A DNA stretch of 64,000 nt from the NCBI RefSeq assembly GCF_011326735.1, contig NZ_JAANCN010000010.1:1-64000 (forward strand). The letters run 5' to 3'. Source of the DNA: Phycicoccus endophyticus (GTDB lineage: Bacteria > Actinomycetota > Actinomycetes > Actinomycetales > Dermatophilaceae). A program made the translations under genes and the position numbers. How positions within the stretch are numbered: the first letter of the stretch is position 1; each line of letters begins with the position of its first letter. Positions 1-64,000 of the stretch are shown one piece after another. Below the pieces are notes generated by a model. That model was given only the letters and a program-made list of their open reading frames with translations. It had not been told where the DNA came from and made no database searches.

Positions 1-1998
1 GGCCGGGAGCGCCGGCGGCAGCGCGTCCGCGGTGGTCAGCGCGGTGGAGGCGGCCCGGGTCGCGGCGCCCCAGTGGCGTGCGGCGGCCGCCCAGCCGTGC
101 CGCAGCACCGGCCCGGCGGCCTCGCCCCGCAGCCGCTTCATCAGGTCGCCGGTGTTGATGTGCAATGGGCAGGCGGTGGCGCACAGCCCGTCGACGGCGC
201 AGGTGTCCACGGCGTCGTAGGCGAAGTCGGCCTCGACCTCGCGCAGCGTCGCCTCCTCGCCGGCGCGGCGCAGCCGGGCCATCTCCCGGCGCAGCGCGAT
301 CCGCTGGCGGGGGGTGGTCGTGAGGTCGCGGCTCGGGCACACCGGCTCGCAGTACCCGCACTCGACACAGTCGTCGACCTCGTCGTCGACGGCGAGCGGC
401 ACCTTGACCGCCGGCTCCGGTGCGCCGGGGCGCGCGATGAGCACGCCCGGGGCCAGGACGCCGGCGGGGTCGCACAGCGCCTTGACCTCACGCATCACGG
501 CGTACAGCTCGGGGCCGTACTGCCGCTCGACGTAGCCGGCCATCATCCGCCCCGTGCCGTGCTCGGCCTTGAGCGAGCCGCCGTGGTGCAGGACGAGGGA
601 GACCATGTCCTCGGTGAACGCGTCCAGGCGCGCGGAGTGCCCGGCCGAGAGGTCCTCGGTGAGCATGAAGTGCAGGTTGCCGTCCTTGGCGTGGCCGAAG
701 ACGACGCTGTCGTGGTAGCCGTGCTCGGCGAACAGCCCGATGAGGCGCTCGCACGTCGGCAGCAGCTCGGGGACGGGCACGACGACGTCCTCGAGCAGGG
801 CCGTCGTGCCCCGCGGGCGCGCGCCGGCGACGGTCGCGTACAGGCCTTTGCGGGTGTGCCACAGCCGCGCCCGCGCGCCCGGGTCGGCCGTGAGCTCCGC
901 CGGACCGGACGCGCCGAGACCCTCGAGGGCCGGCCGGGCCTGCTCCGCGCGCCGGGCGACCGCCTCGGCGGTGCCCGCCTGGTACTCGACGAGCAGGGCG
1001 GCGTGCTCGCGCACGTCGATGCGGCGCAGCGACGCGTCGGCGCCGGGGTCGCGCTGGCCGACCCGCAGGGCGGCCGCGTCGAGCAGCTCGACGGTCGCCG
1101 GTCCGGTGGCGACGATGTCGGGCAGGGCACCGGTGGCCCCGGCGAGGTCGTCGAAGACGAGCAGCCCGGTCATCGCGTGCGGCTCCAGCGGCACCGTCCG
1201 CAGCACGACCGAGGCGACGAACCCGAGCGTGCCCTCGCTGCCCACGGCGAGGTGGGCGAGGATGTCGACCGGCGCCGTGTGGTCGAGGAAGGAGTTGACC
1301 CCGTAGCCCATCGTGTTCTTCATGGCGTAGAGCCGCTCGATGGTGCGCACCGACCCCGGCGTCGTGCGGACCCGCTCCCGCAGCCGGGCGAGGCCCTCGT
1401 GCAGCTCGGGCTCGTCCGCGCGCAGCCGCGCGTCGGCGTCCGGCGCCGAGGAGTCGACCACCGTGCCGCTCGGCAGGACGAGGACGAGCGAGTCCAAGGT
1501 GGTGTAGGTGTTCGCGGCGATCCCGCACGCCATCCCGCTGCTGTTGTTCGCCACGACGCCCCCGAGGGTGCACGCGACCTCGCTCGCCGGGTCCGGGCCG
1601 AGCTTGCGGCCGTAGCGCGCCAGGCGGGTGTTCACCGCCCGGACGGTCGCGCCGGGGCCGACCCGCACCCGGGCGCCGTCCTCGAGCACCTCGATGTCGC
1701 GGAAGTGCCGCCGGGTGTCCACGAGCAGCCCGGTCGTGCTCGCCTGGCCGGAGAGGCTGGTCCCGCCGGAGCGGAAGGTCAGGGGCAGCCCCTGGGCCGC
1801 CGCGGCCGCGAAGAGCCGCCCGACCTCGACGGCGTCCACCGGCGTGGCCACCGCCTGCGGGGTCATCGCGTAGTGCGAGGCGTCGTGGGCCATCTTCAGC
1901 CGGTCGAGGGCCCGCCGCGAGAGCCGGGCGGGGTCGGCCAGGGCGGCGGCGAGCCGGTCGCGGTCGCCGTCGGGGCGCGGTGTCGTGGGCACGCTCAC
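1..1998 (-). CDS. FAD/Fe-S D-lactate dehydrogenase, 3' end missing
   Basis: This is probably a membrane-associated D-lactate dehydrogenase that oxidises D-lactate to pyruvate and passes electrons to the respiratory chain. The N-terminal FAD-binding type 4 domain shows the flavin loop RSGGTSLSGQ near residues 76-85 and a LGGVVANNSSGM stretch near residue 155. A ferredoxin-like domain begins near C544 (CVECGYCEPVC) with a second cluster near C600 (CAVDGLCATACP). The 666 visible codons run off the left edge; family members with this architecture usually continue to 900 or more residues with a C-terminal cysteine-rich domain. The GTG start overlaps the stop of the lactate permease gene by four bases (GTGA), so the two are co-transcribed and probably translationally coupled. 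Glycolate or another 2-hydroxyacid is possible as substrate, but the permease next door favours lactate. Confidence 0.85.
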   Translation of the reverse strand, partial: MSVPTTPRPDGDRDRLAAALADPARLSRRALDRLKMAHDASHYAMTPQAVATPVDAVEVGRLFAAAAAQGLPLTFRSGGTSLSGQASTTGLLVDTRRHFRDIEVLEDGARVRVGPGATVRAVNTRLARYGRKLGPDPASEVACTLGGVVANNSSGMACGIAANTYTTLDSLVLVLPSGTVVDSSAPDADARLRADEPELHEGLARLRERVRTTPGSVRTIERLYAMKNTMGYGVNSFLDHTAPVDILAHLAVGSEGTLGFVASVVLRTVPLEPHAMTGLLVFDDLAGATGALPDIVATGPATVELLDAAALRVGQRDPGADASLRRIDVREHAALLVEYQAGTAEAVARRAEQARPALEGLGASGPAELTADPGARARLWHTRKGLYATVAGARPRGTTALLEDVVVPVPELLPTCERLIGLFAEHGYHDSVVFGHAKDGNLHFMLTEDLSAGHSARLDAFTEDMVSLVLHHGGSLKAEHGTGRMMAGYVERQYGPELYAVMREVKALCDPAGVLAPGVLIARPGAPEPAVKVPLAVDDEVDDCVECGYCEPVCPSRDLTTTPRQRIALRREMARLRRAGEEATLREVEADFAYDAVDTCAVDGLCATACPLHINTGDLMKRLRGEAAGPVLRHGWAAAARHWGAATRAASTALTTADALPPALPA

Positions 1999-3680
1999 CC
2001 CACGACCATCCAGCCGAGCACCGGTGTGGACTGCAGGAGCACGAGGAGGCACATGAGCAGCAGGAGCAGCAGGCTCCAGCCGAGCACCCGGCGGAAGAGC
2101 AGGCTCTCGCGGCCCTCCATCCCGACGACCGCGGCGGCGATCGCGAGGTTCTGCGGCGAGATCATCTTCCCGAGGACCCCGCCGGAGGTGTTCGCCGCCG
2201 CGAGCAGGTACGGGCTGAGGTGGGTCTCCTCCGCGGCGGTCACCTGGAGCAGCCCGAAGAGAGAGTTCGAGGAGGTGTCCGAGCCGGTGACGGCGACGCC
2301 GATCCAGCCGACGACCGCGGAGAGGAAGGCGAAGAAGCCACCGGTCGAGGCGAGCGCGAGGCCGAGGGTGACCGTCTGCCCGGAGAAGTTCATCACGTAG
2401 GCCAGGGCGAGCACCGAGACGACGGTGAGGATCGTGAACCGGAACTGGACGACGACGTCGAGCAGGGCCCGGGCCGCCGCGGCCGCCCTCACCCGGTAGA
2501 CCAGGGCCGTCACGACGCCGGCGACGAGCAGGGTGGTCCCGGCCGCGGAGAAGACGTTGAGGTTGAAGGTCGCCGCCGCGAGCGGCGTGCCGTCGGAGCC
2601 GGCCACCTGCAGCCCGGGCCAGTCGAGCTTCCAGCCGGAGTGGTCGGCGAGGAAGGTCTTCAGCGGGCCGAAGGAGACGGCGGTGAAGAGCAGGACGACG
2701 ACGAGGTAGGGGGCGAAGGCGAGCAGGGCCTGCCGGCCGCTCACCGCGGTGGTGACGGACTCGGCCTCGGTGGCCGTCAGGGTGGTGCCGCCCCCGCCGG
2801 CGCTCGCGGCGGAGGCGCCGGCAGCCGCCGGCTCGCCCTCCTCGGGGGCCTGGTCCTGGAGCACCTGGGCAGGCTGCCACACGCGCAGCAGGAGGACGAG
2901 CGCGAGGGCGCCGACGAACGCGGCGAGGATGTCGGTGATCTCGTAGGCGAGGAAGTTCGAGGTCACGTACTGCGTCAGCGCGAAGCCCAGCCCGCCGACG
3001 AGCGCGGGCAGCCACGCCTGGCGCAGGCCGCGCCGGCCGTCGACCATGACGACGAGGACGAGCGGGACGATGGCGGCGAGCACGGGGGTCTGCCGCCCGG
3101 CCATCGAGGCGAGGTCGGCGGCGTCCAGCCCGGTGATCTTGGCCAGGGTCGTGATCGGGACGGCGATCGCGCCGAAGGCCACCGGCGCGGTGTTGGCGAC
3201 GAGGGCCACGGCGGCGGCCTTGAGCGGGCGCAGGCCGACGGCGATGAGCATGACCGCGGTGACGGCGACCGGCGTGCCGAAGCCCGCGAGGGCCTCGAGG
3301 AGGGCGCCGAAGCAGAAGGCGATGAGGATGGCCTGGACCCGGTGGTCGGGGGAGACGCTGCCGAACGCGCGACGCAGGAGCAGGTCGTAGCCGGTGAGCT
3401 CGGTGAGCCGGAAGACCCAGATGGCGGTCAGGACGATCCAGATGATCGGGAAGAGGCCGAAGCCGGCGCCCTCGCTGGCCGCGAGGAGGGACTGCGAGGC
3501 CGGCATCCCGAAGGCGAGCACCGCGACGAGCAGGGCGACGAGCAGGGAGGCCAGGCCGGCCTGCCAGGCCTTCCAGCGCAGCCCGCCGAGGAGGGCGAAG
3601 AGGGTGAGCAGCGGCAGCGCCGCGACGAGCGCGGAGAGGGCGAGCGACCCGGCGACGGGGTCGGGGACGGGCTGGAACAT
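1995..3680 (-). CDS. lctP: L-lactate permease family transporter (LctP)
   Basis: This is a polytopic membrane protein of the lactate permease family, which imports lactate (and often glycolate) with protons. The 561 residues are dominated by hydrophobic segments, in keeping with the dozen or more membrane spans of LctP proteins, and carry family-typical stretches such as AGFGTPVAVTAVML and TGSDTSSNSLFG. The start chosen is the ATG (MFQPVPDPV), because a GAAGGAG ribosome site sits seven bases upstream; a longer reading from 3701 would start without such a site. A strong promoter lies upstream (TTGACA, 17 bp, TACGTT). The gene is divergent from a GntR regulator and overlaps the D-lactate dehydrogenase gene, so the pair forms a lactate uptake and oxidation operon. 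Confidence 0.9.
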   Translation of the reverse strand: MFQPVPDPVAGSLALSALVAALPLLTLFALLGGLRWKAWQAGLASLLVALLVAVLAFGMPASQSLLAASEGAGFGLFPIIWIVLTAIWVFRLTELTGYDLLLRRAFGSVSPDHRVQAILIAFCFGALLEALAGFGTPVAVTAVMLIAVGLRPLKAAAVALVANTAPVAFGAIAVPITTLAKITGLDAADLASMAGRQTPVLAAIVPLVLVVMVDGRRGLRQAWLPALVGGLGFALTQYVTSNFLAYEITDILAAFVGALALVLLLRVWQPAQVLQDQAPEEGEPAAAGASAASAGGGGTTLTATEAESVTTAVSGRQALLAFAPYLVVVLLFTAVSFGPLKTFLADHSGWKLDWPGLQVAGSDGTPLAAATFNLNVFSAAGTTLLVAGVVTALVYRVRAAAAARALLDVVVQFRFTILTVVSVLALAYVMNFSGQTVTLGLALASTGGFFAFLSAVVGWIGVAVTGSDTSSNSLFGLLQVTAAEETHLSPYLLAAANTSGGVLGKMISPQNLAIAAAVVGMEGRESLLFRRVLGWSLLLLLLMCLLVLLQSTPVLGWMVVG

Positions 3681-3730
3681 GGGGGCACTCCTTCGGGCCA
3701 CCCGCGCGCCGTCGCGCGGACATAGGGATG

Positions 3731-3759
3731 AACGTAAGACGTGAGAACTTGTCTGTCAA
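3731..3759 (-). promoter_or_regulatory. Promoter of the lactate operon with overlapping dyad
   Basis: Read on the minus strand, a perfect -35 box TTGACA (3754-3759) is followed after 17 bp by TACGTT (3731-3736). The -35 box is embedded in an 11-bp imperfect dyad (TTGTCTGTCAA on the plus strand, 3749-3759) with one mismatch between arms. It sits between the permease and the divergent GntR gene, so it is a reasonable operator for that repressor; the repressor assignment is inference. Confidence 0.55.
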
Positions 3760-3825
3760 TCATCCGAGCAGTTCGTCTGCTGCGATCGCCTAGGATGAGG
3801 ACCCCGCCGTCGAAGGAGGCCGCCC

Positions 3826-4470
3826 GTGAAGCTGCGCACCGTCTCGCTCGTCGACGCCCTCACCGACACCCTGCGCACGCGGGTCCTCGACGGCGAGGTC
3901 GACCCGGGCGCCGGGCTCACCGAGAACGACGTCGCGGCGGAGTACGACGTCTCCCGGCCCACAGCCAAGGCGGCCATCGCGACCCTCGTCCAGCAGGGCC
4001 TGCTGCGGCGCGAGCCGCACAAGTCCGCCCGCGTCCCGGTGCTCACCGAGGGCGACGTCGAGGACCTCTTCCGGGTGCGCCTGCCCCTCGAGCTCGCCGT
4101 CGTCCACGCCCTCATGGAGCAGGAGCAGGTCCCGCGGGCCGCGGCGGAGGCGGTCGACGCGCTCGCGCACGTGCCGCTCGACGCGCGCCACAGCGTGTTC
4201 GTCCACGCCGACCTCGGCTTCCACCGCGCCCTCGTCGAGGCCGTGGGTAGCCCGCGGCTCTCACGCGTCTACGGCGACCTCAGCGGGGAGATCCACCTGT
4301 CGATGATCCAGAACCGCGAGGCGCTCGGGCGCGACCGGATCGCCGCCGAGCACCGCGGAGTCCTCCAGGCGATGGAGCGCGGCGACGGCCCGGTGGCCGA
4401 GCAGCTGATGCGCCGCCACCTCGAGGGGGCCTGCGCCGCCCTCGTCGAGCGGCTCCGCCCGCCGGCCTGA
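3826..4470 (+). CDS. GntR/FadR-type regulator of the lactate operon
   Basis: This 214-residue protein is a FadR-subfamily GntR transcription factor. Residues 1-70 form the winged helix (DVAAEYDVSRPTAKAAIATL around residues 35-54), and the rest is an all-helical FCD ligand domain with the usual histidines (HADLGFHRAL near residue 125, AEHRG, RRHLEGA). The GTG start is supported by AAGGAGG six bases upstream. It is divergent from the lactate permease gene, and a promoter with an overlapping dyad lies in the shared intergenic region, so lactate-responsive control of lctP and the dehydrogenase is the likely role. FCD proteins can sense various organic acids, so the inducer is not proved. Confidence 0.85.
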   Translation: MKLRTVSLVDALTDTLRTRVLDGEVDPGAGLTENDVAAEYDVSRPTAKAAIATLVQQGLLRREPHKSARVPVLTEGDVEDLFRVRLPLELAVVHALMEQEQVPRAAAEAVDALAHVPLDARHSVFVHADLGFHRALVEAVGSPRLSRVYGDLSGEIHLSMIQNREALGRDRIAAEHRGVLQAMERGDGPVAEQLMRRHLEGACAALVERLRPPA

Positions 4471-4490
4471 CCGGCCCGGGGTCAGGCCGG
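4462..4490. terminator. Bidirectional hairpin between convergent genes
   Basis: An exact 11-bp inverted repeat (CCGGCCTGACC, 4462-4472, and GGTCAGGCCGG, 4480-4490) with a 7-base loop contains the stop codons of both the GntR gene and the convergent aldehyde dehydrogenase gene. It has no T-run, which is common in high-GC actinobacteria. Confidence 0.65.
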
Positions 4491-5930
4491 GGAGCTGGTG
4501 CGCACGTAGGGAGCCAGCCCGTGCCGGCCGCCCTCGCGGCCGTAGCCGGACTCCTTGTAGCCGCCGAACGGGCTCGTGGGGTCGAACTTGTTGAAGGTGT
4601 TGGCCCACACGACCCCGGCCCGCAGCTGGTCGGCCATCCACAGGATCCGGCTGCCCTTCTCGGTCCAGATGCCCGCCGAGAGGCCGTAGGGGGTGTTGTT
4701 GGCCTTGGCCACGGCCTCCCCGGGGGTGCGGAAGGTGAGCACCGAGACCACCGGCCCGAAGATCTCCTCCTGGGCGATCCGGTGGCTCTGGGCGACGCCG
4801 CTGAAGACCGTCGGGCGGAACCAGAACCCGCTGGAGGGCAGCTCGCAGCCGGAGTCCCAGCGCTCGGCCCCCTCGGCCTCGCCGACGGTGACCATCTCCT
4901 CGATCCGCTCCAGCTGGACGCGGCTGTTGATGGCGCCGACGTCGGTGTTCTTGTCCATCGGGTCACCGACCCGCAGCCTCGCCAGCCGGCGCTTGAGCCG
5001 GCGGTCGAGCTCCTCGGCGATGTTCTCCTGGACCAGGATCCGGCTGCCGGCACAGCAGACGTGGCCCTGGTTGAAGAAGATGCCGTCGACGATCCCCTCG
5101 ACGGCCTGGTCGATCGGGGCGTCGTCGAAGACGATGTTGGCGGCCTTGCCGCCGAGCTCGAGCGTGGCCGTCTTGCGGGTGCCGGCGATGGAGCGGGCGA
5201 TCATCTTCCCGACCGCGGTGGAGCCGGTGAAGGCCAGCTTGTCGACGCCCGGGTGGTCCACGAGGGCCTGGCCGGTGGCGCCCGCGCCGGTGACGATGTT
5301 GACGACACCGGGCGGCAGGTCGGCCTGCTGGCAGACCTCGGCGAAGAGCAGCGCCGTCAGCGGGGTGGTCTCGGCCGGCTTGAGGACGACCGTGTTGCCG
5401 CAGGCCAGCGCCGGTGCCACCTTCCACGCGAGCATGAGCAGGGGGAAGTTCCACGGGATGACCTGGCCGACGACGCCGACCGGGCGCGGGTCCTCGCCGA
5501 GCGCGGCGTAGGAGAGCTTGTCGGCCCAGCCGGCGTGGTAGAAGAAGTGCGCCGCGACGAGCGGGATGTCGACGTCACGGCTCTCCCGGATCGGCTTGCC
5601 GTTGTCGAGGGTCTCCAGGACGGCGAACTCGCGGGCCCGCTCCTGGATGATCCGGGCGATCCGGTAGAGGTACTTGCCGCGGTCGGCGCCGCTCGTTCGC
5701 GACCACACCCGGGTGTAGGCGGTACGGGCCGCGCGCACGGCCGCGTCGACGTCGGCGGCGCTGGCCTCGGTGACCTCGGCGAGCACCTCCTCGGTGGCCG
5801 GGTTGACGGTCTTCAGCGGCGCGCCGCCCTCGGACTGGACGAACTCACCGCCGATGAACAGCCCGTAGCTGGCGGCGACGTCGACGACCGAGCGGGACTC
5901 GGGGGCGGGGGCGTACTCGAAGGTGGGCAT
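4482..5930 (-). CDS. NAD(P)-dependent aldehyde dehydrogenase
   Basis: This 482-residue protein is a class I/II type aldehyde dehydrogenase that oxidises an aldehyde to its acid using NAD(P)+. The family features are the IPWNFP motif near 158-163, the general base in LELGGK (E258) and the nucleophile in GHVCCAGSR (C292). An open frame continues far upstream but the ATG giving MPTFEYAP is the only sensible start. It lies 20 bp downstream of deoC on the same strand. DeoC releases acetaldehyde, so the natural reading is that this enzyme turns that acetaldehyde into acetate as the last step of deoxyribose catabolism. It is the non-acylating type, so the product should be acetate and not acetyl-CoA. 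Confidence 0.88.
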   Translation of the reverse strand: MPTFEYAPAPESRSVVDVAASYGLFIGGEFVQSEGGAPLKTVNPATEEVLAEVTEASAADVDAAVRAARTAYTRVWSRTSGADRGKYLYRIARIIQERAREFAVLETLDNGKPIRESRDVDIPLVAAHFFYHAGWADKLSYAALGEDPRPVGVVGQVIPWNFPLLMLAWKVAPALACGNTVVLKPAETTPLTALLFAEVCQQADLPPGVVNIVTGAGATGQALVDHPGVDKLAFTGSTAVGKMIARSIAGTRKTATLELGGKAANIVFDDAPIDQAVEGIVDGIFFNQGHVCCAGSRILVQENIAEELDRRLKRRLARLRVGDPMDKNTDVGAINSRVQLERIEEMVTVGEAEGAERWDSGCELPSSGFWFRPTVFSGVAQSHRIAQEEIFGPVVSVLTFRTPGEAVAKANNTPYGLSAGIWTEKGSRILWMADQLRAGVVWANTFNKFDPTSPFGGYKESGYGREGGRHGLAPYVRTSSPA

Positions 5931-5950
5931 CCGTGGCGTCCTCGTTCTGC

Positions 5951-6940
5951 TCAGTAACCGCTGGGGGCGTCGTCGGCGACGTAGTCGGCGCCGGAGTAGG
6001 CGCCGGTACGCATGCGCTGGCGCTGGAGGACGAGGTCGTTGAGCAGGCTCGAGGCACCGAAACGGAACCAGTGCGCGTCGAGCCACTCCTCGCCGGCGAC
6101 CTCGTTCACCGTCACGAGGTAGCGGATGGCGTCCTTGCTCGTGCGGATGCCGCCGGCGGGCTTGACCCCGACCTGCTCGCCGGTCAGCTCGCGCCAGTCG
6201 CGGACCGCCTCGAGCATGACGAGGGTCACCGGCAGCGTCGCGGCGGGGGAGATCTTGCCCGTGGAGGTCTTGATGAAGTCGGCCCCCGCGAGCATGCACA
6301 GCCACGAGGCCCGGCGGACGTTGTCGTACGTCACGAGCTCGCCGGTCTCCATGATCACCTTGAGCCGGGCCTCCCCGCAGGCCGCCTTCGTCTCGGCAAC
6401 CTCGTCGAAGACCTGCCGGTAGTCGCCGGCGAGGAAGGCCCCGCGGTCGATGACCATGTCGACCTCGTCGGCGCCGTTGGCCACGGCGTCCCGGGTGTCG
6501 GCCAGCTTGACCGCCCGGCTGGCCCGGCCGCTGGGGAAGGCGGTGGCGACGGCCGCGATCCGGACCGTGGAGTGCCCGAGCACCTCCCGCGCGAACGGCA
6601 CCATGTCGCCGTAGACGCAGACCGCGGCCGGGCTCGGTGTCGTGGGGTCGCTCGGGTCCGGTACGAGGGCGCGGGCGGCGAGGCCGCGCACCTTGCCGGG
6701 GGTGTCGGCGCCCTCGAGGGTGGTGAGGTCGATCATCGAGATGGCGGTGTCGACCGCCCACGCCTTGCTCGTCGTCTTCACCGAGCGGGTCGAGAGGGCT
6801 GCGGCCCGGGCCTCGCAGCCCACCTGGTCGACCCCCGGCAGGCCGTGCAGCCAGCCGGTGAGGGCGGTGGTGGTCAGGCGCGAGACCCCGAGGATGTCCC
6901 GGGCCCGAGCCGTCACGTCGACGTCGGTGGCGGTGCTCAC
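5951..6940 (-). CDS. deoC: Deoxyribose-phosphate aldolase
   Basis: DeoC cleaves 2-deoxyribose 5-phosphate into acetaldehyde and glyceraldehyde 3-phosphate by Schiff-base chemistry. The 329-residue protein has the active lysine in ADFIKTSTGK (K224) and the second lysine in VKPAGGIRT (K260), and the DEVDMVIDRG strand near residue 160. It is longer than the roughly 220-260 residue bacterial enzymes and resembles the longer type found in many actinobacteria and animals. The start is GTG (MSTATDVDV). It sits between the phosphomutase and the aldehyde dehydrogenase genes in one leftward run, which places it in nucleoside salvage. Confidence 0.93.
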   Translation of the reverse strand: MSTATDVDVTARARDILGVSRLTTTALTGWLHGLPGVDQVGCEARAAALSTRSVKTTSKAWAVDTAISMIDLTTLEGADTPGKVRGLAARALVPDPSDPTTPSPAAVCVYGDMVPFAREVLGHSTVRIAAVATAFPSGRASRAVKLADTRDAVANGADEVDMVIDRGAFLAGDYRQVFDEVAETKAACGEARLKVIMETGELVTYDNVRRASWLCMLAGADFIKTSTGKISPAATLPVTLVMLEAVRDWRELTGEQVGVKPAGGIRTSKDAIRYLVTVNEVAGEEWLDAHWFRFGASSLLNDLVLQRQRMRTGAYSGADYVADDAPSGY

Positions 6941-7047
6941 CCGGGGAGTCTACGGGGGCGCGCAGGCCGGGGTCACCGTCGCAGCCCCGTCCCGCGGTGA
7001 GTGCGCAGGTGGTGGCCGGGGCGACCGCGCGCGCACTCGAGCCGGGG

Positions 7048-8715
7048 TCAGGGGCGGGTGGCGGCCTCGAGATCGGTGCGGACGGCGGCCAGCCGGGCCG
7101 CGGCACGCTCGCGCGCAGAGCGGAGGTCGCCACCGGCGACGGGCTCGACGACCTCGAGGTACACCTTGAGCTTCGGCTCGGTGCCCGACGGGCGGACGAT
7201 GACCCGCGACCCGTCCGTGAGGTACCAGCGCAGCCCCTCGGTCGGCGGCAGCCCGCCGTCGCCGCGGGCCAGGTCGTCCACCCGCTCCACGGCGACCCCC
7301 GCGACCTGCGCGGGCGGCTGCGCCCGCAGCCGGTCCATGACCCGGCCGATGAGCCCGAGGTCCTCCACGCGGACCGCGAAGGAGTCCGTGGCGTGCACCC
7401 CGTGCTCGCCGGCGAGGTCGTCGAGCCGGTCGAGCAGGCTGCGCCCCTCCGCCGCGAGGGTCGCGACCATCTCGGCGACGAGCAGCGCGGCCGTGACGCC
7501 GTCCTTGTCGCGCACGTGCGCCGGGTCGACGCAGTACCCGAGCGCCTCCTCGTAGCCGTAGCGCAGGCCCGGTACCCGGCCGATCCACTTGAAGCCGGTG
7601 AGGGTCTCCTCGTGGCGGACGCCGGCGGCCCGGCACATCGCGGCGAGCATGCGGGAGGAGACGATCGAGCTGGCGAACACGGCCTCGGCGGAGTCGGGCA
7701 CGACCCCGCGCGACAGCACGTGCGACCCGAGCAGCACGCCGACCTCGTCGCCGCGGAGCATCCGCCACCCGCCCGGGCCGGGCACGGCGACGGCGCAGCG
7801 GTCGGCGTCGGGGTCGTTCGCGACGACGACGTCGGGACCGGTCTGCTCGGCGAGCTCGAGCGCGGCGTCCATCGCCCCCGGCTCCTCCGGGTTGGGGAAT
7901 GACACGGTGGGGAACATCGGGTCCGGCTCGGCCTGCGACGGCACGGGGACCGGCTCCGGGAAGCCGGCGGCCGCGAACGCGCGCCGAACCGTCTCCGACC
8001 CCACGCCGTGCAGCGCCGTGTGCACGACCGTGACGTCGCGCGGCGAACCCGGCGCGAGGACCGTGACGGCGTCGGCGAGGTAGGCCTCGAGCACCTCGTC
8101 GCCGAGGGTCTCCCAGCCGTCGTCCGCCCGCGGCACCGACGCCACCGACCCCACCGCGGCGATCCGCTCGGCGATCTGCCCGTCGACCGGGGGCACGATC
8201 TGCGAGCCGTCGCCGACGTACACCTTGTAGCCGTTGTCCTCGGGCGGGTTGTGCGAGGCGGTGACCATCACTCCGGCGTCGGCGCCCAGGTACCGGATCG
8301 CGTACGCCAGCACCGGCGTCGGCAGCGGATGGGGGAGCACGACCGCACGCCCGCCCATCCCCGTGACGACCGCGCAGGTGTCGTGGGCGAAGACGTCGCT
8401 GTTGGTGCGTGCGTCGAACCCGACGACGACGAAGGGCTCGGCGTCGAGGGTCTGCAGGTACGCCGTGAGCCCGGCCGCGGCCCGGATGACGACGGCGCGG
8501 TTCATCCGGTGCGGGCCGCCGCCGAGGCGGCCGCGCAGCCCGGCGGTGCCGAACTCGAGCATCCCGGACATCGCGTCGGCGAGCTCGGCGTGCGCCGCGG
8601 TGTCGCCGCCCTGGGCGGCCGTGGCGAGCCGCTCGAGCTCGGCGTGGGTCACCGGGTCGGGGTCGTCGTCGGCCCAGGCACGGGCGGCGCGGAGGAGATC
8701 CTCGAGGTCGCTCAT
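7048..8715 (-). CDS. Alpha-D-phosphohexomutase, possible phosphopentomutase
   Basis: This 555-residue enzyme moves a phosphate between the 1 and 5/6 positions of a sugar. It has the phosphoserine loop TASHNP (S154), the metal loop DPDADR (301-306), a sugar-binding YEEALGY segment and a C-terminal phosphate-binding RPSGTEPK motif. The sequence after the serine (EDNGYKVY) is of the PGM2/YhxB type, a group that includes enzymes active on pentose 1-phosphates. It is 10 bp downstream of the purine nucleoside phosphorylase gene and upstream of deoC. It may therefore supply the missing DeoB step, turning deoxyribose 1-phosphate into deoxyribose 5-phosphate. Phosphoglucomutase or phosphomannomutase activity is equally possible from the fold. 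Confidence 0.87.
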   Translation of the reverse strand: MSDLEDLLRAARAWADDDPDPVTHAELERLATAAQGGDTAAHAELADAMSGMLEFGTAGLRGRLGGGPHRMNRAVVIRAAAGLTAYLQTLDAEPFVVVGFDARTNSDVFAHDTCAVVTGMGGRAVVLPHPLPTPVLAYAIRYLGADAGVMVTASHNPPEDNGYKVYVGDGSQIVPPVDGQIAERIAAVGSVASVPRADDGWETLGDEVLEAYLADAVTVLAPGSPRDVTVVHTALHGVGSETVRRAFAAAGFPEPVPVPSQAEPDPMFPTVSFPNPEEPGAMDAALELAEQTGPDVVVANDPDADRCAVAVPGPGGWRMLRGDEVGVLLGSHVLSRGVVPDSAEAVFASSIVSSRMLAAMCRAAGVRHEETLTGFKWIGRVPGLRYGYEEALGYCVDPAHVRDKDGVTAALLVAEMVATLAAEGRSLLDRLDDLAGEHGVHATDSFAVRVEDLGLIGRVMDRLRAQPPAQVAGVAVERVDDLARGDGGLPPTEGLRWYLTDGSRVIVRPSGTEPKLKVYLEVVEPVAGGDLRSARERAAARLAAVRTDLEAATRP

Positions 8716-8725
8716 CGCGGCGCTC

Positions 8726-9562
8726 TCAGGCGAGCCGGACGACGTCGGCGAGGAGGCGGCCGCAACGGTCGGCGGCCGCGCGTCCGGCGGCGAGGACCTC
8801 CTCGTGGCTCAGCGGGTCGGGCGAGATGCCGGCGGCGGCGTTGGTCACGAGCGAGATGCCGAGCACCTCGAGGCCGGCCTGGCGGGCGGCGATGGCCTCG
8901 AGCGAGGTCGACATGCCGACGAGGTCGCCACCGAGCACCTTGGCCATCCGCACCTCGGCCGGGGTCTCGTAGTGCGGCCCGCGGAACTGCACGTACACGC
9001 CCTCGTCGAGGGTCGGGTCGACCTCCTGGGCGAGCGCGCGCAGCCGCGGGGAGTACAGGTCGGTGAGGTCGACGAAGTGCGCGCCCTCGATGGGGGAGTG
9101 CGCGGTGAGGTTGATGTGGTCGCTGATGAGCACCGGCGTGCCGGGCGCCCACTCCGGGCGCAGGCCCCCGCACCCGTTCGTGATGACGAGGCTCGAGCAG
9201 CCGGCGGCCGCGGCGGTGCGCACGCCGTGCACGACCGACCGCACGCCCCGGCCCTCGTAGAAGTGGGTGCGGGTGCCGTAGACGAGCGCCCGGCGGCCGG
9301 TGTCGCCGACCGCGACCGAGCGCATCGTGCCGCTGTGCCCCTCGACCGCGGCCTTGGCGAAGCCTGGCACGTCGGTGTTCTCGATGCTCGCGAGTGTCTC
9401 GCCGACGAGGTCGCCGGCCTGCCCCCAGCCGGAGCCGAGGACGAGGGCGATGTCGTGCCGGTCGGCCCCCGTGCGCTCGCGGATGACCGCGGCGGCGGCC
9501 TCGGCGACCGCGAACGGGTCGGTCGCGGGGTCGGTCAGGTCGTGGGCGGCGGCGTCGGTCAC
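8726..9562 (-). CDS. punA: Purine nucleoside phosphorylase
   Basis: This 278-residue enzyme splits purine (deoxy)ribonucleosides with phosphate to give the base and (deoxy)ribose 1-phosphate. It belongs to the trimeric PNP family: the phosphate loop VLGSGWG (residues 41-47), THFYEG with the phosphate-site histidine, FRGPHYETPAE with the base-binding glutamate region, and SLVTNAAAGI with the purine-contacting asparagine. The start is GTG. It lies 27 bp downstream of an ABC ATPase gene and 10 bp upstream of the phosphomutase gene. Its product, deoxyribose 1-phosphate, is the substrate expected for the next enzyme in the run. Confidence 0.93.
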   Translation of the reverse strand: MTDAAAHDLTDPATDPFAVAEAAAAVIRERTGADRHDIALVLGSGWGQAGDLVGETLASIENTDVPGFAKAAVEGHSGTMRSVAVGDTGRRALVYGTRTHFYEGRGVRSVVHGVRTAAAAGCSSLVITNGCGGLRPEWAPGTPVLISDHINLTAHSPIEGAHFVDLTDLYSPRLRALAQEVDPTLDEGVYVQFRGPHYETPAEVRMAKVLGGDLVGMSTSLEAIAARQAGLEVLGISLVTNAAAGISPDPLSHEEVLAAGRAAADRCGRLLADVVRLA

Positions 9563-9589
9563 GGTGGCGAGCCTACCGACGGGCGCGGC

Positions 9590-10666
9590 TCAGTCCGCGA
9601 CCGCGAGGGCAGCGTCACCCCGGGGAGCCAGGTGCACCCGGTCGCCGGGGCGGTAGCGCGTCACGTCGGTGTTCGCGACCTGCACCGAGACCTCCTCACC
9701 CTCCGGCGTGCGGGCCACGACCCGGCCGTGCCCGCCGAGGAAGCTCGCGCTGACCACGGTCGCGGGCGCGGGACCGTCGCCGGGCTCGACGACGATCCCC
9801 TCCGGACGGACGAGCACGACCGCCTCGGGACCGTCGGCGGACCCGGGCAGCACGGGGATGCTGCCGCCGAGAACCTGCGCCCGTCCGTCCTCGACCCGGG
9901 CGCGCAGGCGGTTGGTCAGCCCGACGAAGTCGGCGACGAACGGCGTGCGGGGTGCGCTGTACAGCTCCGCCGGGGGTGCGACCTGCTCGAGGCGGCCCAC
10001 CGACATCACCCCGACCCGGTCGGCGACCGCGAGCGCCTCCTCCTGGTCGTGGGTGACGAAGAGCGTCGTCGTGCCGACCTCGAGCTGGATGCGGCGGATC
10101 TCGTCGCGCAGCTGGGCGCGGACCTTGGCGTCGAGCGCCGACAGCGGCTCGTCGAGCAGGAGCACCTGCGGCTCGATGGCGAGCGCCCGGGCCAGCGCCA
10201 CCCGCTGCTGCTGGCCGCCGGAGAGCTGGTGGGCGTACTTGTCGGCGTGCACCGAGAGCCCGACGAGCTCGAGCATCTCCCCGGCGCGGGCCCGCCGGGC
10301 GCTCCTGTCCCGGCCGCGCAGCTCGAGGCCGAACTCGACGTTCTGGCGGGCGGTCATGTGCGGGAAGAGGCTGTAGGCCTGGAAGACCATCCCCATGTCG
10401 CGCTTGTTCGTCGGGACGCCCGTGATGTCGCGGCCGCCGACCTCGATCGACCCCGAGTCGGGGTCCTCCAGGCCCGCGAGGCAGCGCAGCGCGGTCGTCT
10501 TGCCGCACCCGGAGGGTCCGAGCAGGGCGACGAGCTCGCCGGGCTCGAGGTGCAGCGTCAGGCCGTCGAGCGCGGCGACCCCGCCGTAGACGCGGCGCAG
10601 CTCGGTCAGCTGCACCGCGATGCCGCGGGTGCTCGGGTCGGTCGGGGCGGGTGTGGTCGAGGTCAT
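9590..10666 (-). CDS. ABC importer ATPase (PotA/FbpC type)
   Basis: This 358-residue protein powers the adjacent importer. It has Walker A GPSGCGKTT (50-58), the signature LSGGQ (148-152), Walker B VLLLDEP (168-174) and a C-terminal TOBE-like regulatory domain, the layout of spermidine/putrescine, iron(III) and 2-aminoethylphosphonate importers. The ATG start overlaps the stop of the second permease gene (ATGA). The family does not fix the substrate. Confidence 0.9.
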   Translation of the reverse strand: MTSTTPAPTDPSTRGIAVQLTELRRVYGGVAALDGLTLHLEPGELVALLGPSGCGKTTALRCLAGLEDPDSGSIEVGGRDITGVPTNKRDMGMVFQAYSLFPHMTARQNVEFGLELRGRDRSARRARAGEMLELVGLSVHADKYAHQLSGGQQQRVALARALAIEPQVLLLDEPLSALDAKVRAQLRDEIRRIQLEVGTTTLFVTHDQEEALAVADRVGVMSVGRLEQVAPPAELYSAPRTPFVADFVGLTNRLRARVEDGRAQVLGGSIPVLPGSADGPEAVVLVRPEGIVVEPGDGPAPATVVSASFLGGHGRVVARTPEGEEVSVQVANTDVTRYRPGDRVHLAPRGDAALAVAD

Positions 10667-11514
10667 GCAGGGTTCTCCTTGCGGGGACGGCGCCGCCGGG
10701 CCAGGCGCCCGGTACCGGCCGGGCGGGTGCCGACGAACGACATCGCGAAGAGGACGACGAAGCCGAAGACGAGCGCGGCGAGCCCGACGGCGACCGAGAT
10801 CTGCGCGTCGGACTTGCCGAGCTCGTACATGGCCACCTGGAGGTTCTTCTTGCTGAACAGGCTGGCGATGGTGAACTCGCCGAGGACGAGCGCGACGGAC
10901 AGGAACGAGGCGGACAGCACCGCGGTGCGCAGGTTGGGCAGCACGACGCGCCACATCACGGTGAGCCAGCCGGCGCCGAGCGAGCGCGCCGCCTCCGAGA
11001 GGGTGCGGACGTCGATCGCCCGCAGGCCGGCGTCGAGCGAGCGGTAGGCGTAGGGCAGGACGAGCACGACGTAGGCGAGCGAGAGCCACAGCGTCGAGGC
11101 GCCGAACAGGTAGTACACCCAGGCGTAGACCGGCGTGAGGCCGACGACGAGGACGATCGCCGGCACCGTGAGCGGGAGGAGGCAGACGAACTCCACCGTC
11201 CGCGACAGCCCCGGCAGCCGCAGCCGCACCCAGGTCATCGTCGGGACGAGCAGCACGAGCATCGCGAGCGGGGTGATGACCGCCAGCCCGACCGAGGCGA
11301 GGAAGCCCTCCTTGAGCGCCGGGTACTCGACGGAGACGGTCGAGACGTCGGCGAGCGTCCGCCAGGTCTGCGCGGTGCGGCCCTCGCCGCCGGGGCCCTG
11401 GGTCGTGTAGTCGAGCATCCCGAGCAGGGGCAGGAGGAAGAAGGCGAGCAGCACCGCGAGGGTGACCCACCGGAAGACCCGCTGGCGGCGGCGGAACACG
11501 GACCGGCCGCTCAC
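10663..11514 (-). CDS. ABC importer permease, second subunit
   Basis: This 283-residue inner-membrane protein has about six hydrophobic segments and the EAA-like loop (LSEAARSLGAGWLTVMWRVV) that contacts the ATPase, as in PotC or the C-terminal half of FbpB. The GTG start chosen (VSGRSVFRRRQ) overlaps the stop of the first permease gene by four bases; the frame is open further upstream but that stretch lies inside the first permease gene. It should form the transmembrane pore with the preceding subunit. Confidence 0.87.
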   Translation of the reverse strand: MSGRSVFRRRQRVFRWVTLAVLLAFFLLPLLGMLDYTTQGPGGEGRTAQTWRTLADVSTVSVEYPALKEGFLASVGLAVITPLAMLVLLVPTMTWVRLRLPGLSRTVEFVCLLPLTVPAIVLVVGLTPVYAWVYYLFGASTLWLSLAYVVLVLPYAYRSLDAGLRAIDVRTLSEAARSLGAGWLTVMWRVVLPNLRTAVLSASFLSVALVLGEFTIASLFSKKNLQVAMYELGKSDAQISVAVGLAALVFGFVVLFAMSFVGTRPAGTGRLARRRRPRKENPA

Positions 11515-12401
11515 CGCATCCACCGCCCCGCGCGCCGGTCGAGCCACGCGTAGAGGACCATGACGACGGCGACGACGAGGACCATCTCCAGGGCCATCGC
11601 CTTGCCCGCGTTCTCCTGGCCGAGGATGACCTCCGAGGAGAGCGAGCTCCCGATCTGCAGCGGCAGCAGCGGGTTGGCCTGGGAGACGAGCGCCTTCGCG
11701 GTGGAGTAGGCCGAGAACGCGTTGGTGAACAGCAGGAGTGCCGCGCCGACGAAGGAGGGCATGAGGATCGGGCCGGCCACCCGGCGCCAGTAGGTCCACG
11801 TCGTGCCGCCGAGGGTCTCGGTGGCCTCGCGCCACTGCGGGCGCAGCCCCTCCACGGCCGGGAGGAAGACGATGAGCATGAGCGGGATCTGGAAGTACAG
11901 GTACACGAGCACCAGGCCGCGGTCCCACTCGTAGAGCCACAGCCCCGAGCCCGTGCCCAGCCCGACCCGGCCGAGGAGCACGCTGAGCAGCCCCTGCGCG
12001 CTGAACGACGCGATGAACGCGAAGGCCAGTGCGACACCGCCGAACTGCGCGAGCACCCCGCACAGGGAGGTGAAGAACCGCCGGGTCACCGACCCCTCCC
12101 GTGCGGTGCTCACGGCGTAGGCGAGCACCCCGCCGACGAGGGCGCCGACGAGCGAGGTGACCGCCGAGAGGATGACCGACTGAGTCAGGCCCCGCACGAC
12201 CGAGGGCTCGGTCAGCGCCTCGAGGTTGCCGAGGGTGAAGCGGTTGTCGGCGTCGAGGAAGGCCCCGATGACGACGACGGCCGTCGGGACGATGAGGAAG
12301 ACCGTCGTGTAGGCGAAGAACGGGACCACCCCGGCGAGGGCGCCCGACGGTCGCAGCCGTCGCAGCGCCCCCGCGCGCGGGGGGGCCGCCGGCTCAGCCA
12401 A
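11511..12401 (-). CDS. ABC importer permease, first subunit
   Basis: This 296-residue membrane protein is the PotB-like half of the pore, with about six hydrophobic segments and the coupling loop EATETLGGTTWTYWRRV. The start is read as TTG (LAEPAAPPRAG), overlapping the end of the binding-protein gene by eight bases. No better start is seen, because the next in-frame candidates would cut into the first membrane span. The overlap suggests coupled translation with the binding protein. Confidence 0.85.
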   Translation of the reverse strand: MAEPAAPPRAGALRRLRPSGALAGVVPFFAYTTVFLIVPTAVVVIGAFLDADNRFTLGNLEALTEPSVVRGLTQSVILSAVTSLVGALVGGVLAYAVSTAREGSVTRRFFTSLCGVLAQFGGVALAFAFIASFSAQGLLSVLLGRVGLGTGSGLWLYEWDRGLVLVYLYFQIPLMLIVFLPAVEGLRPQWREATETLGGTTWTYWRRVAGPILMPSFVGAALLLFTNAFSAYSTAKALVSQANPLLPLQIGSSLSSEVILGQENAGKAMALEMVLVVAVVMVLYAWLDRRAGRWMR

Positions 12402-13536
12402 CGGCGTTCGCCCAGTTCTTCGTCAGGTAGGCGCTGCCGGAGTCGGCGTCCTCCTGGGTCGGCACGACCGGGGTCCCGGTGACCTCCGGCAGGGCGGCGG
12501 CGGCATCCTCGTCGAGGGTGCCGGCGCTGTGCATCGCGTCGAACCGGACCGGCCGGGCGCCGCCCTTGAGCCACAGGTTCTGGCCCTCGTCGCTGTAGAG
12601 GAACTCCTCCCACAGCCGGGCCGCCGCCGGGTGCGGGGCGTCGGCGTTGACCGCCTGGTAGTAGTAGCCCGCGACGACCGCGTCGTCCGGGACGACGACC
12701 TTCCAGCTCGGGACCTGGCTGCTCAGGCCGGCGTTGAGGTAGTCCCAGTCGATGACGACGGGGGTCTGGCCGGACTGCACGGTCGCCGGCGTGGGGTCGA
12801 CGGGCAGGAAGTTGCCGGCCTCCTTGAGCCGCTTGAAGAAGTCGACGCCCTTGGCGAGGTCGCCGGCGCTGCCGCCCTCGGCGATCGAGACCATCTGGAC
12901 GCCCGCGAACGCGGCCCCGGCCTCGGTCGGGTTGCCGTTGAGCGCCACCTTGCCCTCGTAGTCGGACTTCAGGAGGTCCTGGACGCTCGTCGGGGCGGGG
13001 ACCTTGTCGGAGTCGTAGCCGATGCTCATGTAGCCGCCGTAGTCGTTGACCCAGGTCCCGTCGGGGTCCTTGAACTCCTCGGGGATGTCCTCCCACGTCG
13101 AGACCTGGTACGGAGCGAACATGTCGGTGTTGACGAGGGCGACCGACGCGCCGAGGTCGAAGACGTCCGGAGCCCCGGACTGGCCCTTGAGCCGCTCGGC
13201 GGTCGAGATCTCGTCCGCGCTGCTGGCGTCCGGCTGGTCGCTCGTCACCTCGATGTCGGGGTACTTGGCCTGGAAGGCCTTGATCACCTCGCCGTAGTTC
13301 GCCCAGTCCGGCGGCAGGGCGATGACGTTGAGCGCACCCTCCTCGGTGGCGGCGTCGACGAGGGCGTCCATCCCGCCGAGGTCCTCCGCCGAGGTCGCGC
13401 TCGCGGCGGAGCTGGCGCCATCCTCGCCCGAGTCCCCGGAGTCGCTGTCGGTCGGCGGGGAGCAGGCGACGAGCGCGACGGCGGCGAGCCCGGCGACGGC
13501 GAGAGCGCCGGCGCGGCGGCCGAAGGGACGGGACAT
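12394..13536 (-). CDS. ABC importer substrate-binding lipoprotein
   Basis: This 380-residue secreted lipoprotein captures the substrate outside the membrane. A basic N-terminus and hydrophobic stretch end in the lipobox LVAC (C25), followed by a Ser/Asp/Gly/Ala-rich linker. The rest is a PotD/FbpA-like two-lobe domain (YDSDKVPAPTSVQDLLKSDY; YLTKNWANAVG at the end). An AGGAGG site precedes the ATG. It is the first gene of a leftward run that continues without a clear break into the nucleoside catabolic genes. The substrate could be a polyamine, an organophosphonate or an unknown; I cannot tell from sequence. Confidence 0.88.
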   Translation of the reverse strand: MSRPFGRRAGALAVAGLAAVALVACSPPTDSDSGDSGEDGASSAASATSAEDLGGMDALVDAATEEGALNVIALPPDWANYGEVIKAFQAKYPDIEVTSDQPDASSADEISTAERLKGQSGAPDVFDLGASVALVNTDMFAPYQVSTWEDIPEEFKDPDGTWVNDYGGYMSIGYDSDKVPAPTSVQDLLKSDYEGKVALNGNPTEAGAAFAGVQMVSIAEGGSAGDLAKGVDFFKRLKEAGNFLPVDPTPATVQSGQTPVVIDWDYLNAGLSSQVPSWKVVVPDDAVVAGYYYQAVNADAPHPAAARLWEEFLYSDEGQNLWLKGGARPVRFDAMHSAGTLDEDAAAALPEVTGTPVVPTQEDADSGSAYLTKNWANAVG

Positions 13537-13683
13537 GGTGACCTCCTGGAAGGACGGGCGGCCGGAGCCGGGGGCCGGTGACGGTCCCGCAGGCACTCTA
13601 GGGACTCCGGCGGCGGCGCGGAACGGGACGGGGGGAGGCGTCTCGCGCGGGCAGGCCCGGAGCGGGGCGCGACGGGTGGTTGG

Positions 13684-15153
13684 ATGGGGGCCGTGAACGT
13701 GCGCTCGAGCAGAGTCGTCATCCTCGGCGGCGGCCCCGGTGGCTACGAGGCCGCGCTCGTCGGCGCCCACCTCGGGGCCGAGGTCACCGTCGTCGAGCGC
13801 AGTGGCGTCGGGGGCGCCGCGGTGCTCACCGACTGCGTCCCGAGCAAGGCGCTCATCTCGACCGCCGACTACATGAGCGACTTCGAGACCGCTGCCCACC
13901 TCGGGGTGCACCTGCAGGACCACGAGGGCGACGAGGTCACCGACGCCGTCGCCGACCTGCCCGAGGTCAACCGGCGGGTGCTCGACCTCGCGGGGGCCCA
14001 GAGCGCCGACATCACCGCGCGGCTCGGCGAGGTCGGGGTGCGCGTCGTCGCGGGGGAGGGCCGGCTCGTCGCGCCGACGACGGTGCGGGTGACCGGCGGC
14101 TCCGACGGCGGAGAGTCCGCGGACGCCGAGCCTGCCGCTGGCGCCGGTGACGGCTCGGGCGGCCGGGACATCGAGGCCGACGTCGTCCTCGTGGCGACCG
14201 GTGCCTCGCCCCGGGTCATGGACACCGCGGTGCCGGACGGGGAGCGCATCCTCACCTGGCAGCAGATCTACGACCTGCGCGAGCTGCCCGAGCGGCTCGT
14301 CGTCGTCGGGTCCGGGGTCACCGGTGCCGAGCTCGCGCAGGCCTACCTCGGGCTCGGGAGCGAGGTCGTCCTCGTCTCCTCGCGCGACCGGGTGCTGCCG
14401 GGGGAGGACCCGGAGGCGGCCGCCGTCATCGAGGACGTCTTCCGCAAGCGTGGGATGGAGGTCCTCTCGCGCTCGCGGATGGCGGCGGTGCGGCGCACGG
14501 GCGACGGCGTCGTCGTCGAGCTCGAGGACGGTCGTGAGGTCACCGGCAGCCATGCGTTGCTCGCCGTCGGGTCGGTGCCGCAGACCCGGGGCATCGGCCT
14601 GGAGGAGGTCGGCGTCGAGCTGGCGCCCTCGGGGCACGTCGCCGTCGACAAGGTCTCGCGCACGTCGGTGCGGGGCGTCTACGCCGCGGGCGACTGCACC
14701 GGCGTCCTGCCGTTGGCGTCCGTCGCGGCGATGCAGGGCCGGATCGCCATGTCGCACGCTCTCGGCGACGCGGTCGCACCGCTCAACCTCGGGGTCGTCT
14801 CGGCGAACATCTTCACCGACCCGGAGATCGCCACCGTGGGCATCTCCCAGCGCGACGTCGACGAGGAGAAGGTCGACGCCGAGGTGCTCATGCTCCCGCT
14901 CTCGCGCAACCCGCGGGCGAAGATGCTGGGCATCACCGACGGGTTCGTCAAGCTCTTCGCGCAGAAGGGGTCGGGGGCCGTGGTCGGCGGTGTCGTCGTC
15001 GCGCCGCGGGCCTCGGAGCTGGTCTTCCCCGTCACGCTGGCGGTGCAGCATCGGCTCAACGTCGACCAGGTCGCCTCGACGTTCACCGTCTACCCCTCGC
15101 TGTCCGGTTCGGTCGCCGAGGCGGCGCGGCGCCTGCACCCCATCCACGAGTGA
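13684..15153 (+). CDS. lpdA: LpdA-type NAD(P)H-quinone reductase
   Basis: This 489-residue flavoprotein has the fold of dihydrolipoamide dehydrogenase but not its chemistry. The FAD motif GGGPGG is at residues 15-20, an NAD(P) motif (GSGVTGAE) follows near 210, and YAAGDCTG closes the FAD site. At the redox site the first cysteine is replaced: the sequence reads GGAAVLTDCVPSK, with Ala46 in place of the first cysteine and only C51 kept. The C-terminal His-Glu pair is also absent (TVYPSLSGS). This is the pattern of Mycobacterium tuberculosis LpdA, which reduces quinones and cannot act in a dehydrogenase complex. ATG (13684) and GTG (13693) are both possible starts. Confidence 0.88.
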   Translation: MGAVNVRSSRVVILGGGPGGYEAALVGAHLGAEVTVVERSGVGGAAVLTDCVPSKALISTADYMSDFETAAHLGVHLQDHEGDEVTDAVADLPEVNRRVLDLAGAQSADITARLGEVGVRVVAGEGRLVAPTTVRVTGGSDGGESADAEPAAGAGDGSGGRDIEADVVLVATGASPRVMDTAVPDGERILTWQQIYDLRELPERLVVVGSGVTGAELAQAYLGLGSEVVLVSSRDRVLPGEDPEAAAVIEDVFRKRGMEVLSRSRMAAVRRTGDGVVVELEDGREVTGSHALLAVGSVPQTRGIGLEEVGVELAPSGHVAVDKVSRTSVRGVYAAGDCTGVLPLASVAAMQGRIAMSHALGDAVAPLNLGVVSANIFTDPEIATVGISQRDVDEEKVDAEVLMLPLSRNPRAKMLGITDGFVKLFAQKGSGAVVGGVVVAPRASELVFPVTLAVQHRLNVDQVASTFTVYPSLSGSVAEAARRLHPIHE

Positions 15154-15209
15154 GCGGCCGCGGGCGGAACTCTCGTGCCGGCGGTGGGGTTCTCTCTAGA
15201 GTGAGACCC

Positions 15210-15512
15210 GTGGAGGACGAGCAGCTGACACTTCCGACAAGCGCCGACGCCGGCCCGGACCATCCGCACGCGTCGACCGGGTCGACCGGCTCCGGGCCAC
15301 AGGCGCCGACCGCGAGCGAGCCCGGCCCGCAGAGCCCGTCGGACCCGAGCGACCCGGACCCCGACGTCGAGGAGCCGTGGACCCCGCACGAGCCGGACGA
15401 CCCGGCGCCGGTGGCACCGAACCCGGCACCCGGCACCGGGGACGACCCCCAGCCGCGTCGCCAGGTCGGCTCCTCCGCCCCGATGACCCCCGGTGAGCGA
15501 ACCCCCGCTTGA
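15210..15512 (+). CDS. Small acidic, proline-rich protein of unknown function
   Basis: I do not recognise this 100-residue reading frame. It begins with GTG, has strongly GC-biased third positions like its neighbours, and is rich in Pro, Asp, Ser and Thr with no hydrophobic segment, so it is probably a disordered cytoplasmic protein. The repeated PSDPSDPDPDVEEPW region and basic QPRRQVG tail are its only notable features. It follows lpdA by 56 bp and is the last gene before the repeat-rich intergenic region. Low-complexity GC-rich DNA can give spurious open frames, so it may not be expressed. Confidence 0.45.
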   Translation: MEDEQLTLPTSADAGPDHPHASTGSTGSGPQAPTASEPGPQSPSDPSDPDPDVEEPWTPHEPDDPAPVAPNPAPGTGDDPQPRRQVGSSAPMTPGERTPA

Positions 15513-15596
15513 CCCCCGGCCCCTGACCCCGGACGCCTGGCCCCTGATGCACTGATGCACTGATGCGCTGACGTCCCGTCCCCCCGTCACTGATTC

Positions 15597-15764
15597 GACC
15601 AATAGGTCACGTCAGGTACGTCCGGGCCGGGGTGGGCGTCACTGATTCGACCAATAGGTCACATCGGGCACGGTGTGGACCCGGTAGCCGTGCCTGACGT
15701 GACCTATTGGTCACGGGAGAGACGGGGCGGGCGGTTCCGGCGTCACCGGATTGACCTATTGGTC
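15597..15764. repeat. Repeat cluster A: four phased palindromic elements
   Basis: Four copies of the core GACCAATAGGTCA are present. Two lie on the plus strand (GACC cores at 15597-15608 and 15649-15660) and two on the minus strand (15701-15712 and 15753-15764). Core centres are 52 bp apart in every interval, including the one where orientation switches. The core is a dyad (GACC-AATA-GGTC) and in the third copy extends to a 6-bp stem, GTGACC/GGTCAC. The right flank CGTCAGGTACG is shared with cluster B and, as variants, with cluster C. Confidence 0.85.
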
Positions 15765-15820
15765 GATCCGGTGACGCGAGGTCACGCACCGGGCCCGTGG
15801 GCCGGGTTCGTTCCCGGGCG

Positions 15821-15928
15821 GGTCAGAGGTCTCCGGGTCAGGGATCTCCGAGTCAGGGGCCTCCGGGTCGGGGGTCTCCGGGTCAGGGATCTCCGAGTCG
15901 GGGGTTTCCGGGTCGGAGGGCCTCCGGG
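15821..15928. repeat. 15-bp minisatellite, about seven units
   Basis: Tandem units of the type GGTCAGGGATCTCCG run without gaps (units begin at 15821, 15836, 15851, 15866, 15881 and 15896, and a 16-base unit at 15911). Two units are identical and the others differ at one to four positions. The array abuts the stop codon of the carboxylase alpha gene. Confidence 0.85.
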
Positions 15929-17725
15929 TCAGGCGTCGGCAGTCTCGGCGTCGCCGTCGGCGTCCTTGAGGTCGCAGATGACCGCACCGTTGCTCACCGT
16001 CGCGCCGACCTCGGCCTTGAGGCCGGTGACGACGCCCGCCTTGTGCGCCGTGATCGGCTGCTCCATCTTCATCGCCTCGAGGACGACGACCTGGTCACCG
16101 GCGGCGACCGTCTGGCCCTCCTCGACGCTCACCTTGACGATGGTGCCCTGCATGGGCGCGGTGAGGGAGTCGCCGGAGGCCGCGGCCCCGCCGGAACCAC
16201 CGCCGGAGCGCCGCGGCGCCTTCTTCTTCGCCGACCCGCCCCCGCCACCGAAGGACAGCCCGCCGGGCAGCGAGACCTCGAGCCGCTTGCCGCCGACCTC
16301 GACGACGACGCGCTGGCGCTCCTCGGCCTCGGGGGCGTCGCTCGTCGGGCCGCCGTAAGGCTCGATGTCGTTGATCATCTCGGTCTCGATCCACCGGGTG
16401 TGGATGCTGAAGTGCTCCTGCGGGTCGGCGGGCGCGAACGCCGGGTCGGAGACCACCTTGCGGTGGAACGGGACGACCGTGGGCATCCCCTCGACGACGA
16501 GCTCGTCGAGCGCGCGGCGGGCCCGCTCGAGCGCCTGCTGGCGCGTGCGCCCGGTGACGACGAGCTTGGCGATCATCGAGTCGAACGCGCCGGCGATGGT
16601 GTCGCCCTCGACGATGCCCGCGTCCCACCGCACGCCGGGGCCCTGGGGGACGACCATCCGGCTCACCGTGCCCGGCGCCGGCAGGAAGCCGCGACCGGGG
16701 TCCTCGCCGTTGATGCGGAACTCGATGGAGTGCGCGTGCGGCTCGGGGTCGGGGTAGTCCAGGCTCTCGCCGTCGGCGATCCGGAACTGCTCGCGCACGA
16801 GGTCGACGCCGGTGACCTCCTCGGAGACCGGGTGCTCGACCTGGAGGCGGGTGTTGACCTCGAGGAAGCTGATGTCGCCCTGCGGGCCGACGAGGAACTC
16901 GCACGTGCCGGCGCCGACGTACCCCGCGGTGCGCAGGATCTCCTTGGACGCCCGGAGCAGCTCGGTGTGCTGCTCCTCGGTGAGGAACGGCGCGGGCGCC
17001 TCCTCGACGAGCTTCTGGTTGCGGCGCTGGAGGGAGCAGTCGCGCGTCGAGACGACGACGACGTTGCCGTGCTGGTCTGCGAGACACTGGGTCTCGACGT
17101 GCCGGGGGTGGTCGAGGAAGCGCTCGACGAAGCACTCGCCACGCCCGAAGGCGGTGACCGCCTCGCGCACGGCCGAGTCGTACAGCTCGGGGATCTCCTC
17201 CATCGAGCGAGCCACCTTCAGGCCGCGCCCACCACCGCCGTAGGCGGCCTTGATGGCGACCGGCAGGCCGTGCTCCTCGGCGAAGGCCACGACCTCGTCG
17301 GGCCCGTCGACCGGGTCCTTCGTGCCCGGCACGAGCGGCGCGTTGGCGCTGAGCGCGATGTGCCGCGCCTTGACCTTGTCACCGAGGGAGTCGATGGCCT
17401 CCGGGCCCGGCCCGATCCACGTCAGGCCCGCGTCGATGACCTTCTGCGCGAACGGGGCGTTCTCGGCGAGGAACCCGTAGCCGGGATGGATGGCGTCGGC
17501 GCCGGAGGCGTGCGCCACCTCGATGAGCTTGTCCTGGAGGAGGTAGGAGTCCCCCGGAGTCGAGCCGCCGAGGGCATGGGCCTCGTCGGCGACCTTGACG
17601 TGCAGCGCGTCCCGGTCCGGCTCGGCGTAGACCGCCACGGAGGCGATCCCGGAGTCGGTACAGGCACGGGCGATGCGGACGGCGATCTCGCCGCGGTTGG
17701 CGATGAGGACCTTGCTGATCGGCAT
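15929..17725 (-). CDS. accA: Acyl-CoA carboxylase alpha subunit (biotin carboxylase plus BCCP)
   Basis: This 598-residue protein carries two activities: ATP-dependent carboxylation of biotin and the biotin carrier itself. Residues 1-450 are the biotin carboxylase ([11 protein letters not shown] at the start, the glycine-rich [10 protein letters not shown] loop, and [10 protein letters not shown]). A flexible Gly/Ala/Lys-rich linker near 500-520 leads to the carrier domain, with the biotinyl lysine in EAMKMEQ (K553). It should serve several carboxyltransferases, including those at 31.6 and 46.3 kb in this window, because no other alpha subunit is present here. A likely -10 box (TAGAGT) lies seven bases before the ATG, suggesting a leaderless mRNA. 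BirA at 48 kb would attach its biotin. Confidence 0.94.
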
Positions 17726-17738
17726 GTCTCGAACTCTA
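17726..17738 (-). promoter_or_regulatory. -10 box for a leaderless accA transcript
   Basis: On the minus strand TAGAGT (17733-17738) is followed by seven bases and then the ATG, the spacing expected if transcription begins at the start codon. The bases TCGAGACATG here are identical to those at the start of the carboxyltransferase gene at 47974. No convincing -35 box is seen. Confidence 0.4.
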
Positions 17739-17917
17739 TCGGTCCGGGGCCCCCGGGCCGGGGTGGCCCTCGGAGGTTTGGCTCACACGTCCGGCCGCGG
17801 CCGGTCCTCCAGGGGAGCAGGCTGGCGGCCCCGGCGTAACGCATCTCACGGCGGGCTGCTCAGGGCTGCGGGAGACTGGAACCGTCCCGCTCCCGGGACC
17901 CTCCCGAGGAGGATGCG

Positions 17918-19237
17918 ATGTCTGCGCACTCCACTTCTCCCGCAACCGAACCCGAACCACGCGACGAGACCTTGACAGGCCCCACCGCGACCAGTGCGGC
18001 GGCACCCGCCGGGTCACCCGCGGCCCGGGCCGCCGTGAGCCCGCGCCAGCTCGCCTGGCTCGAGGAGCAGCTGGGCGAGTGGGCTGCCGACGGGCTGCTC
18101 GACGAGCAGGCCGTCGCCGCGGTCCGTGCCCGCTACCAGGTCCACCGGAGGGTCACCCTCACCGGCACCGTCCTCACCCTCGGCTCGCTCTTCGTCGGGG
18201 TCGGCCTGCTGTGGGCCGTGGTGGCGAACATCGAGGCGATGTCGCACCTCGTGCGGCTCGTCCTCGTCCTCTCCCTGTGGCTCGGGCTGCTGGCCACCGC
18301 CGAGCTCCTCGCCCACCGGCGGGCCCGGGCGGGAGACCTCGCGTCACCCGCCGTGGGCGCCCTGCGCCTGCTCGCGGCCGCGGCGCTCGGCGCGGTCGTC
18401 TTCCAGGGGGCACTGGCGGCCGAGGTGGCGACCGGCACACCGGGGCTGCTCGGCCTGTGGGCCCTCGGGGCGCTCGGCTACGCCTACGCCGTGGCAGCCC
18501 TCGGGCCCACCGTCCTCGGGGTCGTCCTCGGGGCCGGGTGGCTGCTCTGGGAGGTCGGGGAGCGCGCCGACGACGTGCTCGCGGTGACGACGGCGATCGC
18601 CGCCGCGGCGCTCGTGACCGTCGCCGCGGGGATCCTCCACCGGTACGCCGGCCGCCGCCGGGCCGCCTGGGCGTCACTCGGCCTGCCGTGGCGGGAGGTG
18701 GGGGCGGTGCTCGCCCTCGCGGCGCTCTTCGGTGCGGCCCTGCCGCTCGCCGAGGACCCCCCGCGGCCGCTGCCCGTGCTGCTCTGGGTGGCCCTCGCGG
18801 CCGGGGTCGTCCTCGGGGCGCTGGCCGCCGCCTCGGGCACCGGCGTGGACCGGTACGAGGTGGGCCTCGGCGCCGCGGCACTGGCGCTGACCCTCGTCCT
18901 GGCGCTGTGGCGCGGCCGGGCCGACATCGGCACCGTCGAGGACCTGACACCGCCCGACCTCGCCCGCGCGGTGACCGCGGTCGTGGTCTACCTGCTCCTC
19001 GCGAGCGGCTACGCGGTGCTCGGCGCGCTGCGCGGCTCCGACCGGCTCACGGCGGTGGCGGCGGCGGCGCTGGTGCTCTTCACGACGACGCAGGCGTTCG
19101 CCGTCTTCGCGCCGATCCTGCCCGGCGGCGTGCTCTTCGTCGCCGTCGGCGGCGTGCTGCTCGTGACGGGCCTGCTCGCCGACCGGGGCCGCCGCCGGCT
19201 GCGCGCCGCACGCGGCTCCCGCGACCGGCGCGGCTGA
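17918..19237 (+). CDS. DUF2157 multi-spanning membrane protein
   Basis: This 439-residue protein has a short disordered N-terminus, then a soluble helical DUF2157-like segment (SPRQLAWLEEQLGEWAADGL near residues 41-60, AVRARYQVHRR), followed by about a dozen hydrophobic helices rich in Ala, Leu, Val and Gly to the C-terminus. A GAGGAGG site precedes the ATG. The function of this family is not known to me; a membrane scaffold or transporter is possible. It stands alone, divergent from the carboxylase gene and convergent with the sugar-binding protein gene. Confidence 0.75.
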   Translation: MSAHSTSPATEPEPRDETLTGPTATSAAAPAGSPAARAAVSPRQLAWLEEQLGEWAADGLLDEQAVAAVRARYQVHRRVTLTGTVLTLGSLFVGVGLLWAVVANIEAMSHLVRLVLVLSLWLGLLATAELLAHRRARAGDLASPAVGALRLLAAAALGAVVFQGALAAEVATGTPGLLGLWALGALGYAYAVAALGPTVLGVVLGAGWLLWEVGERADDVLAVTTAIAAAALVTVAAGILHRYAGRRRAAWASLGLPWREVGAVLALAALFGAALPLAEDPPRPLPVLLWVALAAGVVLGALAAASGTGVDRYEVGLGAAALALTLVLALWRGRADIGTVEDLTPPDLARAVTAVVVYLLLASGYAVLGALRGSDRLTAVAAAALVLFTTTQAFAVFAPILPGGVLFVAVGGVLLVTGLLADRGRRRLRAARGSRDRRG

Positions 19238-19256
19238 CCCCGGCCCCCGGACGTGC

Positions 19257-19298
19257 AGCGGGGCCGCCGCGGCCCGAACGGCTCACGACGGCCCCGCT
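19257..19298. terminator. Hairpin between convergent genes
   Basis: A perfect 10-bp inverted repeat (AGCGGGGCCG, 19257-19266, and CGGCCCCGCT, 19289-19298) with a 22-base spacer lies between the stop of the DUF2157 gene and the stop of the sugar-binding protein gene. It could end both transcripts. Confidence 0.5.
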
Positions 19299-19315
19299 GG
19301 TTCGGGGGAGGAGGG

Positions 19316-20299
19316 TCAGCAGGTCGACTTGTAGGCCGCGTCGCCGCCCTCGCCGGAGAGGTTGTCCTTGGTGATGATGGTGAACCCGGTCTGGATCTCC
19401 TTCTCGACCGAGCCGCCGGTGAGCGCGGCGTCCGCCTGCTCGACGCCGTCCATGCCGATGGTGCTCGGCTGCTGGGCGACGAGCGCCTGGACGGTGCCGT
19501 CCTGCAGCGCCTTGATCTGGTTGGGGCCGGCGTCGAAGCCGACGATCGTCACGTCCTTGGCCCCGGCCTGGCGGACACCGGTCGCGGAGCCCTCGGCGGC
19601 GAAGAGGTTCGTCGCGAAGATGCCGACGATGTCCGGGTCCTTCTGCAGCGCCGCGGAGACGAGGTTGGCCGCCGTCGCCGGGTCGTTGTGGCTGTACTGG
19701 ACGCCGAGGTAGGTGAAGGAGCTGTCGCCCTTGGTGGCCTCCTCGAAGCCGTCGACGCGCGCGTCGACCGTCGAGATGCCGGGGTCGGTGGAGATGACGA
19801 GCACCTTCCCGCCGTCCGGCTTGGCCTCCTGGATGGCCTCGAAGGCCGCCTTCCCGCCGCCGATGTTGTCCGAGCTGATCTGCGAGACGGCGAAGGACGG
19901 GTCGTTGACCGTCGTGTCGACGAGCACCACCTTGATGCCGGCCGCCGCGGCCTGCTCCAGCGGAGCCTGCATCGCCTGGACGTCGGTCGGGGCGACGAGC
20001 AGCGCGGCCGGCTTGGACGCGGTGACCGAGTCCACGATCGGCTTCTGCAGGGTCGGGTCGAACTTCTGCGGACCCTGGGTCGTGACCGTGTAGCCGAGCT
20101 CCTTGGCCTTCTCCTCGATCCCGCACTGCATGGTGATGTAGAACTCGTCGCCGGCGACGCCCTGGACGAAGGCGATCGTCTTGTTGTCACTGCCACCGCT
20201 GTCGCCGCTGGAGTCGGCGCTCGGTGCCCCGGACGAGCACGCCGCGAGGGCGAGAGCTGCGCCGAGGACGGCTGCGGTGGACCTGAGGGTGCTTCGCAT
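19316..20299 (-). CDS. Sugar ABC importer binding lipoprotein (RbsB type)
   Basis: This 327-residue lipoprotein has a signal ending in the lipobox LAAC (C21), a Ser/Gly/Asp-rich linker and a type 1 periplasmic-binding fold of the ribose/galactose/autoinducer-2 group (LVAPTDVQAM, VISTDPGIST, VGFDAGPNQIKAL). It is the last gene of the sugar operon, 52 bp after the permease; that larger gap and a separate AGGCAGGA ribosome site are consistent with higher expression of the binding protein. The ligand is not evident; the enzymes encoded upstream point to a hexose or ketohexose. Confidence 0.88.
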   Translation of the reverse strand: MRSTLRSTAAVLGAALALAACSSGAPSADSSGDSGGSDNKTIAFVQGVAGDEFYITMQCGIEEKAKELGYTVTTQGPQKFDPTLQKPIVDSVTASKPAALLVAPTDVQAMQAPLEQAAAAGIKVVLVDTTVNDPSFAVSQISSDNIGGGKAAFEAIQEAKPDGGKVLVISTDPGISTVDARVDGFEEATKGDSSFTYLGVQYSHNDPATAANLVSAALQKDPDIVGIFATNLFAAEGSATGVRQAGAKDVTIVGFDAGPNQIKALQDGTVQALVAQQPSTIGMDGVEQADAALTGGSVEKEIQTGFTIITKDNLSGEGGDAAYKSTC

Positions 20300-20351
20300 G
20301 GGTCCTGCCTTTCTGTGGTGACTTCGTTGTCGTGGTGCAGGTGTGTGGGGG

Positions 20352-21386
20352 CTAGCCGGCCCGGACGGCGGCGGCCCGCCGGTGCTGGTCGACGTAGACC
20401 GCGGCGATGAGGATCGAGCCGACGGCGACCGTCTGCCAGTACGGGGAGACGCCGATGATGACGAACCCGGCCTGGAGGACCGCCGGGATGAACAGGCCGA
20501 CCATCGAGCCGAACATCGAGCCCTGGCCGCCGAAGATCGAGGTGCCGCCGATGACCACCGCCGCGATGACGTTGAGGTTGGTCAGCGACTGCCCGGCGAT
20601 CGTCGTCGTGCCGTACTGCGCGAGCGAGAGGATGCCCGCGACGCCGGCGAGGAAGCCGGAGAAGGCGTAGATCTCCACGAGCTTGCGGTCGACGTTGATG
20701 CCGACCCGGCGGGCGGAGACCTCGTTGGACCCGATGGCGTAGGTGTACCGGCCGAAGCGGGTGCGGTGGAGGATCACCCCGCCGATGACGACGATGACGA
20801 GCGCGATGAGCGTGATCGCCGGGACGCCGGCGAGCCGGCCGTAGCCGATGGAGTCCTGCAGCACGCGCGGGGCGGAGCGGATGTCGAGGCCGCCGGTGAG
20901 GATCTGCGCGCTGCCGAGCGCGACGGAGAGCGTCCCGAGGGTCACGATGAGCGGGGGGACCTTCGCCTTGGCGACGAGCAGCCCGTTCAGGCCACCCCAG
21001 AAGACCCCGACGACGACCGAGAGCACGAGGCCGACGAGCGCCGTGCCCCACCCGGTGTCGCCCATCGACTCCATGACCTTCGCCGCGACGACGGAGGAGA
21101 CCACGAGCACCGAGCCGACGGACAGGTCGATGCCCGCGGTGATGATGACGAAGGTCATCCCGACCGCGAGGACCGCCCAGATGGAGACGTTCTGGGCGAT
21201 GTTGGTCAGGTTGCCCGTCGTGAGGAACGTGCTCGGCTGCATGACGCCGAAGATGGCGACGATGACGACGAGCACGCCGAGGATCCACACCGACTGCATG
21301 GCGCGGACCCGGTCGGCGAGGCTGTCGTGGGTGGCCTTGGTCTCGATCCCCGAGGCCGGCCTGTCGCTCGTGGTGGTCGTGCTCAT
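20352..21386 (-). CDS. Sugar ABC importer permease (RbsC type)
   Basis: This 344-residue membrane protein is the homodimerising pore subunit of a CUT2 sugar importer. It has about nine or ten hydrophobic helices and family motifs GIDLSVGS, NGLLVAKAKVPPLIVTLGT and GSMFGSMVG. The ATG overlaps the stop of the ATPase gene (ATGA). It acts with the ATPase and binding lipoprotein encoded on either side. Confidence 0.9.
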   Translation of the reverse strand: MSTTTTSDRPASGIETKATHDSLADRVRAMQSVWILGVLVVIVAIFGVMQPSTFLTTGNLTNIAQNVSIWAVLAVGMTFVIITAGIDLSVGSVLVVSSVVAAKVMESMGDTGWGTALVGLVLSVVVGVFWGGLNGLLVAKAKVPPLIVTLGTLSVALGSAQILTGGLDIRSAPRVLQDSIGYGRLAGVPAITLIALVIVVIGGVILHRTRFGRYTYAIGSNEVSARRVGINVDRKLVEIYAFSGFLAGVAGILSLAQYGTTTIAGQSLTNLNVIAAVVIGGTSIFGGQGSMFGSMVGLFIPAVLQAGFVIIGVSPYWQTVAVGSILIAAVYVDQHRRAAAVRAG

Positions 21387-22147
21387 GCCGCACCCTCCTT
21401 GATCTCCAGTGCTCCGGTCATGGCGCCGACGAGCTCCTCGACGCTCGTGCCCTTGCCGGGGTAGGTGGCGACCCGCTTGCCGAGCCGCAGCACCTGGATG
21501 CGGTCGGCCACCTCGAGCACGTGCGGCATCGAGTGCGAGATGAGCACGACGCCGAGCCCGCGGTCGCGGACCCGCTTGACCATGTCCAGGACGTTGCGGG
21601 TCTGCACGACGCCGAGCGCGGCGGTCGGCTCGTCGAGGAAGAGGACCTTGTCGGCCCAGGCCACGGCGCGGGCGATGGCCACCGACTGCTTCTGGCCGCC
21701 GGACATCGACCCGACCGGGGTGACGACGCTGCGCACGGCCGACCCGAGGTCGGTGAAGGCCTGGGCGGCCTCCTGGCGCATCCGGGGGGTGTCCATGAAC
21801 CCGAGCCGGCCGAGCAGGCCACTGCGCATGACCTCACGGCCGAGGTACATGTTCTGCGCCGCGTCGAGGTGTGGCGCGAGGGCGAGGTCCTGGTGGACGA
21901 CCTCGATGCCGGCGCGCGAGGCGTCCTGGGGGGTGTGGAACGTCACCGGGGTGCCCTCGAAGAGGACCTCCCCCTCGTCGAGGTCGAGGTTGCCGGTGAG
22001 CGCCTTGACGAGCGTGGACTTGCCGGCACCGTTGTCGCCGATGAGGGCGACGACCTCGCCGGCGGAGACGTCGAAGTCCGCACCGTCGAGCGCCTGGACC
22101 CGGCCGAAGCGGCGGCGCAGCCCGCGGGCCTCGAGCAGGGCGCTCAT
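21383..22147 (-). CDS. Sugar ABC importer ATPase, single-domain CUT2 type
   Basis: This 254-residue protein has one nucleotide-binding domain, with Walker A GDNGAGKST (37-45), signature MSGGQ and Walker B VLFLDEP. The better-known RbsA and MglA have two fused domains of about 500 residues; single-domain versions such as the FrcA type must dimerise. The reading frame shows no trace of a lost second domain, so this is not a truncation. The ATG overlaps the aldolase stop (ATGA), and the permease start overlaps its own stop. Confidence 0.9.
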   Translation of the reverse strand: MSALLEARGLRRRFGRVQALDGADFDVSAGEVVALIGDNGAGKSTLVKALTGNLDLDEGEVLFEGTPVTFHTPQDASRAGIEVVHQDLALAPHLDAAQNMYLGREVMRSGLLGRLGFMDTPRMRQEAAQAFTDLGSAVRSVVTPVGSMSGGQKQSVAIARAVAWADKVLFLDEPTAALGVVQTRNVLDMVKRVRDRGLGVVLISHSMPHVLEVADRIQVLRLGKRVATYPGKGTSVEELVGAMTGALEIKEGAA

Positions 22148-23049
22148 GCCGCGCTCTCCCGGTACGAGCGGGCCCGGCCCTCGATGATGGCGCGGTACTC
22201 GTCGAGGCGCCGACGCCCGGTGTCGGAGAGGAACGCGACGCGCTCGGCGTGGTCCATGGCGACCGCCTCGCGCCACACCGACCGCCCGGCGATGAAGCCG
22301 CTGGCGCCGCCCTCGTCGCAGCTGATGCGCAGCACCTCGGAGAACTCGTCCGAGGACACACCGGCCGAGAGGACCGCCCAGGGTGAGGAGATGCGTTCGG
22401 CGAGACGCCGGCACGCCTCGGGGCTGCCGGGGTACTCGAGCTTGAGCAGGCTGGGGCTGAGCTGGTCGATGAGGACCGCGGCCTCGATGATGGCGTCCGC
22501 GCGGGCCGCGGGGGAGAGGGGCTCCTCGCCGGCGAGCGGGAAGATGAGGTTCTCGATGACCGAGGGCACGCCGACCTCGGCACAGTCGGCGACGAGGGTG
22601 CGCATGACCTCGACCGCCTCGGCCGTCGTGTCCCGGCCGTCGGCGCCGGGGCGCCGGTCGGCGCGGACCTGGACGAGGAACTTCATCGCGTCGGCACCGC
22701 TGTCGCGCACCCAGGCCGCGTCCTGGGCGGGGTCGAGCGCGACGACGGGCTCGCCGTCGTGCGTGCCGCGGCTCGCGGGCTCGGCGGCGAGCAGGAGGCC
22801 GAAGGGGGAGGATGCCTCGGCGGCCTTGGCGGCGGGCAGGCCGAAGGTGGGGTCGACGAGGAAGGCCGAGGCGCTGCCGGCGAGCGAGGCGATCATGTCG
22901 CGCTTGAGCGCGGTGATCTCCTCCTCCGTCGTCTCGCTGCGGTCGACGGCGGCGAGCATCCGCCGCAGGGTGCCTCGCTGGTCCATCGCGAGGACGGCGA
23001 AGGTACCTGCCTCGGTGGCGATGGCGTCGAGTCCGGTCGTGGTCGTCAT
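22144..23049 (-). CDS. Class I aldolase, LacD/YihT family (aldolase 1)
   Basis: This 301-residue protein belongs to the family of tagatose 1,6-bisphosphate aldolase (LacD) and sulfofructose 1-phosphate aldolase (YihT). The likely Schiff-base lysine is K203 in LLKLEYP, followed by the phosphate-site segment AVLSAGVSSDEF and the GGASGFIAGRSVW loop. It would split a phosphorylated ketohexose into dihydroxyacetone phosphate and an aldehyde. It overlaps both neighbours (kinase and ATPase) by four bases, so it is firmly within the sugar operon. Which sugar it uses is not shown by sequence. A second, different member of the family is encoded at 26.5 kb. Confidence 0.82.
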   Translation of the reverse strand: MTTTTGLDAIATEAGTFAVLAMDQRGTLRRMLAAVDRSETTEEEITALKRDMIASLAGSASAFLVDPTFGLPAAKAAEASSPFGLLLAAEPASRGTHDGEPVVALDPAQDAAWVRDSGADAMKFLVQVRADRRPGADGRDTTAEAVEVMRTLVADCAEVGVPSVIENLIFPLAGEEPLSPAARADAIIEAAVLIDQLSPSLLKLEYPGSPEACRRLAERISSPWAVLSAGVSSDEFSEVLRISCDEGGASGFIAGRSVWREAVAMDHAERVAFLSDTGRRRLDEYRAIIEGRARSYRESAA

Positions 23050-24461
23050 GCGGTTGCCTCCTGGGTGGACTGGCGGTCTGGGGTGTTCTCGTGGGTGAAC
23101 CACGGGGCGGGTGGCCGGCGGTCGGCGCCGGCGTCGGTGGCGTGCAGGGCCGCCCACGCGCCGAAACGGGCGGCCCCCCACGTCCCGGGCAGCTCGACGT
23201 CGGAGACCTCGACGGTGGGGGCGAGGTCGCGGCGGGCGGCGAGCACCGAGCGCATCCGCGTCCAGCCGCCGGCGACGACGAGCCGGTCGACGGGGACCCC
23301 CGCGTCGTGCAGCGTGCCGAGCAGCTGACGCCCACGGGCCGTCCCGCCGTCGAGGGCGGCCCGCCAGACGTGGGCGGGGGTGTGGGTCTCGGAGTCGAGC
23401 TCGATGCGGACCTCGTGGTCCTCCATCGCGTAGCCGGTGACCCGTACGTCGGCGGTGTCGCCGGGGGGCAGCCGCAGAGTCTGCTCGTCGAGGGCGCTGC
23501 GGGCGGGGTCGTGCTCGGCGCCGAGGACGCGCTGGACCCGCTTGAGGACCAGGCCGGTGCGGGTGCCGCCGATGAACCCCGTGGTGCCGCGCACGACGTG
23601 GGGGTAGACGGAGATGCCCTGGCCGGCGAGGTCGCGCACGACGTCGGGCTCCGGGACGTGGGTGCCCGCCGCGAGGTAGGCCTCGGCCGTGCCGAAGCTG
23701 TCGAGCGCCGACCCGGGCAGGGCGCAGCCGGTGGCCGCGGCCGCGACGGCGTGGTCGTGCCCGGCGACGGTGAGGACGGCGCCACGGGCCGCACCCACCG
23801 GGTGGTCGGCGCGGACCCGGCCGGCGGGCTCGCCGGCGGCGACGATCTCGGGCAGCAGCTGCGGGCCCGACCCGAGGTGCTCGAGGGCCGGTTGCCAGGC
23901 GCGCCCGGTATGCACGTCGAGCAGCCCGGTGCGCCCGAGCAGCGACAGCTCGGCCACCCGCCGCCCACCGAGGCGCAGGATGACGAACTCGGGCAGCGAG
24001 AGCCACTGCAGCCCGCGCAGGTCCAGGCCCGCGTCGCGCAGCCACAGCAGCTTGAAGAACGAGGCGACGTGGCTGACCGGTAGGCCGGTCCGGGCGGGGA
24101 ACGCGTGCGCGAGCGGCGCGGGCAGGGCCGCGGCCTGCTCGGTGCCGCGCGGGTCGTACCAGGCGATGACGGGGGAGCGGTCCACCCCCGCGGCGTCGAC
24201 GAGCACGCCCGCCTCGGCCATCGAGGTGAAGCCGAGGGAGCGCATGGCCGCCCCCGGGCCGAGGGCAGCGCCCACCTGCTCGAGGAGGTCCTCGACGGCG
24301 TCGACCACCGAGGACGGGCTGCGGTCGACGCGCCCCTCGCCGGTCTCGCGCCACGCGGTGTCGACGGCGCGGTCGAGCAGGCGGGTGCCGTCGGCCGCGA
24401 CGGCGCTCACCTTCGTCACGGTCGTCCCGAGGTCGAAGCCGAGGTCGACGACGGCGCTCAC
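23046..24461 (-). CDS. FGGY-family carbohydrate kinase
   Basis: This 471-residue kinase has the two-domain actin-like fold: an N-terminal phosphate loop (FDLGTTVTKV), a second glycine-rich phosphate motif and the C-terminal GGWTRMRSVLA and GTWGAARFGAW segments that close the ATP site. FGGY kinases phosphorylate sugars, ketoses or polyols. The GTG start overlaps the LacI stop (GTGA). In this operon it most likely makes the first phosphorylated intermediate after uptake, with the PfkB-type kinase adding a second phosphate before aldol cleavage; this order is inference. Confidence 0.85.
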   Translation of the reverse strand: MSAVVDLGFDLGTTVTKVSAVAADGTRLLDRAVDTAWRETGEGRVDRSPSSVVDAVEDLLEQVGAALGPGAAMRSLGFTSMAEAGVLVDAAGVDRSPVIAWYDPRGTEQAAALPAPLAHAFPARTGLPVSHVASFFKLLWLRDAGLDLRGLQWLSLPEFVILRLGGRRVAELSLLGRTGLLDVHTGRAWQPALEHLGSGPQLLPEIVAAGEPAGRVRADHPVGAARGAVLTVAGHDHAVAAAATGCALPGSALDSFGTAEAYLAAGTHVPEPDVVRDLAGQGISVYPHVVRGTTGFIGGTRTGLVLKRVQRVLGAEHDPARSALDEQTLRLPPGDTADVRVTGYAMEDHEVRIELDSETHTPAHVWRAALDGGTARGRQLLGTLHDAGVPVDRLVVAGGWTRMRSVLAARRDLAPTVEVSDVELPGTWGAARFGAWAALHATDAGADRRPPAPWFTHENTPDRQSTQEATA

Positions 24462-25465
24462 GGGAGCGACCTCGGGGCGAGCTCGCCCGAGCCGCGGGCG
24501 AGGAGCATCGTCGGCATGACCATGTCGAGGACCTCGGCGTCGGGGTCCTGGATGCGGCGGGACAGCAGGTCGAAGGCGGCCTCCGCGAGCGCCGTGGGGC
24601 GCTGGTCGACGACCGTCGTCGGCGGGGTCATCAGGTCGGCGGCGGGGTGGTCGCCGAAGATCACGACGGCGATGTCCTGCCGGTGGAGGCGCTGCTGGGC
24701 GCGCAGGATCGCCAGGCCCATCATCGGGGAGGCGGCGAAGACGGCGGTCGGCGCGTCCGCCGTCGCGAGCATCGCCAGGGCGTGCGGGTAGCCCTCGTCG
24801 GCGGACCACGCCCGGGTCTCGACGATCCGGGGGTCGACCTCGAGCCCCGCCTCGGCGAGCGCCTTCTCGTACCCGACGTAACGGTCGGTGAGCGTCGTGA
24901 AGGCCGAGGTCTTGCCGAGGAACCCGATCCGGCGGTGGCCGCGCGCGGCGAGGTGGCGGACGGCCTCGACGGCGCCCTCCTCGTCGGTGACCCGGACGAC
25001 GTCCTTGTCGGTGACGCCGCACTTGCGGTCGATGACGACGACCGGCACCTCGTCGGGGAGGGCCTCGGCGACCCTGCGCTCGTCGCCGAACGGTGCGACG
25101 ACGAGACCGGCGACCCCGCGGCGCGCGAGCCGCTGGATCTGGGTGCGCATGCGCGACTCGTCCATGCCCGTCGAGGCGACGAGGACGTCCATCCCGACGT
25201 CCATGGCCCGGCCCTCGATGACGGCGACGACCTGGGCGAAGAACGGGTCGTCGATGGAGTCGACGACGACGCCGACGGTGGGCAGCTTGCCGCCACCGAG
25301 GCGCTGGGCCGCCGGGTCGGGGTGGTACTGGAGCAGGTCGATGGCCGCCTGCACGCGGGCCACGGTCTCGCGGCGCACGTTGGGGGCGCCGTTGATCACC
25401 CGCGAGACGGTCTTGATCGAGAAGCCGGACTCGCGCGCGACGTCGTAGATGGTCGGCCGGGTCAT
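24458..25465 (-). CDS. LacI-family repressor of the sugar regulon
   Basis: This 335-residue regulator has the LacI helix-turn-helix and hinge at the N-terminus (TIYDVARESGFSIKTVSRV, then PAAQRL) and a sugar-binding-protein-like effector domain (VGVVVDSIDDPFF, IFGDHPAADLM). It lies within the operon it probably controls, overlapping both the PfkB and FGGY kinase genes. Two palindromes typical of LacI operators, GACAGCGCTGTC and TGACAGCGCTGTCA, lie in the divergent promoter region upstream of the operon. Repression relieved by the imported sugar or its phosphate is the expected mode. Confidence 0.9.
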   Translation of the reverse strand: MTRPTIYDVARESGFSIKTVSRVINGAPNVRRETVARVQAAIDLLQYHPDPAAQRLGGGKLPTVGVVVDSIDDPFFAQVVAVIEGRAMDVGMDVLVASTGMDESRMRTQIQRLARRGVAGLVVAPFGDERRVAEALPDEVPVVVIDRKCGVTDKDVVRVTDEEGAVEAVRHLAARGHRRIGFLGKTSAFTTLTDRYVGYEKALAEAGLEVDPRIVETRAWSADEGYPHALAMLATADAPTAVFAASPMMGLAILRAQQRLHRQDIAVVIFGDHPAADLMTPPTTVVDQRPTALAEAAFDLLSRRIQDPDAEVLDMVMPTMLLARGSGELAPRSLP

Positions 25466-26412
25466 CGCGCCACCGGGTCCGGGAGGGCGGCGAGCGCCGG
25501 GGCGACGAGGGCCGGGTCGAGCATCCCGCCGGTCTCGTGCTGGACGGCGGCGGCGGCCACCGCCATGCCGGTCCGCACGGCGACGACGTCGGGGGCGCCG
25601 GCGAGCAGGGCGTCGGAGGTGCCGGCGAGGAAGCTGTCACCGGCACCGATCGGGTTGGCGACCGGCACCCGCGCGGCGCCGAGCCACCAGGTGCCCTCGG
25701 CGGTGGTCAGCGCGGCGCCGTGGGAGCCGGCGGTGACGACGGCCCGCCGCGCGCCGCGGGCGTGCAGCTCGCGGGAGGCCTCGAGGCAGCGGTCGAGGAG
25801 GTCCTCGCCGGACTCCTCGACGTTCTCGTCGGTCCGCCCGTGCAGGAGCGCCTCGGCCTCGCCGACGTTGGGGCTCACCAGGTCCGGGCCGAAGGGGAGG
25901 GTGGCCTCGAGCACGGCCGGGGCGGCGTCGACGTAGGCCTCGACGCCGGCCGCGTGTGCGGCCTCGACGACCCGGCCGTAGGTGTCGGGGGCCAGCCCGG
26001 GCGGCAGCGACCCCGAGCAGGCGACGGCGGGAGCGCCGGCGAGCTCGGCGCGCACCGTGGGCAGCAGGGCGGAGGTGTCCCACTGCTCGGGCTCCGGGCC
26101 GCGCCCGTTGACGACGGTGACCCGGCCGGCGTCCTCGAGGAAGATCATCGCGAGCCGGCCCTGGCCGTCGTGGTGGACCGGGACGAAGGCGCAGCCCTCG
26201 GCCGCGAGCAGCTGTTCGAGGCGGGCGTCCTCGCGGGGGGCGAGCCCGACGAGCCGGTGCGTCCGCCCGAGCGTGCGCAGCGTCCGGCAGACGTTGACCC
26301 CCTTGCCGCCGGCGGTCGAGACCGTCCGGGAGGAGCGGCTCACCGTGCCCGGCACGAGCGTGGCGAGCCACGTCGTCACGTCGATGCACGTGTTGGGGGT
26401 CACGACGAGCAA
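25462..26412 (-). CDS. PfkB-family kinase, LacC/FruK type
   Basis: This 316-residue kinase resembles 1-phosphofructokinase and tagatose 6-phosphate kinase: TPNTCIDVT at the N-terminus, STAGGKGVNVCRTLR (substrate loop), CSGSLPPG, and the anion-hole and catalytic aspartate motif GAGDSFLAG. The start is TTG (LLVVTPN), set by a perfect AAGGAGG six bases upstream; an ATG 36 bases earlier lies inside an operator palindrome and would add non-homologous residues. It is the first gene of the leftward sugar operon. With an aldolase of the LacD family downstream, it probably makes a ketohexose 1,6-bisphosphate. Confidence 0.88.
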   Translation of the reverse strand: MLVVTPNTCIDVTTWLATLVPGTVSRSSRTVSTAGGKGVNVCRTLRTLGRTHRLVGLAPREDARLEQLLAAEGCAFVPVHHDGQGRLAMIFLEDAGRVTVVNGRGPEPEQWDTSALLPTVRAELAGAPAVACSGSLPPGLAPDTYGRVVEAAHAAGVEAYVDAAPAVLEATLPFGPDLVSPNVGEAEALLHGRTDENVEESGEDLLDRCLEASRELHARGARRAVVTAGSHGAALTTAEGTWWLGAARVPVANPIGAGDSFLAGTSDALLAGAPDVVAVRTGMAVAAAAVQHETGGMLDPALVAPALAALPDPVAR

Positions 26413-26434
26413 CGGGGGCCTCCTTGCCCAGATC

Positions 26435-26446
26435 GACAGCGCTGTC
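26435..26446. promoter_or_regulatory. LacI-type operator O1
   Basis: The perfect 12-bp palindrome GACAGCGCTGTC lies just upstream of the ribosome site of the PfkB-type kinase gene, the first gene of the sugar operon. It has the central CG and symmetric half-sites typical of LacI-family operators, and matches the second site 66 bp away. Confidence 0.75.
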
Positions 26447-26462
26447 ATTGGTGGAACGCCCC

Positions 26463-26491
26463 TTGTCCGGGCGGTTCGCTTCCCGTACCGT
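26463..26491 (+). promoter_or_regulatory. Promoter of aldolase 2 gene
   Basis: TTGTCC (26463-26468), a 17-bp spacer and TACCGT (26486-26491) form a plausible promoter. Transcription would begin at or next to the ATG at 26500, giving a leaderless or nearly leaderless mRNA whose first codons lie inside the second operator. Confidence 0.45.
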
Positions 26492-26499
26492 AAGGCGCT

Positions 26500-27525
26500 A
26501 TGACAGCGCTGTCAACACCCCGGACCCCCACCCCTTCGACGATCGGCCACCACCGGCGCCTCGCCCGGATCTGCGACCAGGCCGGCCACATCCGCACGAT
26601 GGCGATCGACCACCCCGAGAACTACCTGACCCTCTTCGACCCCGACCCCTCGGCCGTGGCGTTCGAGGAGGTCGTCGAGTCCAAGCTCGAGATGGTCCGG
26701 GCGCTCGCGCCGCACTCGACCTCGGTCCTGCTCGACCCCGTGTGGAGCTTCGGACAGGCGGTGGCGACCGGCGCCGTGCCCGGGGACGTCGGTGTGATCA
26801 GCGGCATCGAGGACCTCTACTACGCGCCGAGCAGCGCGGTGGGGTTCGACACCGAGCTGCGCCTGCGCCCCGGGTGGGACCCCGCCGTCCTCACGACGCT
26901 CGGCGCGGACGCCGCCAAGCTCGTCGTCTTCCACCGCGAGGACCAGCCGGAGGCGGTGCGTGCCCAGCAGCACGCCGTCGTCGCCGAGGTCGCCGACCGC
27001 TGCCGCGCCCACCAGCTGCCGCTCGTCGTCGAGCCGCTGTGGTTCCCGACGGGGGAGGAGGACACCGCCGACCCGGCGGTGCGCGAGGTGCGCCGCCGCA
27101 GCGTGTTGTCCGCCGCGCACTCCTTCCGGGCCGCGGGAGCGGACGTCATGAAGATGGAGTTCCCGCTGCTCGACCTCGAGGACCTCGACGCCGCCCACGA
27201 GGCGTGCGCCGCCCTCGACGCCGCGGTCGACGGGCCGTGGGTGCTGCTCTCCGCGGGGGTCACCTTCGAGGGATTCCGCACCCAGCTCGACGTCGCGGCC
27301 GACCACGGCTGCAGCGGGTTCATGGCCGGGCGGGCGATCTGGGGCGACGCCGTGGGCCGGCTCGACGCGCCGGCCCGCGCCGCCGGTGCCGCCCTGGCCG
27401 CCGACCGGCTCGACGAGCTCGCCGCGGTGCTCGAGGGCCGCGGCGCCCCGGCCTACACCCCCGCCGAGCCCGCCGAGGTCGCCTCGCTCATCGGCGCCGA
27501 GTGGTACCGGACCGCGACGGAGTGA
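26500..27525 (+). CDS. Class I aldolase, LacD/YihT family (aldolase 2)
   Basis: This 341-residue protein is a second, divergent member of the LacD/YihT family. The likely Schiff-base lysine is K218 in VMKMEFP, followed by VLLSAGVTFEGF and CSGFMAGRAIW, the same order as in aldolase 1 at 22.1 kb. An N-terminal MAIDHPENY segment matches the substrate-binding strand of the family. It is transcribed divergently from the sugar operon, from a promoter whose start region carries LacI operator O2, so the two aldolases are probably induced together. No ribosome site is visible, in line with a leaderless start. Whether they act on different intermediates, or form a mixed complex, is unknown. Confidence 0.82.
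   Translation: MTALSTPRTPTPSTIGHHRRLARICDQAGHIRTMAIDHPENYLTLFDPDPSAVAFEEVVESKLEMVRALAPHSTSVLLDPVWSFGQAVATGAVPGDVGVISGIEDLYYAPSSAVGFDTELRLRPGWDPAVLTTLGADAAKLVVFHREDQPEAVRAQQHAVVAEVADRCRAHQLPLVVEPLWFPTGEEDTADPAVREVRRRSVLSAAHSFRAAGADVMKMEFPLLDLEDLDAAHEACAALDAAVDGPWVLLSAGVTFEGFRTQLDVAADHGCSGFMAGRAIWGDAVGRLDAPARAAGAALAADRLDELAAVLEGRGAPAYTPAEPAEVASLIGAEWYRTATE
26501..26514. promoter_or_regulatory. LacI-type operator O2, overlapping a start codon
   Basis: The perfect 14-bp palindrome TGACAGCGCTGTCA includes the TG of the aldolase 2 start codon (A at 26500) and the codons after it. Its centre is 67 bp from that of O1, so one LacI tetramer or two dimers could block both directions of transcription. 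Confidence 0.75.
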
Positions 27526-28076
27526 GCGCCGTCGCGGGGCCCGGGCTCGTCTGCGTCGGCGGCGCGCCCGGGGCGGGGAAGACCACGGTGGGGGCGCTCG
27601 TCGCCCGCGGGCGCCGCGCCGCCCTCGTCGACCTCGACAGCGCCACGACCCCGCTGCTCGAGGCGTTCGCCGCCGAGCTCGGGGAGCCCGCCGACCTCGA
27701 CGCCCCGCGCCTGGCCGCCGTCCGGGACGCGCGCTACGCCTGCCTCGCGGGGGTCGTCGCCGACTGCCTGGCCTGCGGCGTCGACGTCGTCGTCGTCGCC
27801 CCGTTCACCCGGGAGGGCGCCGATGCCCGGGTGTGGCGCGCCTGGGGCCTCGCGCTCGGGGCGGGGAGTGTGACGACCTGCTGGCTCACCGTCGACCCCG
27901 CCGTGGCGGCGGCCCGGCGGGCCGGCCGGGGCGCGCCCCGGGACCTCGCGGGGTCCGGCGCGCACGCGGGGTCCGCGGCGGCCGACCTCGAGGGGGTCGA
28001 CGTCGTGCTCGACGCCAGCGACGCCACCGCCGAGGAGCTCGCGGCCCGGCTCGCCGGGGCCTGGCCGCCCCGCTGA
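27522..28076 (+). CDS. P-loop kinase-like protein linked to aldolase 2
   Basis: This 184-residue protein begins with a clear Walker A motif (GGAPGAGKTT near residues 14-23), then LVDLDSATTPLL and VVVVAPFTREG, the layout of small metabolite kinases of the AAA/gluconokinase-like group. The GTG start overlaps the aldolase 2 stop by four bases, so it is coupled to that gene and probably shares the sugar regulon. A sugar or sugar-acid kinase is my best guess, but no substrate motif is recognisable. Confidence 0.65.
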   Translation: MSAVAGPGLVCVGGAPGAGKTTVGALVARGRRAALVDLDSATTPLLEAFAAELGEPADLDAPRLAAVRDARYACLAGVVADCLACGVDVVVVAPFTREGADARVWRAWGLALGAGSVTTCWLTVDPAVAAARRAGRGAPRDLAGSGAHAGSAAADLEGVDVVLDASDATAEELAARLAGAWPPR

Positions 28077-28107
28077 CCGGGCGGCCCGGGGGTGGCACGA
28101 TGACCGG

Positions 28108-28968
28108 ATGAGCGAGGACGCGGTCGAGCGGGCCACCCGAACCCTCGAGGAGGGCATCGTCCGCGACGACGGCACCGCGATGTCCTACGCCGACTATCTC
28201 GACCTCGGCACCCTCCTCGCGGCCCAGCACCCGCGCAGCGACCCCCCGCAGCACGACGAGCTGCTCTTCATCGTCCAGCACCAGGTGAGCGAGCTGTGGC
28301 TCAAGCTGCTCGTCCACGAGCTGCGCTCGGCGCGGGCGCTGCTCGCCGAGGACAACCTGTCCCAGGCGCTCAAGCGGCTCGCCCGCGTCAAGCACGTGCA
28401 GCGCCAGCTCGTCGAGATGTGGGACGTCCTGGCCACCCTCACGCCGAGCGAGTACGCGCGCATCCGGCCCTTCCTCGCGACGAGCTCGGGCTTCCAGAGC
28501 GACCAGTACCGAGCCGTCGAGTTCCTCCTCGGGAACAAGAACGCCGACCTGGTCCGCGTCGTCGAGCACGACGACCGCGCCCGGGCCTCGCTCGAGCAGC
28601 TGCTCGAGGAGCCGACGCTCTACGACGAGCTGCTGCGGCTGCTCGCCCGCCGCGGGTACGCGGTGCCCCCGGGGGTGCTCGCACGGGACGTGCGCGAGCC
28701 GTACCGCCTCGTCCCCGAGCTCGTCGAGGTCTTCGCGCTCGTCTACGCCGCTCCCGAGGAGCACTGGGGCGTCTACGAGACGTGCGAGGAGCTCGTCGAC
28801 GTCGAGGACCTCTTCCAGCAGTGGCGCTTCCGCCACCTGCAGGTCGTCACGCGCACCATCGGGGCCAAGCCCGGCACGGGGGGCTCCAGCGGCGTCGGCT
28901 TCCTGCGCCGTGCCCTGGACCTCACCTTCTTCCCCGAGCTGTACGCGGTGCGCGCGCAGGTCGGGTGA
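28108..28968 (+). CDS. kynA: Tryptophan 2,3-dioxygenase
   Basis: This 286-residue haem enzyme opens the indole ring of L-tryptophan to N-formylkynurenine, the first step of the kynurenine pathway. The family signatures are clear: YADYLDL, ELLFIVQHQVSELWLKLL, SSGFQSDQYR and the haem-ligand region QWRFRHLQVV, followed by IGAKPGTGGSSGV. The length matches bacterial members (about 280 residues). The start is ATG. No formamidase or kynureninase gene is adjacent, so the rest of the pathway must lie elsewhere or be absent. Confidence 0.94.
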   Translation: MSEDAVERATRTLEEGIVRDDGTAMSYADYLDLGTLLAAQHPRSDPPQHDELLFIVQHQVSELWLKLLVHELRSARALLAEDNLSQALKRLARVKHVQRQLVEMWDVLATLTPSEYARIRPFLATSSGFQSDQYRAVEFLLGNKNADLVRVVEHDDRARASLEQLLEEPTLYDELLRLLARRGYAVPPGVLARDVREPYRLVPELVEVFALVYAAPEEHWGVYETCEELVDVEDLFQQWRFRHLQVVTRTIGAKPGTGGSSGVGFLRRALDLTFFPELYAVRAQVG

Positions 28969-29021
28969 GCCCGCCCGCGACGGCGCGGCCGCCGGCCACG
29001 GCGGGTCACTAGGGTCGGCGC

Positions 29022-29948
29022 ATGGCCGCCCCCCGCGTCATCCACACCGCCCAGGCCCTCGTCGACGCGGTCGTCGAGGTACCCCGCCTCCCGGCCCGCG
29101 GGGGCAACGTCATGGCGACCTCCTCGCGCCGGTACGCCGGGGGAGCGGTGACCACCCTGCTCGCCGCGGCCCGCTCGGGTGCGCGCGCGGTCCATGCGGG
29201 GTCGGTCGGCACCGGCCCGAACGGCGACCTCGTCCGGGCGGTGCTCGAGGCCGAGGGCGTCGCGCTGAGCGCGCCCCGGGTCGACGGGCTCGACACCGGG
29301 GTCTGCCTCGTCCTCGTCGAGCCGACCGCCGAGCGCAGCTTCGTCACGACCGAGGGGGCCGAGCGGCAGGTCACCCCGGCGTCGCTGGCGACCAGCGCCC
29401 CCGCGGCCGGGGACTTCGTGTGCGTCAGCGGCTACTCGCTGGCCGGCGCCACCCGTGACCCGCTCCTGGCGTGGCTGGAGTCGCTGCCCGCGCACGTGCA
29501 CGTCGTCCTCGACCCCGGTGCCGCCTTCGCCGAGGCCGCGCCGCGGGTCCGGGAGGCCGTCCTGGCGCGGACGGCGGTGTGGACGGGCAACGCCGAGGAG
29601 GCCGAGACGCTCGCCGGGGTGCACGGACTGGCGGAGGCGGCGCAGGTCGTCGCGGGCCTGCTGCCCCCCGGGGCGGTCACCGTCGTGCGCGACGGCCCCC
29701 GGGGGTGCCTCGTGCGCGAGGGCGGGCGCGAGAGCCGGCTGCCGGGCCACCCGCAGCGCCCGGTCGACACCAACGGGGCGGGTGACACCCACACCGGCGT
29801 CCTCCTCGCCGAGCGGGTCGCCGGGCTGGGCTGGCCGCAGGCCGCCGTCCGGGCCAACGCCGCCGGCGCGCTCACCGTCACCCGGCGCGGGCCGGACACC
29901 GCCCCGACGCGCGCCGAGATCGACGCCTTCCTCGAGCGCGCCCGCTGA
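29022..29948 (+). CDS. PfkB/ribokinase-family sugar kinase
   Basis: This 308-residue kinase is of the ribokinase type, distinct from the LacC-like kinase at 25.5 kb. It has an N-terminal glycine-containing substrate loop (YAGGAVTTLLAAARSGA), VLDPGAAFAEAAPRV, and the catalytic motif TNGAGDTHTGV near residues 248-258. The start is ATG. It lies alone between tryptophan dioxygenase and a convergent MerR regulator. The substrate could be ribose, fructose, a nucleoside or another sugar; nothing in the context decides it. Confidence 0.8.
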   Translation: MAAPRVIHTAQALVDAVVEVPRLPARGGNVMATSSRRYAGGAVTTLLAAARSGARAVHAGSVGTGPNGDLVRAVLEAEGVALSAPRVDGLDTGVCLVLVEPTAERSFVTTEGAERQVTPASLATSAPAAGDFVCVSGYSLAGATRDPLLAWLESLPAHVHVVLDPGAAFAEAAPRVREAVLARTAVWTGNAEEAETLAGVHGLAEAAQVVAGLLPPGAVTVVRDGPRGCLVREGGRESRLPGHPQRPVDTNGAGDTHTGVLLAERVAGLGWPQAAVRANAAGALTVTRRGPDTAPTRAEIDAFLERAR

Positions 29949-29955
29949 GCGCCGG

Positions 29956-30357
29956 TCAACCCAGCCGGGCCAGGTCCTCCCGGCAGCGGCGCTCGAACCC
30001 GTCGAGCTCGGCGAGGGCAGCCTCGAGGTCGCGGCGGCGCTGCTCGAGGTCTGCCCGGCGGTCGTCGATCTGGGCGAGGACGTACTCCAGCTGGCTGCGC
30101 CGGCCACGCGGGGCGTCGTAGAGGTCGATGATCGTGCGGATCTCCTCGAGCGGGAAGCCGAGCCGGCGCCCCCGCAGGACGAGGGCCAGCCGGGTGCGGT
30201 CGCGCCGGTGGTAGACCCGCGTCGTGCCGCGGCGCTGCGGGGTGAGCAGGCCGAGCTCCTCGTAGTGGCGCACGGTGCGGTGGGTGACCCCGAACTCCTC
30301 GGCCACCTCGGCGATCGACCACGTGCGCTCGCCCGGGGGAGCGCTGGGGGCTGGCAT
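29956..30357 (-). CDS. MerR-family regulator of the adjacent acyl-CoA genes
   Basis: This 133-residue protein has the MerR winged helix (WSIAEVAEEFGVTHRTVRHYEELGLL near residues 13-38, split here by its turn) and a C-terminal dimerising coiled coil rich in Arg, Glu and Leu. It lacks metal-binding cysteines. It is divergent from an acyl-CoA dehydrogenase and carboxyltransferase pair, like the LiuR regulators of branched-chain amino acid catabolism. Its own promoter has the MerR arrangement: TTGACG, an 18-bp spacer holding a palindrome, and AATACT exactly seven bases before the ATG, so the mRNA is probably leaderless and autoregulated. Confidence 0.85.
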   Translation of the reverse strand: MPAPSAPPGERTWSIAEVAEEFGVTHRTVRHYEELGLLTPQRRGTTRVYHRRDRTRLALVLRGRRLGFPLEEIRTIIDLYDAPRGRRSQLEYVLAQIDDRRADLEQRRRDLEAALAELDGFERRCREDLARLG

Positions 30358-30364
30358 ACCGGCG

Positions 30365-30394
30365 AGTATTGCTTTACGTTGACGTCAACGTCAA
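30365..30394 (-). promoter_or_regulatory. MerR-type promoter with 16-bp palindromic operator
   Basis: On the minus strand TTGACG (30389-30394) and AATACT (30365-30370) are separated by 18 bp. The perfect palindrome ACGTTGACGTCAACGT (30376-30391) lies between and partly over them. This is the placement used by MerR-family proteins, and the motif resembles LiuR sites. Confidence 0.65.
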
Positions 30395-30445
30395 GGACCA
30401 CCGAGCGGCCCCGACCGGGGACGCCCGCAGCGCGAAGGGGCGCCG

Positions 30446-31639
30446 ATGTTCGAGCTGAGCAAGGACCACGAGGACTTCCGGGCCGTCGTGCGCGAGTTCG
30501 CCGAGCAGGAGGTGGAGCCGCACGTCGCCGCGTGGGACCGCGCCCACCACTTCCCGGCCGACCTCGTGCCCCGGATGGGCGCGCTCGGCCTCTTCGGGCT
30601 CGTCGTCCCGGAGGCCTACGGCGGCTCGCTCGAGCACTCCGAGGGCGGTGCCTTCACGAGCCTGTGCCTGGCCATCGAGGAGCTCGGCCGGGTCGACCAG
30701 TCGGTGGGCATCACGCTCTCGGCCGGCGTCGGGCTCGGCATCAACCCGATCCTCACCTACGGCAGCGACGCCCAGAAGGAGCGCTTCCTGCCCGACCTCG
30801 TCGCCGGCCGCGCGCTCGCCGGGTTCGGGCTCACCGAGCCGGACGCCGGCTCGGACGCCGGCGCCACCCGCACCCGTGCGGTCCTCGACGAGGACACCGG
30901 GGAGTGGGTCGTCGACGGCGCCAAGGCGTTCATCACCAACTCCGGCACCGAGATCACCTCGGTCGTCACCGTGACGGCCCGCACCGGCACCCTCGAGGAC
31001 GGCCGTCCGGAGATCTCGGCGGTCATGGTGCCCTCCGGCACACCGGGGCTCACCGTCGAGCCGGCCTACGAGAAGATGGGCTGGAACATCTCCGACACCC
31101 ACGGCCTCTCCTTCGACGGCTGCCGTGTCCCGGCCGACCACCTCCTCGGGGAGCGGGGCCGGGGCTTCCACCAGTTCCTCAAGACCCTCGACGACGGACG
31201 GGTCGCGATCAGCGCCCTCGCGCTCGGCCTCATCACCCGGATGCGCGAGGAGGCCGCCGCGTACGCGCGCACCCGGACCGCCTTCGGCCGGCCGATCGGC
31301 GCCAACCAGGGGGTCGCCTTCCCGGTCGCCGACCTGGCGGTCATGGAGGACGCCGCACGGCTGCTCACCTACCGCGCGGCCTGGCTCAAGGACGAGCAGG
31401 AGGCCGGCCGGCGCTCGGTCGCCGAGGTCAAGCAGGCGGCCGCGGCGGCCAAGCTCTACACCTCCGAGGCGGCGGTCACCGCGACCCGGGTCGCGACCCA
31501 GGTCTTCGGCGGCAACGGGTTCATGGAGGAGTACCCCGTCGCCCGGTTCTACCGGGACGCCAAGATCCTCGAGATCGGCGAGGGCACCTCCGAGGTGCAG
31601 CGCATGGTCCTCGCCAAGGGCCTGGGCCTGCCCGCATGA
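30446..31639 (+). CDS. Acyl-CoA dehydrogenase
   Basis: This 397-residue flavoenzyme introduces a double bond into an acyl-CoA thioester and passes electrons to electron-transfer flavoprotein. It has the FAD-contact motif GLTEPDAGSDAG, TNSGTE, and the catalytic base in GEGTSEVQ (E379). The base is in the position used by short- and medium-chain enzymes; isovaleryl-CoA dehydrogenases carry it elsewhere, and the alternative site here (LDDGR) lacks a glutamate. A GAAGGGG site precedes the ATG. The gene overlaps the carboxyltransferase gene (ATGA) and is divergent from the MerR gene, which suggests a branched or short acyl-CoA degradation module. Confidence 0.9.
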   Translation: MFELSKDHEDFRAVVREFAEQEVEPHVAAWDRAHHFPADLVPRMGALGLFGLVVPEAYGGSLEHSEGGAFTSLCLAIEELGRVDQSVGITLSAGVGLGINPILTYGSDAQKERFLPDLVAGRALAGFGLTEPDAGSDAGATRTRAVLDEDTGEWVVDGAKAFITNSGTEITSVVTVTARTGTLEDGRPEISAVMVPSGTPGLTVEPAYEKMGWNISDTHGLSFDGCRVPADHLLGERGRGFHQFLKTLDDGRVAISALALGLITRMREEAAAYARTRTAFGRPIGANQGVAFPVADLAVMEDAARLLTYRAAWLKDEQEAGRRSVAEVKQAAAAAKLYTSEAAVTATRVATQVFGGNGFMEEYPVARFYRDAKILEIGEGTSEVQRMVLAKGLGLPA

Positions 31640-33192
31640 GCGACACCGACCCGCGCGTCGCCGACGTGCGCGCCCGGCTCGAGGCCGCGCACGCGGCCTC
31701 GGCGGCGCCCTCGGAACGGGCCGCGGCCAAGCTCGCCGACCAGGGCAAGCTCTACGTCCGCGAGCGGGTCGCCCTGCTGCTCGACGACGGCTCCTTCGTC
31801 GAGGACGGCCGCTACGCCAACGCGCGCGCGGCCGGGCTGCCCGCCGACGGCGTGGTCACCGGGCGCGGCACCGTCGAGGAGCGGCCGGTCGTCGTCATCG
31901 CCAACGACCCGACGGTCAAGGCCGGCTCGTGGGGAGCGCGCACGGTCGAGAAGATCGTCCGGGCCACCGAGGCCGCGCTGCGCGAGGAGCTGCCGGTCTT
32001 CTGGCTCGTCGACTCCGCCGGCGCGCGGATCACCGACCAGGTCGAGATGTTCCCGGGCCGCCGCGGCGCCGGGCACATCTTCCACAACCAGGTGGCCCTC
32101 TCCGGCAAGGTCCCCCAGGTCTGCTGCCTCTTCGGCCCCTCGGCGGCCGGTGGTGCCTACATCCCGAGCTTCTGCGACGTCGTCATCATGGTCGAGGGCA
32201 ACGCCTCGATGTACCTCGGCAGCCCCCGGATGGCCGAGATGGTCGTCGGCGAGCACGTGTCGCTCGAGGAGATGGGCGGGGCCCGGATGCACTGCACCGT
32301 CTCGGGCGTCGGCGACCTGCTCGCCGCCGACGACGCCGAGGCCATCGAGCTCGCCCGCCTCTACTTCTCCTACCTGCCCGACTCGTGGCGCAGCCCGCTC
32401 CCGACCTACCACCCGGAGGAGCCGGTCGCGCCGCTGTCCCGCGCCACCGTGCCCGAGCGCGAGAGCCAGCCGTTCGACGTCCACGAGCTCATCGAGGGCC
32501 TCGTCGACGCGCACAGCTTCTTCGAGGTCAAGCCGCTGTTCGCGCCCGAGCTCGTCGTCGGCTTCGCCCGGATGGCCGGTGAGAGCGTCGGCATCGTCGC
32601 GAACAACTCCGCGGTCAAGGGCGGGGTGCTCTTCAGCGACTCGGCGGACAAGGCGGCCCGGTTCATCTGGCTGTGCGACGCCTTCTCCGTCCCGCTGCTC
32701 TACCTCGCCGACGTGCCGGGCTTCATGATCGGCTCCGAGGTCGAGCGCGCGGGCATCATCCGGCACGGGGCCAAGATGGTCTCCGCCGTCGCCTCCGCCA
32801 CCGTCCCGCAGCTGTGCGTCGTCGTCCGCAAGGCCTACGGCGCGGGCTTGTACGCCATGGGCGGGCCCGGTTTCGAGCCGGACGCCACCCTCGCCCTGCC
32901 GACCGCGCGGATCGCGGTCATGGGTCCGCAGGCCGCGGTCAACGCCGTCTACGCCAACCGGATCGCCGAGGTCGAGGCCGCCGAGGGCGAGCAGGCCCGG
33001 GCGGACTTCGTCGCCGCCCGCCGGGCGGAGTACCTCGCGGACGTCGACCTCGAGCGGCTGGCGGCCGACCTCGTCGTCGACCAGGTCCTCGAGGCCGAGG
33101 ACCTGCGGGCCGAGCTGCTGCGCCGGCTGCGCTACGCGGCGCGCCGCGAGCGGCACGGCGTGGCCAAGCGCCGCGACGTGCCCCCGGTCTGA
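31636..33192 (+). CDS. Acyl-CoA carboxyltransferase beta subunit (methylcrotonyl-type)
   Basis: This 518-residue subunit transfers CO2 from carboxybiotin to an acyl-CoA. The crotonase-like halves show DSAGARITDQVEMFPGRRGAG in the first (read in pieces: DSAGARI, QVEMFPGR) and LADVPGFMIG with AYGAGLYAMGG in the second. It is of the AccD1/methylcrotonyl-CoA carboxylase type, unlike the propionyl/acetyl type at 46.3 kb. Its start overlaps the acyl-CoA dehydrogenase stop. No dedicated alpha subunit, enoyl-CoA hydratase or HMG-CoA lyase gene follows; it may use the alpha subunit encoded at 15.9 kb. Confidence 0.9.
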   Translation: MSDTDPRVADVRARLEAAHAASAAPSERAAAKLADQGKLYVRERVALLLDDGSFVEDGRYANARAAGLPADGVVTGRGTVEERPVVVIANDPTVKAGSWGARTVEKIVRATEAALREELPVFWLVDSAGARITDQVEMFPGRRGAGHIFHNQVALSGKVPQVCCLFGPSAAGGAYIPSFCDVVIMVEGNASMYLGSPRMAEMVVGEHVSLEEMGGARMHCTVSGVGDLLAADDAEAIELARLYFSYLPDSWRSPLPTYHPEEPVAPLSRATVPERESQPFDVHELIEGLVDAHSFFEVKPLFAPELVVGFARMAGESVGIVANNSAVKGGVLFSDSADKAARFIWLCDAFSVPLLYLADVPGFMIGSEVERAGIIRHGAKMVSAVASATVPQLCVVVRKAYGAGLYAMGGPGFEPDATLALPTARIAVMGPQAAVNAVYANRIAEVEAAEGEQARADFVAARRAEYLADVDLERLAADLVVDQVLEAEDLRAELLRRLRYAARRERHGVAKRRDVPPV

Positions 33193-33193
33193 C

Positions 33194-33210
33194 CGGGCCG
33201 CTCAGGCCCG
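33194..33210. terminator. Short bidirectional hairpin
   Basis: CGGGCC (33194-33199), a five-base loop and GGCCCG (33205-33210) lie between the convergent carboxyltransferase and Maf genes. The stem is only six GC pairs long, so this is tentative. Confidence 0.4.
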
Positions 33211-33867
33211 CTCGCGCAGGTCGTGCCAGGCGAGGCCGAGCTCGCCGAGGAGGTCACGCAGGAGCGGCAGCGAGACGCCGACGACGGTGCCCGGGTCGCC
33301 CTCGATGCCACGCACGTACGGCCCGCCCAGACCGTCGAGGGTGAACGCGCCGGCCACCCGCAGCGGCTCGCCCGTCGCGACGTAGGCGGCGACCTCGGCG
33401 TCGCTGAGCTCGGCGAAGTGGACCAGGGTCGAGGCGGTCGCCCCGAGCGTGCCCCCGCTGCCTCCCTGGCCGCGGGGTCGCAGGTCGAGCAGCCAGTGGC
33501 CGGTGTGCAGGACCCCGGAACGGCCGCGCATGCGCCGCCACCGGGCCTGCGCCTCGGCGGCGTCCGCCGGCTTGCCGTGGACCTCCCCGTCGAGCTCGAG
33601 GACGGAGTCGCACCCGAGTAGCAGGTCAGCGGCGGGGCCCTCGTCCCCTCCGGCGAGACGATGGGCGACGTCGTCGGCCTTGGCGCGGGCGAGCAGCAGG
33701 GCGACGTCCGCCGCCGCCAACGGGCCGTGCTGCGCCTCGGCGGCCGCGAGCGTGGCCTCCTCGTCGACCCCCGAGACCTGGACGAGGGGCTGCACGCCGG
33801 CCGCCCGCAGCACCGCGAGCCGGGCCGGCGAGGCGGAGGCGAGCAGGAGGCGCAGCGGGCCGGTCAT
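33202..33867 (-). CDS. maf: Maf-type nucleotide pyrophosphatase
   Basis: This 221-residue protein belongs to the Maf/HAM1 superfamily, which hydrolyses non-canonical or selected nucleoside triphosphates. The N-terminal LLLASASPARLAVLRAAG motif, LLGCDSV with the catalytic aspartate, and GKPADAAEA are present, and GAFTLDGLGGPYVRGIEGD marks the C-terminal half. The length is normal. In many actinobacteria maf lies beside the acetyl/propionyl-CoA carboxylase genes; here it is about 12 kb from accE, with the PFOR and antiporter genes between. Confidence 0.9.
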   Translation of the reverse strand: MTGPLRLLLASASPARLAVLRAAGVQPLVQVSGVDEEATLAAAEAQHGPLAAADVALLLARAKADDVAHRLAGGDEGPAADLLLGCDSVLELDGEVHGKPADAAEAQARWRRMRGRSGVLHTGHWLLDLRPRGQGGSGGTLGATASTLVHFAELSDAEVAAYVATGEPLRVAGAFTLDGLGGPYVRGIEGDPGTVVGVSLPLLRDLLGELGLAWHDLRERA

Positions 33868-33931
33868 GCGCTCAACCTAGCCCGCGGGGCCGCGTGCGCA
33901 GGGGAGGGCGTCGCTCGTCCGGCAGCCGTCC

Positions 33932-33948
33932 ACTACACAGCGTAGTAT
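33932..33948 (+). promoter_or_regulatory. Candidate promoter/operator upstream of the PFOR operon
   Basis: An inverted repeat ACTAC-(5)-GTAGT (33932-33946) overlaps a good -10 box TAGTAT (33943-33948), 46 bp upstream of the GltD-like gene. A regulator bound here would block the promoter. No gene for such a regulator is adjacent. Confidence 0.35.
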
Positions 33949-33993
33949 TCGGGGTGGGTCCGCGTCCGCCGGACCCACCCAGGAGGCGCCGAC

Positions 33994-35631
33994 GTGACCG
34001 ACCGCGAGCGAGACCTCACCCCGCCGGCACCGCTCGGCCTGGGACGTACCCGGTCCGGGCCGGTGCGCAGCCAACGCCCGGTCTACGTCGACCTCCTCCC
34101 GCCGTGCAACGCCGGCTGCCCCGCCGGCGAGAACATCCAGGCCTGGCTCGGCCTCGTGCGGGACGGCCGCGACGAGGATGCCTGGCGGCAGCTGACGGCC
34201 GACAACCCCTTCCCCGCGGTCCACGGACGCGTCTGCTACCACCCGTGCGAGAGCGTCTGCAACCGTGGCGAGCTCGACGGGGCGGTCTCGGTGCACGCCG
34301 TGGAGCGCTACCTCGGCGACCTCGCCGTCGAGCGCGGGTGGCGCTTCCCCGCGCCGGCCGTGCGCACCGGACGCCGCGTCCTCGTTGTCGGCTCCGGCCC
34401 GAGCGGGCTGTCGGCGGCCTACCACCTGGCGCGGCTCGGGCACGACGTCGTCGTGCGCGACCACGGCGAGCAGCCCGGCGGGATGATGCGCTACGGGATC
34501 CCCGCCTACCGCCTGCCCCGCGAGGTGCTCGACGCCGAGGTCGCCCGGCTGGCCGACCTCGGCGTCGTCCTCGAGCAGGGCCATCGCGTCGAGGACCTCG
34601 AGGCCGAGCGGCGCGCGGGCGGGTTCGACGCGGTCTTCGTCGCCGTGGGCGCGCACCTCTCCCGCCGGGTCGACATCCCCAACCAGGACGCGGGCCGGGT
34701 CCTCGACGCCGTCTCCTTCCTGCGCGGGGTCGCCTCGGGCGAGCAGGAGGCCCTCACCGGACGGGTGGCGGTCTACGGCGGCGGCAACACGGCCTTCGAC
34801 GCGGCCCGCGTCGCCCGGCGGCTCGGAGCGCAGGACACGGTCATCGTCTACCGCCGCACCCGCGAGCAGATGCCCGCCCACGCGGAGGAGGCGCTCGACG
34901 CGGAGGAGGAGGGGATCCGGGTCAGCTGGCTGCGGACCATCGCCTCGATGGGCGAGGGCGACCTCACCGTCGAGGTCCAGGAGCTCGACGACGACGGCCG
35001 CCCGCACGGCACCGGCCGGTTCGAGACGCTCGCCGCCGACACCGTCATCCTCGCGGTCGGCCAGGACAGCGACACCGGCTTCCTGCGGCGGGTGCCCGGT
35101 GTGACCTTCGACCGGGACGTCGTCGTCGTCTCGCCGGACACCCTGATGACGGGGGCGCCCGGGATCTTCGCCGGCGGCGACGCCGTCCCGAGCGAGCGCA
35201 CCGTCACCGTCGGGGTCGGGCACGGCAAGAAGGCGGCCCGCAGCATCGACGCCTGGCTGCGTGGTGAGCCGCTCGAGCGCGCGCCCAAACACCCCCGCGC
35301 CGACCTCGACCTGCTCCACCTGTGGTACTTCGGCCTGCACGAACGCCGCCGCCAGCCCGCGCTCGACCCGGGCGAGCGGGTGCAGGGGTTCGCCGAGGTG
35401 CTCGCCGGCCTCGGCCCCGAGCAGGCCCGGTTCGAGGCCGGGCGGTGCCTGTCGTGCGGCAACTGCTTCGAGTGCGACGGCTGCCTCGGCTCCTGCCCCG
35501 AGGGCGCCGTCGTCAAGCTGGGCCCGGGGCTGCGCTACGCGTTCGACGACGACCGCTGCACCGGCTGCGGCACGTGCGCGCGCCAGTGCCCCGTGCACGC
35601 CATCGAGCTGGTCCCGGAGGTGCAGGCCTGA
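33994..35631 (+). CDS. GltD-like Fe-S flavoprotein with C-terminal ferredoxin domain
   Basis: This 545-residue protein resembles the glutamate synthase small subunit and the N-terminal half of dihydropyrimidine dehydrogenase. An N-terminal Fe-S region (C38, C42, C81, C85, C89) is followed by an FAD motif (VVGSGPSGLSAA near 130) and a NAD(P)H motif (YGGGNTAFDAA near 265). The C-terminus adds two [4Fe-4S] motifs (cysteines from C485 and C522). It should move electrons between NAD(P)H and ferredoxin-like carriers. GTG follows AGGAGG by seven bases. Its stop overlaps the NifJ start by one base, and a true glutamate synthase large subunit is not adjacent, so it most likely serves the pyruvate oxidoreductase. 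Confidence 0.85.
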   Translation: MTDRERDLTPPAPLGLGRTRSGPVRSQRPVYVDLLPPCNAGCPAGENIQAWLGLVRDGRDEDAWRQLTADNPFPAVHGRVCYHPCESVCNRGELDGAVSVHAVERYLGDLAVERGWRFPAPAVRTGRRVLVVGSGPSGLSAAYHLARLGHDVVVRDHGEQPGGMMRYGIPAYRLPREVLDAEVARLADLGVVLEQGHRVEDLEAERRAGGFDAVFVAVGAHLSRRVDIPNQDAGRVLDAVSFLRGVASGEQEALTGRVAVYGGGNTAFDAARVARRLGAQDTVIVYRRTREQMPAHAEEALDAEEEGIRVSWLRTIASMGEGDLTVEVQELDDDGRPHGTGRFETLAADTVILAVGQDSDTGFLRRVPGVTFDRDVVVVSPDTLMTGAPGIFAGGDAVPSERTVTVGVGHGKKAARSIDAWLRGEPLERAPKHPRADLDLLHLWYFGLHERRRQPALDPGERVQGFAEVLAGLGPEQARFEAGRCLSCGNCFECDGCLGSCPEGAVVKLGPGLRYAFDDDRCTGCGTCARQCPVHAIELVPEVQA

Positions 35632-38600
35632 TGCGCGCGACCGTCGACGGCAACGAGGCCGCGGTCGACACCGCCTACCGGCTGACCGAGCTGTGCGCCA
35701 TCTACCCGATCACGCCGTCCTCGACGATGGCCGAGCTCGCCGACGAGTGGTCCAGCCACGGCCGGGCCAACGTGTGGGGGACCGTGCCGTCGGTCGTCGA
35801 GATGCAGAGCGAGGGAGGGGCCGCCGGCGCCATGCACGGCGCCCTGCAGGGCGGGGCGCTCGCGACGACGTTCACCGCCTCGCAGGGGCTGCTGCTCATG
35901 GTCCCGAACATGTACAAGATCGCCGGTGAGCTGACCTCCACCGTCTTCCACGTCGCCGCCCGCTCCCTGGCCGCGCAGGGGCTGTCGATCTTCGGGGACC
36001 ACTCCGACGTCATGGCCGTGCGCCAGACGGGCTTCGCGCTGCTCTCCTCGGCGTCGGTGCAGGAGGCGCACGACCTGGCCCTCGTCGCGACGGCGGCCAC
36101 CCTGCGCACCCGGGTGCCCTTCGTGCACTTCTTCGACGGCTTCCGCACCTCGCACGAGCTGAACACCATCGAGCTGCTCCCGGACGACGTGCTGCGGGCC
36201 CTCGTGCCCGAGGAGCTGGTGCAGGCGCACCGGCTGCGGGCGATGAGCCCCGAGCGGCCCGCCGTGCGGGGCACCGCGCAGAACCCCGACGTGTACTTCC
36301 AGGCCCGGGAGACGGTCAACCCCTTCTACGCGAGCGTCCCCGCCGTCGTCCAGGAGACGATGGACGCGCTCGCCGCGCACACCGGCCGCCCGTACCGGGT
36401 CGTCGAGTACAGCGGCCACCCCGAGGCCGAGCGCGTGCTCGTCCTCATGGGCTCCGGTGCCCAGACCGCCCGCGAGACCGTCGCGCACCTCACCGCGCGG
36501 GGGGAGCGCGTGGGCGTCGTCCAGGTCCGGCTCTACCGGCCCTTCCCGGCGGCCGAGCTGATCGCCGCGCTCCCGCGCAGCGTGCGCTCCGTCGCGGTCC
36601 TGGACCGGACCAAGGAGCCGGGCTCGGAGGGCGAGCCGCTCTACCTCGACGTCGTCGCTGCACTCGCCGAGGCCCACGCCCGCGGCGAGCAGTCGGCGCT
36701 GCCCCGGGTCGTCGGGGGCCGCTACGGGCTCTCGTCCAAGGAGTTCACGCCGGGGATGGTCGCCGGGGTGCTCGGCGAGCTCACCCGCGAGCGGCCCCGG
36801 CCGCGCCTCACCGTCGGCATCCTCGACGACGTCGGCGGCACGAGCGTCGACTGGGACCCCGCCTTCGACATCGAGGAGCCGGAGACCTTCCGGGCGGTCT
36901 TCTTCGGGATCGGCTCCGACGGCACGGTCGGCGCGAACAAGAACACCATCAAGATCCTCGGCGCCGACCCGCACGTGCACGCCCAGGCCTACTTCGTCTA
37001 CGACTCCAAGAAGTCCGGCGGGCTGACCGTCTCGCACCTGCGCTTCGGCCCGCACGAGGTCCGGGCGCCCTACCTCGTCTCCCGGGCCCGCTTCGTCGGC
37101 TGCCACCACCTCGGGCTCCTGGACAAGGTCGACGTCCTCGGGGTCGCCGAGCCCGGGGCCACCCTCCTGCTCAACGCCCCCTACCCGGCGGACGAGGTGT
37201 GGGACCACCTGCCCGGCCCGGTCCAGCAGCGGATCCTCGAGGCACGGCTGCGCGTGTTCGTCGTCGACGCGACCGCGGTGGCCCGGGAGGCCGGGCTGCC
37301 GGGCCGCACGAACACCGTCCTGCAGACGTGCTTCTTCGCCGTCTCCGGGGTCCTGCCCCGCGACGAGGCGCTCGAGCGGGTCAAGGCGGCTATCCGGCAC
37401 ACCTACGGCCGTCGGGGCGAGGAGGTCGTCCGGCGCAACGAGGCCGCCGTCGACGCGACCCTCGCGGCCCTGCACGAGGTCACCGTCCCTGGTCGGCGCG
37501 CCGAGGGCCACCCGTTGCCCCCGCCCGTACCGCCGGACGCGCCGGAGTTCGTCCGCCGGGTCACCGGCGAGATGATGGCCGGCCGGGGCGACGCGCTGCC
37601 GGTGAGCGCCCTGCCGGTCGACGGCACCTTCCCCAGCGGCACGACCGCCTACGAGAAGCGCCGGATCTCCGACCTCGTCGCGCAGTGGGACCCGCAGACC
37701 TGTATCCAGTGCGGCACGTGCAGCTTCGTGTGCCCGCACAGCGTCATCCGCTCGAGGTTCTACCCGGCCGAGGCGCTCGAGGGCGCCCCCGAGGAGTTCC
37801 GGTCGGCGCCCCTGGTCGCCGCGGGCCTGCCGGGCTCGCGCTACACCCTGCAGGTCTACGCCGAGGACTGCACCGGCTGCGGCCTGTGCGTCGAGGCCTG
37901 CCCGGTCAGCCCGCCCGGCGCGCCCGAGCGCAAGGCGGTCAACCTCGCGCCCCTGGAGCCGGTGCTCGACGCCGAGCGCGAGAACGTCGGCTTCTTCGAG
38001 ACCCTGCCGCTCAACGACCGTTCCCGGGTGGACTTCGGGACGGTGCGCGGCGCCCAGTTCCTCCAGCCGCTCTTCGAGTTCTCCGGCGCCTGTGCCGGCT
38101 GCGGCGAGACGCCCTACCTGAAGCTGCTCACCCAGCTCTTCGGTGACCGGCTCACCGTCGCCAACGCCACCGGCTGCTCCTCGATCTACGGCGGCAACCT
38201 GCCCACCACGCCGTGGGCCGCCAACGCCCAGGGGCGGGGACCGGCCTGGTCCAACAGCCTCTTCGAGGACAACGCCGAGTTCGGGCTCGGGCTGCGGCTC
38301 GCGGCCGACCTGCACACGGCGATGGCCCGGGAGCGGCTCGGCGCGCTGCGCGAGGAGGTGGGGCCCGAGCTCGTCGACGCCGTTCTCGACGCCGGGCAGA
38401 TCCGCGAGTGGGAGCTCGAGGAGCAGCGGGCCCGGGTCGCCGAGGTGGCCCGCCGGCTCGACGGCATGCCCGGCCCGCTGGCGGCCGACCTGCGCAGCGT
38501 CGCGGACCACCTGCTGCGCCGCACCGTGTGGATCGTCGGCGGCGACGGCTGGGCCTACGACATCGGCTCCGGCGGCCTGGACCACGTGCTCGCGAGCGGG

Positions 38601-39200
38601 CGCAACGTCAACGTCCTCGTCCTCGACACCGAGGTCTACTCCAACACCGGCGGGCAGTCCTCGAAGTCGACACCCATCGGCGCCGTCGCCAAGTTCGCGG
38701 CCGCCGGGAAGACGACGCCGAAGAAGGACCTCGCGCTGCAGGCCATCGCCTACGGCAACGTCTACGTCGCCCGGGTCGCGATGGGTGCCGACCCGCACCA
38801 GACGCTCACCGCGTTCCGGGAGGCCGAGGCCTACGACGGGCCCTCGCTCGTCATCGCCTACAGCCACTGCATCGCCCACGGCATCGAGATGAGCGCCGGG
38901 CTCGACCAGCAGCACCTCGCCGTCGCCTCCGGGCACTGGCCCCTCGTGCGGTACGACCCGGCGGTGCGGGCACGCGGGGGCAACCCCTTCCAGCTGGACT
39001 CCCCCCGGCCCCGGGTGCCGCTCGGCGACTACCTGTACAACGAGCTGCGCTACCGGATGGTGCGCAACGCCGACCCGGCCGAGGCCGAGCGCCTCCTCGG
39101 GCTGGCCCAGGCGGCGGTCGACCAGCGCTGGCAGACCTACGAGGAGATGGCCACCCGCGGCGCCGAGCGCTTCCCGGCCGACGCGAGGAGGACCCGGTGA
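35631..39200 (+). CDS. nifJ: Pyruvate:ferredoxin (flavodoxin) oxidoreductase
   Basis: This 1189-residue single-chain enzyme oxidises pyruvate with CoA to acetyl-CoA and CO2, reducing ferredoxin or flavodoxin. All domains are present: the N-terminal YPITPSSTMAE segment, the middle KEPGSEGEPLYLD region, two [4Fe-4S] motifs (CIQCGTCSFVCP from C691 and CTGCGLCVEACP from C747), the proximal cluster cysteines (ACAGCGE, near C821) and the thiamine site (GGDGW near 970 to NTGGQ near 1005). Length matches the usual 1170-1200. Such oxygen-sensitive enzymes are typical of anaerobes, so a fermentative or microaerobic lifestyle phase is suggested. It overlaps both neighbours, forming a tight three-gene operon. 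Confidence 0.94.
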   Translation: MRATVDGNEAAVDTAYRLTELCAIYPITPSSTMAELADEWSSHGRANVWGTVPSVVEMQSEGGAAGAMHGALQGGALATTFTASQGLLLMVPNMYKIAGELTSTVFHVAARSLAAQGLSIFGDHSDVMAVRQTGFALLSSASVQEAHDLALVATAATLRTRVPFVHFFDGFRTSHELNTIELLPDDVLRALVPEELVQAHRLRAMSPERPAVRGTAQNPDVYFQARETVNPFYASVPAVVQETMDALAAHTGRPYRVVEYSGHPEAERVLVLMGSGAQTARETVAHLTARGERVGVVQVRLYRPFPAAELIAALPRSVRSVAVLDRTKEPGSEGEPLYLDVVAALAEAHARGEQSALPRVVGGRYGLSSKEFTPGMVAGVLGELTRERPRPRLTVGILDDVGGTSVDWDPAFDIEEPETFRAVFFGIGSDGTVGANKNTIKILGADPHVHAQAYFVYDSKKSGGLTVSHLRFGPHEVRAPYLVSRARFVGCHHLGLLDKVDVLGVAEPGATLLLNAPYPADEVWDHLPGPVQQRILEARLRVFVVDATAVAREAGLPGRTNTVLQTCFFAVSGVLPRDEALERVKAAIRHTYGRRGEEVVRRNEAAVDATLAALHEVTVPGRRAEGHPLPPPVPPDAPEFVRRVTGEMMAGRGDALPVSALPVDGTFPSGTTAYEKRRISDLVAQWDPQTCIQCGTCSFVCPHSVIRSRFYPAEALEGAPEEFRSAPLVAAGLPGSRYTLQVYAEDCTGCGLCVEACPVSPPGAPERKAVNLAPLEPVLDAERENVGFFETLPLNDRSRVDFGTVRGAQFLQPLFEFSGACAGCGETPYLKLLTQLFGDRLTVANATGCSSIYGGNLPTTPWAANAQGRGPAWSNSLFEDNAEFGLGLRLAADLHTAMARERLGALREEVGPELVDAVLDAGQIREWELEEQRARVAEVARRLDGMPGPLAADLRSVADHLLRRTVWIVGGDGWAYDIGSGGLDHVLASGRNVNVLVLDTEVYSNTGGQSSKSTPIGAVAKFAAAGKTTPKKDLALQAIAYGNVYVARVAMGADPHQTLTAFREAEAYDGPSLVIAYSHCIAHGIEMSAGLDQQHLAVASGHWPLVRYDPAVRARGGNPFQLDSPRPRVPLGDYLYNELRYRMVRNADPAEAERLLGLAQAAVDQRWQTYEEMATRGAERFPADARRTR

Positions 39201-40243
39201 CCGACCTGTCGACCCGCTACCTCGGGATGACGCTGCGCTCCCCGCTCCTCGCCAGCTCCTCACCGGCGACCCTCGGCGTCGAGCGGGTCCGGGAGCTCGC
39301 CGACGCCGGGGTCGGGGCGGTCGTGCTGCCCTCGCTCTTCGAGGAGGAGGTGACCCGCGAGCAGCTGCGCGACCTCGCGCTCACCGAGGGCACCGAGCAC
39401 GGCGACGGCGAGGCGGCCTCGTACTTCCCCCGTGTCCCGAGCGCCGGGGGCGCCGAGGCCGGCGCCGCGTCGCGCCACCTGCGGCTCGTCGAGCAGTGCG
39501 CCGCCGCCGTCGACGTGCCGGTCATCGCCTCGCTCAACGGGAGCACTGCCGGGGGATGGACCGGTTTCGCCCGCCGGCTCGTCGACGCGGGCGCCGCGGC
39601 GGTCGAGCTCAACGTCTACCTCGTCCCCGGTGACCCGGCGAGCAGCGGTCGCGAGGTCGAGGACCTCCACGTCGAGGTGCTCGAGCGGGTGCGCGAGGTC
39701 CTCGAGGTCCCCGTCGCGGTCAAGCTGAGCCCGTACTTCAGCGCCACCGGGGAGATGGCCACCCGCCTGGACCGCGCCGGCGCGCACGCGCTCGTCCTCT
39801 TCAACCGCTTCCTCCAGCCCGACGTCGACCCGGACACGCTGCGGGTCACCACCGCCGTCGAGCTCTCCAGCCCCGCGGAGGCCCGGCTGGCGCGCACCTG
39901 GGTGGCCCTGCTGCACCGTCGGGTGCGGGCCGACCTCGCGGCGACCACCGGGGTGGAGAGCGCCCGGGACGTCGCCGCCTACCTGCTCGCCGGGGCGGAC
40001 GTCGTGATGACGGCGTCGGCGCTCGTGCGGCACGGCACCGGACACGCTGCGACCCTCCTGCAGGGCCTGACCCGGTGGATGGAGGAGCACGGCTTCGCGG
40101 ACCTCACGGCGGTGCGCGGGCGGCTCGCGGTCCCGACCGACGTCGACGCCTCCGCCCACGGCCGCGCCGGCTACGTCGCGGCGCTCGAGCGCGCCCGGCG
40201 AACCTACGGCGACCTCGCCGCGGTCCGTCAGCCGAGCACCTGA
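39197..40243 (+). CDS. Dihydroorotate dehydrogenase-like FMN protein
   Basis: This 348-residue TIM-barrel protein belongs to the dihydroorotate dehydrogenase/PreA superfamily but is not a biosynthetic PyrD. Family features are SPLLASSSPAT near the N-terminus, VELNVYLVPGDP, VKLSPYFS and LVLFNRFLQPD. It lacks the C-terminal ferredoxin domain of PreA. The GTG start overlaps the NifJ stop (GTGA). Proteins of this type are known to me as neighbours of pyruvate:ferredoxin oxidoreductases; their reaction is not established. With the GltD-like protein it resembles a split dihydropyrimidine dehydrogenase, which may mean a shared electron-transfer design. Its 3' end overlaps the convergent antiporter gene by 16 bp. 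Confidence 0.8.
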   Translation: MTDLSTRYLGMTLRSPLLASSSPATLGVERVRELADAGVGAVVLPSLFEEEVTREQLRDLALTEGTEHGDGEAASYFPRVPSAGGAEAGAASRHLRLVEQCAAAVDVPVIASLNGSTAGGWTGFARRLVDAGAAAVELNVYLVPGDPASSGREVEDLHVEVLERVREVLEVPVAVKLSPYFSATGEMATRLDRAGAHALVLFNRFLQPDVDPDTLRVTTAVELSSPAEARLARTWVALLHRRVRADLAATTGVESARDVAAYLLAGADVVMTASALVRHGTGHAATLLQGLTRWMEEHGFADLTAVRGRLAVPTDVDASAHGRAGYVAALERARRTYGDLAAVRQPST

Positions 40244-42120
40244 TCGACGAAGCACCACCGCCACGCCTCGCCCGGCTCGATCGAGCGCATCACCGGGTGG
40301 CCGGTCCGCTCGAAGTGGCGTGAGGCGTGCCGCCCGAGCGAGGAGTCGCAGCAGCCGACGTGCCCGCACGCGGTGCACGAGCGCAGGTGCACCCAGGTCA
40401 GCCCCTCCGCCCGGCACTCGGGGCAGCCGTCGGTCTCGCTCGGCGGGTGGGGTGCGGCGTCGTCGGCCAGGTGCTCGCAGGCGCCGGCGACCCGCGCCGG
40501 CGGGCGCAGCTCGGAGTCGCGCACGTCGGCGGTCTGGGTCGCGCTCGAGACCAGCGCCGTCTCCTCGGCGTCGAGCTGGCCGAGCACCCCGGTGAGCACC
40601 GCGTGGTCGACCCGGCCCTGCGAGCGGATGCGCAGCAGCTCGCGGCGCTCCTCGCGGATCATCTCGATGCGCAGCCGGGCCCGGGCCTCCGCGGGGCTCT
40701 CCCGGTCGCCGGGGCCGAGCGTGCCGAGCCGCTCCCAGCTGCGGTTGACCCGGTCGGCGGCCTGCTGACGGATGACCTCGACCACCGCCGGGTCGGCGCC
40801 GGGGTCGTCCTGGAGCATCCGCAGCCCGGCGCCGGTCGTGGCGCCGAGCACGGTCGCCTCCTGGAGGGCGTCCTCGCGTGGGTCCGGGCCCTGCACGCCG
40901 AGGAGACGGGCGAGCGCCGGCAGGGTCGTGCCCTGGAGCAGGAGCGTGCCGACCGTCACGACGAGCGCGACGAGGACGAGCTCGGGGCGCAGCGGCGTCT
41001 CCTCGGGCAGGGTGAGCGCGGCCGCGAGCGTGACGACCCCACGCATCCCGGCCCAGCCGCTGAGCAGGGACCAGCGCAGCACGGCCCGCCGCTCGCTCGT
41101 CCCCCGCAGGACCTGGACCACGCCCTGGCCGAACAGCCACAGCGGGCGCAGGACGAGCACGGTGAGCAGCACGGCCGCGGCGACGAGGACGGTGCGCCCC
41201 GTGCCGAGCTCGCCGGCCCGGGTGTCGGTGACGAGGCCGGAGACCTGCAGGCCGATGAGCAGGAACACGGCGTTCTCGAGGACGAAGGTGACGCTCGACC
41301 AGTTGGTGCGCTCGGCCAGCCTGGAGGGGGCGGACTGCAGCACCGGTGCCCGGTGGGCGAGCAGGAGGCCGGCGGTGACCACGGCGAGCACGCCGGAGGC
41401 GCCCACCGCCTCGGCCGGGGCGTAGGCGAGGAAGGGGGCGATGAAGGACAGCGCGGTGTCCGCCGGGACCTCGGTGAGGCGCCGGCGCAGCCAACCGACG
41501 ACGAGGTGGGCCACCACGCCGACCGCGACACCGCCGAGGGCCGCGAGGAGCAGGTCGAGGGCGACGGTCGCGGGGGTCACCTGTGCGAGCAGCCCGTCGG
41601 TGCCGTGCGCTGCGAGCCCGGCGGCGGCCAGGGCCGTGCGCAGCGAGACCAGGGCCGTGGCGTCGTTGAGCAGCGACTCTCCCTCGAGGACCGTCGTGAT
41701 CTTCCGCGGCAGCCCGATACGGCGCGCGACGGCGGTCGCCGCCACGGCGTCCGGGGGCGCGACGACGGCGCCGAGCGCGAAGGCGACCGCGAACGGCACC
41801 GGCAGCAGCCACCACGTGACCAGGCCCACACCGGCCGCGGTGAACAGGACGAGCCCCACCGAGAGGCTGAGGATCTTGGAGCGGTAGGCCCGGAAGTCCA
41901 CGAGCGAGCTCGTGATGGCCGCCGAGTACAGCAGCGGGGGCAGCAGCCCGTAGAGCGCGACCTCGGGGGAGAGGCGCACCTCGGGCATGCCGGGCAGCGC
42001 CGAGAGCACGGCGCCGACGACGAGCAGCGCCACGGGTGCGGGCACCCGGGCGGGCGCCGCGAGGCGGCTCACGATGATGACGACGAGGACGATGGCGACG
42101 ACGAGCTCGGCGGTCTCCAC
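40228..42120 (-). CDS. Na+/H+ antiporter fused to a UBP-type zinc finger
   Basis: This 630-residue protein starts as a CPA1/NhaP cation:proton antiporter of about twelve membrane helices (VVAPPDAVAATAV and LEGESLLNDATALV hold the ion-site aspartates). After the membrane part come a cytosolic helical region and, from about residue 548, a complete UBP-type zinc finger with ligands at C548, H550, C566, C569, C582, C585 and further Cys/His to H608. Eukaryotic fingers of this type bind the ubiquitin C-terminus. In bacteria the role is unknown; it could sense a free C-terminal peptide or act structurally. Fusions like this occur in other actinobacteria as far as I recall. The start is GTG. Confidence 0.88.
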   Translation of the reverse strand: METAELVVAIVLVVIIVSRLAAPARVPAPVALLVVGAVLSALPGMPEVRLSPEVALYGLLPPLLYSAAITSSLVDFRAYRSKILSLSVGLVLFTAAGVGLVTWWLLPVPFAVAFALGAVVAPPDAVAATAVARRIGLPRKITTVLEGESLLNDATALVSLRTALAAAGLAAHGTDGLLAQVTPATVALDLLLAALGGVAVGVVAHLVVGWLRRRLTEVPADTALSFIAPFLAYAPAEAVGASGVLAVVTAGLLLAHRAPVLQSAPSRLAERTNWSSVTFVLENAVFLLIGLQVSGLVTDTRAGELGTGRTVLVAAAVLLTVLVLRPLWLFGQGVVQVLRGTSERRAVLRWSLLSGWAGMRGVVTLAAALTLPEETPLRPELVLVALVVTVGTLLLQGTTLPALARLLGVQGPDPREDALQEATVLGATTGAGLRMLQDDPGADPAVVEVIRQQAADRVNRSWERLGTLGPGDRESPAEARARLRIEMIREERRELLRIRSQGRVDHAVLTGVLGQLDAEETALVSSATQTADVRDSELRPPARVAGACEHLADDAAPHPPSETDGCPECRAEGLTWVHLRSCTACGHVGCCDSSLGRHASRHFERTGHPVMRSIEPGEAWRWCFVDQVLG

Positions 42121-42222
42121 GGGAGGATTCTCACCCCTGCGAGCGGGTGCGAGGGCCCCGGGCGCCCGGCGGCCCCGTGCGGACCGGTGCGGGGGCGGGC
42201 GTGGCGGGGCCGGCGGCGCCCG

Positions 42223-43923
42223 TCAGGTGGCGGTGGGGCCGTCGAGCACCGCGGTGCGCAGGACGTCGAGGCCGACCGACCCGACGTCGAGCGCGCGCCG
42301 GTGGAAGTCCTTGAGGGAGAACGCATCCCCGTCGCGGGAGCGGACCTCCTCGCGCAGCTGCAGCCACAGCCGCTGGCCGACCTTGTAGCTCGGTGCCTGG
42401 CCGGGCCAGCCGAGGTAGCGGTCGAGCTCGAACCGCAGCGTGGCCTCGTCGTTGCTCGCATGCGCGGTGAGGAACGCCCACGCCTTGTCGTAGGTCCACG
42501 CGCCGCCGCCGACCTCCGCGGGGGCCTCGAACCCGCAGTGCACGCCGATGTCGATGACGACCCGCGCCGCCCGCAGCGACTGCGCGTCGAGCATCCCGAG
42601 GTAGGTGCCGGGGTCCTCGAGGTAGCCGAGCTCGGCCATGAGCTGTTCGGCGTAGAGCGCCCAGCCCTCACCGTGCCCGCTGACCCAGCACATCATCCGG
42701 CGCCACCGGTTGAGCAGCTCGCGCCGGTGCACCGTCTGCGCCACCTGGAGATGGTGGCCGGGGACGCCCTCGTGGTAGACGGTCGTCAGCTCCTTCCACG
42801 TCCCGAACTCGGTGACGCCCTTGGGGACCGACCACCACATCCGGCCCGGCCGGGTGAAGTCGTCGCTCGGCCCCGTGTAGTAGATGCCGCCGGTCTGGGT
42901 CGGCGCGATCCGGCACTCGATGGTGCGCACCGGGTCGGGGATGTCGAAGTGGGTGCCGGCGAGGTCGGCGATGGCCTCGTCGGCGCGCACCTGCATCCAC
43001 GCCCGCAGGGCCTCGGTGCCGTGCAGCCGGTAGGCCTCGTCGCCGTCGAGGCGCTCGACGGCCTCCGCGAGCGTGCCTCCGGGCACGATGCGCTGCGCCG
43101 TGGCCGCCATCTCGGCGGCGACCCGGGCGAGCTCCTCCTGGCCCCAGGCGTAGGTCTCCTCGAGGTCGACCCTCGCCCCGAGGAAGGCCCGCGAGGCCAG
43201 CTGGTAGCGCTCGCGGCCCGCAGCGTCCTCCCGCGGTGCGCGCTCCAGCAGCCGGTCGGCGAGCTCGGTGCCGGCCTGCTCGTATGCGGCGGCGGCCCCC
43301 TCGACCGCACGCTGCAGCTGCGCGGCGAGCGGGCCCTCGAGCGGCGCGCCGTCGACGCGGGCGTCGGCGAGGAAGGTGGCGAAGTAGCCGTCGGGCGCGG
43401 TGAGGTCCGCGCACTGCCGGATGCACGCCTCCACCTGGCGACGGGGCGTGACGAGCCCGCGCTCGGCCGACTCGCGCAGCGTGCCGAGGTACTGCCCGAG
43501 GGCGCGGGGCACCTGGCCGAGGCGCGCGGCGATGGTGGCCCAGTCCTGCTCGGTGTCGGTGGGCATGAGGTCGACGACGTCGCGGCACGCCTGCAGCGGT
43601 GAGGCGATGACGTTGAGCTCCATCCGGTCGTAGCCGGCCTCGTGCGTCTCGAGCTGCAGGCCGAGGCGCTCGCGCATCGCGGCGACGGTGACCTCGTCGA
43701 CGGCGTCGACCGGGGTGGCGGCGTCGAGGCGGGCGAGGGTCTCCCGGGCCAGGTCGGCGTGGGCGGCGTAGCCGGCGGGGGAGAGGTCGTCGAGCTCGTG
43801 GTCGTGGCCGGGGACCCCGAGGTAGGTGGCCTCGATGGGGCTGAGCGCGACGGCGGCGTCGAAGTGGGCGTCGGCGACGGCGTCGACGGCGGTCGGCCGG
43901 CGCGGGAGGGTGGGCTCGCTCAT
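42223..43923 (-). CDS. DUF885 metallopeptidase-like protein
   Basis: This 566-residue protein is a DUF885 member, probably a zinc carboxypeptidase of the thermolysin-like superfamily. The zinc motif is in HEGVPGHH (384-391) with the third-ligand region EGWALYAEQ (419-427). There is no signal peptide, so it should be cytoplasmic. The start is ATG. It is monocistronic, upstream of the antiporter on the same strand with a 102-bp gap, and its 5' region carries the 4 x 52 bp repeat array. Substrates of the family are not well defined. Confidence 0.83.
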   Translation of the reverse strand: MSEPTLPRRPTAVDAVADAHFDAAVALSPIEATYLGVPGHDHELDDLSPAGYAAHADLARETLARLDAATPVDAVDEVTVAAMRERLGLQLETHEAGYDRMELNVIASPLQACRDVVDLMPTDTEQDWATIAARLGQVPRALGQYLGTLRESAERGLVTPRRQVEACIRQCADLTAPDGYFATFLADARVDGAPLEGPLAAQLQRAVEGAAAAYEQAGTELADRLLERAPREDAAGRERYQLASRAFLGARVDLEETYAWGQEELARVAAEMAATAQRIVPGGTLAEAVERLDGDEAYRLHGTEALRAWMQVRADEAIADLAGTHFDIPDPVRTIECRIAPTQTGGIYYTGPSDDFTRPGRMWWSVPKGVTEFGTWKELTTVYHEGVPGHHLQVAQTVHRRELLNRWRRMMCWVSGHGEGWALYAEQLMAELGYLEDPGTYLGMLDAQSLRAARVVIDIGVHCGFEAPAEVGGGAWTYDKAWAFLTAHASNDEATLRFELDRYLGWPGQAPSYKVGQRLWLQLREEVRSRDGDAFSLKDFHRRALDVGSVGLDVLRTAVLDGPTAT

Positions 43924-44283
43924 CTGCCGGACGCTACCCGAGCCGTCCTCCCATCGCCCGGCCTCCCATCCACGCCCCGTGTCGCCGTGTCCAGATCGAC
44001 CAATAGGTCACGTCAGGTACGTCCCGCCCGGCGTTGGCGTGTCCAGATCGACCAATAGGTCACGTCAGGTACGTCCCGCCCGGCGTTGGCGTGTCCAGAT
44101 CGACCAATAGGTCACGTCAGGTACGTCCCGCCCGGTGTTGGCGTGTCCAGATCGACCAATAGGTCACGTCAGGTACGTGCCGCCCGGTGCTGCCGACGCC
44201 GGGGGCTCGGGCCGCTGTCCACGGCGTGGGCGAGACCCCCACGGGCGGCACGCCGTTGCGCCCGGCCGGCGTACCCTCGGTCG
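43924..44283. other. Intergenic region between divergent genes, mostly repeat array
   Basis: Between the starts of the DUF885 and MOSC genes, 208 of 360 bases are the 52-bp tandem array. Apparent reading frames across it on the plus strand are translations of the repeat. The 63 bp next to the DUF885 gene and the 89 bp before the MOSC gene must hold their promoters; none is obvious. Confidence 0.6.
43987..44194 (+). repeat. Repeat cluster B: four tandem 52-bp units
   Basis: Units begin at 43987, 44039, 44091 and 44143, each starting GTGTCCAGATC and carrying the core GACCAATAGGTCA followed by CGTCAGGTACG. Units 1 and 2 are identical, unit 3 differs at one base, and unit 4 diverges in its last third. 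All four point the same way. The core dyads are centred 52 bp apart (44003.5, 44055.5, 44107.5, 44159.5), the same spacing as in cluster A. Confidence 0.92.
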
Positions 44284-44946
44284 GTGGCCGCACGCATCCG
44301 CTCTGTCAACGTCGGCGTCGCTCGGGACGGCATCGGGACCAAGGGCCGGCCCAGCGCCATCGACAAGCGCCCCACGGCCCGGATCGACGTGCGCGACCCG
44401 GGCCCCAAGCGCGGCGGGCTGGGAAGTGGCGTTCTCGGTGACGACGTCGTCTCCCGCAAGCACCACGGCGGCTCACGGCAGGCGGTGTACGCCGTCGCCC
44501 GTGAAGAGCTCGACCACTGGGCGGACGAGCTCGGTCGCGAGCTGCGCGACGGCATCTTCGGGGAGAACCTCACGACCGAGGGTCTGGACGTCGACGGCGC
44601 CGTGCTCGGGGAGCGTTGGGCGGTGGGCTCTGCGTTGCTCGAGGTGACCGGCCCGCGCACCCCGTGTGCGACGTTCGCTGCCTGGATGGGCGAGAAGGGA
44701 TGGGTGCGGCGGTTCGCCGAACGGGGTCGTACGGGCGCCTACCTCGCCGTGGTCCGGCCGGGGACCGTCGCGGCCGGCGATGCCGTCGACGTCGTCGACC
44801 GGCCGGGGCACGGAATCGCCGTTCCCCGGGTCTTCCGTGCATTCTGCGGCGACCTCGAGGCGGCCGAGGAGGTGCTGGCGGCCGACGTCCTCGGTGCGGA
44901 CGACCGGGCAGACCTGGCGCGGGCCGTAGCGCGCCGTCGGCGCTGA
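44284..44946 (+). CDS. MOSC-domain protein (YiiM-like)
   Basis: This 220-residue protein is a MOSC domain, the C-terminal module of molybdenum-cofactor sulfurases and of the YiiM/YuaD proteins involved in handling sulfur or N-hydroxylated compounds. It shows SRKHHGGSRQAVYAV, GIFGENLTTEG and the conserved cysteine in GPRTPCATF. It lacks the cysteine desulfurase domain, as is usual for stand-alone members. The GTG start is chosen to fit the family N-terminus (VAARIRSVNVG); no strong ribosome site is visible. It is downstream of the repeat array. Confidence 0.87.
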   Translation: MAARIRSVNVGVARDGIGTKGRPSAIDKRPTARIDVRDPGPKRGGLGSGVLGDDVVSRKHHGGSRQAVYAVAREELDHWADELGRELRDGIFGENLTTEGLDVDGAVLGERWAVGSALLEVTGPRTPCATFAAWMGEKGWVRRFAERGRTGAYLAVVRPGTVAAGDAVDVVDRPGHGIAVPRVFRAFCGDLEAAEEVLAADVLGADDRADLARAVARRRR

Positions 44947-44956
44947 GCGGACGCTG

Positions 44957-45889
44957 TCAGGCGGCGATGCGCTGGACGCGGAAGTGCGCGCGCCACGCAT
45001 CCGACAGCGTGCTGGGGACGCTCACTCCGGCGGCCCGTAGTTCGCTCAGCAGTCGATCGAGGAGCGCGGCGGGGTCGACGTAGAGGTCGTCGCCGGTGAC
45101 GAGGACGAAGGTCCAGCCCTCGGTGTCGGTCAGGTGAGCACGCCGTGCCTCGTCGTGCGCTCGCTGCTCGGGGGAGTCGTGCCACCGCCCGTCGTACTCG
45201 ACAGCGACCTTGGGCCCCTCGTACCCCAGATCGAGGCGGAAGCGCACGTGCCCGTCGGCGTCGCGGAGCTCCACGTTCACCGTCGGCTCCGGGAGGCCGG
45301 CCAGCACCATGAGGAGCCGCAACGCCGTCTCGGGCGAGGAGTCGACGCCCTCTCGCACGAGGCGCGCGGCGGCCAGCGCTTCCCCCCGGCACTGGCCGGC
45401 CCACCCCTCGGCGTAGGCCACGAGGTCGCTCGTGCTCAGCCGGTGCTTGCGGACGAGGCTGTCGCCGAGGGCCACCAGGTCGACGAGCCCGAGGAAGCGG
45501 GCGAGGTGGCAGAAGGTCTGGCCCGGCGAGGTGACGGGAACCCCGTGCCGCCGCACGACCTCGAGGCGGTGCCGATGGCGGTGCGTCCGCACGCCACGTA
45601 CGCGGAAGCGGACGTCCCGCATGAAGGCCACGTGGACCCACTCGCTGTCGGGGACTCGCCCACCCCACAGCCGGGCCGCCGTCCAGTGGCTCACGACCGC
45701 TCCCTCGGGCGCGAGCAGGAGTGCCGCGCGGGCCCGGACGGCAACGGTGTCGGGGACGAGGGCGGAGACCATGACTCCGGGCAGCACCTGCCGGTACCGG
45801 GGCCCGGTCAGCGCGCGGACCGGCACCCCGAGCAGGGCCGCCTCCCGGCGGAGGAACGGCCATGACGGAGGTGGGCGCGTCTCGGACAT
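44957..45889 (-). CDS. DUF559-type nuclease-like protein with AbiEi-like N-terminus
   Basis: This 310-residue protein is of a type common and often multi-copy in actinobacteria. The N-terminal part (VVSHWTAARLWG, VRTHRHRHRLEVVRRHGVPVT) resembles the AbiEi-like antitoxin domain. The C-terminal part (RLDLGYEGPKVAVEYDGRWH, split as DLGYEG and VAVEYDG, then GWTFVLVTGDDL) is a DUF559/Vsr-like PD-(D/E)xK nuclease fold with Asp and Glu-Tyr-Asp-Gly in place. The start is ATG. It is convergent with the MOSC gene by 10 bp and lies next to repeat cluster C. Its role is unknown; a defence or mobile-element link is possible. Confidence 0.75.
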   Translation of the reverse strand: MSETRPPPSWPFLRREAALLGVPVRALTGPRYRQVLPGVMVSALVPDTVAVRARAALLLAPEGAVVSHWTAARLWGGRVPDSEWVHVAFMRDVRFRVRGVRTHRHRHRLEVVRRHGVPVTSPGQTFCHLARFLGLVDLVALGDSLVRKHRLSTSDLVAYAEGWAGQCRGEALAAARLVREGVDSSPETALRLLMVLAGLPEPTVNVELRDADGHVRFRLDLGYEGPKVAVEYDGRWHDSPEQRAHDEARRAHLTDTEGWTFVLVTGDDLYVDPAALLDRLLSELRAAGVSVPSTLSDAWRAHFRVQRIAA

Positions 45890-45962
45890 GACCCGAGAGT
45901 GGCACGGACGGCCGCGCGCGACGTGGCGTCATCCACAGGCTCGCTCGGGCCGTGCCGGACGT

Positions 45963-46027
45963 GACCTATTGGTCACGTGAGGTACGCCGGGGGCTGGCCG
46001 GGGCGTGTCTGAAGTGACCTATTGGTC
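45963..46027 (-). repeat. Repeat cluster C: two palindromic elements
   Basis: Two minus-strand copies of the core GACCAATAGGTCA have dyads at 45963-45974 and 46016-46027, centred 53 bp apart. The left copy extends to GTGACC/GGTCAC. The region after the right copy (GAATCGGTGACGCG) matches the region after the last copy of cluster A (GATCCGGTGACGCG), so the homology extends beyond the core. The cluster lies between the DUF559 gene start and the accE stop. Confidence 0.85.
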
Positions 46028-46062
46028 GAATCGGTGACGCGGGGAGGACGGGACGGCGCGGG

Positions 46063-46287
46063 TCAGTGGCGGTAGGTGGTCTGCCAGGCGCCGGGGCCGT
46101 GGGCCACGGGGGCCCGGACGGCCGTCGTGTGCGCGGCCCACGTGGAGACCGGGCGCGCGGGCGCGGGTGGCTCACCGCCGGCCGCGGCCAGCACGAGCAC
46201 GAGGGCCGCCACCTCCTCCGGGGTGGCCCCCGCGCTCACCCGCAGCGCGGGCACCTCGGGGACCTCCGGGGTCGAGGACCCGCTCAT
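46063..46287 (-). CDS. accE: Acyl-CoA carboxylase epsilon subunit
   Basis: This 74-residue protein matches the small epsilon subunit found only with actinobacterial acyl-CoA carboxylases, where it stabilises the alpha-beta complex. It has a short Pro/Glu-rich N-terminus (VPEVPALRVSAGATPEEVAALVLVL, read as two segments) and the C-terminal aromatic end STWAAHTTAVR. It follows the carboxyltransferase gene by 58 bp on the same strand. The size is normal for the family. Confidence 0.85.
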   Translation of the reverse strand: MSGSSTPEVPEVPALRVSAGATPEEVAALVLVLAAAGGEPPAPARPVSTWAAHTTAVRAPVAHGPGAWQTTYRH

Positions 46288-46345
46288 CGCTCGCTCCTTG
46301 TCCGCGCGCGGCCGCCCGCGCGCCCCAGCTGCCCGGCCCGGCCCA

Positions 46346-47974
46346 TCACAGCGGGATGTTGCCGTGCTTCTTCGGCGGCAGGGCCTCGCGCTTGGTGCGC
46401 AGCGCCCGCAGCGCCTTGGTGACGTTCATCCGGGTGTTCGACGGCGTGATCACGGTGTCGATGTAGCCCCGCTCCGCCGCGACGTAGGGGTTGGCCAGCG
46501 CCTCCTCGTACTGCTGGATGAAGGCCGCGCGCGCCTCCTCGACCGACTCGCCGGCCTCGGCGGCCCGCTTGAGCTCCTTGCGGTAGAGGATGTTCACCGC
46601 GCCCTGGGCGCCCATGACCGCGATCTGCGCCGTCGGCCAGGCGAGGTTGATGTCCGCGCCGAGGTGCTTGGACCCCATGACGTCGTAGGCCCCGCCGTAC
46701 GCCTTGCGGGTGATCACCGTGACGAGCGGCACGGTGGCCTCGGAGTAGGCGTAGAGCAGCTTGGCGCCGCGGCGGATGATGCCGTCCCACTCCTGGTCGG
46801 TGCCGGGGAGGAACCCGGGGACGTCGACGAAGGTCAGCACGGGCACGTTGAACGCGTCGCAGGTGCGCACGAACCGCGCCGCCTTCTCGGAGGCGTCGAT
46901 GTCGAGGGTCCCGGCGAGCTGCATGGGGTTGTTGGCCACGATGCCGACCGAGCGCCCCTCGACCCGGCCGAACCCGGTGATGATGTTCGGCGCGAACAGC
47001 GGGGCGACCTCGAGGAAGTCCCGGTCGTCGAGCACGCGGGTGAAGACGTCGTGCATGTCGTACGGCACGTTGGGGGAGTCGGGGATGATCGAGTCGAGGA
47101 ACAGGTCCTCGTCGTTGACCTCGAGGTCGAGCTCGTCCCCGAACAGCGGGGGGTCCTCCATGTTGTTGCTCGGCAGGTAGGACAGCAGCGCCTTGACGTA
47201 CTCGATGGCGTCGTCCTCGTCGCTGCCCATGTAGTGGGCCACCCCGGACTTGGTGTTGTGCGTCCGTGCGCCGCCGAGCTCCTCGAAGCCGACGTCCTCG
47301 CCGGTGACCGTCTTGATGACGTCCGGACCGGTGATGAACATGTGCGAGGTCTGGTCGACCATGACGGTGAAGTCGGTGACGGCGGGCGAGTACACGGCGC
47401 CGCCGGCACACGGGCCCATGACGAGCGAGATCTGCGGGACGACGCCGCTGGCGTGCACGTTGCGCCGGAAGATCTCCCCGTAGAGCCCGAGCGAGACCAC
47501 GCCCTCCTGGATGCGCGCGCCGCCGGAGTCGTTGACGCCGACCACCGGGCAGCCGACCCGCATCGCGAAGTCCATGATCTTGACGATCTTCTCGCCGAAG
47601 ACCTCGCCGAGGGACCCGCCGAAGACGGTGAAGTCCTGGGCGAACACGGCGATGGTCCGCCCGTCGACGGTGCCGTAGCCGGTGACGACGCCGTCACCGT
47701 AGGGCCGGTTCTTGTCCTGGCCGAACGCCACCGAGCGGTGGCGGGCGTACTTGTCCATCTCGACGAACGACCCCTCGTCGAGAAGCAGCTCGAGGCGCTC
47801 GCGCGCGGTCTTCTTGCCGCGCTTGTGCTGCTTCTCGACGGCGCGCTGGGAGCCAGCGTTGGCGACCTCGGCGACACGGCGCTTGAGGTCGGCCAGCTTC
47901 CCGGCGGTGGTCGTCGTGTCGATGTCTGCGGGGACGTCGGTTCCCCCGATGGAGTGCAGGTCGCTCGTCGACAT
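46346..47974 (-). CDS. pccB: Propionyl/acetyl-CoA carboxylase beta subunit
   Basis: This 542-residue carboxyltransferase is of the AccD5/PccB type. It has [11 protein letters not shown] and [12 protein letters not shown] in the first half and [10 protein letters not shown] and [14 protein letters not shown] in the second. The aspartate of GGAYDVM (D431) is at the position that favours propionyl-CoA in Streptomyces coelicolor PccB, where acetyl-CoA-preferring homologues have isoleucine. The start is ATG. A TAGGCT box six bases upstream suggests a leaderless mRNA. It should work with the alpha subunit at 15.9 kb and the epsilon subunit next door to make methylmalonyl-CoA or malonyl-CoA. Confidence 0.93.
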
Positions 47975-47997
47975 GTCTCGAGCCTAGCCTTGGCCAC
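47975..47997. promoter_or_regulatory. Back-to-back -10 boxes for two leaderless genes
   Basis: Only 23 bp separate the divergent pccB and birA starts. On the plus strand TAGCCT (47985-47990) lies seven bases before the birA GTG; on the minus strand TAGGCT (47981-47986) lies six bases before the pccB ATG. The boxes overlap, so each -35 region must lie inside the other gene and the promoters may compete. Confidence 0.45.
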
Positions 47998-48765
47998 GTG
48001 GAGGACACGCCCCAGACCGGCTCGCTCGGCGCGGTATCCGTCACACCTGGGGACCCCTGGGGTCCGGTGGAGGTGCGCGAGCGCGTCGGGTCAACCAACG
48101 ACGAGCTGCGCCGCGACCCGCGACCGTGGCGCGTGCTCGTCGCCGACGTCCAGGAGAGCGGGCGCGGGCGGCTCGGGCGGGCGTGGACGACGACGCCGGG
48201 GACGGCGCTCGCGGTCTCGCTCGTCGTGCCCGTCCCGACCTCCGGTGCCGGCTGGGTGCCGCTGTTCGCCGGCCTGGCCCTGCACCGCGCGGTCGCCGAG
48301 GTCGCCGGCGTCGAGACCCGCCTGAAGTGGCCCAACGACGTCGTCGTGCCCGCCGACGGCGAGCGCAAGCTCGCCGGCATCCTCTGCGAGTGGACCCCCG
48401 GCGGGGTCGTCGTCGGCGCGGGCGTCAACGTCGACACCCCGCGCAGCGGGCTCCCGCTGGACACCGCGACCTCGCTGCGCGCCTGCGGGGCGCCCGGGGT
48501 CGAGCGCACCGCGCTGCTCGAGGCCTACCTGCACGACCTCGCCGTCGTGCTCCGGGAGGACCACGGCCCCTTCGGGCCGTCCGCGGCCGGCTACCGCGAG
48601 GCATGCGGCACCGTGGGGCGCGAGGTCGAGGTGCACGCCCCCGACGGCTCCCTCCGGCGAGGCCGGGCGACAGGGGTCGACGCGGAGGGCAGACTGACCG
48701 TGCGCACCGACGGCGTGACGAGCGCCGTCTCCGCGGGCGACGTCGTCCACGTCCGGCCGCGGTGA
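47998..48765 (+). CDS. birA: Biotin-[acyl-CoA carboxylase] ligase
   Basis: This 255-residue enzyme activates biotin with ATP and attaches it to the carrier lysine of the carboxylase alpha subunit. The biotinyl-AMP loop ESGRGRLGR, KWPND and KLAGIL are present, with a small C-terminal SH3-like domain. It lacks the N-terminal DNA-binding domain of Escherichia coli BirA, so it is a ligase and not a repressor. The start is GTG. It is divergent from the carboxyltransferase gene, a logical partner, and 13 bp upstream of the cyclase gene. Confidence 0.93.
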   Translation: MEDTPQTGSLGAVSVTPGDPWGPVEVRERVGSTNDELRRDPRPWRVLVADVQESGRGRLGRAWTTTPGTALAVSLVVPVPTSGAGWVPLFAGLALHRAVAEVAGVETRLKWPNDVVVPADGERKLAGILCEWTPGGVVVGAGVNVDTPRSGLPLDTATSLRACGAPGVERTALLEAYLHDLAVVLREDHGPFGPSAAGYREACGTVGREVEVHAPDGSLRRGRATGVDAEGRLTVRTDGVTSAVSAGDVVHVRPR

Positions 48766-48778
48766 GGGAAGGAGGAGG

Positions 48779-49885
48779 ATGACCCAGGCGGAGCCGGACC
48801 CCGAGGACGTCGTCCCGGTCCCTCCCGCGGAGCCTGCGGCGGGCGACCTGGCCGCCCGCATCGAGCGCTCGCTGCTCGGCCGTCCGGCGTCGATGGCCCG
48901 GGCCGAGGTCAGCGAGTCCGCGGGCGTCGACCCCGTCGCGGCGCGCAGGTTCTGGCACGCCATGGGCTTCCAGGTCGTCGAGGACGACGAGGCGATGTTC
49001 ACCGAGGCCGACCGGGAGGCGCTGCGCCGGGTCACCGACCTCGTGCGGCACGGGGCGGTCAGCGAGGAGCTCGCCTACGGCATGACCCGCGCCTTCGCCC
49101 GCACCGCCGACCGGCTCGCCGTCTGGCAGACCCAGCTCGTCGCCGAGTCGCTGACCCCCGACCCGCTCGAGGAGCTCGAGGGCAAGGACACCCGCTCGGT
49201 CCCCGAGCCGCGGATCGCCGCCGACGCCGCCAACCTGCTCTCCCGCACCGTCGACGAGGTCGAGCCACTGCTCGTCTACGTCTGGCGTCGCCACCTGACC
49301 AACGCCATCCAGCGCATGCTCGCCGACGCCGACCCGGCCGTGCGCTCGGACCCCTCGGCGCCGGTGCGGGCCGTGGGGTTCGCCGACCTGGTCTCCTTCA
49401 CCTCGTTCGTGCGCCGGATGAGCGAGCGCCAGCTGGCCCGCCTCGTCCAGCGCTTCGAGCTGCTCGCGAGCGACGTCGTCGCCGAGCACGGCGGCCGGGT
49501 GATCAAGACCGTCGGCGACGAGGTCCTCTTCGTCCACACCGAGGTGGCCGCCGCGTCCGCCATCGCCCTCGACCTCGTCGACGCCATGGCCGAGGACGAG
49601 CTCATCCCGCCGGTGCGGGTGGGGCTGGCGCGCGGCCGGGTCGTCTCCCGGCTCGGTGACGTCTTCGGGGTCACGGTGAACAAGGCCAGCCGGATCACGG
49701 CGGTGACCCCCTCGGGGTCGGTGTACGTCGACGAGAGCATGGCCGCGGCACTGCGCTCGGTCTCGGGCTTCACCGCCACCGAGCGCCGCCGCCGGACGCT
49801 GCGCGGCATCGGCACGGTCACCCTCCACGAGCTGCGCCGCGCGCCGGGAGGGCGCCGTCCCACCGCGCCGGAACCGCCCGCGTGA
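48779..49885 (+). CDS. Class III adenylate cyclase, Rv1264-like
   Basis: This 368-residue protein makes cAMP from ATP. The C-terminal catalytic domain has the two metal-binding aspartates (D203 in VGFADLVSFTSF and D247 in VIKTVGDEVLF) and the segment VRVGLARGRVVSRLGDVFG. The N-terminal 180 residues are helical and carry an HTH-like start (ASMARAEVSESAGVDPVAARRFW), the layout of the autoinhibitory, pH-responsive domain of Mycobacterium tuberculosis Rv1264. It has no membrane span. An AAGGAGGA site precedes the ATG. It sits between birA and a two-component system. Confidence 0.88.
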   Translation: MTQAEPDPEDVVPVPPAEPAAGDLAARIERSLLGRPASMARAEVSESAGVDPVAARRFWHAMGFQVVEDDEAMFTEADREALRRVTDLVRHGAVSEELAYGMTRAFARTADRLAVWQTQLVAESLTPDPLEELEGKDTRSVPEPRIAADAANLLSRTVDEVEPLLVYVWRRHLTNAIQRMLADADPAVRSDPSAPVRAVGFADLVSFTSFVRRMSERQLARLVQRFELLASDVVAEHGGRVIKTVGDEVLFVHTEVAAASAIALDLVDAMAEDELIPPVRVGLARGRVVSRLGDVFGVTVNKASRITAVTPSGSVYVDESMAAALRSVSGFTATERRRRTLRGIGTVTLHELRRAPGGRRPTAPEPPA

Positions 49886-49898
49886 CTACCATCGGCCC

Positions 49899-50579
49899 AT
49901 GACCACCGTGCTGCTCGCCGAGGACGACCCGGCCATCTCCGACCCGCTCGCCCGTGCGCTGCGGCGCGAGGGGTACGAGGTCGAGGTGTGCGCCGACGGG
50001 GAGTCGGCGCTCGAGAGCGCGCTGCGCCAGCCCGACCTCGTCGTGCTCGACCTCGGCCTGCCCGCGATGGACGGGCTCGAGGTGTGCCGGAGGCTGCGCC
50101 AGGAGGGCAGCAGCGTCCCGGTCCTCATCCTCACGGCGCGGGCCGACGAGGTCGACACCGTCGTCGGCCTCGACGCCGGCGCCGACGACTACGTGACCAA
50201 GCCCTTCCGGCTGGCCGAGCTGCTGGCCCGCGCCCGGGCCCTGCTGCGGCGCGGCACCGGCGAGGCGACCGAGGACGAGGGCCAGCCGCTCGTCGACATC
50301 GACCCGGAGGGGCGGCGGGTCTTCCTGCGCGGCGAGGAGGTGCAGCTGACGGGCAAGGAGTTCGAGCTGCTGCGGGTCCTCGTCGCCAACGAGGGCAAGG
50401 TCGTCTCCCGGGAGAAGCTCATGCGCGACGTCTGGGACAGCGCCTGGTACGGCTCGACGAAGACCCTGGACATGCACATCTCCGTCCTGCGTCGCAAGCT
50501 CGGCGACGACGCCGCGAGCCCGCGCTACATCACGACGATCCGCGGGCTGGGCTTCCGCTTCGACGCTCCGGTGGACTGA
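49899..50579 (+). CDS. OmpR/PhoB-family response regulator
   Basis: This 226-residue regulator has a receiver domain with the acidic pocket (LLAEDDP), phosphorylated aspartate (D51 in LVVLDLGLPAMDG) and conserved lysine (VTKPF), followed by a C-terminal winged helix (LTGKEFELLRVL, TLDMHISVLRRKLG). It begins 13 bp after the cyclase gene and is followed at once by its kinase gene. Target genes are not evident. Confidence 0.93.
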   Translation: MTTVLLAEDDPAISDPLARALRREGYEVEVCADGESALESALRQPDLVVLDLGLPAMDGLEVCRRLRQEGSSVPVLILTARADEVDTVVGLDAGADDYVTKPFRLAELLARARALLRRGTGEATEDEGQPLVDIDPEGRRVFLRGEEVQLTGKEFELLRVLVANEGKVVSREKLMRDVWDSAWYGSTKTLDMHISVLRRKLGDDAASPRYITTIRGLGFRFDAPVD

Positions 50580-50585
50580 GCGCCG

Positions 50586-51569
50586 GTGCGCCGCATCGTG
50601 CTCGGGGTGGCGCTGCAGGTCGCGCTGCTCACGGTCGTGGCCGTGGGGGCGGCCGCCGCGGCCGTCGTCGCGCTGCCCCGACCCAGCCGGGAGGACCCCG
50701 GGTCGTGGGTGCTGCCCGGTGCCGTCGCCGGCGGCGCGCTCGCGCTCTCGGTGCTCGGCGCCCTCTGGCTCGGGGAGCGCAGCGCGGTCCGGGTGTCGGG
50801 GCTGCTCGAGACGCTGCGCCAGCGGGTCGAGCGGCTCAACGCCGGCGACCGCCCGGTGCCGCTGGACTCGGGGATCGCCGAGGTCGACCGGCTCGACGCC
50901 GAGCTGGTCCGGGGGGCCCAGCAGGGCGCTCGCCGGCTCGCCTCCGAGCGCGACTTCGCCGCGGACGCCTCCCACCAGCTGCGGACCCCGCTCACCGCAC
51001 TGCTCATGCGGCTCGAGGAGATCAGCGCCACCGACGACCTCGGCGTCGTCGCGGAGGAGTCGGCCATCGCCATCGACCAGGTCGAGCGGCTCAGCAACGT
51101 CGTCGACGACCTCATGACGCGCACCCGGCACGGCGCGGAGGCCAACCCCTCGGTCTCGCTGGACTCGGTGATCGCCGGGCTGCAGCGGGAGTGGCAGCCG
51201 GCCTTCGCCCAGGCGCGGCGGAGCATCAAGGTGAGCGGTGAGCGGGGGCTTGTCGTGCGCGCGACGCCGGTCGCGCTCGGCCAGATCCTCACGACGCTGC
51301 TGGAGAACTCGCTCGCCTACGGGCGGGGCACCGTCGAGGTGAACGCCCGCCGGGCCGGACCCTCGGTCGTCATCGAGGTGAGCGACGCCGGCGACGGGGT
51401 CCCGGCGGCGATCGCGCCCCACATCTTCGAGCGCTCGGTGTCCTCCTCCGGCTCCGGGCTCGGGCTCTCGCTCGCGCGGGACCTCGCCGAGGCCGCGGGC
51501 GGCCGGCTCGAGCTGGCCCGGGCGACCCCGCCGGTGTTCGCGCTGTTCCTCTCGGTGAGCCAGACCTGA
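50586..51569 (+). CDS. Sensor histidine kinase
   Basis: This 327-residue kinase has two N-terminal membrane helices with almost no extracytoplasmic loop, a short HAMP-like linker, the phospho-acceptor histidine (H130 in DASHQLRTPL) and a HATPase domain (LENSLAYG, VSDAGDGVP, GSGLGLSLARDLAE). The absence of a sensory loop suggests it senses within the membrane or through a partner. The start is GTG, six bases after the regulator stop. Confidence 0.91.
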   Translation: MRRIVLGVALQVALLTVVAVGAAAAAVVALPRPSREDPGSWVLPGAVAGGALALSVLGALWLGERSAVRVSGLLETLRQRVERLNAGDRPVPLDSGIAEVDRLDAELVRGAQQGARRLASERDFAADASHQLRTPLTALLMRLEEISATDDLGVVAEESAIAIDQVERLSNVVDDLMTRTRHGAEANPSVSLDSVIAGLQREWQPAFAQARRSIKVSGERGLVVRATPVALGQILTTLLENSLAYGRGTVEVNARRAGPSVVIEVSDAGDGVPAAIAPHIFERSVSSSGSGLGLSLARDLAEAAGGRLELARATPPVFALFLSVSQT

Positions 51570-51585
51570 GGGCCGGGGCCCTCAG
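51566..51585. terminator. Bidirectional hairpin spanning both stop codons
   Basis: CTGAGGGCC (51566-51574) and GGCCCTCAG (51577-51585) form a perfect stem with a minimal loop between the convergent kinase and GtrA genes. Both stop codons lie in the stem, as at 4462-4490. Confidence 0.6.
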
Positions 51586-52058
51586 AGCGGCTCGTGGGCG
51601 AAGACGAGCCGCCGGTAGGCCCAGAAGCGGAACAAGGTGCCGAGCCCGATCCCGAGGACGGTGGCGACGTTGTCGGCGAGGGTGGAGTCCAGCCCGAGCG
51701 TGTAGTGCGAGAGCGCGAGCACGAGCGCCGAGATCCCGAGCGCGACGAGGTTGACGCCGAAGAAGAGCCCGACCTCGTGGTGCATACGGCGGCTGCGACG
51801 GTGCCGGAAGGTCCACTGCCGGTTCCCCACCCAGGCCACCAGCGTGGCCACGGCGCCGGAGACGATCTTCGCGGTCGTCACCCGGTCGGCGAGGACGGTG
51901 TGCCAGAGGAGGTTCGCCAGGCCGAGGTCGACGACGAAGGCGACCGCCCCGACGACCCCGAACTTGATGACCTCCCGGTAGAGGACGTCGAGCGCCTCGC
52001 GCAGTGCCGCGACCGCACGGCCGAGGGGCCCCCGGGGGGGTGCGTCCTGGGCAGTCAC
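51582..52058 (-). CDS. GtrA-family membrane protein
   Basis: This 158-residue protein has four hydrophobic helices and the family start [20 protein letters not shown], with [11 protein letters not shown] between helices two and three. GtrA proteins are thought to flip lipid-linked sugars across the membrane for surface polysaccharide or teichoic-acid glycosylation. The start is GTG. It is divergent from purK by 42 bp, an arrangement I recall in other Micrococcales. Confidence 0.87.
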
Positions 52059-52100
52059 CCGCGCAGCCTACCGAGGGCGGGCTGTCGATATCCTCACCCG

Positions 52101-53285
52101 GTGACCACCCCACGCCGCGCCCCCGGGGGCTTCCCCGTCGTGGGCATCGTCGGTGGGGGCCAGCTCGCCCGGATGTGCGCCGGGCCGGCGGCCGAGCTCG
52201 GGGTGACCCTGAGCGTCCTCGCCGAGGCCCCCGACGCCAGCGCCGCCCTCGTCGTGCCGAGCGCGCCGGTCGGCCACCACACCGACACCGATGCCGTCCT
52301 GCGGTTCGCCTCGGCCTGCGACGTCGTCACCTTCGACCACGAGCACGTGCCGCCCGAGGTGCTCGAGCGGCTCGTGGCCTCCGGGGTGGCGGTCCACCCG
52401 GCACCGGAGGCGCTGCGCTTCGCCCAGGACAAGCTCGCGATGCGCGAGCGGCTCGGCGGGCTCGGGGTGCCCTGCCCGCGGTGGGCCCGCGCCGACACGC
52501 TCGCCGACGTCGAGGCGTTCGGGCGGGAGGTCGGGTGGCCGCTCGTCGCCAAGACGCCGCGCGGTGGGTACGACGGGCGGGGGGTGCGGGTGGTCTCCGC
52601 GGCCACGGAGCTCGCCGAGTGGCTCGAGCGGGCGGCCACGACCGGCACCGGGCTGCTGCTCGAGGAGCGGGTCGACTTCCGGCGCGAGCTCGCGGTGCTC
52701 CTCGCGCGCAGCCCCTCCGGCCAGGCGGCGGCCTGGCCGGTCGTCGAGACGGTGCAGACCGACGGGATCTGCACCGAGGTGCTCGCACCCGCCCCCGGGC
52801 TCGACCCCGACCTGTCCGCCCGCGCCGTCGAGGCGGGGCTGCGGGTGGCCGGCGAGCTCGGGGTCACCGGTGTGCTCGCCGTCGAGCTGTTCGAGGTCGA
52901 GGATGCCGGCGGCGCGCCCGGGTTCGTCGTCAACGAGCTGGCGATGCGTCCGCACAACTCGGGGCACTGGTCGATGGACGGGGCGGTGACCGGGCAGTTC
53001 GAGCAGCACCTGCGGGCCGTGCTCGACCTGCCGCTGGGGTCCCCGCGCCCGCACGCGCCGTGGACCGTCATGGCCAACGTGCTCGGCGGCGACTACCCGC
53101 AGCTCTACCCGGCCTACCGGCACGTCATGGCCCGCGACCCCGAGGTCAAGGTGCACCTCTACGGCAAAGACGTGCGCCCCGGGCGCAAGATCGGGCACGT
53201 CAACGTCTCCGGCGGCGACCTGGCCGACCTGCGCGAGCGCGCGGTCCACGCCGCCGACTACCTCACAGGAGTGGTGACGCAGTGA
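52101..53285 (+). CDS. purK: N5-carboxyaminoimidazole ribonucleotide synthase
   Basis: PurK uses ATP and bicarbonate to carboxylate 5-aminoimidazole ribonucleotide on N5, step six of purine synthesis. This 394-residue ATP-grasp enzyme begins [15 protein letters not shown] and has [12 protein letters not shown] and [13 protein letters not shown]. The start is GTG. It overlaps purE by four bases, so the pair is a coupled operon. Confidence 0.95.
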
Positions 53286-53809
53286 GCAGCACAGCGCCCG
53301 TCGTCGGCGTCGTCATGGGATCGGACTCGGACTGGCCGGTCATGGAGGCCGCCGTCACCGCGCTCGAGGAGCTCGGGGTCGCCTGCGAGGTCGACGTCGT
53401 CTCGGCGCACCGGATGCCCCAGGAGATGCTCCGGTACGGCGCGAGCGCCGAGGAGCGTGGCCTGCGCGTCCTCGTCGCCGGCGCCGGCGGTGCCGCGCAC
53501 CTGCCGGGGATGCTCGCGGCCGTGACCTCGCTGCCGGTGGTCGGCGTGCCGGTGCCGCTGGCGCACCTCGACGGGCTGGACTCGCTGCTCTCGATCGTCC
53601 AGATGCCGGCGGGCGTGCCGGTGGCCACCGTCTCGGTCGGCGGTGCCCGCAACGCCGGCCTGCTCGCGGCCCGCATCCTCGGTGCCGGTGAGGGTCCCGA
53701 GGCCGAGCGGCTGCGCGCCGCGACGGGGCGCCTGCGGGAGGACCTGCGGGAGACGGCGCACGCCAAGGGCGCTGCCCTGCGCGCCCGCCGTGGGCAGGCC
53801 GAGGGCTGA
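53282..53809 (+). CDS. purE: N5-carboxyaminoimidazole ribonucleotide mutase
   Basis: PurE moves the carboxyl group made by PurK from N5 to C4. This 175-residue protein has the nucleotide-binding GSDSDW, SAHRMP with the catalytic histidine, and [10 protein letters not shown], the class I pattern. The GTG start overlaps the purK stop (GTGA). Confidence 0.95.
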
Positions 53810-53833
53810 GCCGCCCACGGCCGGCCGCTCAGC
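53805..53833. terminator. Possible hairpin after purE
   Basis: GCTGAGC (53805-53811) and GCTCAGC (53827-53833) form a seven-bp stem that includes the purE stop, between purE and the convergent CoA-binding protein gene. Confidence 0.4.
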
Positions 53834-53839
53834 GCACCG

Positions 53840-54307
53840 TCAGCGCACCATGCCGTCGCTGCGCACCCGGGGCCACTCGATCATCGGGCAGGTGTCCATG
53901 ACGACGGCCAGGCCGGCCCGGCGCGCCCGCCGGGCCGCCTCGGCGTCGACGACGCCGAGCTGCATCCACACGGCGTCGATGGTCAGGCGGTCCTTGTGCT
54001 CGATCACCTCGTCGACGACCGCGCCGACGTGCTCGGAGGCGACGAAGCAGTCGACGACCTTGATGTCCTGGTCGGGGATGTCGGCGATCGAGGCGTAGCC
54101 CTGCGCACCGTGGACGGTCTCGGCCTTGGGGTGGACCGGGATGATCGGCTTGCCCAGCTCGACGGTCAGCCAGCGCGAGACCGACCACGCCGGCCGGCTG
54201 CGGTTGTCCGACAGCCCGACGACGACCCAGATGCCGGGGTCCATGAGCAGCTCGCGGATGAGGGTCTCGTCGTTCTGGTGCTGCAGTGCGCCCATGGCCC
54301 ACATCAT
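53840..54307 (-). CDS. CoA-binding domain protein (YccU-like)
   Basis: This 155-residue single-domain protein has the Rossmann-like CoA-binding fold of succinyl-CoA synthetase alpha (VVVGLSDNRSRPAW, PIIPVHPKAETV, VWMQLGVVD). It has no catalytic domain. The role of such stand-alone proteins is unsettled. The start may be either of two adjacent ATG codons (54307, 54304), which follow a GGAG site, or a third ATG at 54295. Confidence 0.85.
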   Translation of the reverse strand: MMWAMGALQHQNDETLIRELLMDPGIWVVVGLSDNRSRPAWSVSRWLTVELGKPIIPVHPKAETVHGAQGYASIADIPDQDIKVVDCFVASEHVGAVVDEVIEHKDRLTIDAVWMQLGVVDAEAARRARRAGLAVVMDTCPMIEWPRVRSDGMVR

Positions 54308-54350
54308 GCCCGCTCCGGCGGCCCGGGAAACAGGTCCGGGAGGGCTCGGC

Positions 54351-55520
54351 TCAGTCGCTGCCGAAGAGGTCGCGGGTGTAGACCCGGTCGGCGACGTCGG
54401 CCAGCTCGGGCACCCGGCGGTTGGCGACGATGACGTCGGCCCGTTCCTTGAGCTCCTCGAGCGAGACGACGGGCGAGCCGTAGAAGGTGTCCTCGCCGAG
54501 CTCGGGCTCGTGGACGAGGACCTCCACGCCCTTGGCCTTGATCCGCTTCATGACCCCCTGGATGCTGCTGCTGCGGAAGTTGTCCGACCCGGACTTCATG
54601 ATGAGCCGGTGGATGCCCACGACCCGGGGCTCGCGCGCGAGGATGTCGGTGGCGACGAAGTCCTTGCGCGTGGTGTTGGCGTCGACGATCGCCCGGATGA
54701 GGGTCTGGGGGACGTCGGCGTAGTTGGCCAGCAGCTGCTTGGTGTCCTTGGGCAGGCAGTAGCCGCCGTAGCCGAAGCTCGGGTTGTTGTAGTGCGTGCC
54801 GATCCGGGGGTCGAGGCCGACGCCGTCGATGATCTCCCGCGGGTCGAGGCCGTGGGTGGCCGCGTAGGTGTCGAGCTCGTTGAAGTACGCCACCCGCATC
54901 GCGAGGTAGGTGTTGGCGAACAGCTTGATCGCCTCGGCCTCGGTGCTGCCCGTGAGCAGGACCGGGACCTCGTCGTCGAGGGCGGCGTCGGCGAGCAGCC
55001 GGGCGACGCGCTCGCCGGCCGGGCCGCGGTCGCCGACGACGACCCGGGAGGGGTGCAGGTTGTCGTGCAGCGCCCGGCCCTCGCGCAGGAACTCGGGGGA
55101 GAAGATGACCTGGTCGGTACCGAGCTGCTCGCGCAGACCCTGGGTGAAGCCGACCGGCACGGTCGACTTCACGACGACGGTCGCCCGCGGCTCGAGCCCG
55201 ACGACGTCCCGGGCCACCTGCTCGACACTGCTCGTGTCGAAGTAGTTGGTCTGCTCGTCGTAGTTGGTCGGGGTGGCGACGATGACGACGTCGCTGCCCG
55301 GGTAGGCCTCGCGCGGGTCGGTCGTCGCCTGCAGCCGCAGCCCGCCGGACCGCAGTTGCTCCTCGATGTCGGGGTCGTGGATCGGGCTGCGTCCGGCCCG
55401 GAGCAGCTCGACCCGCTCCGGGGCGATGTCGTAGGCGACGACGTCGTGCTGGCGGGCGAGCAGGACGGCCAGCGAGAGCCCGACGTAGGAGGTCCCGACG
55501 ACGCAGATGCGATGGGTCAC
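54351..55520 (-). CDS. ugd: UDP-glucose 6-dehydrogenase-type nucleotide-sugar dehydrogenase
   Basis: This 389-residue enzyme oxidises a UDP-hexose at C6 to the uronic acid with two NAD+. It has the NAD motif [23 protein letters not shown], and the catalytic cysteine in [10 protein letters not shown] (C255). It is of the shorter group with a truncated dimer helix. The start is GTG. UDP-glucuronate would feed surface polysaccharide, fitting the LCP and exporter genes a few kilobases away. Confidence 0.92.
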
Positions 55521-55649
55521 GGCGCCCAGCGTAGAGGCCCGCGCCGGTCACCGCCGAGACCGCCCCGCACGCGGTGCCCGCGGCCCCCGGGTGCCGGCCA
55601 CCGTGCCTCGGGCATGATCGGGGGCGGACCCCGACACCGAGGAGATCGC

Positions 55650-56711
55650 ATGAAGTTCGGACTGTTCATCCCGCAGGGCTGGCGCCACGACCTCGTCGGC
55701 GTCGACCCCGCCCAGCACTGGGGCGTCATGGCGGGTCTCGCGCGGCGGGCCGACGGGATCGAGGACTGGTCCTCGATCTGGGTCTACGACCACTTCCACC
55801 CCGTGCCCCGCCCGACCGAGGCCGGCGTGCACGAGGCCTGGTCGCTCATGGCCGCCTTCGCCGGGGTGACCGGGCGGGTGCGCCTCGGGCAGATGTGCAC
55901 CTGCATGTCCTACCGCGAGCCGACCTACCTGGCGAAGGTGGCGGCGACCGTCGACGCGGTCTCGGAGGGGCGGCTCGAGATGGGCATCGGGGCCGGCTGG
56001 TACGAGCACGAGTGGCGCGCCTACGGCTACGGCTTCCCGGGCGCGGGGGAGCGCCTGGCCCGGCTGCGCGAGGGCGTCGAGGTCATGCGCCAGATGTGGA
56101 CCACCGGCCGGGCGACGTTCGCCGGGGAGCACTACACCGTCGACGGCGCGATGTGCTTCCCCCAGCCCCTCCAGGGGACCTCGGTGCCGGGGTCGCGGGC
56201 CAACGGGATCCCGCTGTGGGTCGCCGGCGGCGGGGAGCGCAAGACCCTGCGGATCGCCGCCGAGTACGCCGACTACACGAACTTCTCCGGGATGCCCGAG
56301 GAGTTCAGCCACAAGTCGCAGGTCCTGCAGGAGCACTGCCGGGACATCGGGCGCGAGTACGACGAGATCGTGCGCAGCGCCAACTTCAACGTCGTCATCG
56401 GCCGGGACGAGCGCGAGGTCCGGGAGCGGCTGGCCTGGGTGCGCGACCACTACACCGCCGCCGGCCTGCCCGAGGACGTCGTCGAGTCCACCGTGCGCAG
56501 CTTCGAGGAGGGCCCGCTCGTCGGCACCCCGGAGCAGGTGCTCGAGGCGCTCGCCGACCTCGAGCGGCGGGGCATGACGTACGCCGTGACGTACTTCGTC
56601 GAGCAGGCCTACGACCTCAGCGGTGTCGAGCTCTTCGAGCGGGAGGTGCTGCCCGAGCTCGTGGACCGGGAGCGGCACGGTCACCTGTGGCACCTGCTGC
56701 GGGGCGAGTGA
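55650..56711 (+). CDS. LLM-class F420-dependent oxidoreductase
   Basis: This 353-residue protein is a luciferase-like TIM barrel of the subgroup that uses coenzyme F420. It begins MKFGLFIPQGW, with YDHFHPVPRP, GIGAGWYEHEWRAYG and IPLWVAGGGERKTLRIAAEYADYTN (in two parts) forming the flavin site. A GAGGAG site lies five bases before the ATG. Reductions of varied substrates are known in the family and this one is unassigned. It is followed closely by an acyl-CoA dehydrogenase gene. Confidence 0.87.
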   Translation: MKFGLFIPQGWRHDLVGVDPAQHWGVMAGLARRADGIEDWSSIWVYDHFHPVPRPTEAGVHEAWSLMAAFAGVTGRVRLGQMCTCMSYREPTYLAKVAATVDAVSEGRLEMGIGAGWYEHEWRAYGYGFPGAGERLARLREGVEVMRQMWTTGRATFAGEHYTVDGAMCFPQPLQGTSVPGSRANGIPLWVAGGGERKTLRIAAEYADYTNFSGMPEEFSHKSQVLQEHCRDIGREYDEIVRSANFNVVIGRDEREVRERLAWVRDHYTAAGLPEDVVESTVRSFEEGPLVGTPEQVLEALADLERRGMTYAVTYFVEQAYDLSGVELFEREVLPELVDRERHGHLWHLLRGE

Positions 56712-56743
56712 CGGCTCGGCGTGCCGGCGGTCGGTACCGGCCA

Positions 56744-56749
56744 GTAACA
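56744..56749 (+). promoter_or_regulatory. -10 box for a leaderless acyl-CoA dehydrogenase transcript
   Basis: TAACAT ends eight bases before the ATG at 56758, about the spacing of a leaderless start. The in-frame ATG at 56749 lies inside the box and is therefore less likely to be used. Confidence 0.4.
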
Positions 56750-56757
56750 TGGAGGGC

Positions 56758-57924
56758 ATGAGCGGCGCCGCGGACTTCGACACCTACCGGCTCTCCGAGG
56801 ACCACGAGGCCGTCCGCGAGGCGGTCCGGGCGCTCGCGGAGGACAAGATCAAGCCCTTCGCGGCCCAGGTCGACGAGGAGTCCCGCTACCCCCAGGAGGC
56901 GCACGACGCCCTCGTCGCGGCCGACTTCTTCGCGCCCCACGTGCCCGAGCAGTACGGCGGGGTCGGGGCCGACGCCCTCGCGACGTGCATCGTCATCGAG
57001 GAGGTCGCCCGGGTCTGTGCGTCCTCGAGCCTGATCCCCGCCGTCAACAAGCTCGGGTCGATGCCGCTGCTGCTCGCCGGCAGCGAGGAGCTCAAGGGGC
57101 GCTACCTGCCGCCGCTCGCCCGGGGGGAGTCGACCTTCTCCTACGGCCTCTCCGAGCGCGAGGCGGGCTCGGACACCGCCGCGATGCGCACCCGCGCCGT
57201 GCGCGAGGGCGAGGACTGGGTCCTCTCCGGGCAGAAGTCGTGGATCACCAACGCCGGGGTCTCGCAGTACTACACGGTCCTCGCGGTCACCGACCCCGAG
57301 GGGCGGCGGGGCAACAACGTCACGGCCTTCGTCGTCGAGCAGTCCGACGAGGGCTTCTCGGTCGGGGAGAAGGAGCGCAAGCTCGGCATCAAGGGCTCGC
57401 CGACGCGCGAGCTGCACTTCGACTCCTGCCGCATCCCCGGTGACCGCGTCGTCGGCGAGGTCGGGGCCGGGCTCAAGCTGGCGCTGGCGACCCTGGACCA
57501 CACCCGGGTGACCATCGGCGCCCAGGCGGTCGGTATCGCCCAGGGCGCCCTCGACGAGGCGCTCGCCTACGTCAAGGAGCGCCGGCAGTTCGGCCGTGCG
57601 GTCGCCGAGTTCCAGGGCGTGCAGTTCATGCTCGCCGACATGGCGATGCAGCTCGAGGCGGCCCGGCAGCTCGTCTACGTCGCGGCGGCCAAGTCCGAGC
57701 GCGGCGAGCCCGACCTGCCGTTCTTCGGTGCGGCCGCCAAGGCGTTCGCGAGCGATGTCGCCATGCGGGTCACCACCGACGCCGTCCAGCTGCTCGGCGG
57801 TGCGGGCTACACCCGGGACTTCCCCCTGGAGCGGATGATGCGCGACGCGAAGATCACCCAGATCTACGAGGGCACCAACCAGGTGCAGCGCATCGTCATG
57901 GCCCGCCAGCTCCTCGGGGGCTGA
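56758..57924 (+). CDS. Acyl-CoA dehydrogenase, short-chain type
   Basis: This 388-residue flavoenzyme has YGLSEREAGSDTAAM, WITNAGVS, RRQFGRAVAEFQ and the catalytic base in IYEGTNQVQR (E371), the position of short/medium-chain enzymes. It is clearly distinct from the acyl-CoA dehydrogenase at 30.4 kb. It stands alone, convergent with an LCP gene. Its acyl substrate is not evident. Confidence 0.9.
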   Translation: MSGAADFDTYRLSEDHEAVREAVRALAEDKIKPFAAQVDEESRYPQEAHDALVAADFFAPHVPEQYGGVGADALATCIVIEEVARVCASSSLIPAVNKLGSMPLLLAGSEELKGRYLPPLARGESTFSYGLSEREAGSDTAAMRTRAVREGEDWVLSGQKSWITNAGVSQYYTVLAVTDPEGRRGNNVTAFVVEQSDEGFSVGEKERKLGIKGSPTRELHFDSCRIPGDRVVGEVGAGLKLALATLDHTRVTIGAQAVGIAQGALDEALAYVKERRQFGRAVAEFQGVQFMLADMAMQLEAARQLVYVAAAKSERGEPDLPFFGAAAKAFASDVAMRVTTDAVQLLGGAGYTRDFPLERMMRDAKITQIYEGTNQVQRIVMARQLLGG

Positions 57925-57948
57925 GTCCGCCTCTCGAGGCCGCGCCGG

Positions 57949-59469
57949 TCAGGAGGTCGAGCAGATGCTCTCGTTGGCCGGCCGGGTCGAGATGGTCGGC
58001 TGCGGGGACGGCTCGGTCGCGGTGACCGGCTGGTCGGGCAGCGGCTCGCTCCCGAGCCGGTTGGGGACCTCGACGACCGCGGGCGAGCCCGGTCCGAGCG
58101 TCACCCGGACGGTCTCGCCGAGGCCCTCGGCCTTGCGCACCGTCGCGCCCGGGAAGGCGGCCGCCACCGTGCGGGCCGCCTGCGCCTGGCCGGCCGAGTA
58201 CTCGACGAGCACCCCGTCCTCCACCTCGCCGGAGGCATCCCCGACCTGCACCGAGGCGAAGCCCTGCACGGTCAGGGCCGCGGCGCTCTGCCCGGCGAGC
58301 CCGCTGGTGCCCGAGGCGTTGAGCACGAGGACGTCGATGTCGTCGGGCGAGACGCTCAGCGCGCTGGCGCTCGGCGAGGGGGAGGGGGATCGCGTGGCCG
58401 CGGGCTCGTTGACCCGGTGGTCCTCGCGCAGCGACTCCCAGATAACCTCGGCGGAGTCCTGCCACTGCACCCGGTTGGGGTCTGCGGGGTAGGTCTCGTT
58501 GGGCACGGTGACGAACTCGATGTTCTCGAGGCCGATCTCCCGCACACTCTCGGCGAGGTCGCGCATCGTGCCCAGCCCGAAGTCCGGGTCGGTCGTCAGC
58601 GAGCGGGTGGCCGCGTCGAGGAAGCCGTAGAGGGCCGTGGGCCGGAAGAGCAGCCGGCTCGAGGTGGCCTCCTGGGCGACCGAGGACAGGAAGGCCTGCT
58701 GGCGCTTGATCCGGCCGAGGTCGGAGCCGTCGCCGACCGACTTGCGCACGCGCACGTAGGCCAGGGCCTGCTCGCCCTGGAGGGTGTGCGTGCCGGCGCT
58801 GAGCTGCAGCCCCGAGTCCTCGTCGTCGATCGCCTCCTCGGTGCACACCTCCACCCCCCCGAGCGCGTCGACCATGTCCTGGAAGCCGCGGAAGTCCACG
58901 ACCGCGTAGTGGTCGACGTAGACCCCGGTGTTGCCCTCGAGGGTGCGGATGAGGCAGCCGATCCCGCCGATCTGGTAGTTGTGGTTCCACTGCCGGGTGA
59001 CCCACTGGGTCTTCGGGGCGTCCGAGGAGCACTCCGGCGGCGCCGGTGTCATCGAGTCGCGGGGGATGGAGACCACGCTCGCCCACGTCCGGTCCTCGGA
59101 GAGGTGGACGAGCAGGTTGGTGTCGGAGTGGTCGCCGGGGTCGTCGGGTGACATGCCGATCTCGTTGTTGCCTTTGCCCTTACGGGTGTCGGAGCCGACG
59201 AGCAGGATGTTGACGGCGTCTGGGGCGGCCTGGGTCGGGCGGTCGGTGCCGATGGCGTCCGAGACGTCGACCTTGGTGATGTTCGCGTTGAGCCGCCACG
59301 CCGCGAGCAGCCCGGCGCCGCCACCGACGGCGAGCACCGCGACGACGGCCACGGCCACCCGGCGGCGCCACGGGTGGGCCCGTCGCGGGTGGTGGATGTC
59401 GCGCCGGCGCGGGTAGGCCTGCTGGAGGTCCGGCGTCGGGTCACCCTCGTGCGGCGTGGCGCCGTCCAC
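57949..59469 (-). CDS. LytR-CpsA-Psr ligase with LytR_C domain
   Basis: This 506-residue envelope protein has a basic cytoplasmic tail, one membrane helix near residues 38-57, an extracytoplasmic LCP domain (LLVGSDTRKG, VSIPRDSMTP, YVRVRKSVGDGSDLGRIKRQQ in parts) and a C-terminal LytR_C domain (DVLVLNASGTSGLAG) after a Ser/Pro linker. LCP proteins transfer lipid-linked polymers, such as arabinogalactan or teichoic-type polysaccharides, onto peptidoglycan. A GGGAGGGG site precedes the GTG. It is one of three LCP genes in 5 kb. Confidence 0.9.
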   Translation of the reverse strand: MDGATPHEGDPTPDLQQAYPRRRDIHHPRRAHPWRRRVAVAVVAVLAVGGGAGLLAAWRLNANITKVDVSDAIGTDRPTQAAPDAVNILLVGSDTRKGKGNNEIGMSPDDPGDHSDTNLLVHLSEDRTWASVVSIPRDSMTPAPPECSSDAPKTQWVTRQWNHNYQIGGIGCLIRTLEGNTGVYVDHYAVVDFRGFQDMVDALGGVEVCTEEAIDDEDSGLQLSAGTHTLQGEQALAYVRVRKSVGDGSDLGRIKRQQAFLSSVAQEATSSRLLFRPTALYGFLDAATRSLTTDPDFGLGTMRDLAESVREIGLENIEFVTVPNETYPADPNRVQWQDSAEVIWESLREDHRVNEPAATRSPSPSPSASALSVSPDDIDVLVLNASGTSGLAGQSAAALTVQGFASVQVGDASGEVEDGVLVEYSAGQAQAARTVAAAFPGATVRKAEGLGETVRVTLGPGSPAVVEVPNRLGSEPLPDQPVTATEPSPQPTISTRPANESICSTS

Positions 59470-59575
59470 CGACCCCTCCCTCCGTGTGCGTCAGGCCCCG
59501 CGGGCGCGGGACCGGGCGAGTGTAACGACCGGGGCTGGGGGCCGGCTGAGAGCCCGGCGGTGCCCCGGGGCGGGG

Positions 59576-60826
59576 TCAGCCGCCACTCGGGACGCCGTCG
59601 GTGCCCGCCGGTGCCTTCTCCAGCGGCGTCCCCTCGCGCAGCATGGTGAACAGGTTCGCGGCGCGCTCGTCGTCCCAGAGGACGGAGGACCCGGCCGAGG
59701 TCGTGGCGTTGACGTCCGAGACGGGCACCACGAGGCTCAGGGTGTCGCCCGAGGAGACGCTGCGCATCGTCGAGAGGATCCGGTAGGCGTCGAGCAGGCT
59801 GGTGTCCTCGCCGACGACGACGCTCGAGGCGGCCGAGTGGGTGAAGCCCCACCAGCGCCAGGGGACGAGCACGGTCGAGGGGGTGGCCGCCTTGGACATC
59901 ACGGCGCCGAGGAACTGTCGCTGGCGCTCGGCGCGCCCGAGGTCGCCCTTGGGGTCGGAGTAGCGCGCCCGGACGTAGCCGAGGGCGGTCGGGCCGTCGA
60001 GGGTCTGGCAGCCCTTCTTGACGTTGAGGTGGGCCAGCTTGTCCTTGATGTTGCGCGGGATGCACAGGTCGACGCCGCCGAGGCTGTCGACGACGTTGGC
60101 GAAGCCCCCGAAGCCGATCTCGACGTAGCCGTCGAGGCGCAGGCCGGTGGCCTGCTCGAGGGTCTGCACGAGCAGCTTCGGGCCGCCGAAGGCGAAGGAG
60201 GCGTTGACCTTGTTGCTGCCGTACCCGGGGATCGGCAGGTAGCTGTCGCGGGGGATGGAGATCAGCGCGGCCTTGCCCGATCCCGAGGGGACGTGGACGA
60301 GGATGATCGAGTCCGTGCGGCGCCCGGCGGCGCTGCCGGTGCCGAGCCGCTTCTTCTGCTGGGCGGTCAGGCCCTGGCGGCTGTCGGAGCCGACGAGCAG
60401 GTAGGTGTGGCCGTCGCCCGCGGCGGGCCGGTCGCCGCTCGGGGTCGTGTCCTCCCGGCTCACGGTGGACCAGGCGTGCCAGGGCGCGACGGCGGTGAAG
60501 GCCAGCCAGCCGACGAGCACGACGACGAGCACCACCCACGCGCGCGGCCGCCGGCGCCGGCGCCCGGTCGGGCGGGGCGTGCGGGCCGCGGCCGGGGGGA
60601 CCGGGCGGCCGTACTCGTCGTACGCGGTCTCGCCCGCGGCCGCCGGTGTGGCCGTTGCCGCCCGGGGGCCCGCGGAGCGCGCGCCCGAGCCGCTCGGGGA
60701 GGTGGCTGCCCCCGGGCGACGGGTACCGGCGGCGCGGCGGCGCCTGGTGTCGACGACGTAGACGTCGTCGCTCGAGTCCGACCGGCCCCGCTGGGGGATG
60801 GGTCGGGGCTGCTCGTCCTCGCTCAT
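59576..60826 (-). CDS. LytR-CpsA-Psr ligase, long cytoplasmic tail
   Basis: This 416-residue protein has about 95 charged, Pro/Ala/Arg-rich cytoplasmic residues, one membrane helix (WVVLVVVLVGWLAF) and an extracytoplasmic LCP domain with LLVGSDSRQG, RRTDSIILVHV, ISIPRDSYLP and YVRARYSDPKGDLGRAERQ (in parts), all the usual Arg and Asp residues. It lacks a LytR_C domain. The ATG (MSEDEQPRP) was chosen because the extra upstream residues have no support. It is divergent from the third LCP gene. Confidence 0.9.
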   Translation of the reverse strand: MSEDEQPRPIPQRGRSDSSDDVYVVDTRRRRAAGTRRPGAATSPSGSGARSAGPRAATATPAAAGETAYDEYGRPVPPAAARTPRPTGRRRRRPRAWVVLVVVLVGWLAFTAVAPWHAWSTVSREDTTPSGDRPAAGDGHTYLLVGSDSRQGLTAQQKKRLGTGSAAGRRTDSIILVHVPSGSGKAALISIPRDSYLPIPGYGSNKVNASFAFGGPKLLVQTLEQATGLRLDGYVEIGFGGFANVVDSLGGVDLCIPRNIKDKLAHLNVKKGCQTLDGPTALGYVRARYSDPKGDLGRAERQRQFLGAVMSKAATPSTVLVPWRWWGFTHSAASSVVVGEDTSLLDAYRILSTMRSVSSGDTLSLVVPVSDVNATTSAGSSVLWDDERAANLFTMLREGTPLEKAPAGTDGVPSGG

Positions 60827-60990
60827 GGCTCGCTCTCGGGTCGGGGGCCGACGACCCACCAGTGTGGCACCGGCAGGTGGGCCGGCCCTCGACGGACACC
60901 GCGACGCGCCGTCACGCGCGCCCCACGCGCCTCGTCAGCCCCGGCGCGCCTCTGCGCCCGGGCCACCCCGGTGGGTGATACTCGGCGCCC

Positions 60991-62550
60991 ATGGGACCAC
61001 AGCGGGGCGCGCTCCTCGAGCGCGGCCAGGCGCAGGGGCCGATCCGCATCGACACCCGGGACGCCGGCGTCCGGCGGCGGGGCCGCCGCCGCGCCGTCAC
61101 CCTCCTGCTGCTCACCGCCGTCCTGCCCGGCGCGGGTCATCTCGCGGCCGGGAGCCGGCGGGTCGGCCGGGTCGCCCTGCGGGTCTGGGCCGGGGTGGTC
61201 GCCGGGGCCCTGCTGCTCGGGATGCTCGCCCTCGCCGACCGGCACGCCGCCCTCAGCCTGCTCTCCCACACGTGGGCGCTGGCACTCCTGCAGCTGCTCC
61301 TGCTGGCCTTGGCGGCCCTGTGGGCGGGGCTGCTCGTCGACGCGTGGCGGCTCGGTCGGCCGCACACCCTGCCGCTGCGCGACCGGCGCGGTCTCGTCGG
61401 GCTGCTCGTCGGGCTGCTCCTGGTCCCCGCGCTCGTGGCCTGGCTCGGGATGGCGGCGGGAACCGCTCGGGCGGCCCTCGGCACGATCTTCACCGAGGGT
61501 GCCCCCGCCGGCACCGTCGACGGCCGCTACAACATCCTCCTGCTCGGCGGTGACAGCGGCGCCGGCCGCGAGGGGCTGCGCCCGGACAGCATCCAGCTGG
61601 CGAGCATCGACGCCACGACCGGGCGGGCGGTGCTCTTCGGCTTCGCCCGCGAGACCGAGAACATCCACTTCGAGCCCGGCTCGGTCATGGCCCGGCTCAT
61701 GCCGGAGGGTTGGGCCTGCGGCGACGAGTGCCTGCTCAACGCGCTCTACACCTGGGGGCGTGACCACGCCTCGCAGTTCCCGCGGGGCACCCGCAACCCG
61801 GGTCTCGTCGCGACCACCGAGGCGGTCGAGGCGCTCTCCGGGCTCGACGTGCAGTACTACGTGCTCGCCGACCTCCAGGGCTTCTCCAGCCTCGTCGACG
61901 CCGTGGGCGGGCTCGACATCACCGTGCAGCGCCGCACGCCGATCGGCGGGGGCTCCACCCCGGTCATCGGCTACGTCGAGCCCGGGGCCCGCCATCTCGA
62001 CGGCTACCGGGCCCTCTGGTACGCCCGCAGCCGGGAGGGCTCGACCAACTACGAGCGGATGGCCCGGCAGCGGTGCGTCGTCACCGCGCTCGTGCGCCAG
62101 CTGGACCCCTCGACGGTGCTCACGAACTTCGGCGACATCGTCGCCGCCACCCGGGGTGTCGTGCGCACCGACATCCCCACGTCGGCCCTGTCCGACCTGG
62201 CCGAGGTGGCCCTGAAGACCAAGCAGGAGAAGATCACCTCGGTCAACTTCGTCCCCCCGCTCATCAAGCCGTGGGACTACGACCCCCGGCTCGTGCGCCG
62301 GACCGTCGCCGAGGCGATCGAGGCCAGCCGGGGCGCCCCGGCCGCCAGCGAGCCCGACCAGACCGCGGCCGAGAAGACCACCGAGAAGGCCACGGCCACG
62401 GCGGGCACGCGGAAGGCCACGGCGGGCACGGCCGGCACGCGGAAGGCCACGGCGAGCCCGGCACCGAGCACGCCGGCGGTCATGGAGCGCCCCGGGTCGG
62501 ACCCGGACGCCAACACCACCGACCTGGCGAGCGTCTGCGCGGCCGGCTGA
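60991..62550 (+). CDS. Polytopic LytR-CpsA-Psr-family protein
   Basis: This 519-residue protein departs from the usual one-helix LCP layout: about four hydrophobic helices occupy residues 35-155 before the LCP domain. The LCP motifs are altered: LLLGGDSGAG, RPDSIQLASI and FGFARETENI in place of the standard SIPRDT, though the Arg-Asp pair and YARSREGSTNYERMARQR remain. The C-terminal 80 residues are Thr/Ala/Lys-rich with a short direct repeat (GTRKATA twice). The family role is polymer transfer to peptidoglycan; altered motifs may mean a different lipid substrate. Confidence 0.85.
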   Translation: MGPQRGALLERGQAQGPIRIDTRDAGVRRRGRRRAVTLLLLTAVLPGAGHLAAGSRRVGRVALRVWAGVVAGALLLGMLALADRHAALSLLSHTWALALLQLLLLALAALWAGLLVDAWRLGRPHTLPLRDRRGLVGLLVGLLLVPALVAWLGMAAGTARAALGTIFTEGAPAGTVDGRYNILLLGGDSGAGREGLRPDSIQLASIDATTGRAVLFGFARETENIHFEPGSVMARLMPEGWACGDECLLNALYTWGRDHASQFPRGTRNPGLVATTEAVEALSGLDVQYYVLADLQGFSSLVDAVGGLDITVQRRTPIGGGSTPVIGYVEPGARHLDGYRALWYARSREGSTNYERMARQRCVVTALVRQLDPSTVLTNFGDIVAATRGVVRTDIPTSALSDLAEVALKTKQEKITSVNFVPPLIKPWDYDPRLVRRTVAEAIEASRGAPAASEPDQTAAEKTTEKATATAGTRKATAGTAGTRKATASPAPSTPAVMERPGSDPDANTTDLASVCAAG

Positions 62551-62556
62551 GCCGAC

Positions 62557-62587
62557 CGCGCCGGGCCCTCGGCGTCGCCCGGGCGCG
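62557..62587. terminator. Weak hairpin between convergent genes
   Basis: CGCGCC (62557-62562) and GGCGCG (62582-62587) can pair, with nearby GGG/CCC offset by one base. It lies between the third LCP gene and the exporter ATPase gene. Confidence 0.3.
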
Positions 62588-63316
62588 CTACTCCTCGCCG
62601 CGCATCCGCCGGACGACGGCGTGCGGCTCGTCGTCCATGACGACCCGCCCGTGCTCGAGCAGGATGCCCCGGGTGCACAGGTCGGCGACCATGTTCAGGT
62701 CGTGGCTGACGATGACCAGGGTCTTGTGCTCGTCGCGCAGCTCCTTGATCCGGTCGATGCACTTGCGCTGGAAGGGCTCGTCGCCGACGGCGAGGATCTC
62801 GTCGACGAGGAAGATGTCGGGGTCGGTGTGCACCGCGACGGCGAAGGCCAGGCGCAGGAACATGCCCGAGGAGTAGAACTTGACCTCGGTGTCGATGAAG
62901 TCGGGGATCTCGGAGAAGTCGACGATGGAGTCGAAGGCCGCGTCGATCGCCGCCTCGCTCATCCCGAGGATCGCCCCGTTGAGGTAGACGTTCTCCCGGC
63001 CGGTCAGGTCGGGGTGGAAGCCGGCGCCCACCTCGATCAGCCCGGCCACCGACCCCCGCAGCCCGATCCGGCCCTCGTCGGGCGTCAGCACCCCGGAGAT
63101 GCACTTGAGCAGGGTCGACTTGCCCGAGCCGTTGAACCCGAGGAGGGCGACCGTCTCGCCCTCCTCGATGCTCAAGGTGACGTCGTCGAGGGCGGTGAAG
63201 GCGTTGGGCCGCTCGCTCGCCCCGCGGACGGCCCGGGCGGCGATCTCCTTGAGGGAGCGCACGTGCTTGATCCGGAAGGTCTTCACGAGGTCCTCGACGA
63301 CGATGCTCGCGCTCAC
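62588..63316 (-). CDS. Polysaccharide/teichoic acid exporter ATPase (TagH/Wzt type)
   Basis: This 242-residue ATPase has Walker A GFNGSGKST, the signature KFYSSGMFLRLAFA, and Walker B IFLVDEILAVGD, the pattern of ATPases that export O-antigens and teichoic acids. It lacks the C-terminal carbohydrate-binding domain of longer Wzt proteins. The GTG start lies one base from the permease stop, so the two are an operon. Confidence 0.9.
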   Translation of the reverse strand: MSASIVVEDLVKTFRIKHVRSLKEIAARAVRGASERPNAFTALDDVTLSIEEGETVALLGFNGSGKSTLLKCISGVLTPDEGRIGLRGSVAGLIEVGAGFHPDLTGRENVYLNGAILGMSEAAIDAAFDSIVDFSEIPDFIDTEVKFYSSGMFLRLAFAVAVHTDPDIFLVDEILAVGDEPFQRKCIDRIKELRDEHKTLVIVSHDLNMVADLCTRGILLEHGRVVMDDEPHAVVRRMRGEE

Positions 63317-63317
63317 C

Positions 63318-64000
63318 TCACAGCTCCTGGGCGAAGGTGCGCGAGAGCCGGCGGAAGACCCGGTCGCCGACGACGAGCGCGAGCGCGGAGAGGGCCAGGG
63401 CGAGGCCCGCGTGCGCCCACAGGTGGTCGACGACGCCGCTCACGCGGTCGGTCTCGGTGGCCGCCCCCCACCAGAAGGCCCGGTGGAAGAGCTCCACGGC
63501 GGCGGTCAGCGGGTTGGCGAGGTAGAGCTGGACGAGCCACGGGTGGTGGACCAGGGCGTCGCGGACGAAGGTCCAGGCGTAGAGGACGGGGGAGAACCAC
63601 ACGGCCACCATGAGCACGAGGTCGACGACGTTCTCGATGTCCCGGTAGGCGACGTTGACGGCCGCGAAGAGCAGGCCGAGCCCGAGGGAGAGCGCGAGGA
63701 CGATGACGACGCCGACGACGAAGGCCGCGAGCCCGACCAGGTCCGGGAGCCAGCCGGAGGCGAGCGCCCCGAGGACGAGGATGACGACCTGTGGTGCGAA
63801 GTGCACGAGGGCCACGAACACCGACGAGACCGGGAAGAGCTGGCGCGGCAGGAAGATCTTGTTGACGAGGGGGGCGTTGTAGACGATCGAGCGGGTGGCG
63901 TTGCCGAGGATCTCGGTCGCGAGGTTGATCGCGATCATCCCGGAGAACAGGTAGACGGCGAACGGGGAGATGGCCCGTGAGAGCCCGAGGAAGGAGCCCA
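63318..64000 (-). CDS. Polysaccharide exporter permease (TagG/Wzm type), 5' end missing
   Basis: The 227 or so visible C-terminal residues form an ABC-2 type permease with about five hydrophobic helices (FSGMIAINLATEI at the left of the visible part, VNVAYRDIENVVDL, NPLTAAVELFHRAFW). The frame stays open to the right edge, so the N-terminal part lies beyond the window. It pairs with the ATPase encoded directly downstream and should flip a lipid-linked polysaccharide. Confidence 0.9.
   Translation of the reverse strand, partial: GSFLGLSRAISPFAVYLFSGMIAINLATEILGNATRSIVYNAPLVNKIFLPRQLFPVSSVFVALVHFAPQVVILVLGALASGWLPDLVGLAAFVVGVVIVLALSLGLGLLFAAVNVAYRDIENVVDLVLMVAVWFSPVLYAWTFVRDALVHHPWLVQLYLANPLTAAVELFHRAFWWGAATETDRVSGVVDHLWAHAGLALALSALALVVGDRVFRRLSRTFAQEL

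Follow-up and report, generated by a model that had tools for sequence, protein, structure and literature searches.

The ten copies of GACCAATAGGTCA in the window, i.e. the whole 64-kb stretch of DNA analysed here, probably belong to a two-part system as its dispersed, REP-like sites, with the gene for a Vsr/EDxHD-type nuclease as the partner. The partnership between gene and repeat is well supported, and the manner in which the repeat spreads is inferred. The proposed partner is a DUF559 gene located between two of the three arrays, Table 1.

The repeat unit and its arrays

Ten copies in three intergenic loci had been predicted, and all of them are found in place. Shuffled windows contain on average 0.16 matches (maximum 1, with up to two mismatches allowed), so the repeat is not a chance product. 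Two surplus matches at two mismatches are opposite-strand reads of sites already counted. The gene-end contexts also hold: array A lies between two 3' ends, array B between two 5' ends and array C between a 5' and a 3' end.

The 13-mer is the middle of a 36-bp dyad, in which a 12-bp core and outer CGT/ACG triplets are conserved. The original prediction described a 52-bp unit continuing as CGTCAGGTACG. This continuation is real, however it is one half of the longer dyad and the unit is 36 bp long. The value of 52 bp is instead one of three spacings that differ by about one helical turn. In the window the cores are 52 bp apart from centre to centre (53 bp in the final pair), and in the clusters of the complete genome the spacing is mostly 42, 52 or 62-63 bp. 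Here the helical period is not sharply resolved between 10 and 11 bp, and the Rayleigh values overstate independence because the arrays are related by descent. The unit starts with CGTn, with position 4 carrying 0.3 bits in the window's genome, and neither a GTAG nor a CGTC head is conserved. An ACG at the far end of the unit mirrors the CGT start.

Table 1. Position of the arrays and of the neighbouring genes in the window.
Feature	Position	Strand	Description
Pyr_redox gene	13684-15153	+	left of array A
ORF	15150-15512	+	near array A; no Pfam match
Array A	15585..15776	.	four 36-bp units, order ++--, centre spacing 52/52/52; 13-mer at 15597 (+), 15649 (+), 15700 (-), 15752 (-)
Array A cores	15597-15608, 15649-15660, 15701-15712, 15753-15764	+, +, -, -
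Biotin carboxylase gene	15929-17725	-	right of array A
DUF885 gene	42223-43923	-	5' end faces array B
Array B	43986..44177	+	four near-identical 52-bp tandem units; 13-mer and core starts 43998, 44050, 44102, 44154 (all +); on the 3' flank of the DUF559 gene, past MOSC
MOSC-domain gene	44284..44946 (about)	+	PF03473, E 9.9e-37; separates the DUF559 gene from array B
DUF559 gene (proposed partner)	44957..45889	-	310 aa; between arrays B and C
Array C	45951..46039	-	two units, cores 45963-45974 and 46016-46027, both -; 13-mer at 45962 (-), 46015 (-); directly upstream of the DUF559 start; a short minus-strand ORF lies beyond it, with its 3' end towards the array

A minus-strand ORF called to the left of array A is an error of the gene caller.

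Distribution in the genome and in the family

A scan of the complete genome, proposed earlier as a check, returned 98 copies with at most one mismatch, 92 of them exact, in 26 clusters, while the reversed control gave none. The repeat is thus not confined to the three loci. The copies are mostly intergenic: over all seven genome groups, a crude gene caller places 9 out of 93 clusters within genes. This agrees with the predicted dispersed family rather than with the operator of one promoter. As foreseen, no known family was recognised (no Rfam match at gathering score in the 64-kb window), and a tRNA search found none, so that a known RNA family or a tRNA is rejected. Within the family, GTGACCWATWGGTC is present in six of 186 genomes and absent from the other 180.

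The original prediction saw no fixed position relative to genes; two rules were nevertheless found. First, convergent gene pairs are favoured, holding 37 out of 84 arrays versus 20 out of 176 background gaps, and 112 of the 168 gene ends facing arrays are 3' ends. Second, the arrays point inward. Whenever the orientation changes within a cluster of the window's genome it goes from + to - (18 out of 18), and in G069 at least 17 such switches and no reverse one occur among the matches listed (100 of 104 sites). One array in G011 (L083) runs - then +.

A viral origin was rejected, since neither the exact 19-base repeat pattern nor, in a peptide-pattern search, a DUF559 relative is found in viral contigs. 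Spread by plasmids was rejected as well: matches occur in six plasmid records, and all are weak.

The DUF559 gene is bracketed by its own repeat

The repeat brackets the DUF559 orthologue in four genomes (G000, which is the window's own, G011, G069 and G070), and in the three non-window genomes the bracketing copies are inverted. The gene order ACC-DUF559-MOSC-DUF885 is conserved. The MOSC gene belongs to this conserved order and is not proposed as a member of the system.

Three congeners without the window repeat (G005, G003 and G008) carry a different dyad in the identical slots, GACGAAAGTGTCGATT at the G005 locus. A 15-mer of this alternative dyad occurs in exactly these three of the 186 genomes, with 13, 4 and 13 copies respectively; the gene itself accounts for 1, 3 and 3 of them. 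Presence and absence of a repeat at one and the same slot is observed between genomes. The DUF559 orthologue in G005 is 70% identical to that of the window, yet this genome has none of the window-type sites, i.e. the gene alone does not predict the window repeat. The close orthologues in all three congeners lack GACCAATAGGTC, and the gene was rejected as a simple presence marker of it. At the window's locus, proteins with one repeat type differ from those with the other by six fixed residues, four of them within residues 83-104. Strict co-evolution of motif and protein across the whole family is not supported, the likeness of motifs hardly following that of proteins (51 loci, Mantel r 0.109, p 0.056).

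We compared the flanks of 16 further DUF559 genes with those of 210 control genes, which are other genes of the same regions. Twelve of the 16 exceed the top inverted score of the controls, thirteen if direct matches are counted. A repeat shared between both flanks is found for none of the 210 controls (Fisher 1e-18), nor for any of the 43 whose gaps measure 80 bp or more on either side (Fisher 1e-10). In the phylum as a whole, 16 out of 28 DUF559 loci have a repeat common to both flanks and twelve fail. That many related genes in other actinobacteria have private repeats of their own points to a gene-repeat system undescribed so far. Among 30 family loci, ten fail the automatic test, including that of G110 and the window's own (score 11), the latter because the MOSC gene lies between the gene and array B. 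Some homologues share direct rather than inverted copies, and some share none.

Single genomes speak both for and against the partnership. In its favour, a flanking 16-mer in G170 has seven copies, four at the gene and three elsewhere, and none in the 11 other genomes searched. Against it, six site loci examined in G107 contain no DUF559 gene, and the DUF559 locus examined there (L134, one of five matches) is flanked by another repeat. Seven site loci in G110 are likewise without the gene; the gene examined (seven match in all) is accompanied by GTCCAATAGGAC, which is related to the dispersed sites. G584 has a single doublet of the flanking type away from the gene.

The protein encoded by the DUF559 gene

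The window protein consists of an AbiEi-like N-terminal part, residues about 55-131 (PADLOC AbiEi, E 2.8e-8), and a C-terminal domain of the Vsr-fold/DUF559 (MTES_1575) nuclease type, residues 214-284. The PF18741 match (E 7.4e-9, 36 bits) is just below the curated cut-off of 38.2, the PF04480 match (E 0.0021) is likewise below its cut-off, and the single DUF559 match in NCBIfam is sub-threshold. Among 57 homologues five residues are nearly invariant: E231 (96%), D233 (95%), H237 (98%), D246 (98%) and R249 (100%). On our reading, they correspond to the EDxHD motif.

The single sensible Foldseek match is I-Bth0305I (3r3p), with a probability of 0.95, a TMt of 0.67 and an E of 0.19, from a weak query model (mean pLDDT 59.5) for which nothing matches at E 0.001 or better. 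This model is too weak to serve as fold-level proof of the nuclease domain, and no relative among solved structures is found by sequence at E up to 1. The protein group is very common, with a relative at E 0.001 or better in 174 of the 186 family genomes.

Comparison with known systems

The closest parallel is the REP/REPIN-RAYT system. The accounts cited here describe short palindromes with many intergenic copies, in inverted pairs and tandem clusters, which prefer convergent and unidirectional gaps, and a repeat type tied to one gene, which has an inverted pair of copies around it (PMC2817692, PMC3116915, PMC3733652). The window repeat is similarly short, palindromic, numerous and mostly intergenic, and its proposed partner gene lies between inverted cognate copies, on one side past the MOSC gene in the window. 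The differences are the absence of a conserved GTAG or CGTC head, the inward polarity, the 10-bp spacing ladder and the partner itself, where a Vsr/DUF559 protein that also has an AbiEi-like part takes the place of a Y1 HUH (IS200/IS605-type) enzyme. In the literature cited, REP repeats are attributed to RAYT transposases. A RAYT-like gene had been suggested as the mover, however Y1_Tnp (PF01797) is found in none of the 12 genus genomes (control genomes are positive in 5 of 14), and a RAYT/Y1 transposase was rejected as the partner.

The N-terminal part resembles the antitoxins of AbiE type IV toxin-antitoxin systems. AbiEi and Rv2827c are described in the cited account as binding 23-bp inverted repeats in their own promoters (PMC7319586). 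In contrast, the window protein is fused to a Vsr-type nuclease domain, its presumed sites are spread genome-wide, and no AbiEii (DUF1814) toxin gene is found among the Pfam-scanned neighbours in the window. The C-terminal part shares the conserved E-x-D...H...D residues with EDxHD (Vsr-like) homing endonucleases. One of these, the weak fold match I-Bth0305I, is reported to dimerise on a target that spans nearly 60 bp (PMC3943268). Unlike such enzymes, the window gene is free-standing between metabolic genes and not inside another gene, and many intact presumed sites persist in the genome. A Vsr-type MTES_1575 nuclease with two wHTH domains has also been described, as a giant HEPN/helicase/transglutaminase fusion unlike the 310-aa window protein, and the part of that description cited here makes no link to repeats (PMC3710099). 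A literature search, with most subscription journals outside its scope, retrieved no report tying DUF559/MTES_1575 proteins to flanking or dispersed repeats.

Proposed mechanism and alternative explanations

In the system we propose, one part would be the gene for the protein joining an AbiEi-like DNA-binding part to the nuclease domain. The other would be a 36-bp dyad private to the protein lineage, inverted copies of which bracket the gene and which elsewhere forms inward-facing arrays near gene ends. The N-terminal part may bind the dyad as a dimer, and co-operation of neighbouring dimers on one DNA face would produce the spacing of about 42/52/62 bp. The nuclease domain might nick or cut at the site, or at a hairpin that an inward-facing pair could form, and repair of the break would copy or expand the sites. 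The gene with its flanking sites would then be an autonomous unit, and the gene-less arrays its non-autonomous offspring, possibly retained where they are least harmful.

There is about an even chance that this extends to an Actinomycetota-wide REP-type system of RAYT-independent origin, in which a Vsr/EDxHD nuclease with an AbiEi-like part breeds and maintains private palindromes, recognition has been repeatedly re-specified and each such gene is recognisable by its flank repeat. If true, a second, unrelated enzyme class would have the REP architecture, a case of convergent evolution of repeat-breeding genes. A very common protein group would gain a function, many private intergenic palindromes would be explained, and a single protein together with a 36-bp DNA would suffice to test how such repeats spread. 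The many natural protein/repeat pairs would likewise offer a data set on site choice by the DNA-binding part.

A possible alternative, though one we hold to be clearly the less probable, is that the arrays do no more than bind a protein. This protein, DUF559 or another one, would act on them as a roadblock, insulator or chromosome organiser at gene ends, the flanking copies would serve autoregulation, the nuclease would not be used on them, and ordinary duplication and selection would spread them. At orthologous loci the core is identical while linkers, spacing and copy number vary among species, which fits binding, as do the spacing ladder, the preference for convergent genes and the autoregulation by AbiEi proteins on inverted repeats (PMC7319586, in the part cited). 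However, sites also occur 3' of the gene and past the MOSC gene, entire site sets are present in some congeners and absent from others, and near-invariant nuclease residues would be superfluous in a protein that only binds.

It is unlikely that we are dealing with a genotoxic nuclease, a relative of the AbiE antitoxins, which the genomic sites titrate or for which they label the chromosome as self, so that the host is protected or incoming DNA attacked. The PADLOC AbiEi matches and the Vsr-fold domain are compatible with this, and Caulobacter VsrA, a DUF559 protein, is described in the source section cited as harming cells without a cytosine methylase (PMC12907096). However, around the window gene the Pfam scan identifies MOSC, DUF885 and carboxyl transferase but no toxin, methylase or defence gene, and the peptide-pattern search found no relative in viral contigs.

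We consider it improbable that the DUF559 genes merely occupy repeat-rich slots while the repeats are spread by some transposase or by a repair process. The G005 genome, where the gene does not predict this repeat, and the replacement of one repeat by another at equivalent slots would suit such an origin; the control genes of the same regions, none with shared flanks, argue against it, as does Y1_Tnp, the sole transposase family searched, with no match in the genus. An RNA-level role of the arrays, with the dyad as a hairpin and the inverted arrays as bidirectional terminators or mRNA stabilisers, is hardly probable, for although array A (15580-15725) folds as a long hairpin in single-stranded DNA (z -5.46), an idealised 36-mer forms a perfect 16-bp stem in DNA folding and 3' ends prevail at the arrays, no Rfam family matches in the window, a common outer-type unit hardly folds (z -0.82), tandem array B stays unfolded (z -0.74), and 9 out of 84 arrays lie between divergent genes.

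The repeat and its units

A pattern search of the window confirmed all ten copies of the 13-mer at the positions of the original prediction; the shuffled window sequence gave 0.16 matches at up to two mismatches. In the genome of the window (G000; 3.18 Mb in 21 contigs) the motif occurs 98 times at up to one mismatch, 92 of these being exact matches, and the reversed control motif does not occur. With neighbouring copies less than 250 bp apart joined, they form 26 clusters, 25 of which contain at least two sites. Between array A and the end of the biotin carboxylase gene, at 15819-15937 of the window, a 15-bp unit (CGGGTCAGGGATCTC and variants) is repeated in tandem.

The alignment of 97 units from G000 shows a 36-bp dyad with a 12-bp centre, GACC-AATA-GGTC, which is invariant because the units were picked by it. 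The AC on one side of the centre is mostly fixed (1.7 and 1.4 bits), and the outer triplets, CGT and ACG, reach 1.9 bits at their best positions. Centre-to-centre spacings (n=72) are 41-42 (29), 51-53 (28) and 61-63 bp (7), with 8 others, the three main values being about 4, 5 and 6 helical turns. All 18 orientation switches between neighbouring copies in G000 run from + to -, as do all 17 in the related genome G069 (among 100 listed of 104 sites); one exception is found in G011 (L083), and arrays of a single orientation exist (array B, L038). The outermost halves of the arrays are unlike the inner halves, and an array thus acts as one inward-facing composite. As single-stranded DNA, array A forms a long hairpin (z -5.46); no such fold was found for the tandem array B (z -0.74), and a common outer-type unit scarcely folds (z -0.82).

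A lone site in G069 (L116, ~2040-2077) is a perfect palindrome, TTGTCCCCAGATCGACCAATAGGTCGATCTGGGGACAA, except for the central AATA; sites standing alone may have higher symmetry than those in arrays. An array at 42-bp spacing in the same genome (L114, 4043-4138) has three cores, all of the symmetric form GACCAATTGGTC, shared by 7 of the 11 G107 sites that were read; this form is a sub-family of the repeat.

Distribution and placement

The GTGACCWATWGGTC form is present in six of 186 genomes of the family (G000, G011, G069, G070, G107 and G110) and in none of the remaining 180, and the family search found the plain 13-mer in seven more genomes, with one or two copies apiece. An order-level sample of 396 genomes, drawn without G011, G069 and G070, has paired sites in three (G000, G107 and G110). 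The extended motif form, scanned against named genomes, matches 27 stretches, each of which comes from an uncultured Phycicoccus isolate or a Dermatophilaceae MAG. G011 is of the same genus as the window, and several arrays of G000 sit at positions orthologous to arrays of G011 or G070, differing in number and spacing.

Genes were predicted by a simple codon-usage caller, crude enough to miss the Pyr_redox gene end at array A; by these calls, 84 arrays from seven genome groups have readable neighbours, 37 convergent, 38 tandem and 9 divergent, and 9 further arrays lie inside a predicted gene. The background (gaps of 80 bp or more in 20 regions and the window) has 20, 112 and 44, respectively (convergent vs rest, Fisher 8e-9). 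Arrays face 112 3' ends and 56 5' ends, against 152 and 200 in the background, and the core nearest to a 3' end is a median 33 bp away from it. Sites are spread very unevenly on the 3.7 Mb contig C1 of G069, the first 1.26 Mb having 5 of the 100 listed.

The DUF559 gene and its flanks

The C-terminal Vsr-fold domain of the DUF559 protein matches MTES_1575 (E 7.4e-9, 36 bits, below the cut-off of 38.2) and DUF559 (E 0.0021), and the N-terminal part is AbiEi-like, as in two orthologues. The gene order ACC-DUF559-MOSC-DUF885 is kept in the eight genomes compared, with MOSC inverted in G110.

The DUF559 gene of the window and the repeat sites around it in four genomes
Feature	Position	Strand	Location
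DUF559 gene	44957-45889	-	between arrays B and C
G000 sites			2 before DUF559, 4 beyond MOSC
G011 sites			4 before DUF559, 3 directly after
G069 sites			2 before DUF559, 2 directly after, 3 beyond MOSC (one with altered core)
G070 sites			1 before DUF559, 2 directly after, 2 beyond MOSC (one with altered core)

Occupation of the slots varies among relatives, since the MOSC-DUF885 gap (51-79 bp) is without such an array in G011, G003, G005 and G008, and 16 bp separate DUF559 from MOSC in G000. The 186-genome search did not find the window motif in G005, G003 and G008; there, both gaps beside DUF559 hold a different dyad, [C/T]G[A/T]CGAAnGTGTCGATT and variants, inverted across the gene as in the repeat carriers. 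The DUF559 flank of G110 has GTCCAATAGGAC. Another repeat, around CTTCGCAGGCTCAGAGCTCAGGGGGACCC, does not resemble the flanking dyads; it lies at the carboxyltransferase gene end, between that gene and DUF559, in tandem in L122 (G070) and also in L123 (G003).

Tests of the probable partnership

A partnership between the DUF559 gene and the repeat is very probable. The 15-mer CGAAWGTGTCGATTG occurs in exactly three of 186 genomes, with 4 copies in G003 (3 at the gene), 13 in G005 (1 at the gene) and 13 in G008 (3 at the gene). Several of the dispersed sets of G005 and G008 are again spaced at 52-54 bp, and of 12 such clusters convergent gene pairs flank 4, tandem pairs flank 4, and predicted genes contain the other 4. 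In G170, the motif flanking DUF559 has 7 exact copies, 3 of which are not at the gene; a search of 11 other genomes found no copy. The flanking doublet of G584, from another family of the class, has 3 copies, 2 at the gene and 1 elsewhere, and none in nine other genomes, which lends the partnership weak support. Four copies of the G008 dyad (L211, 2072-2339) lie inside a long predicted ORF at 93/93/81-bp spacing; both values are multiples of three, so this repeat may be translated.

In a test with control genes, 20 regions, each no longer than 19 kb, were retrieved blind to the flanks, and the best ungapped match between upstream and downstream flank was scored for the 16 DUF559 genes with a gene call and complete 350-bp flanks; four regions dropped out. 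Twelve of the 16 lie above the top inverted control score (14) and 13 exceed one of the control maxima, 14 for inverted and 16 for direct matches; no control gene is over the threshold (0 of 210, including 0 of 43 whose two flanking gaps both reach 80 bp). Among L118-L147, 20 of 30 loci are over the threshold, but these loci partly gave rise to the partnership idea and are not a clean test. A phylum-wide search yielded 29 loci, 28 of them scorable, two of these from the family of the window and four genomes contributing two loci each; 16 of the 28 are over the threshold. The shared repeat is direct rather than inverted in several loci. In L134, L138 and L140 (genus g52) the shared words are wholly or mainly downstream of the gene, thus two-sided bracketing is not present in every lineage.

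Motif and protein relatedness

Motif likeness tracks protein likeness among close relatives only. Over 51 loci the Mantel r is 0.109 (p 0.056), and the mean motif score is 5.8-6.4 below 50% protein identity, 7.4 at 50-60%, 10.2 at 60-70% and 20.8 above 70%, with a shuffled baseline of 5.9. In the tree, G003, G005 and G008 group together (100/97) next to G000 (85/90, below the star threshold of the programme); the repeat type therefore appears to have changed a single time at the window locus. Apart from one gap column, six positions carry different fixed residues in the four GACCAATAGGTC proteins and in the three others; four of the six are at 83-104, which given the shared ancestry is a lead, not proof. 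The partnership leaves G107 and G110 in part unexplained. Their 13 fetched site loci contain no DUF559 gene; the DUF559 loci read are L134, one of five matches in G107, and L127, one of seven in G110.

Comparison with REP/RAYT

As in REP/RAYT, so far as the portions consulted of PMC2817692, PMC3116915 and PMC3733652 describe it, the gene has a private palindrome on both sides, in inverted copies, and this palindrome is dispersed as inverted pairs and as clusters near gene ends. Judged by architecture alone, the DUF559-repeat system could be classed as of the REP kind, and we infer that it would work in a similar way. It is not a REP/RAYT member, as a Y1 transposase was sought in 12 genomes of the genus and not found. 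No homology to REP/RAYT is seen in either the DUF559 protein or the repeat, and its chemistry must be a different one. Spread of the repeats driven by the nuclease has about an even chance of being correct, and the explanation as a whole, partnership together with this spread, is likely.

The predicted enzyme

E231, D233, H237, D246 and R249 are kept in 95-100% of 57 homologues and D220 in 86%, a profile that we take for that of an active Vsr/EDxHD-type nuclease. AlphaFold gave a poor model from three sequences, with a pLDDT of 59.5 (58-88 by block for residues 121-300), and the only Foldseek match to it that we consider sensible is the catalytic domain of I-Bth0305I (prob 0.95, E 0.19). This homing endonuclease dimerises on nearly 60 bp, according to the section used of PMC3943268. 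AbiEi antitoxins, in the excerpt consulted of PMC7319586, bind 23-bp inverted repeats within their own promoters, and an N-terminal part that binds the dyad would fit with this.
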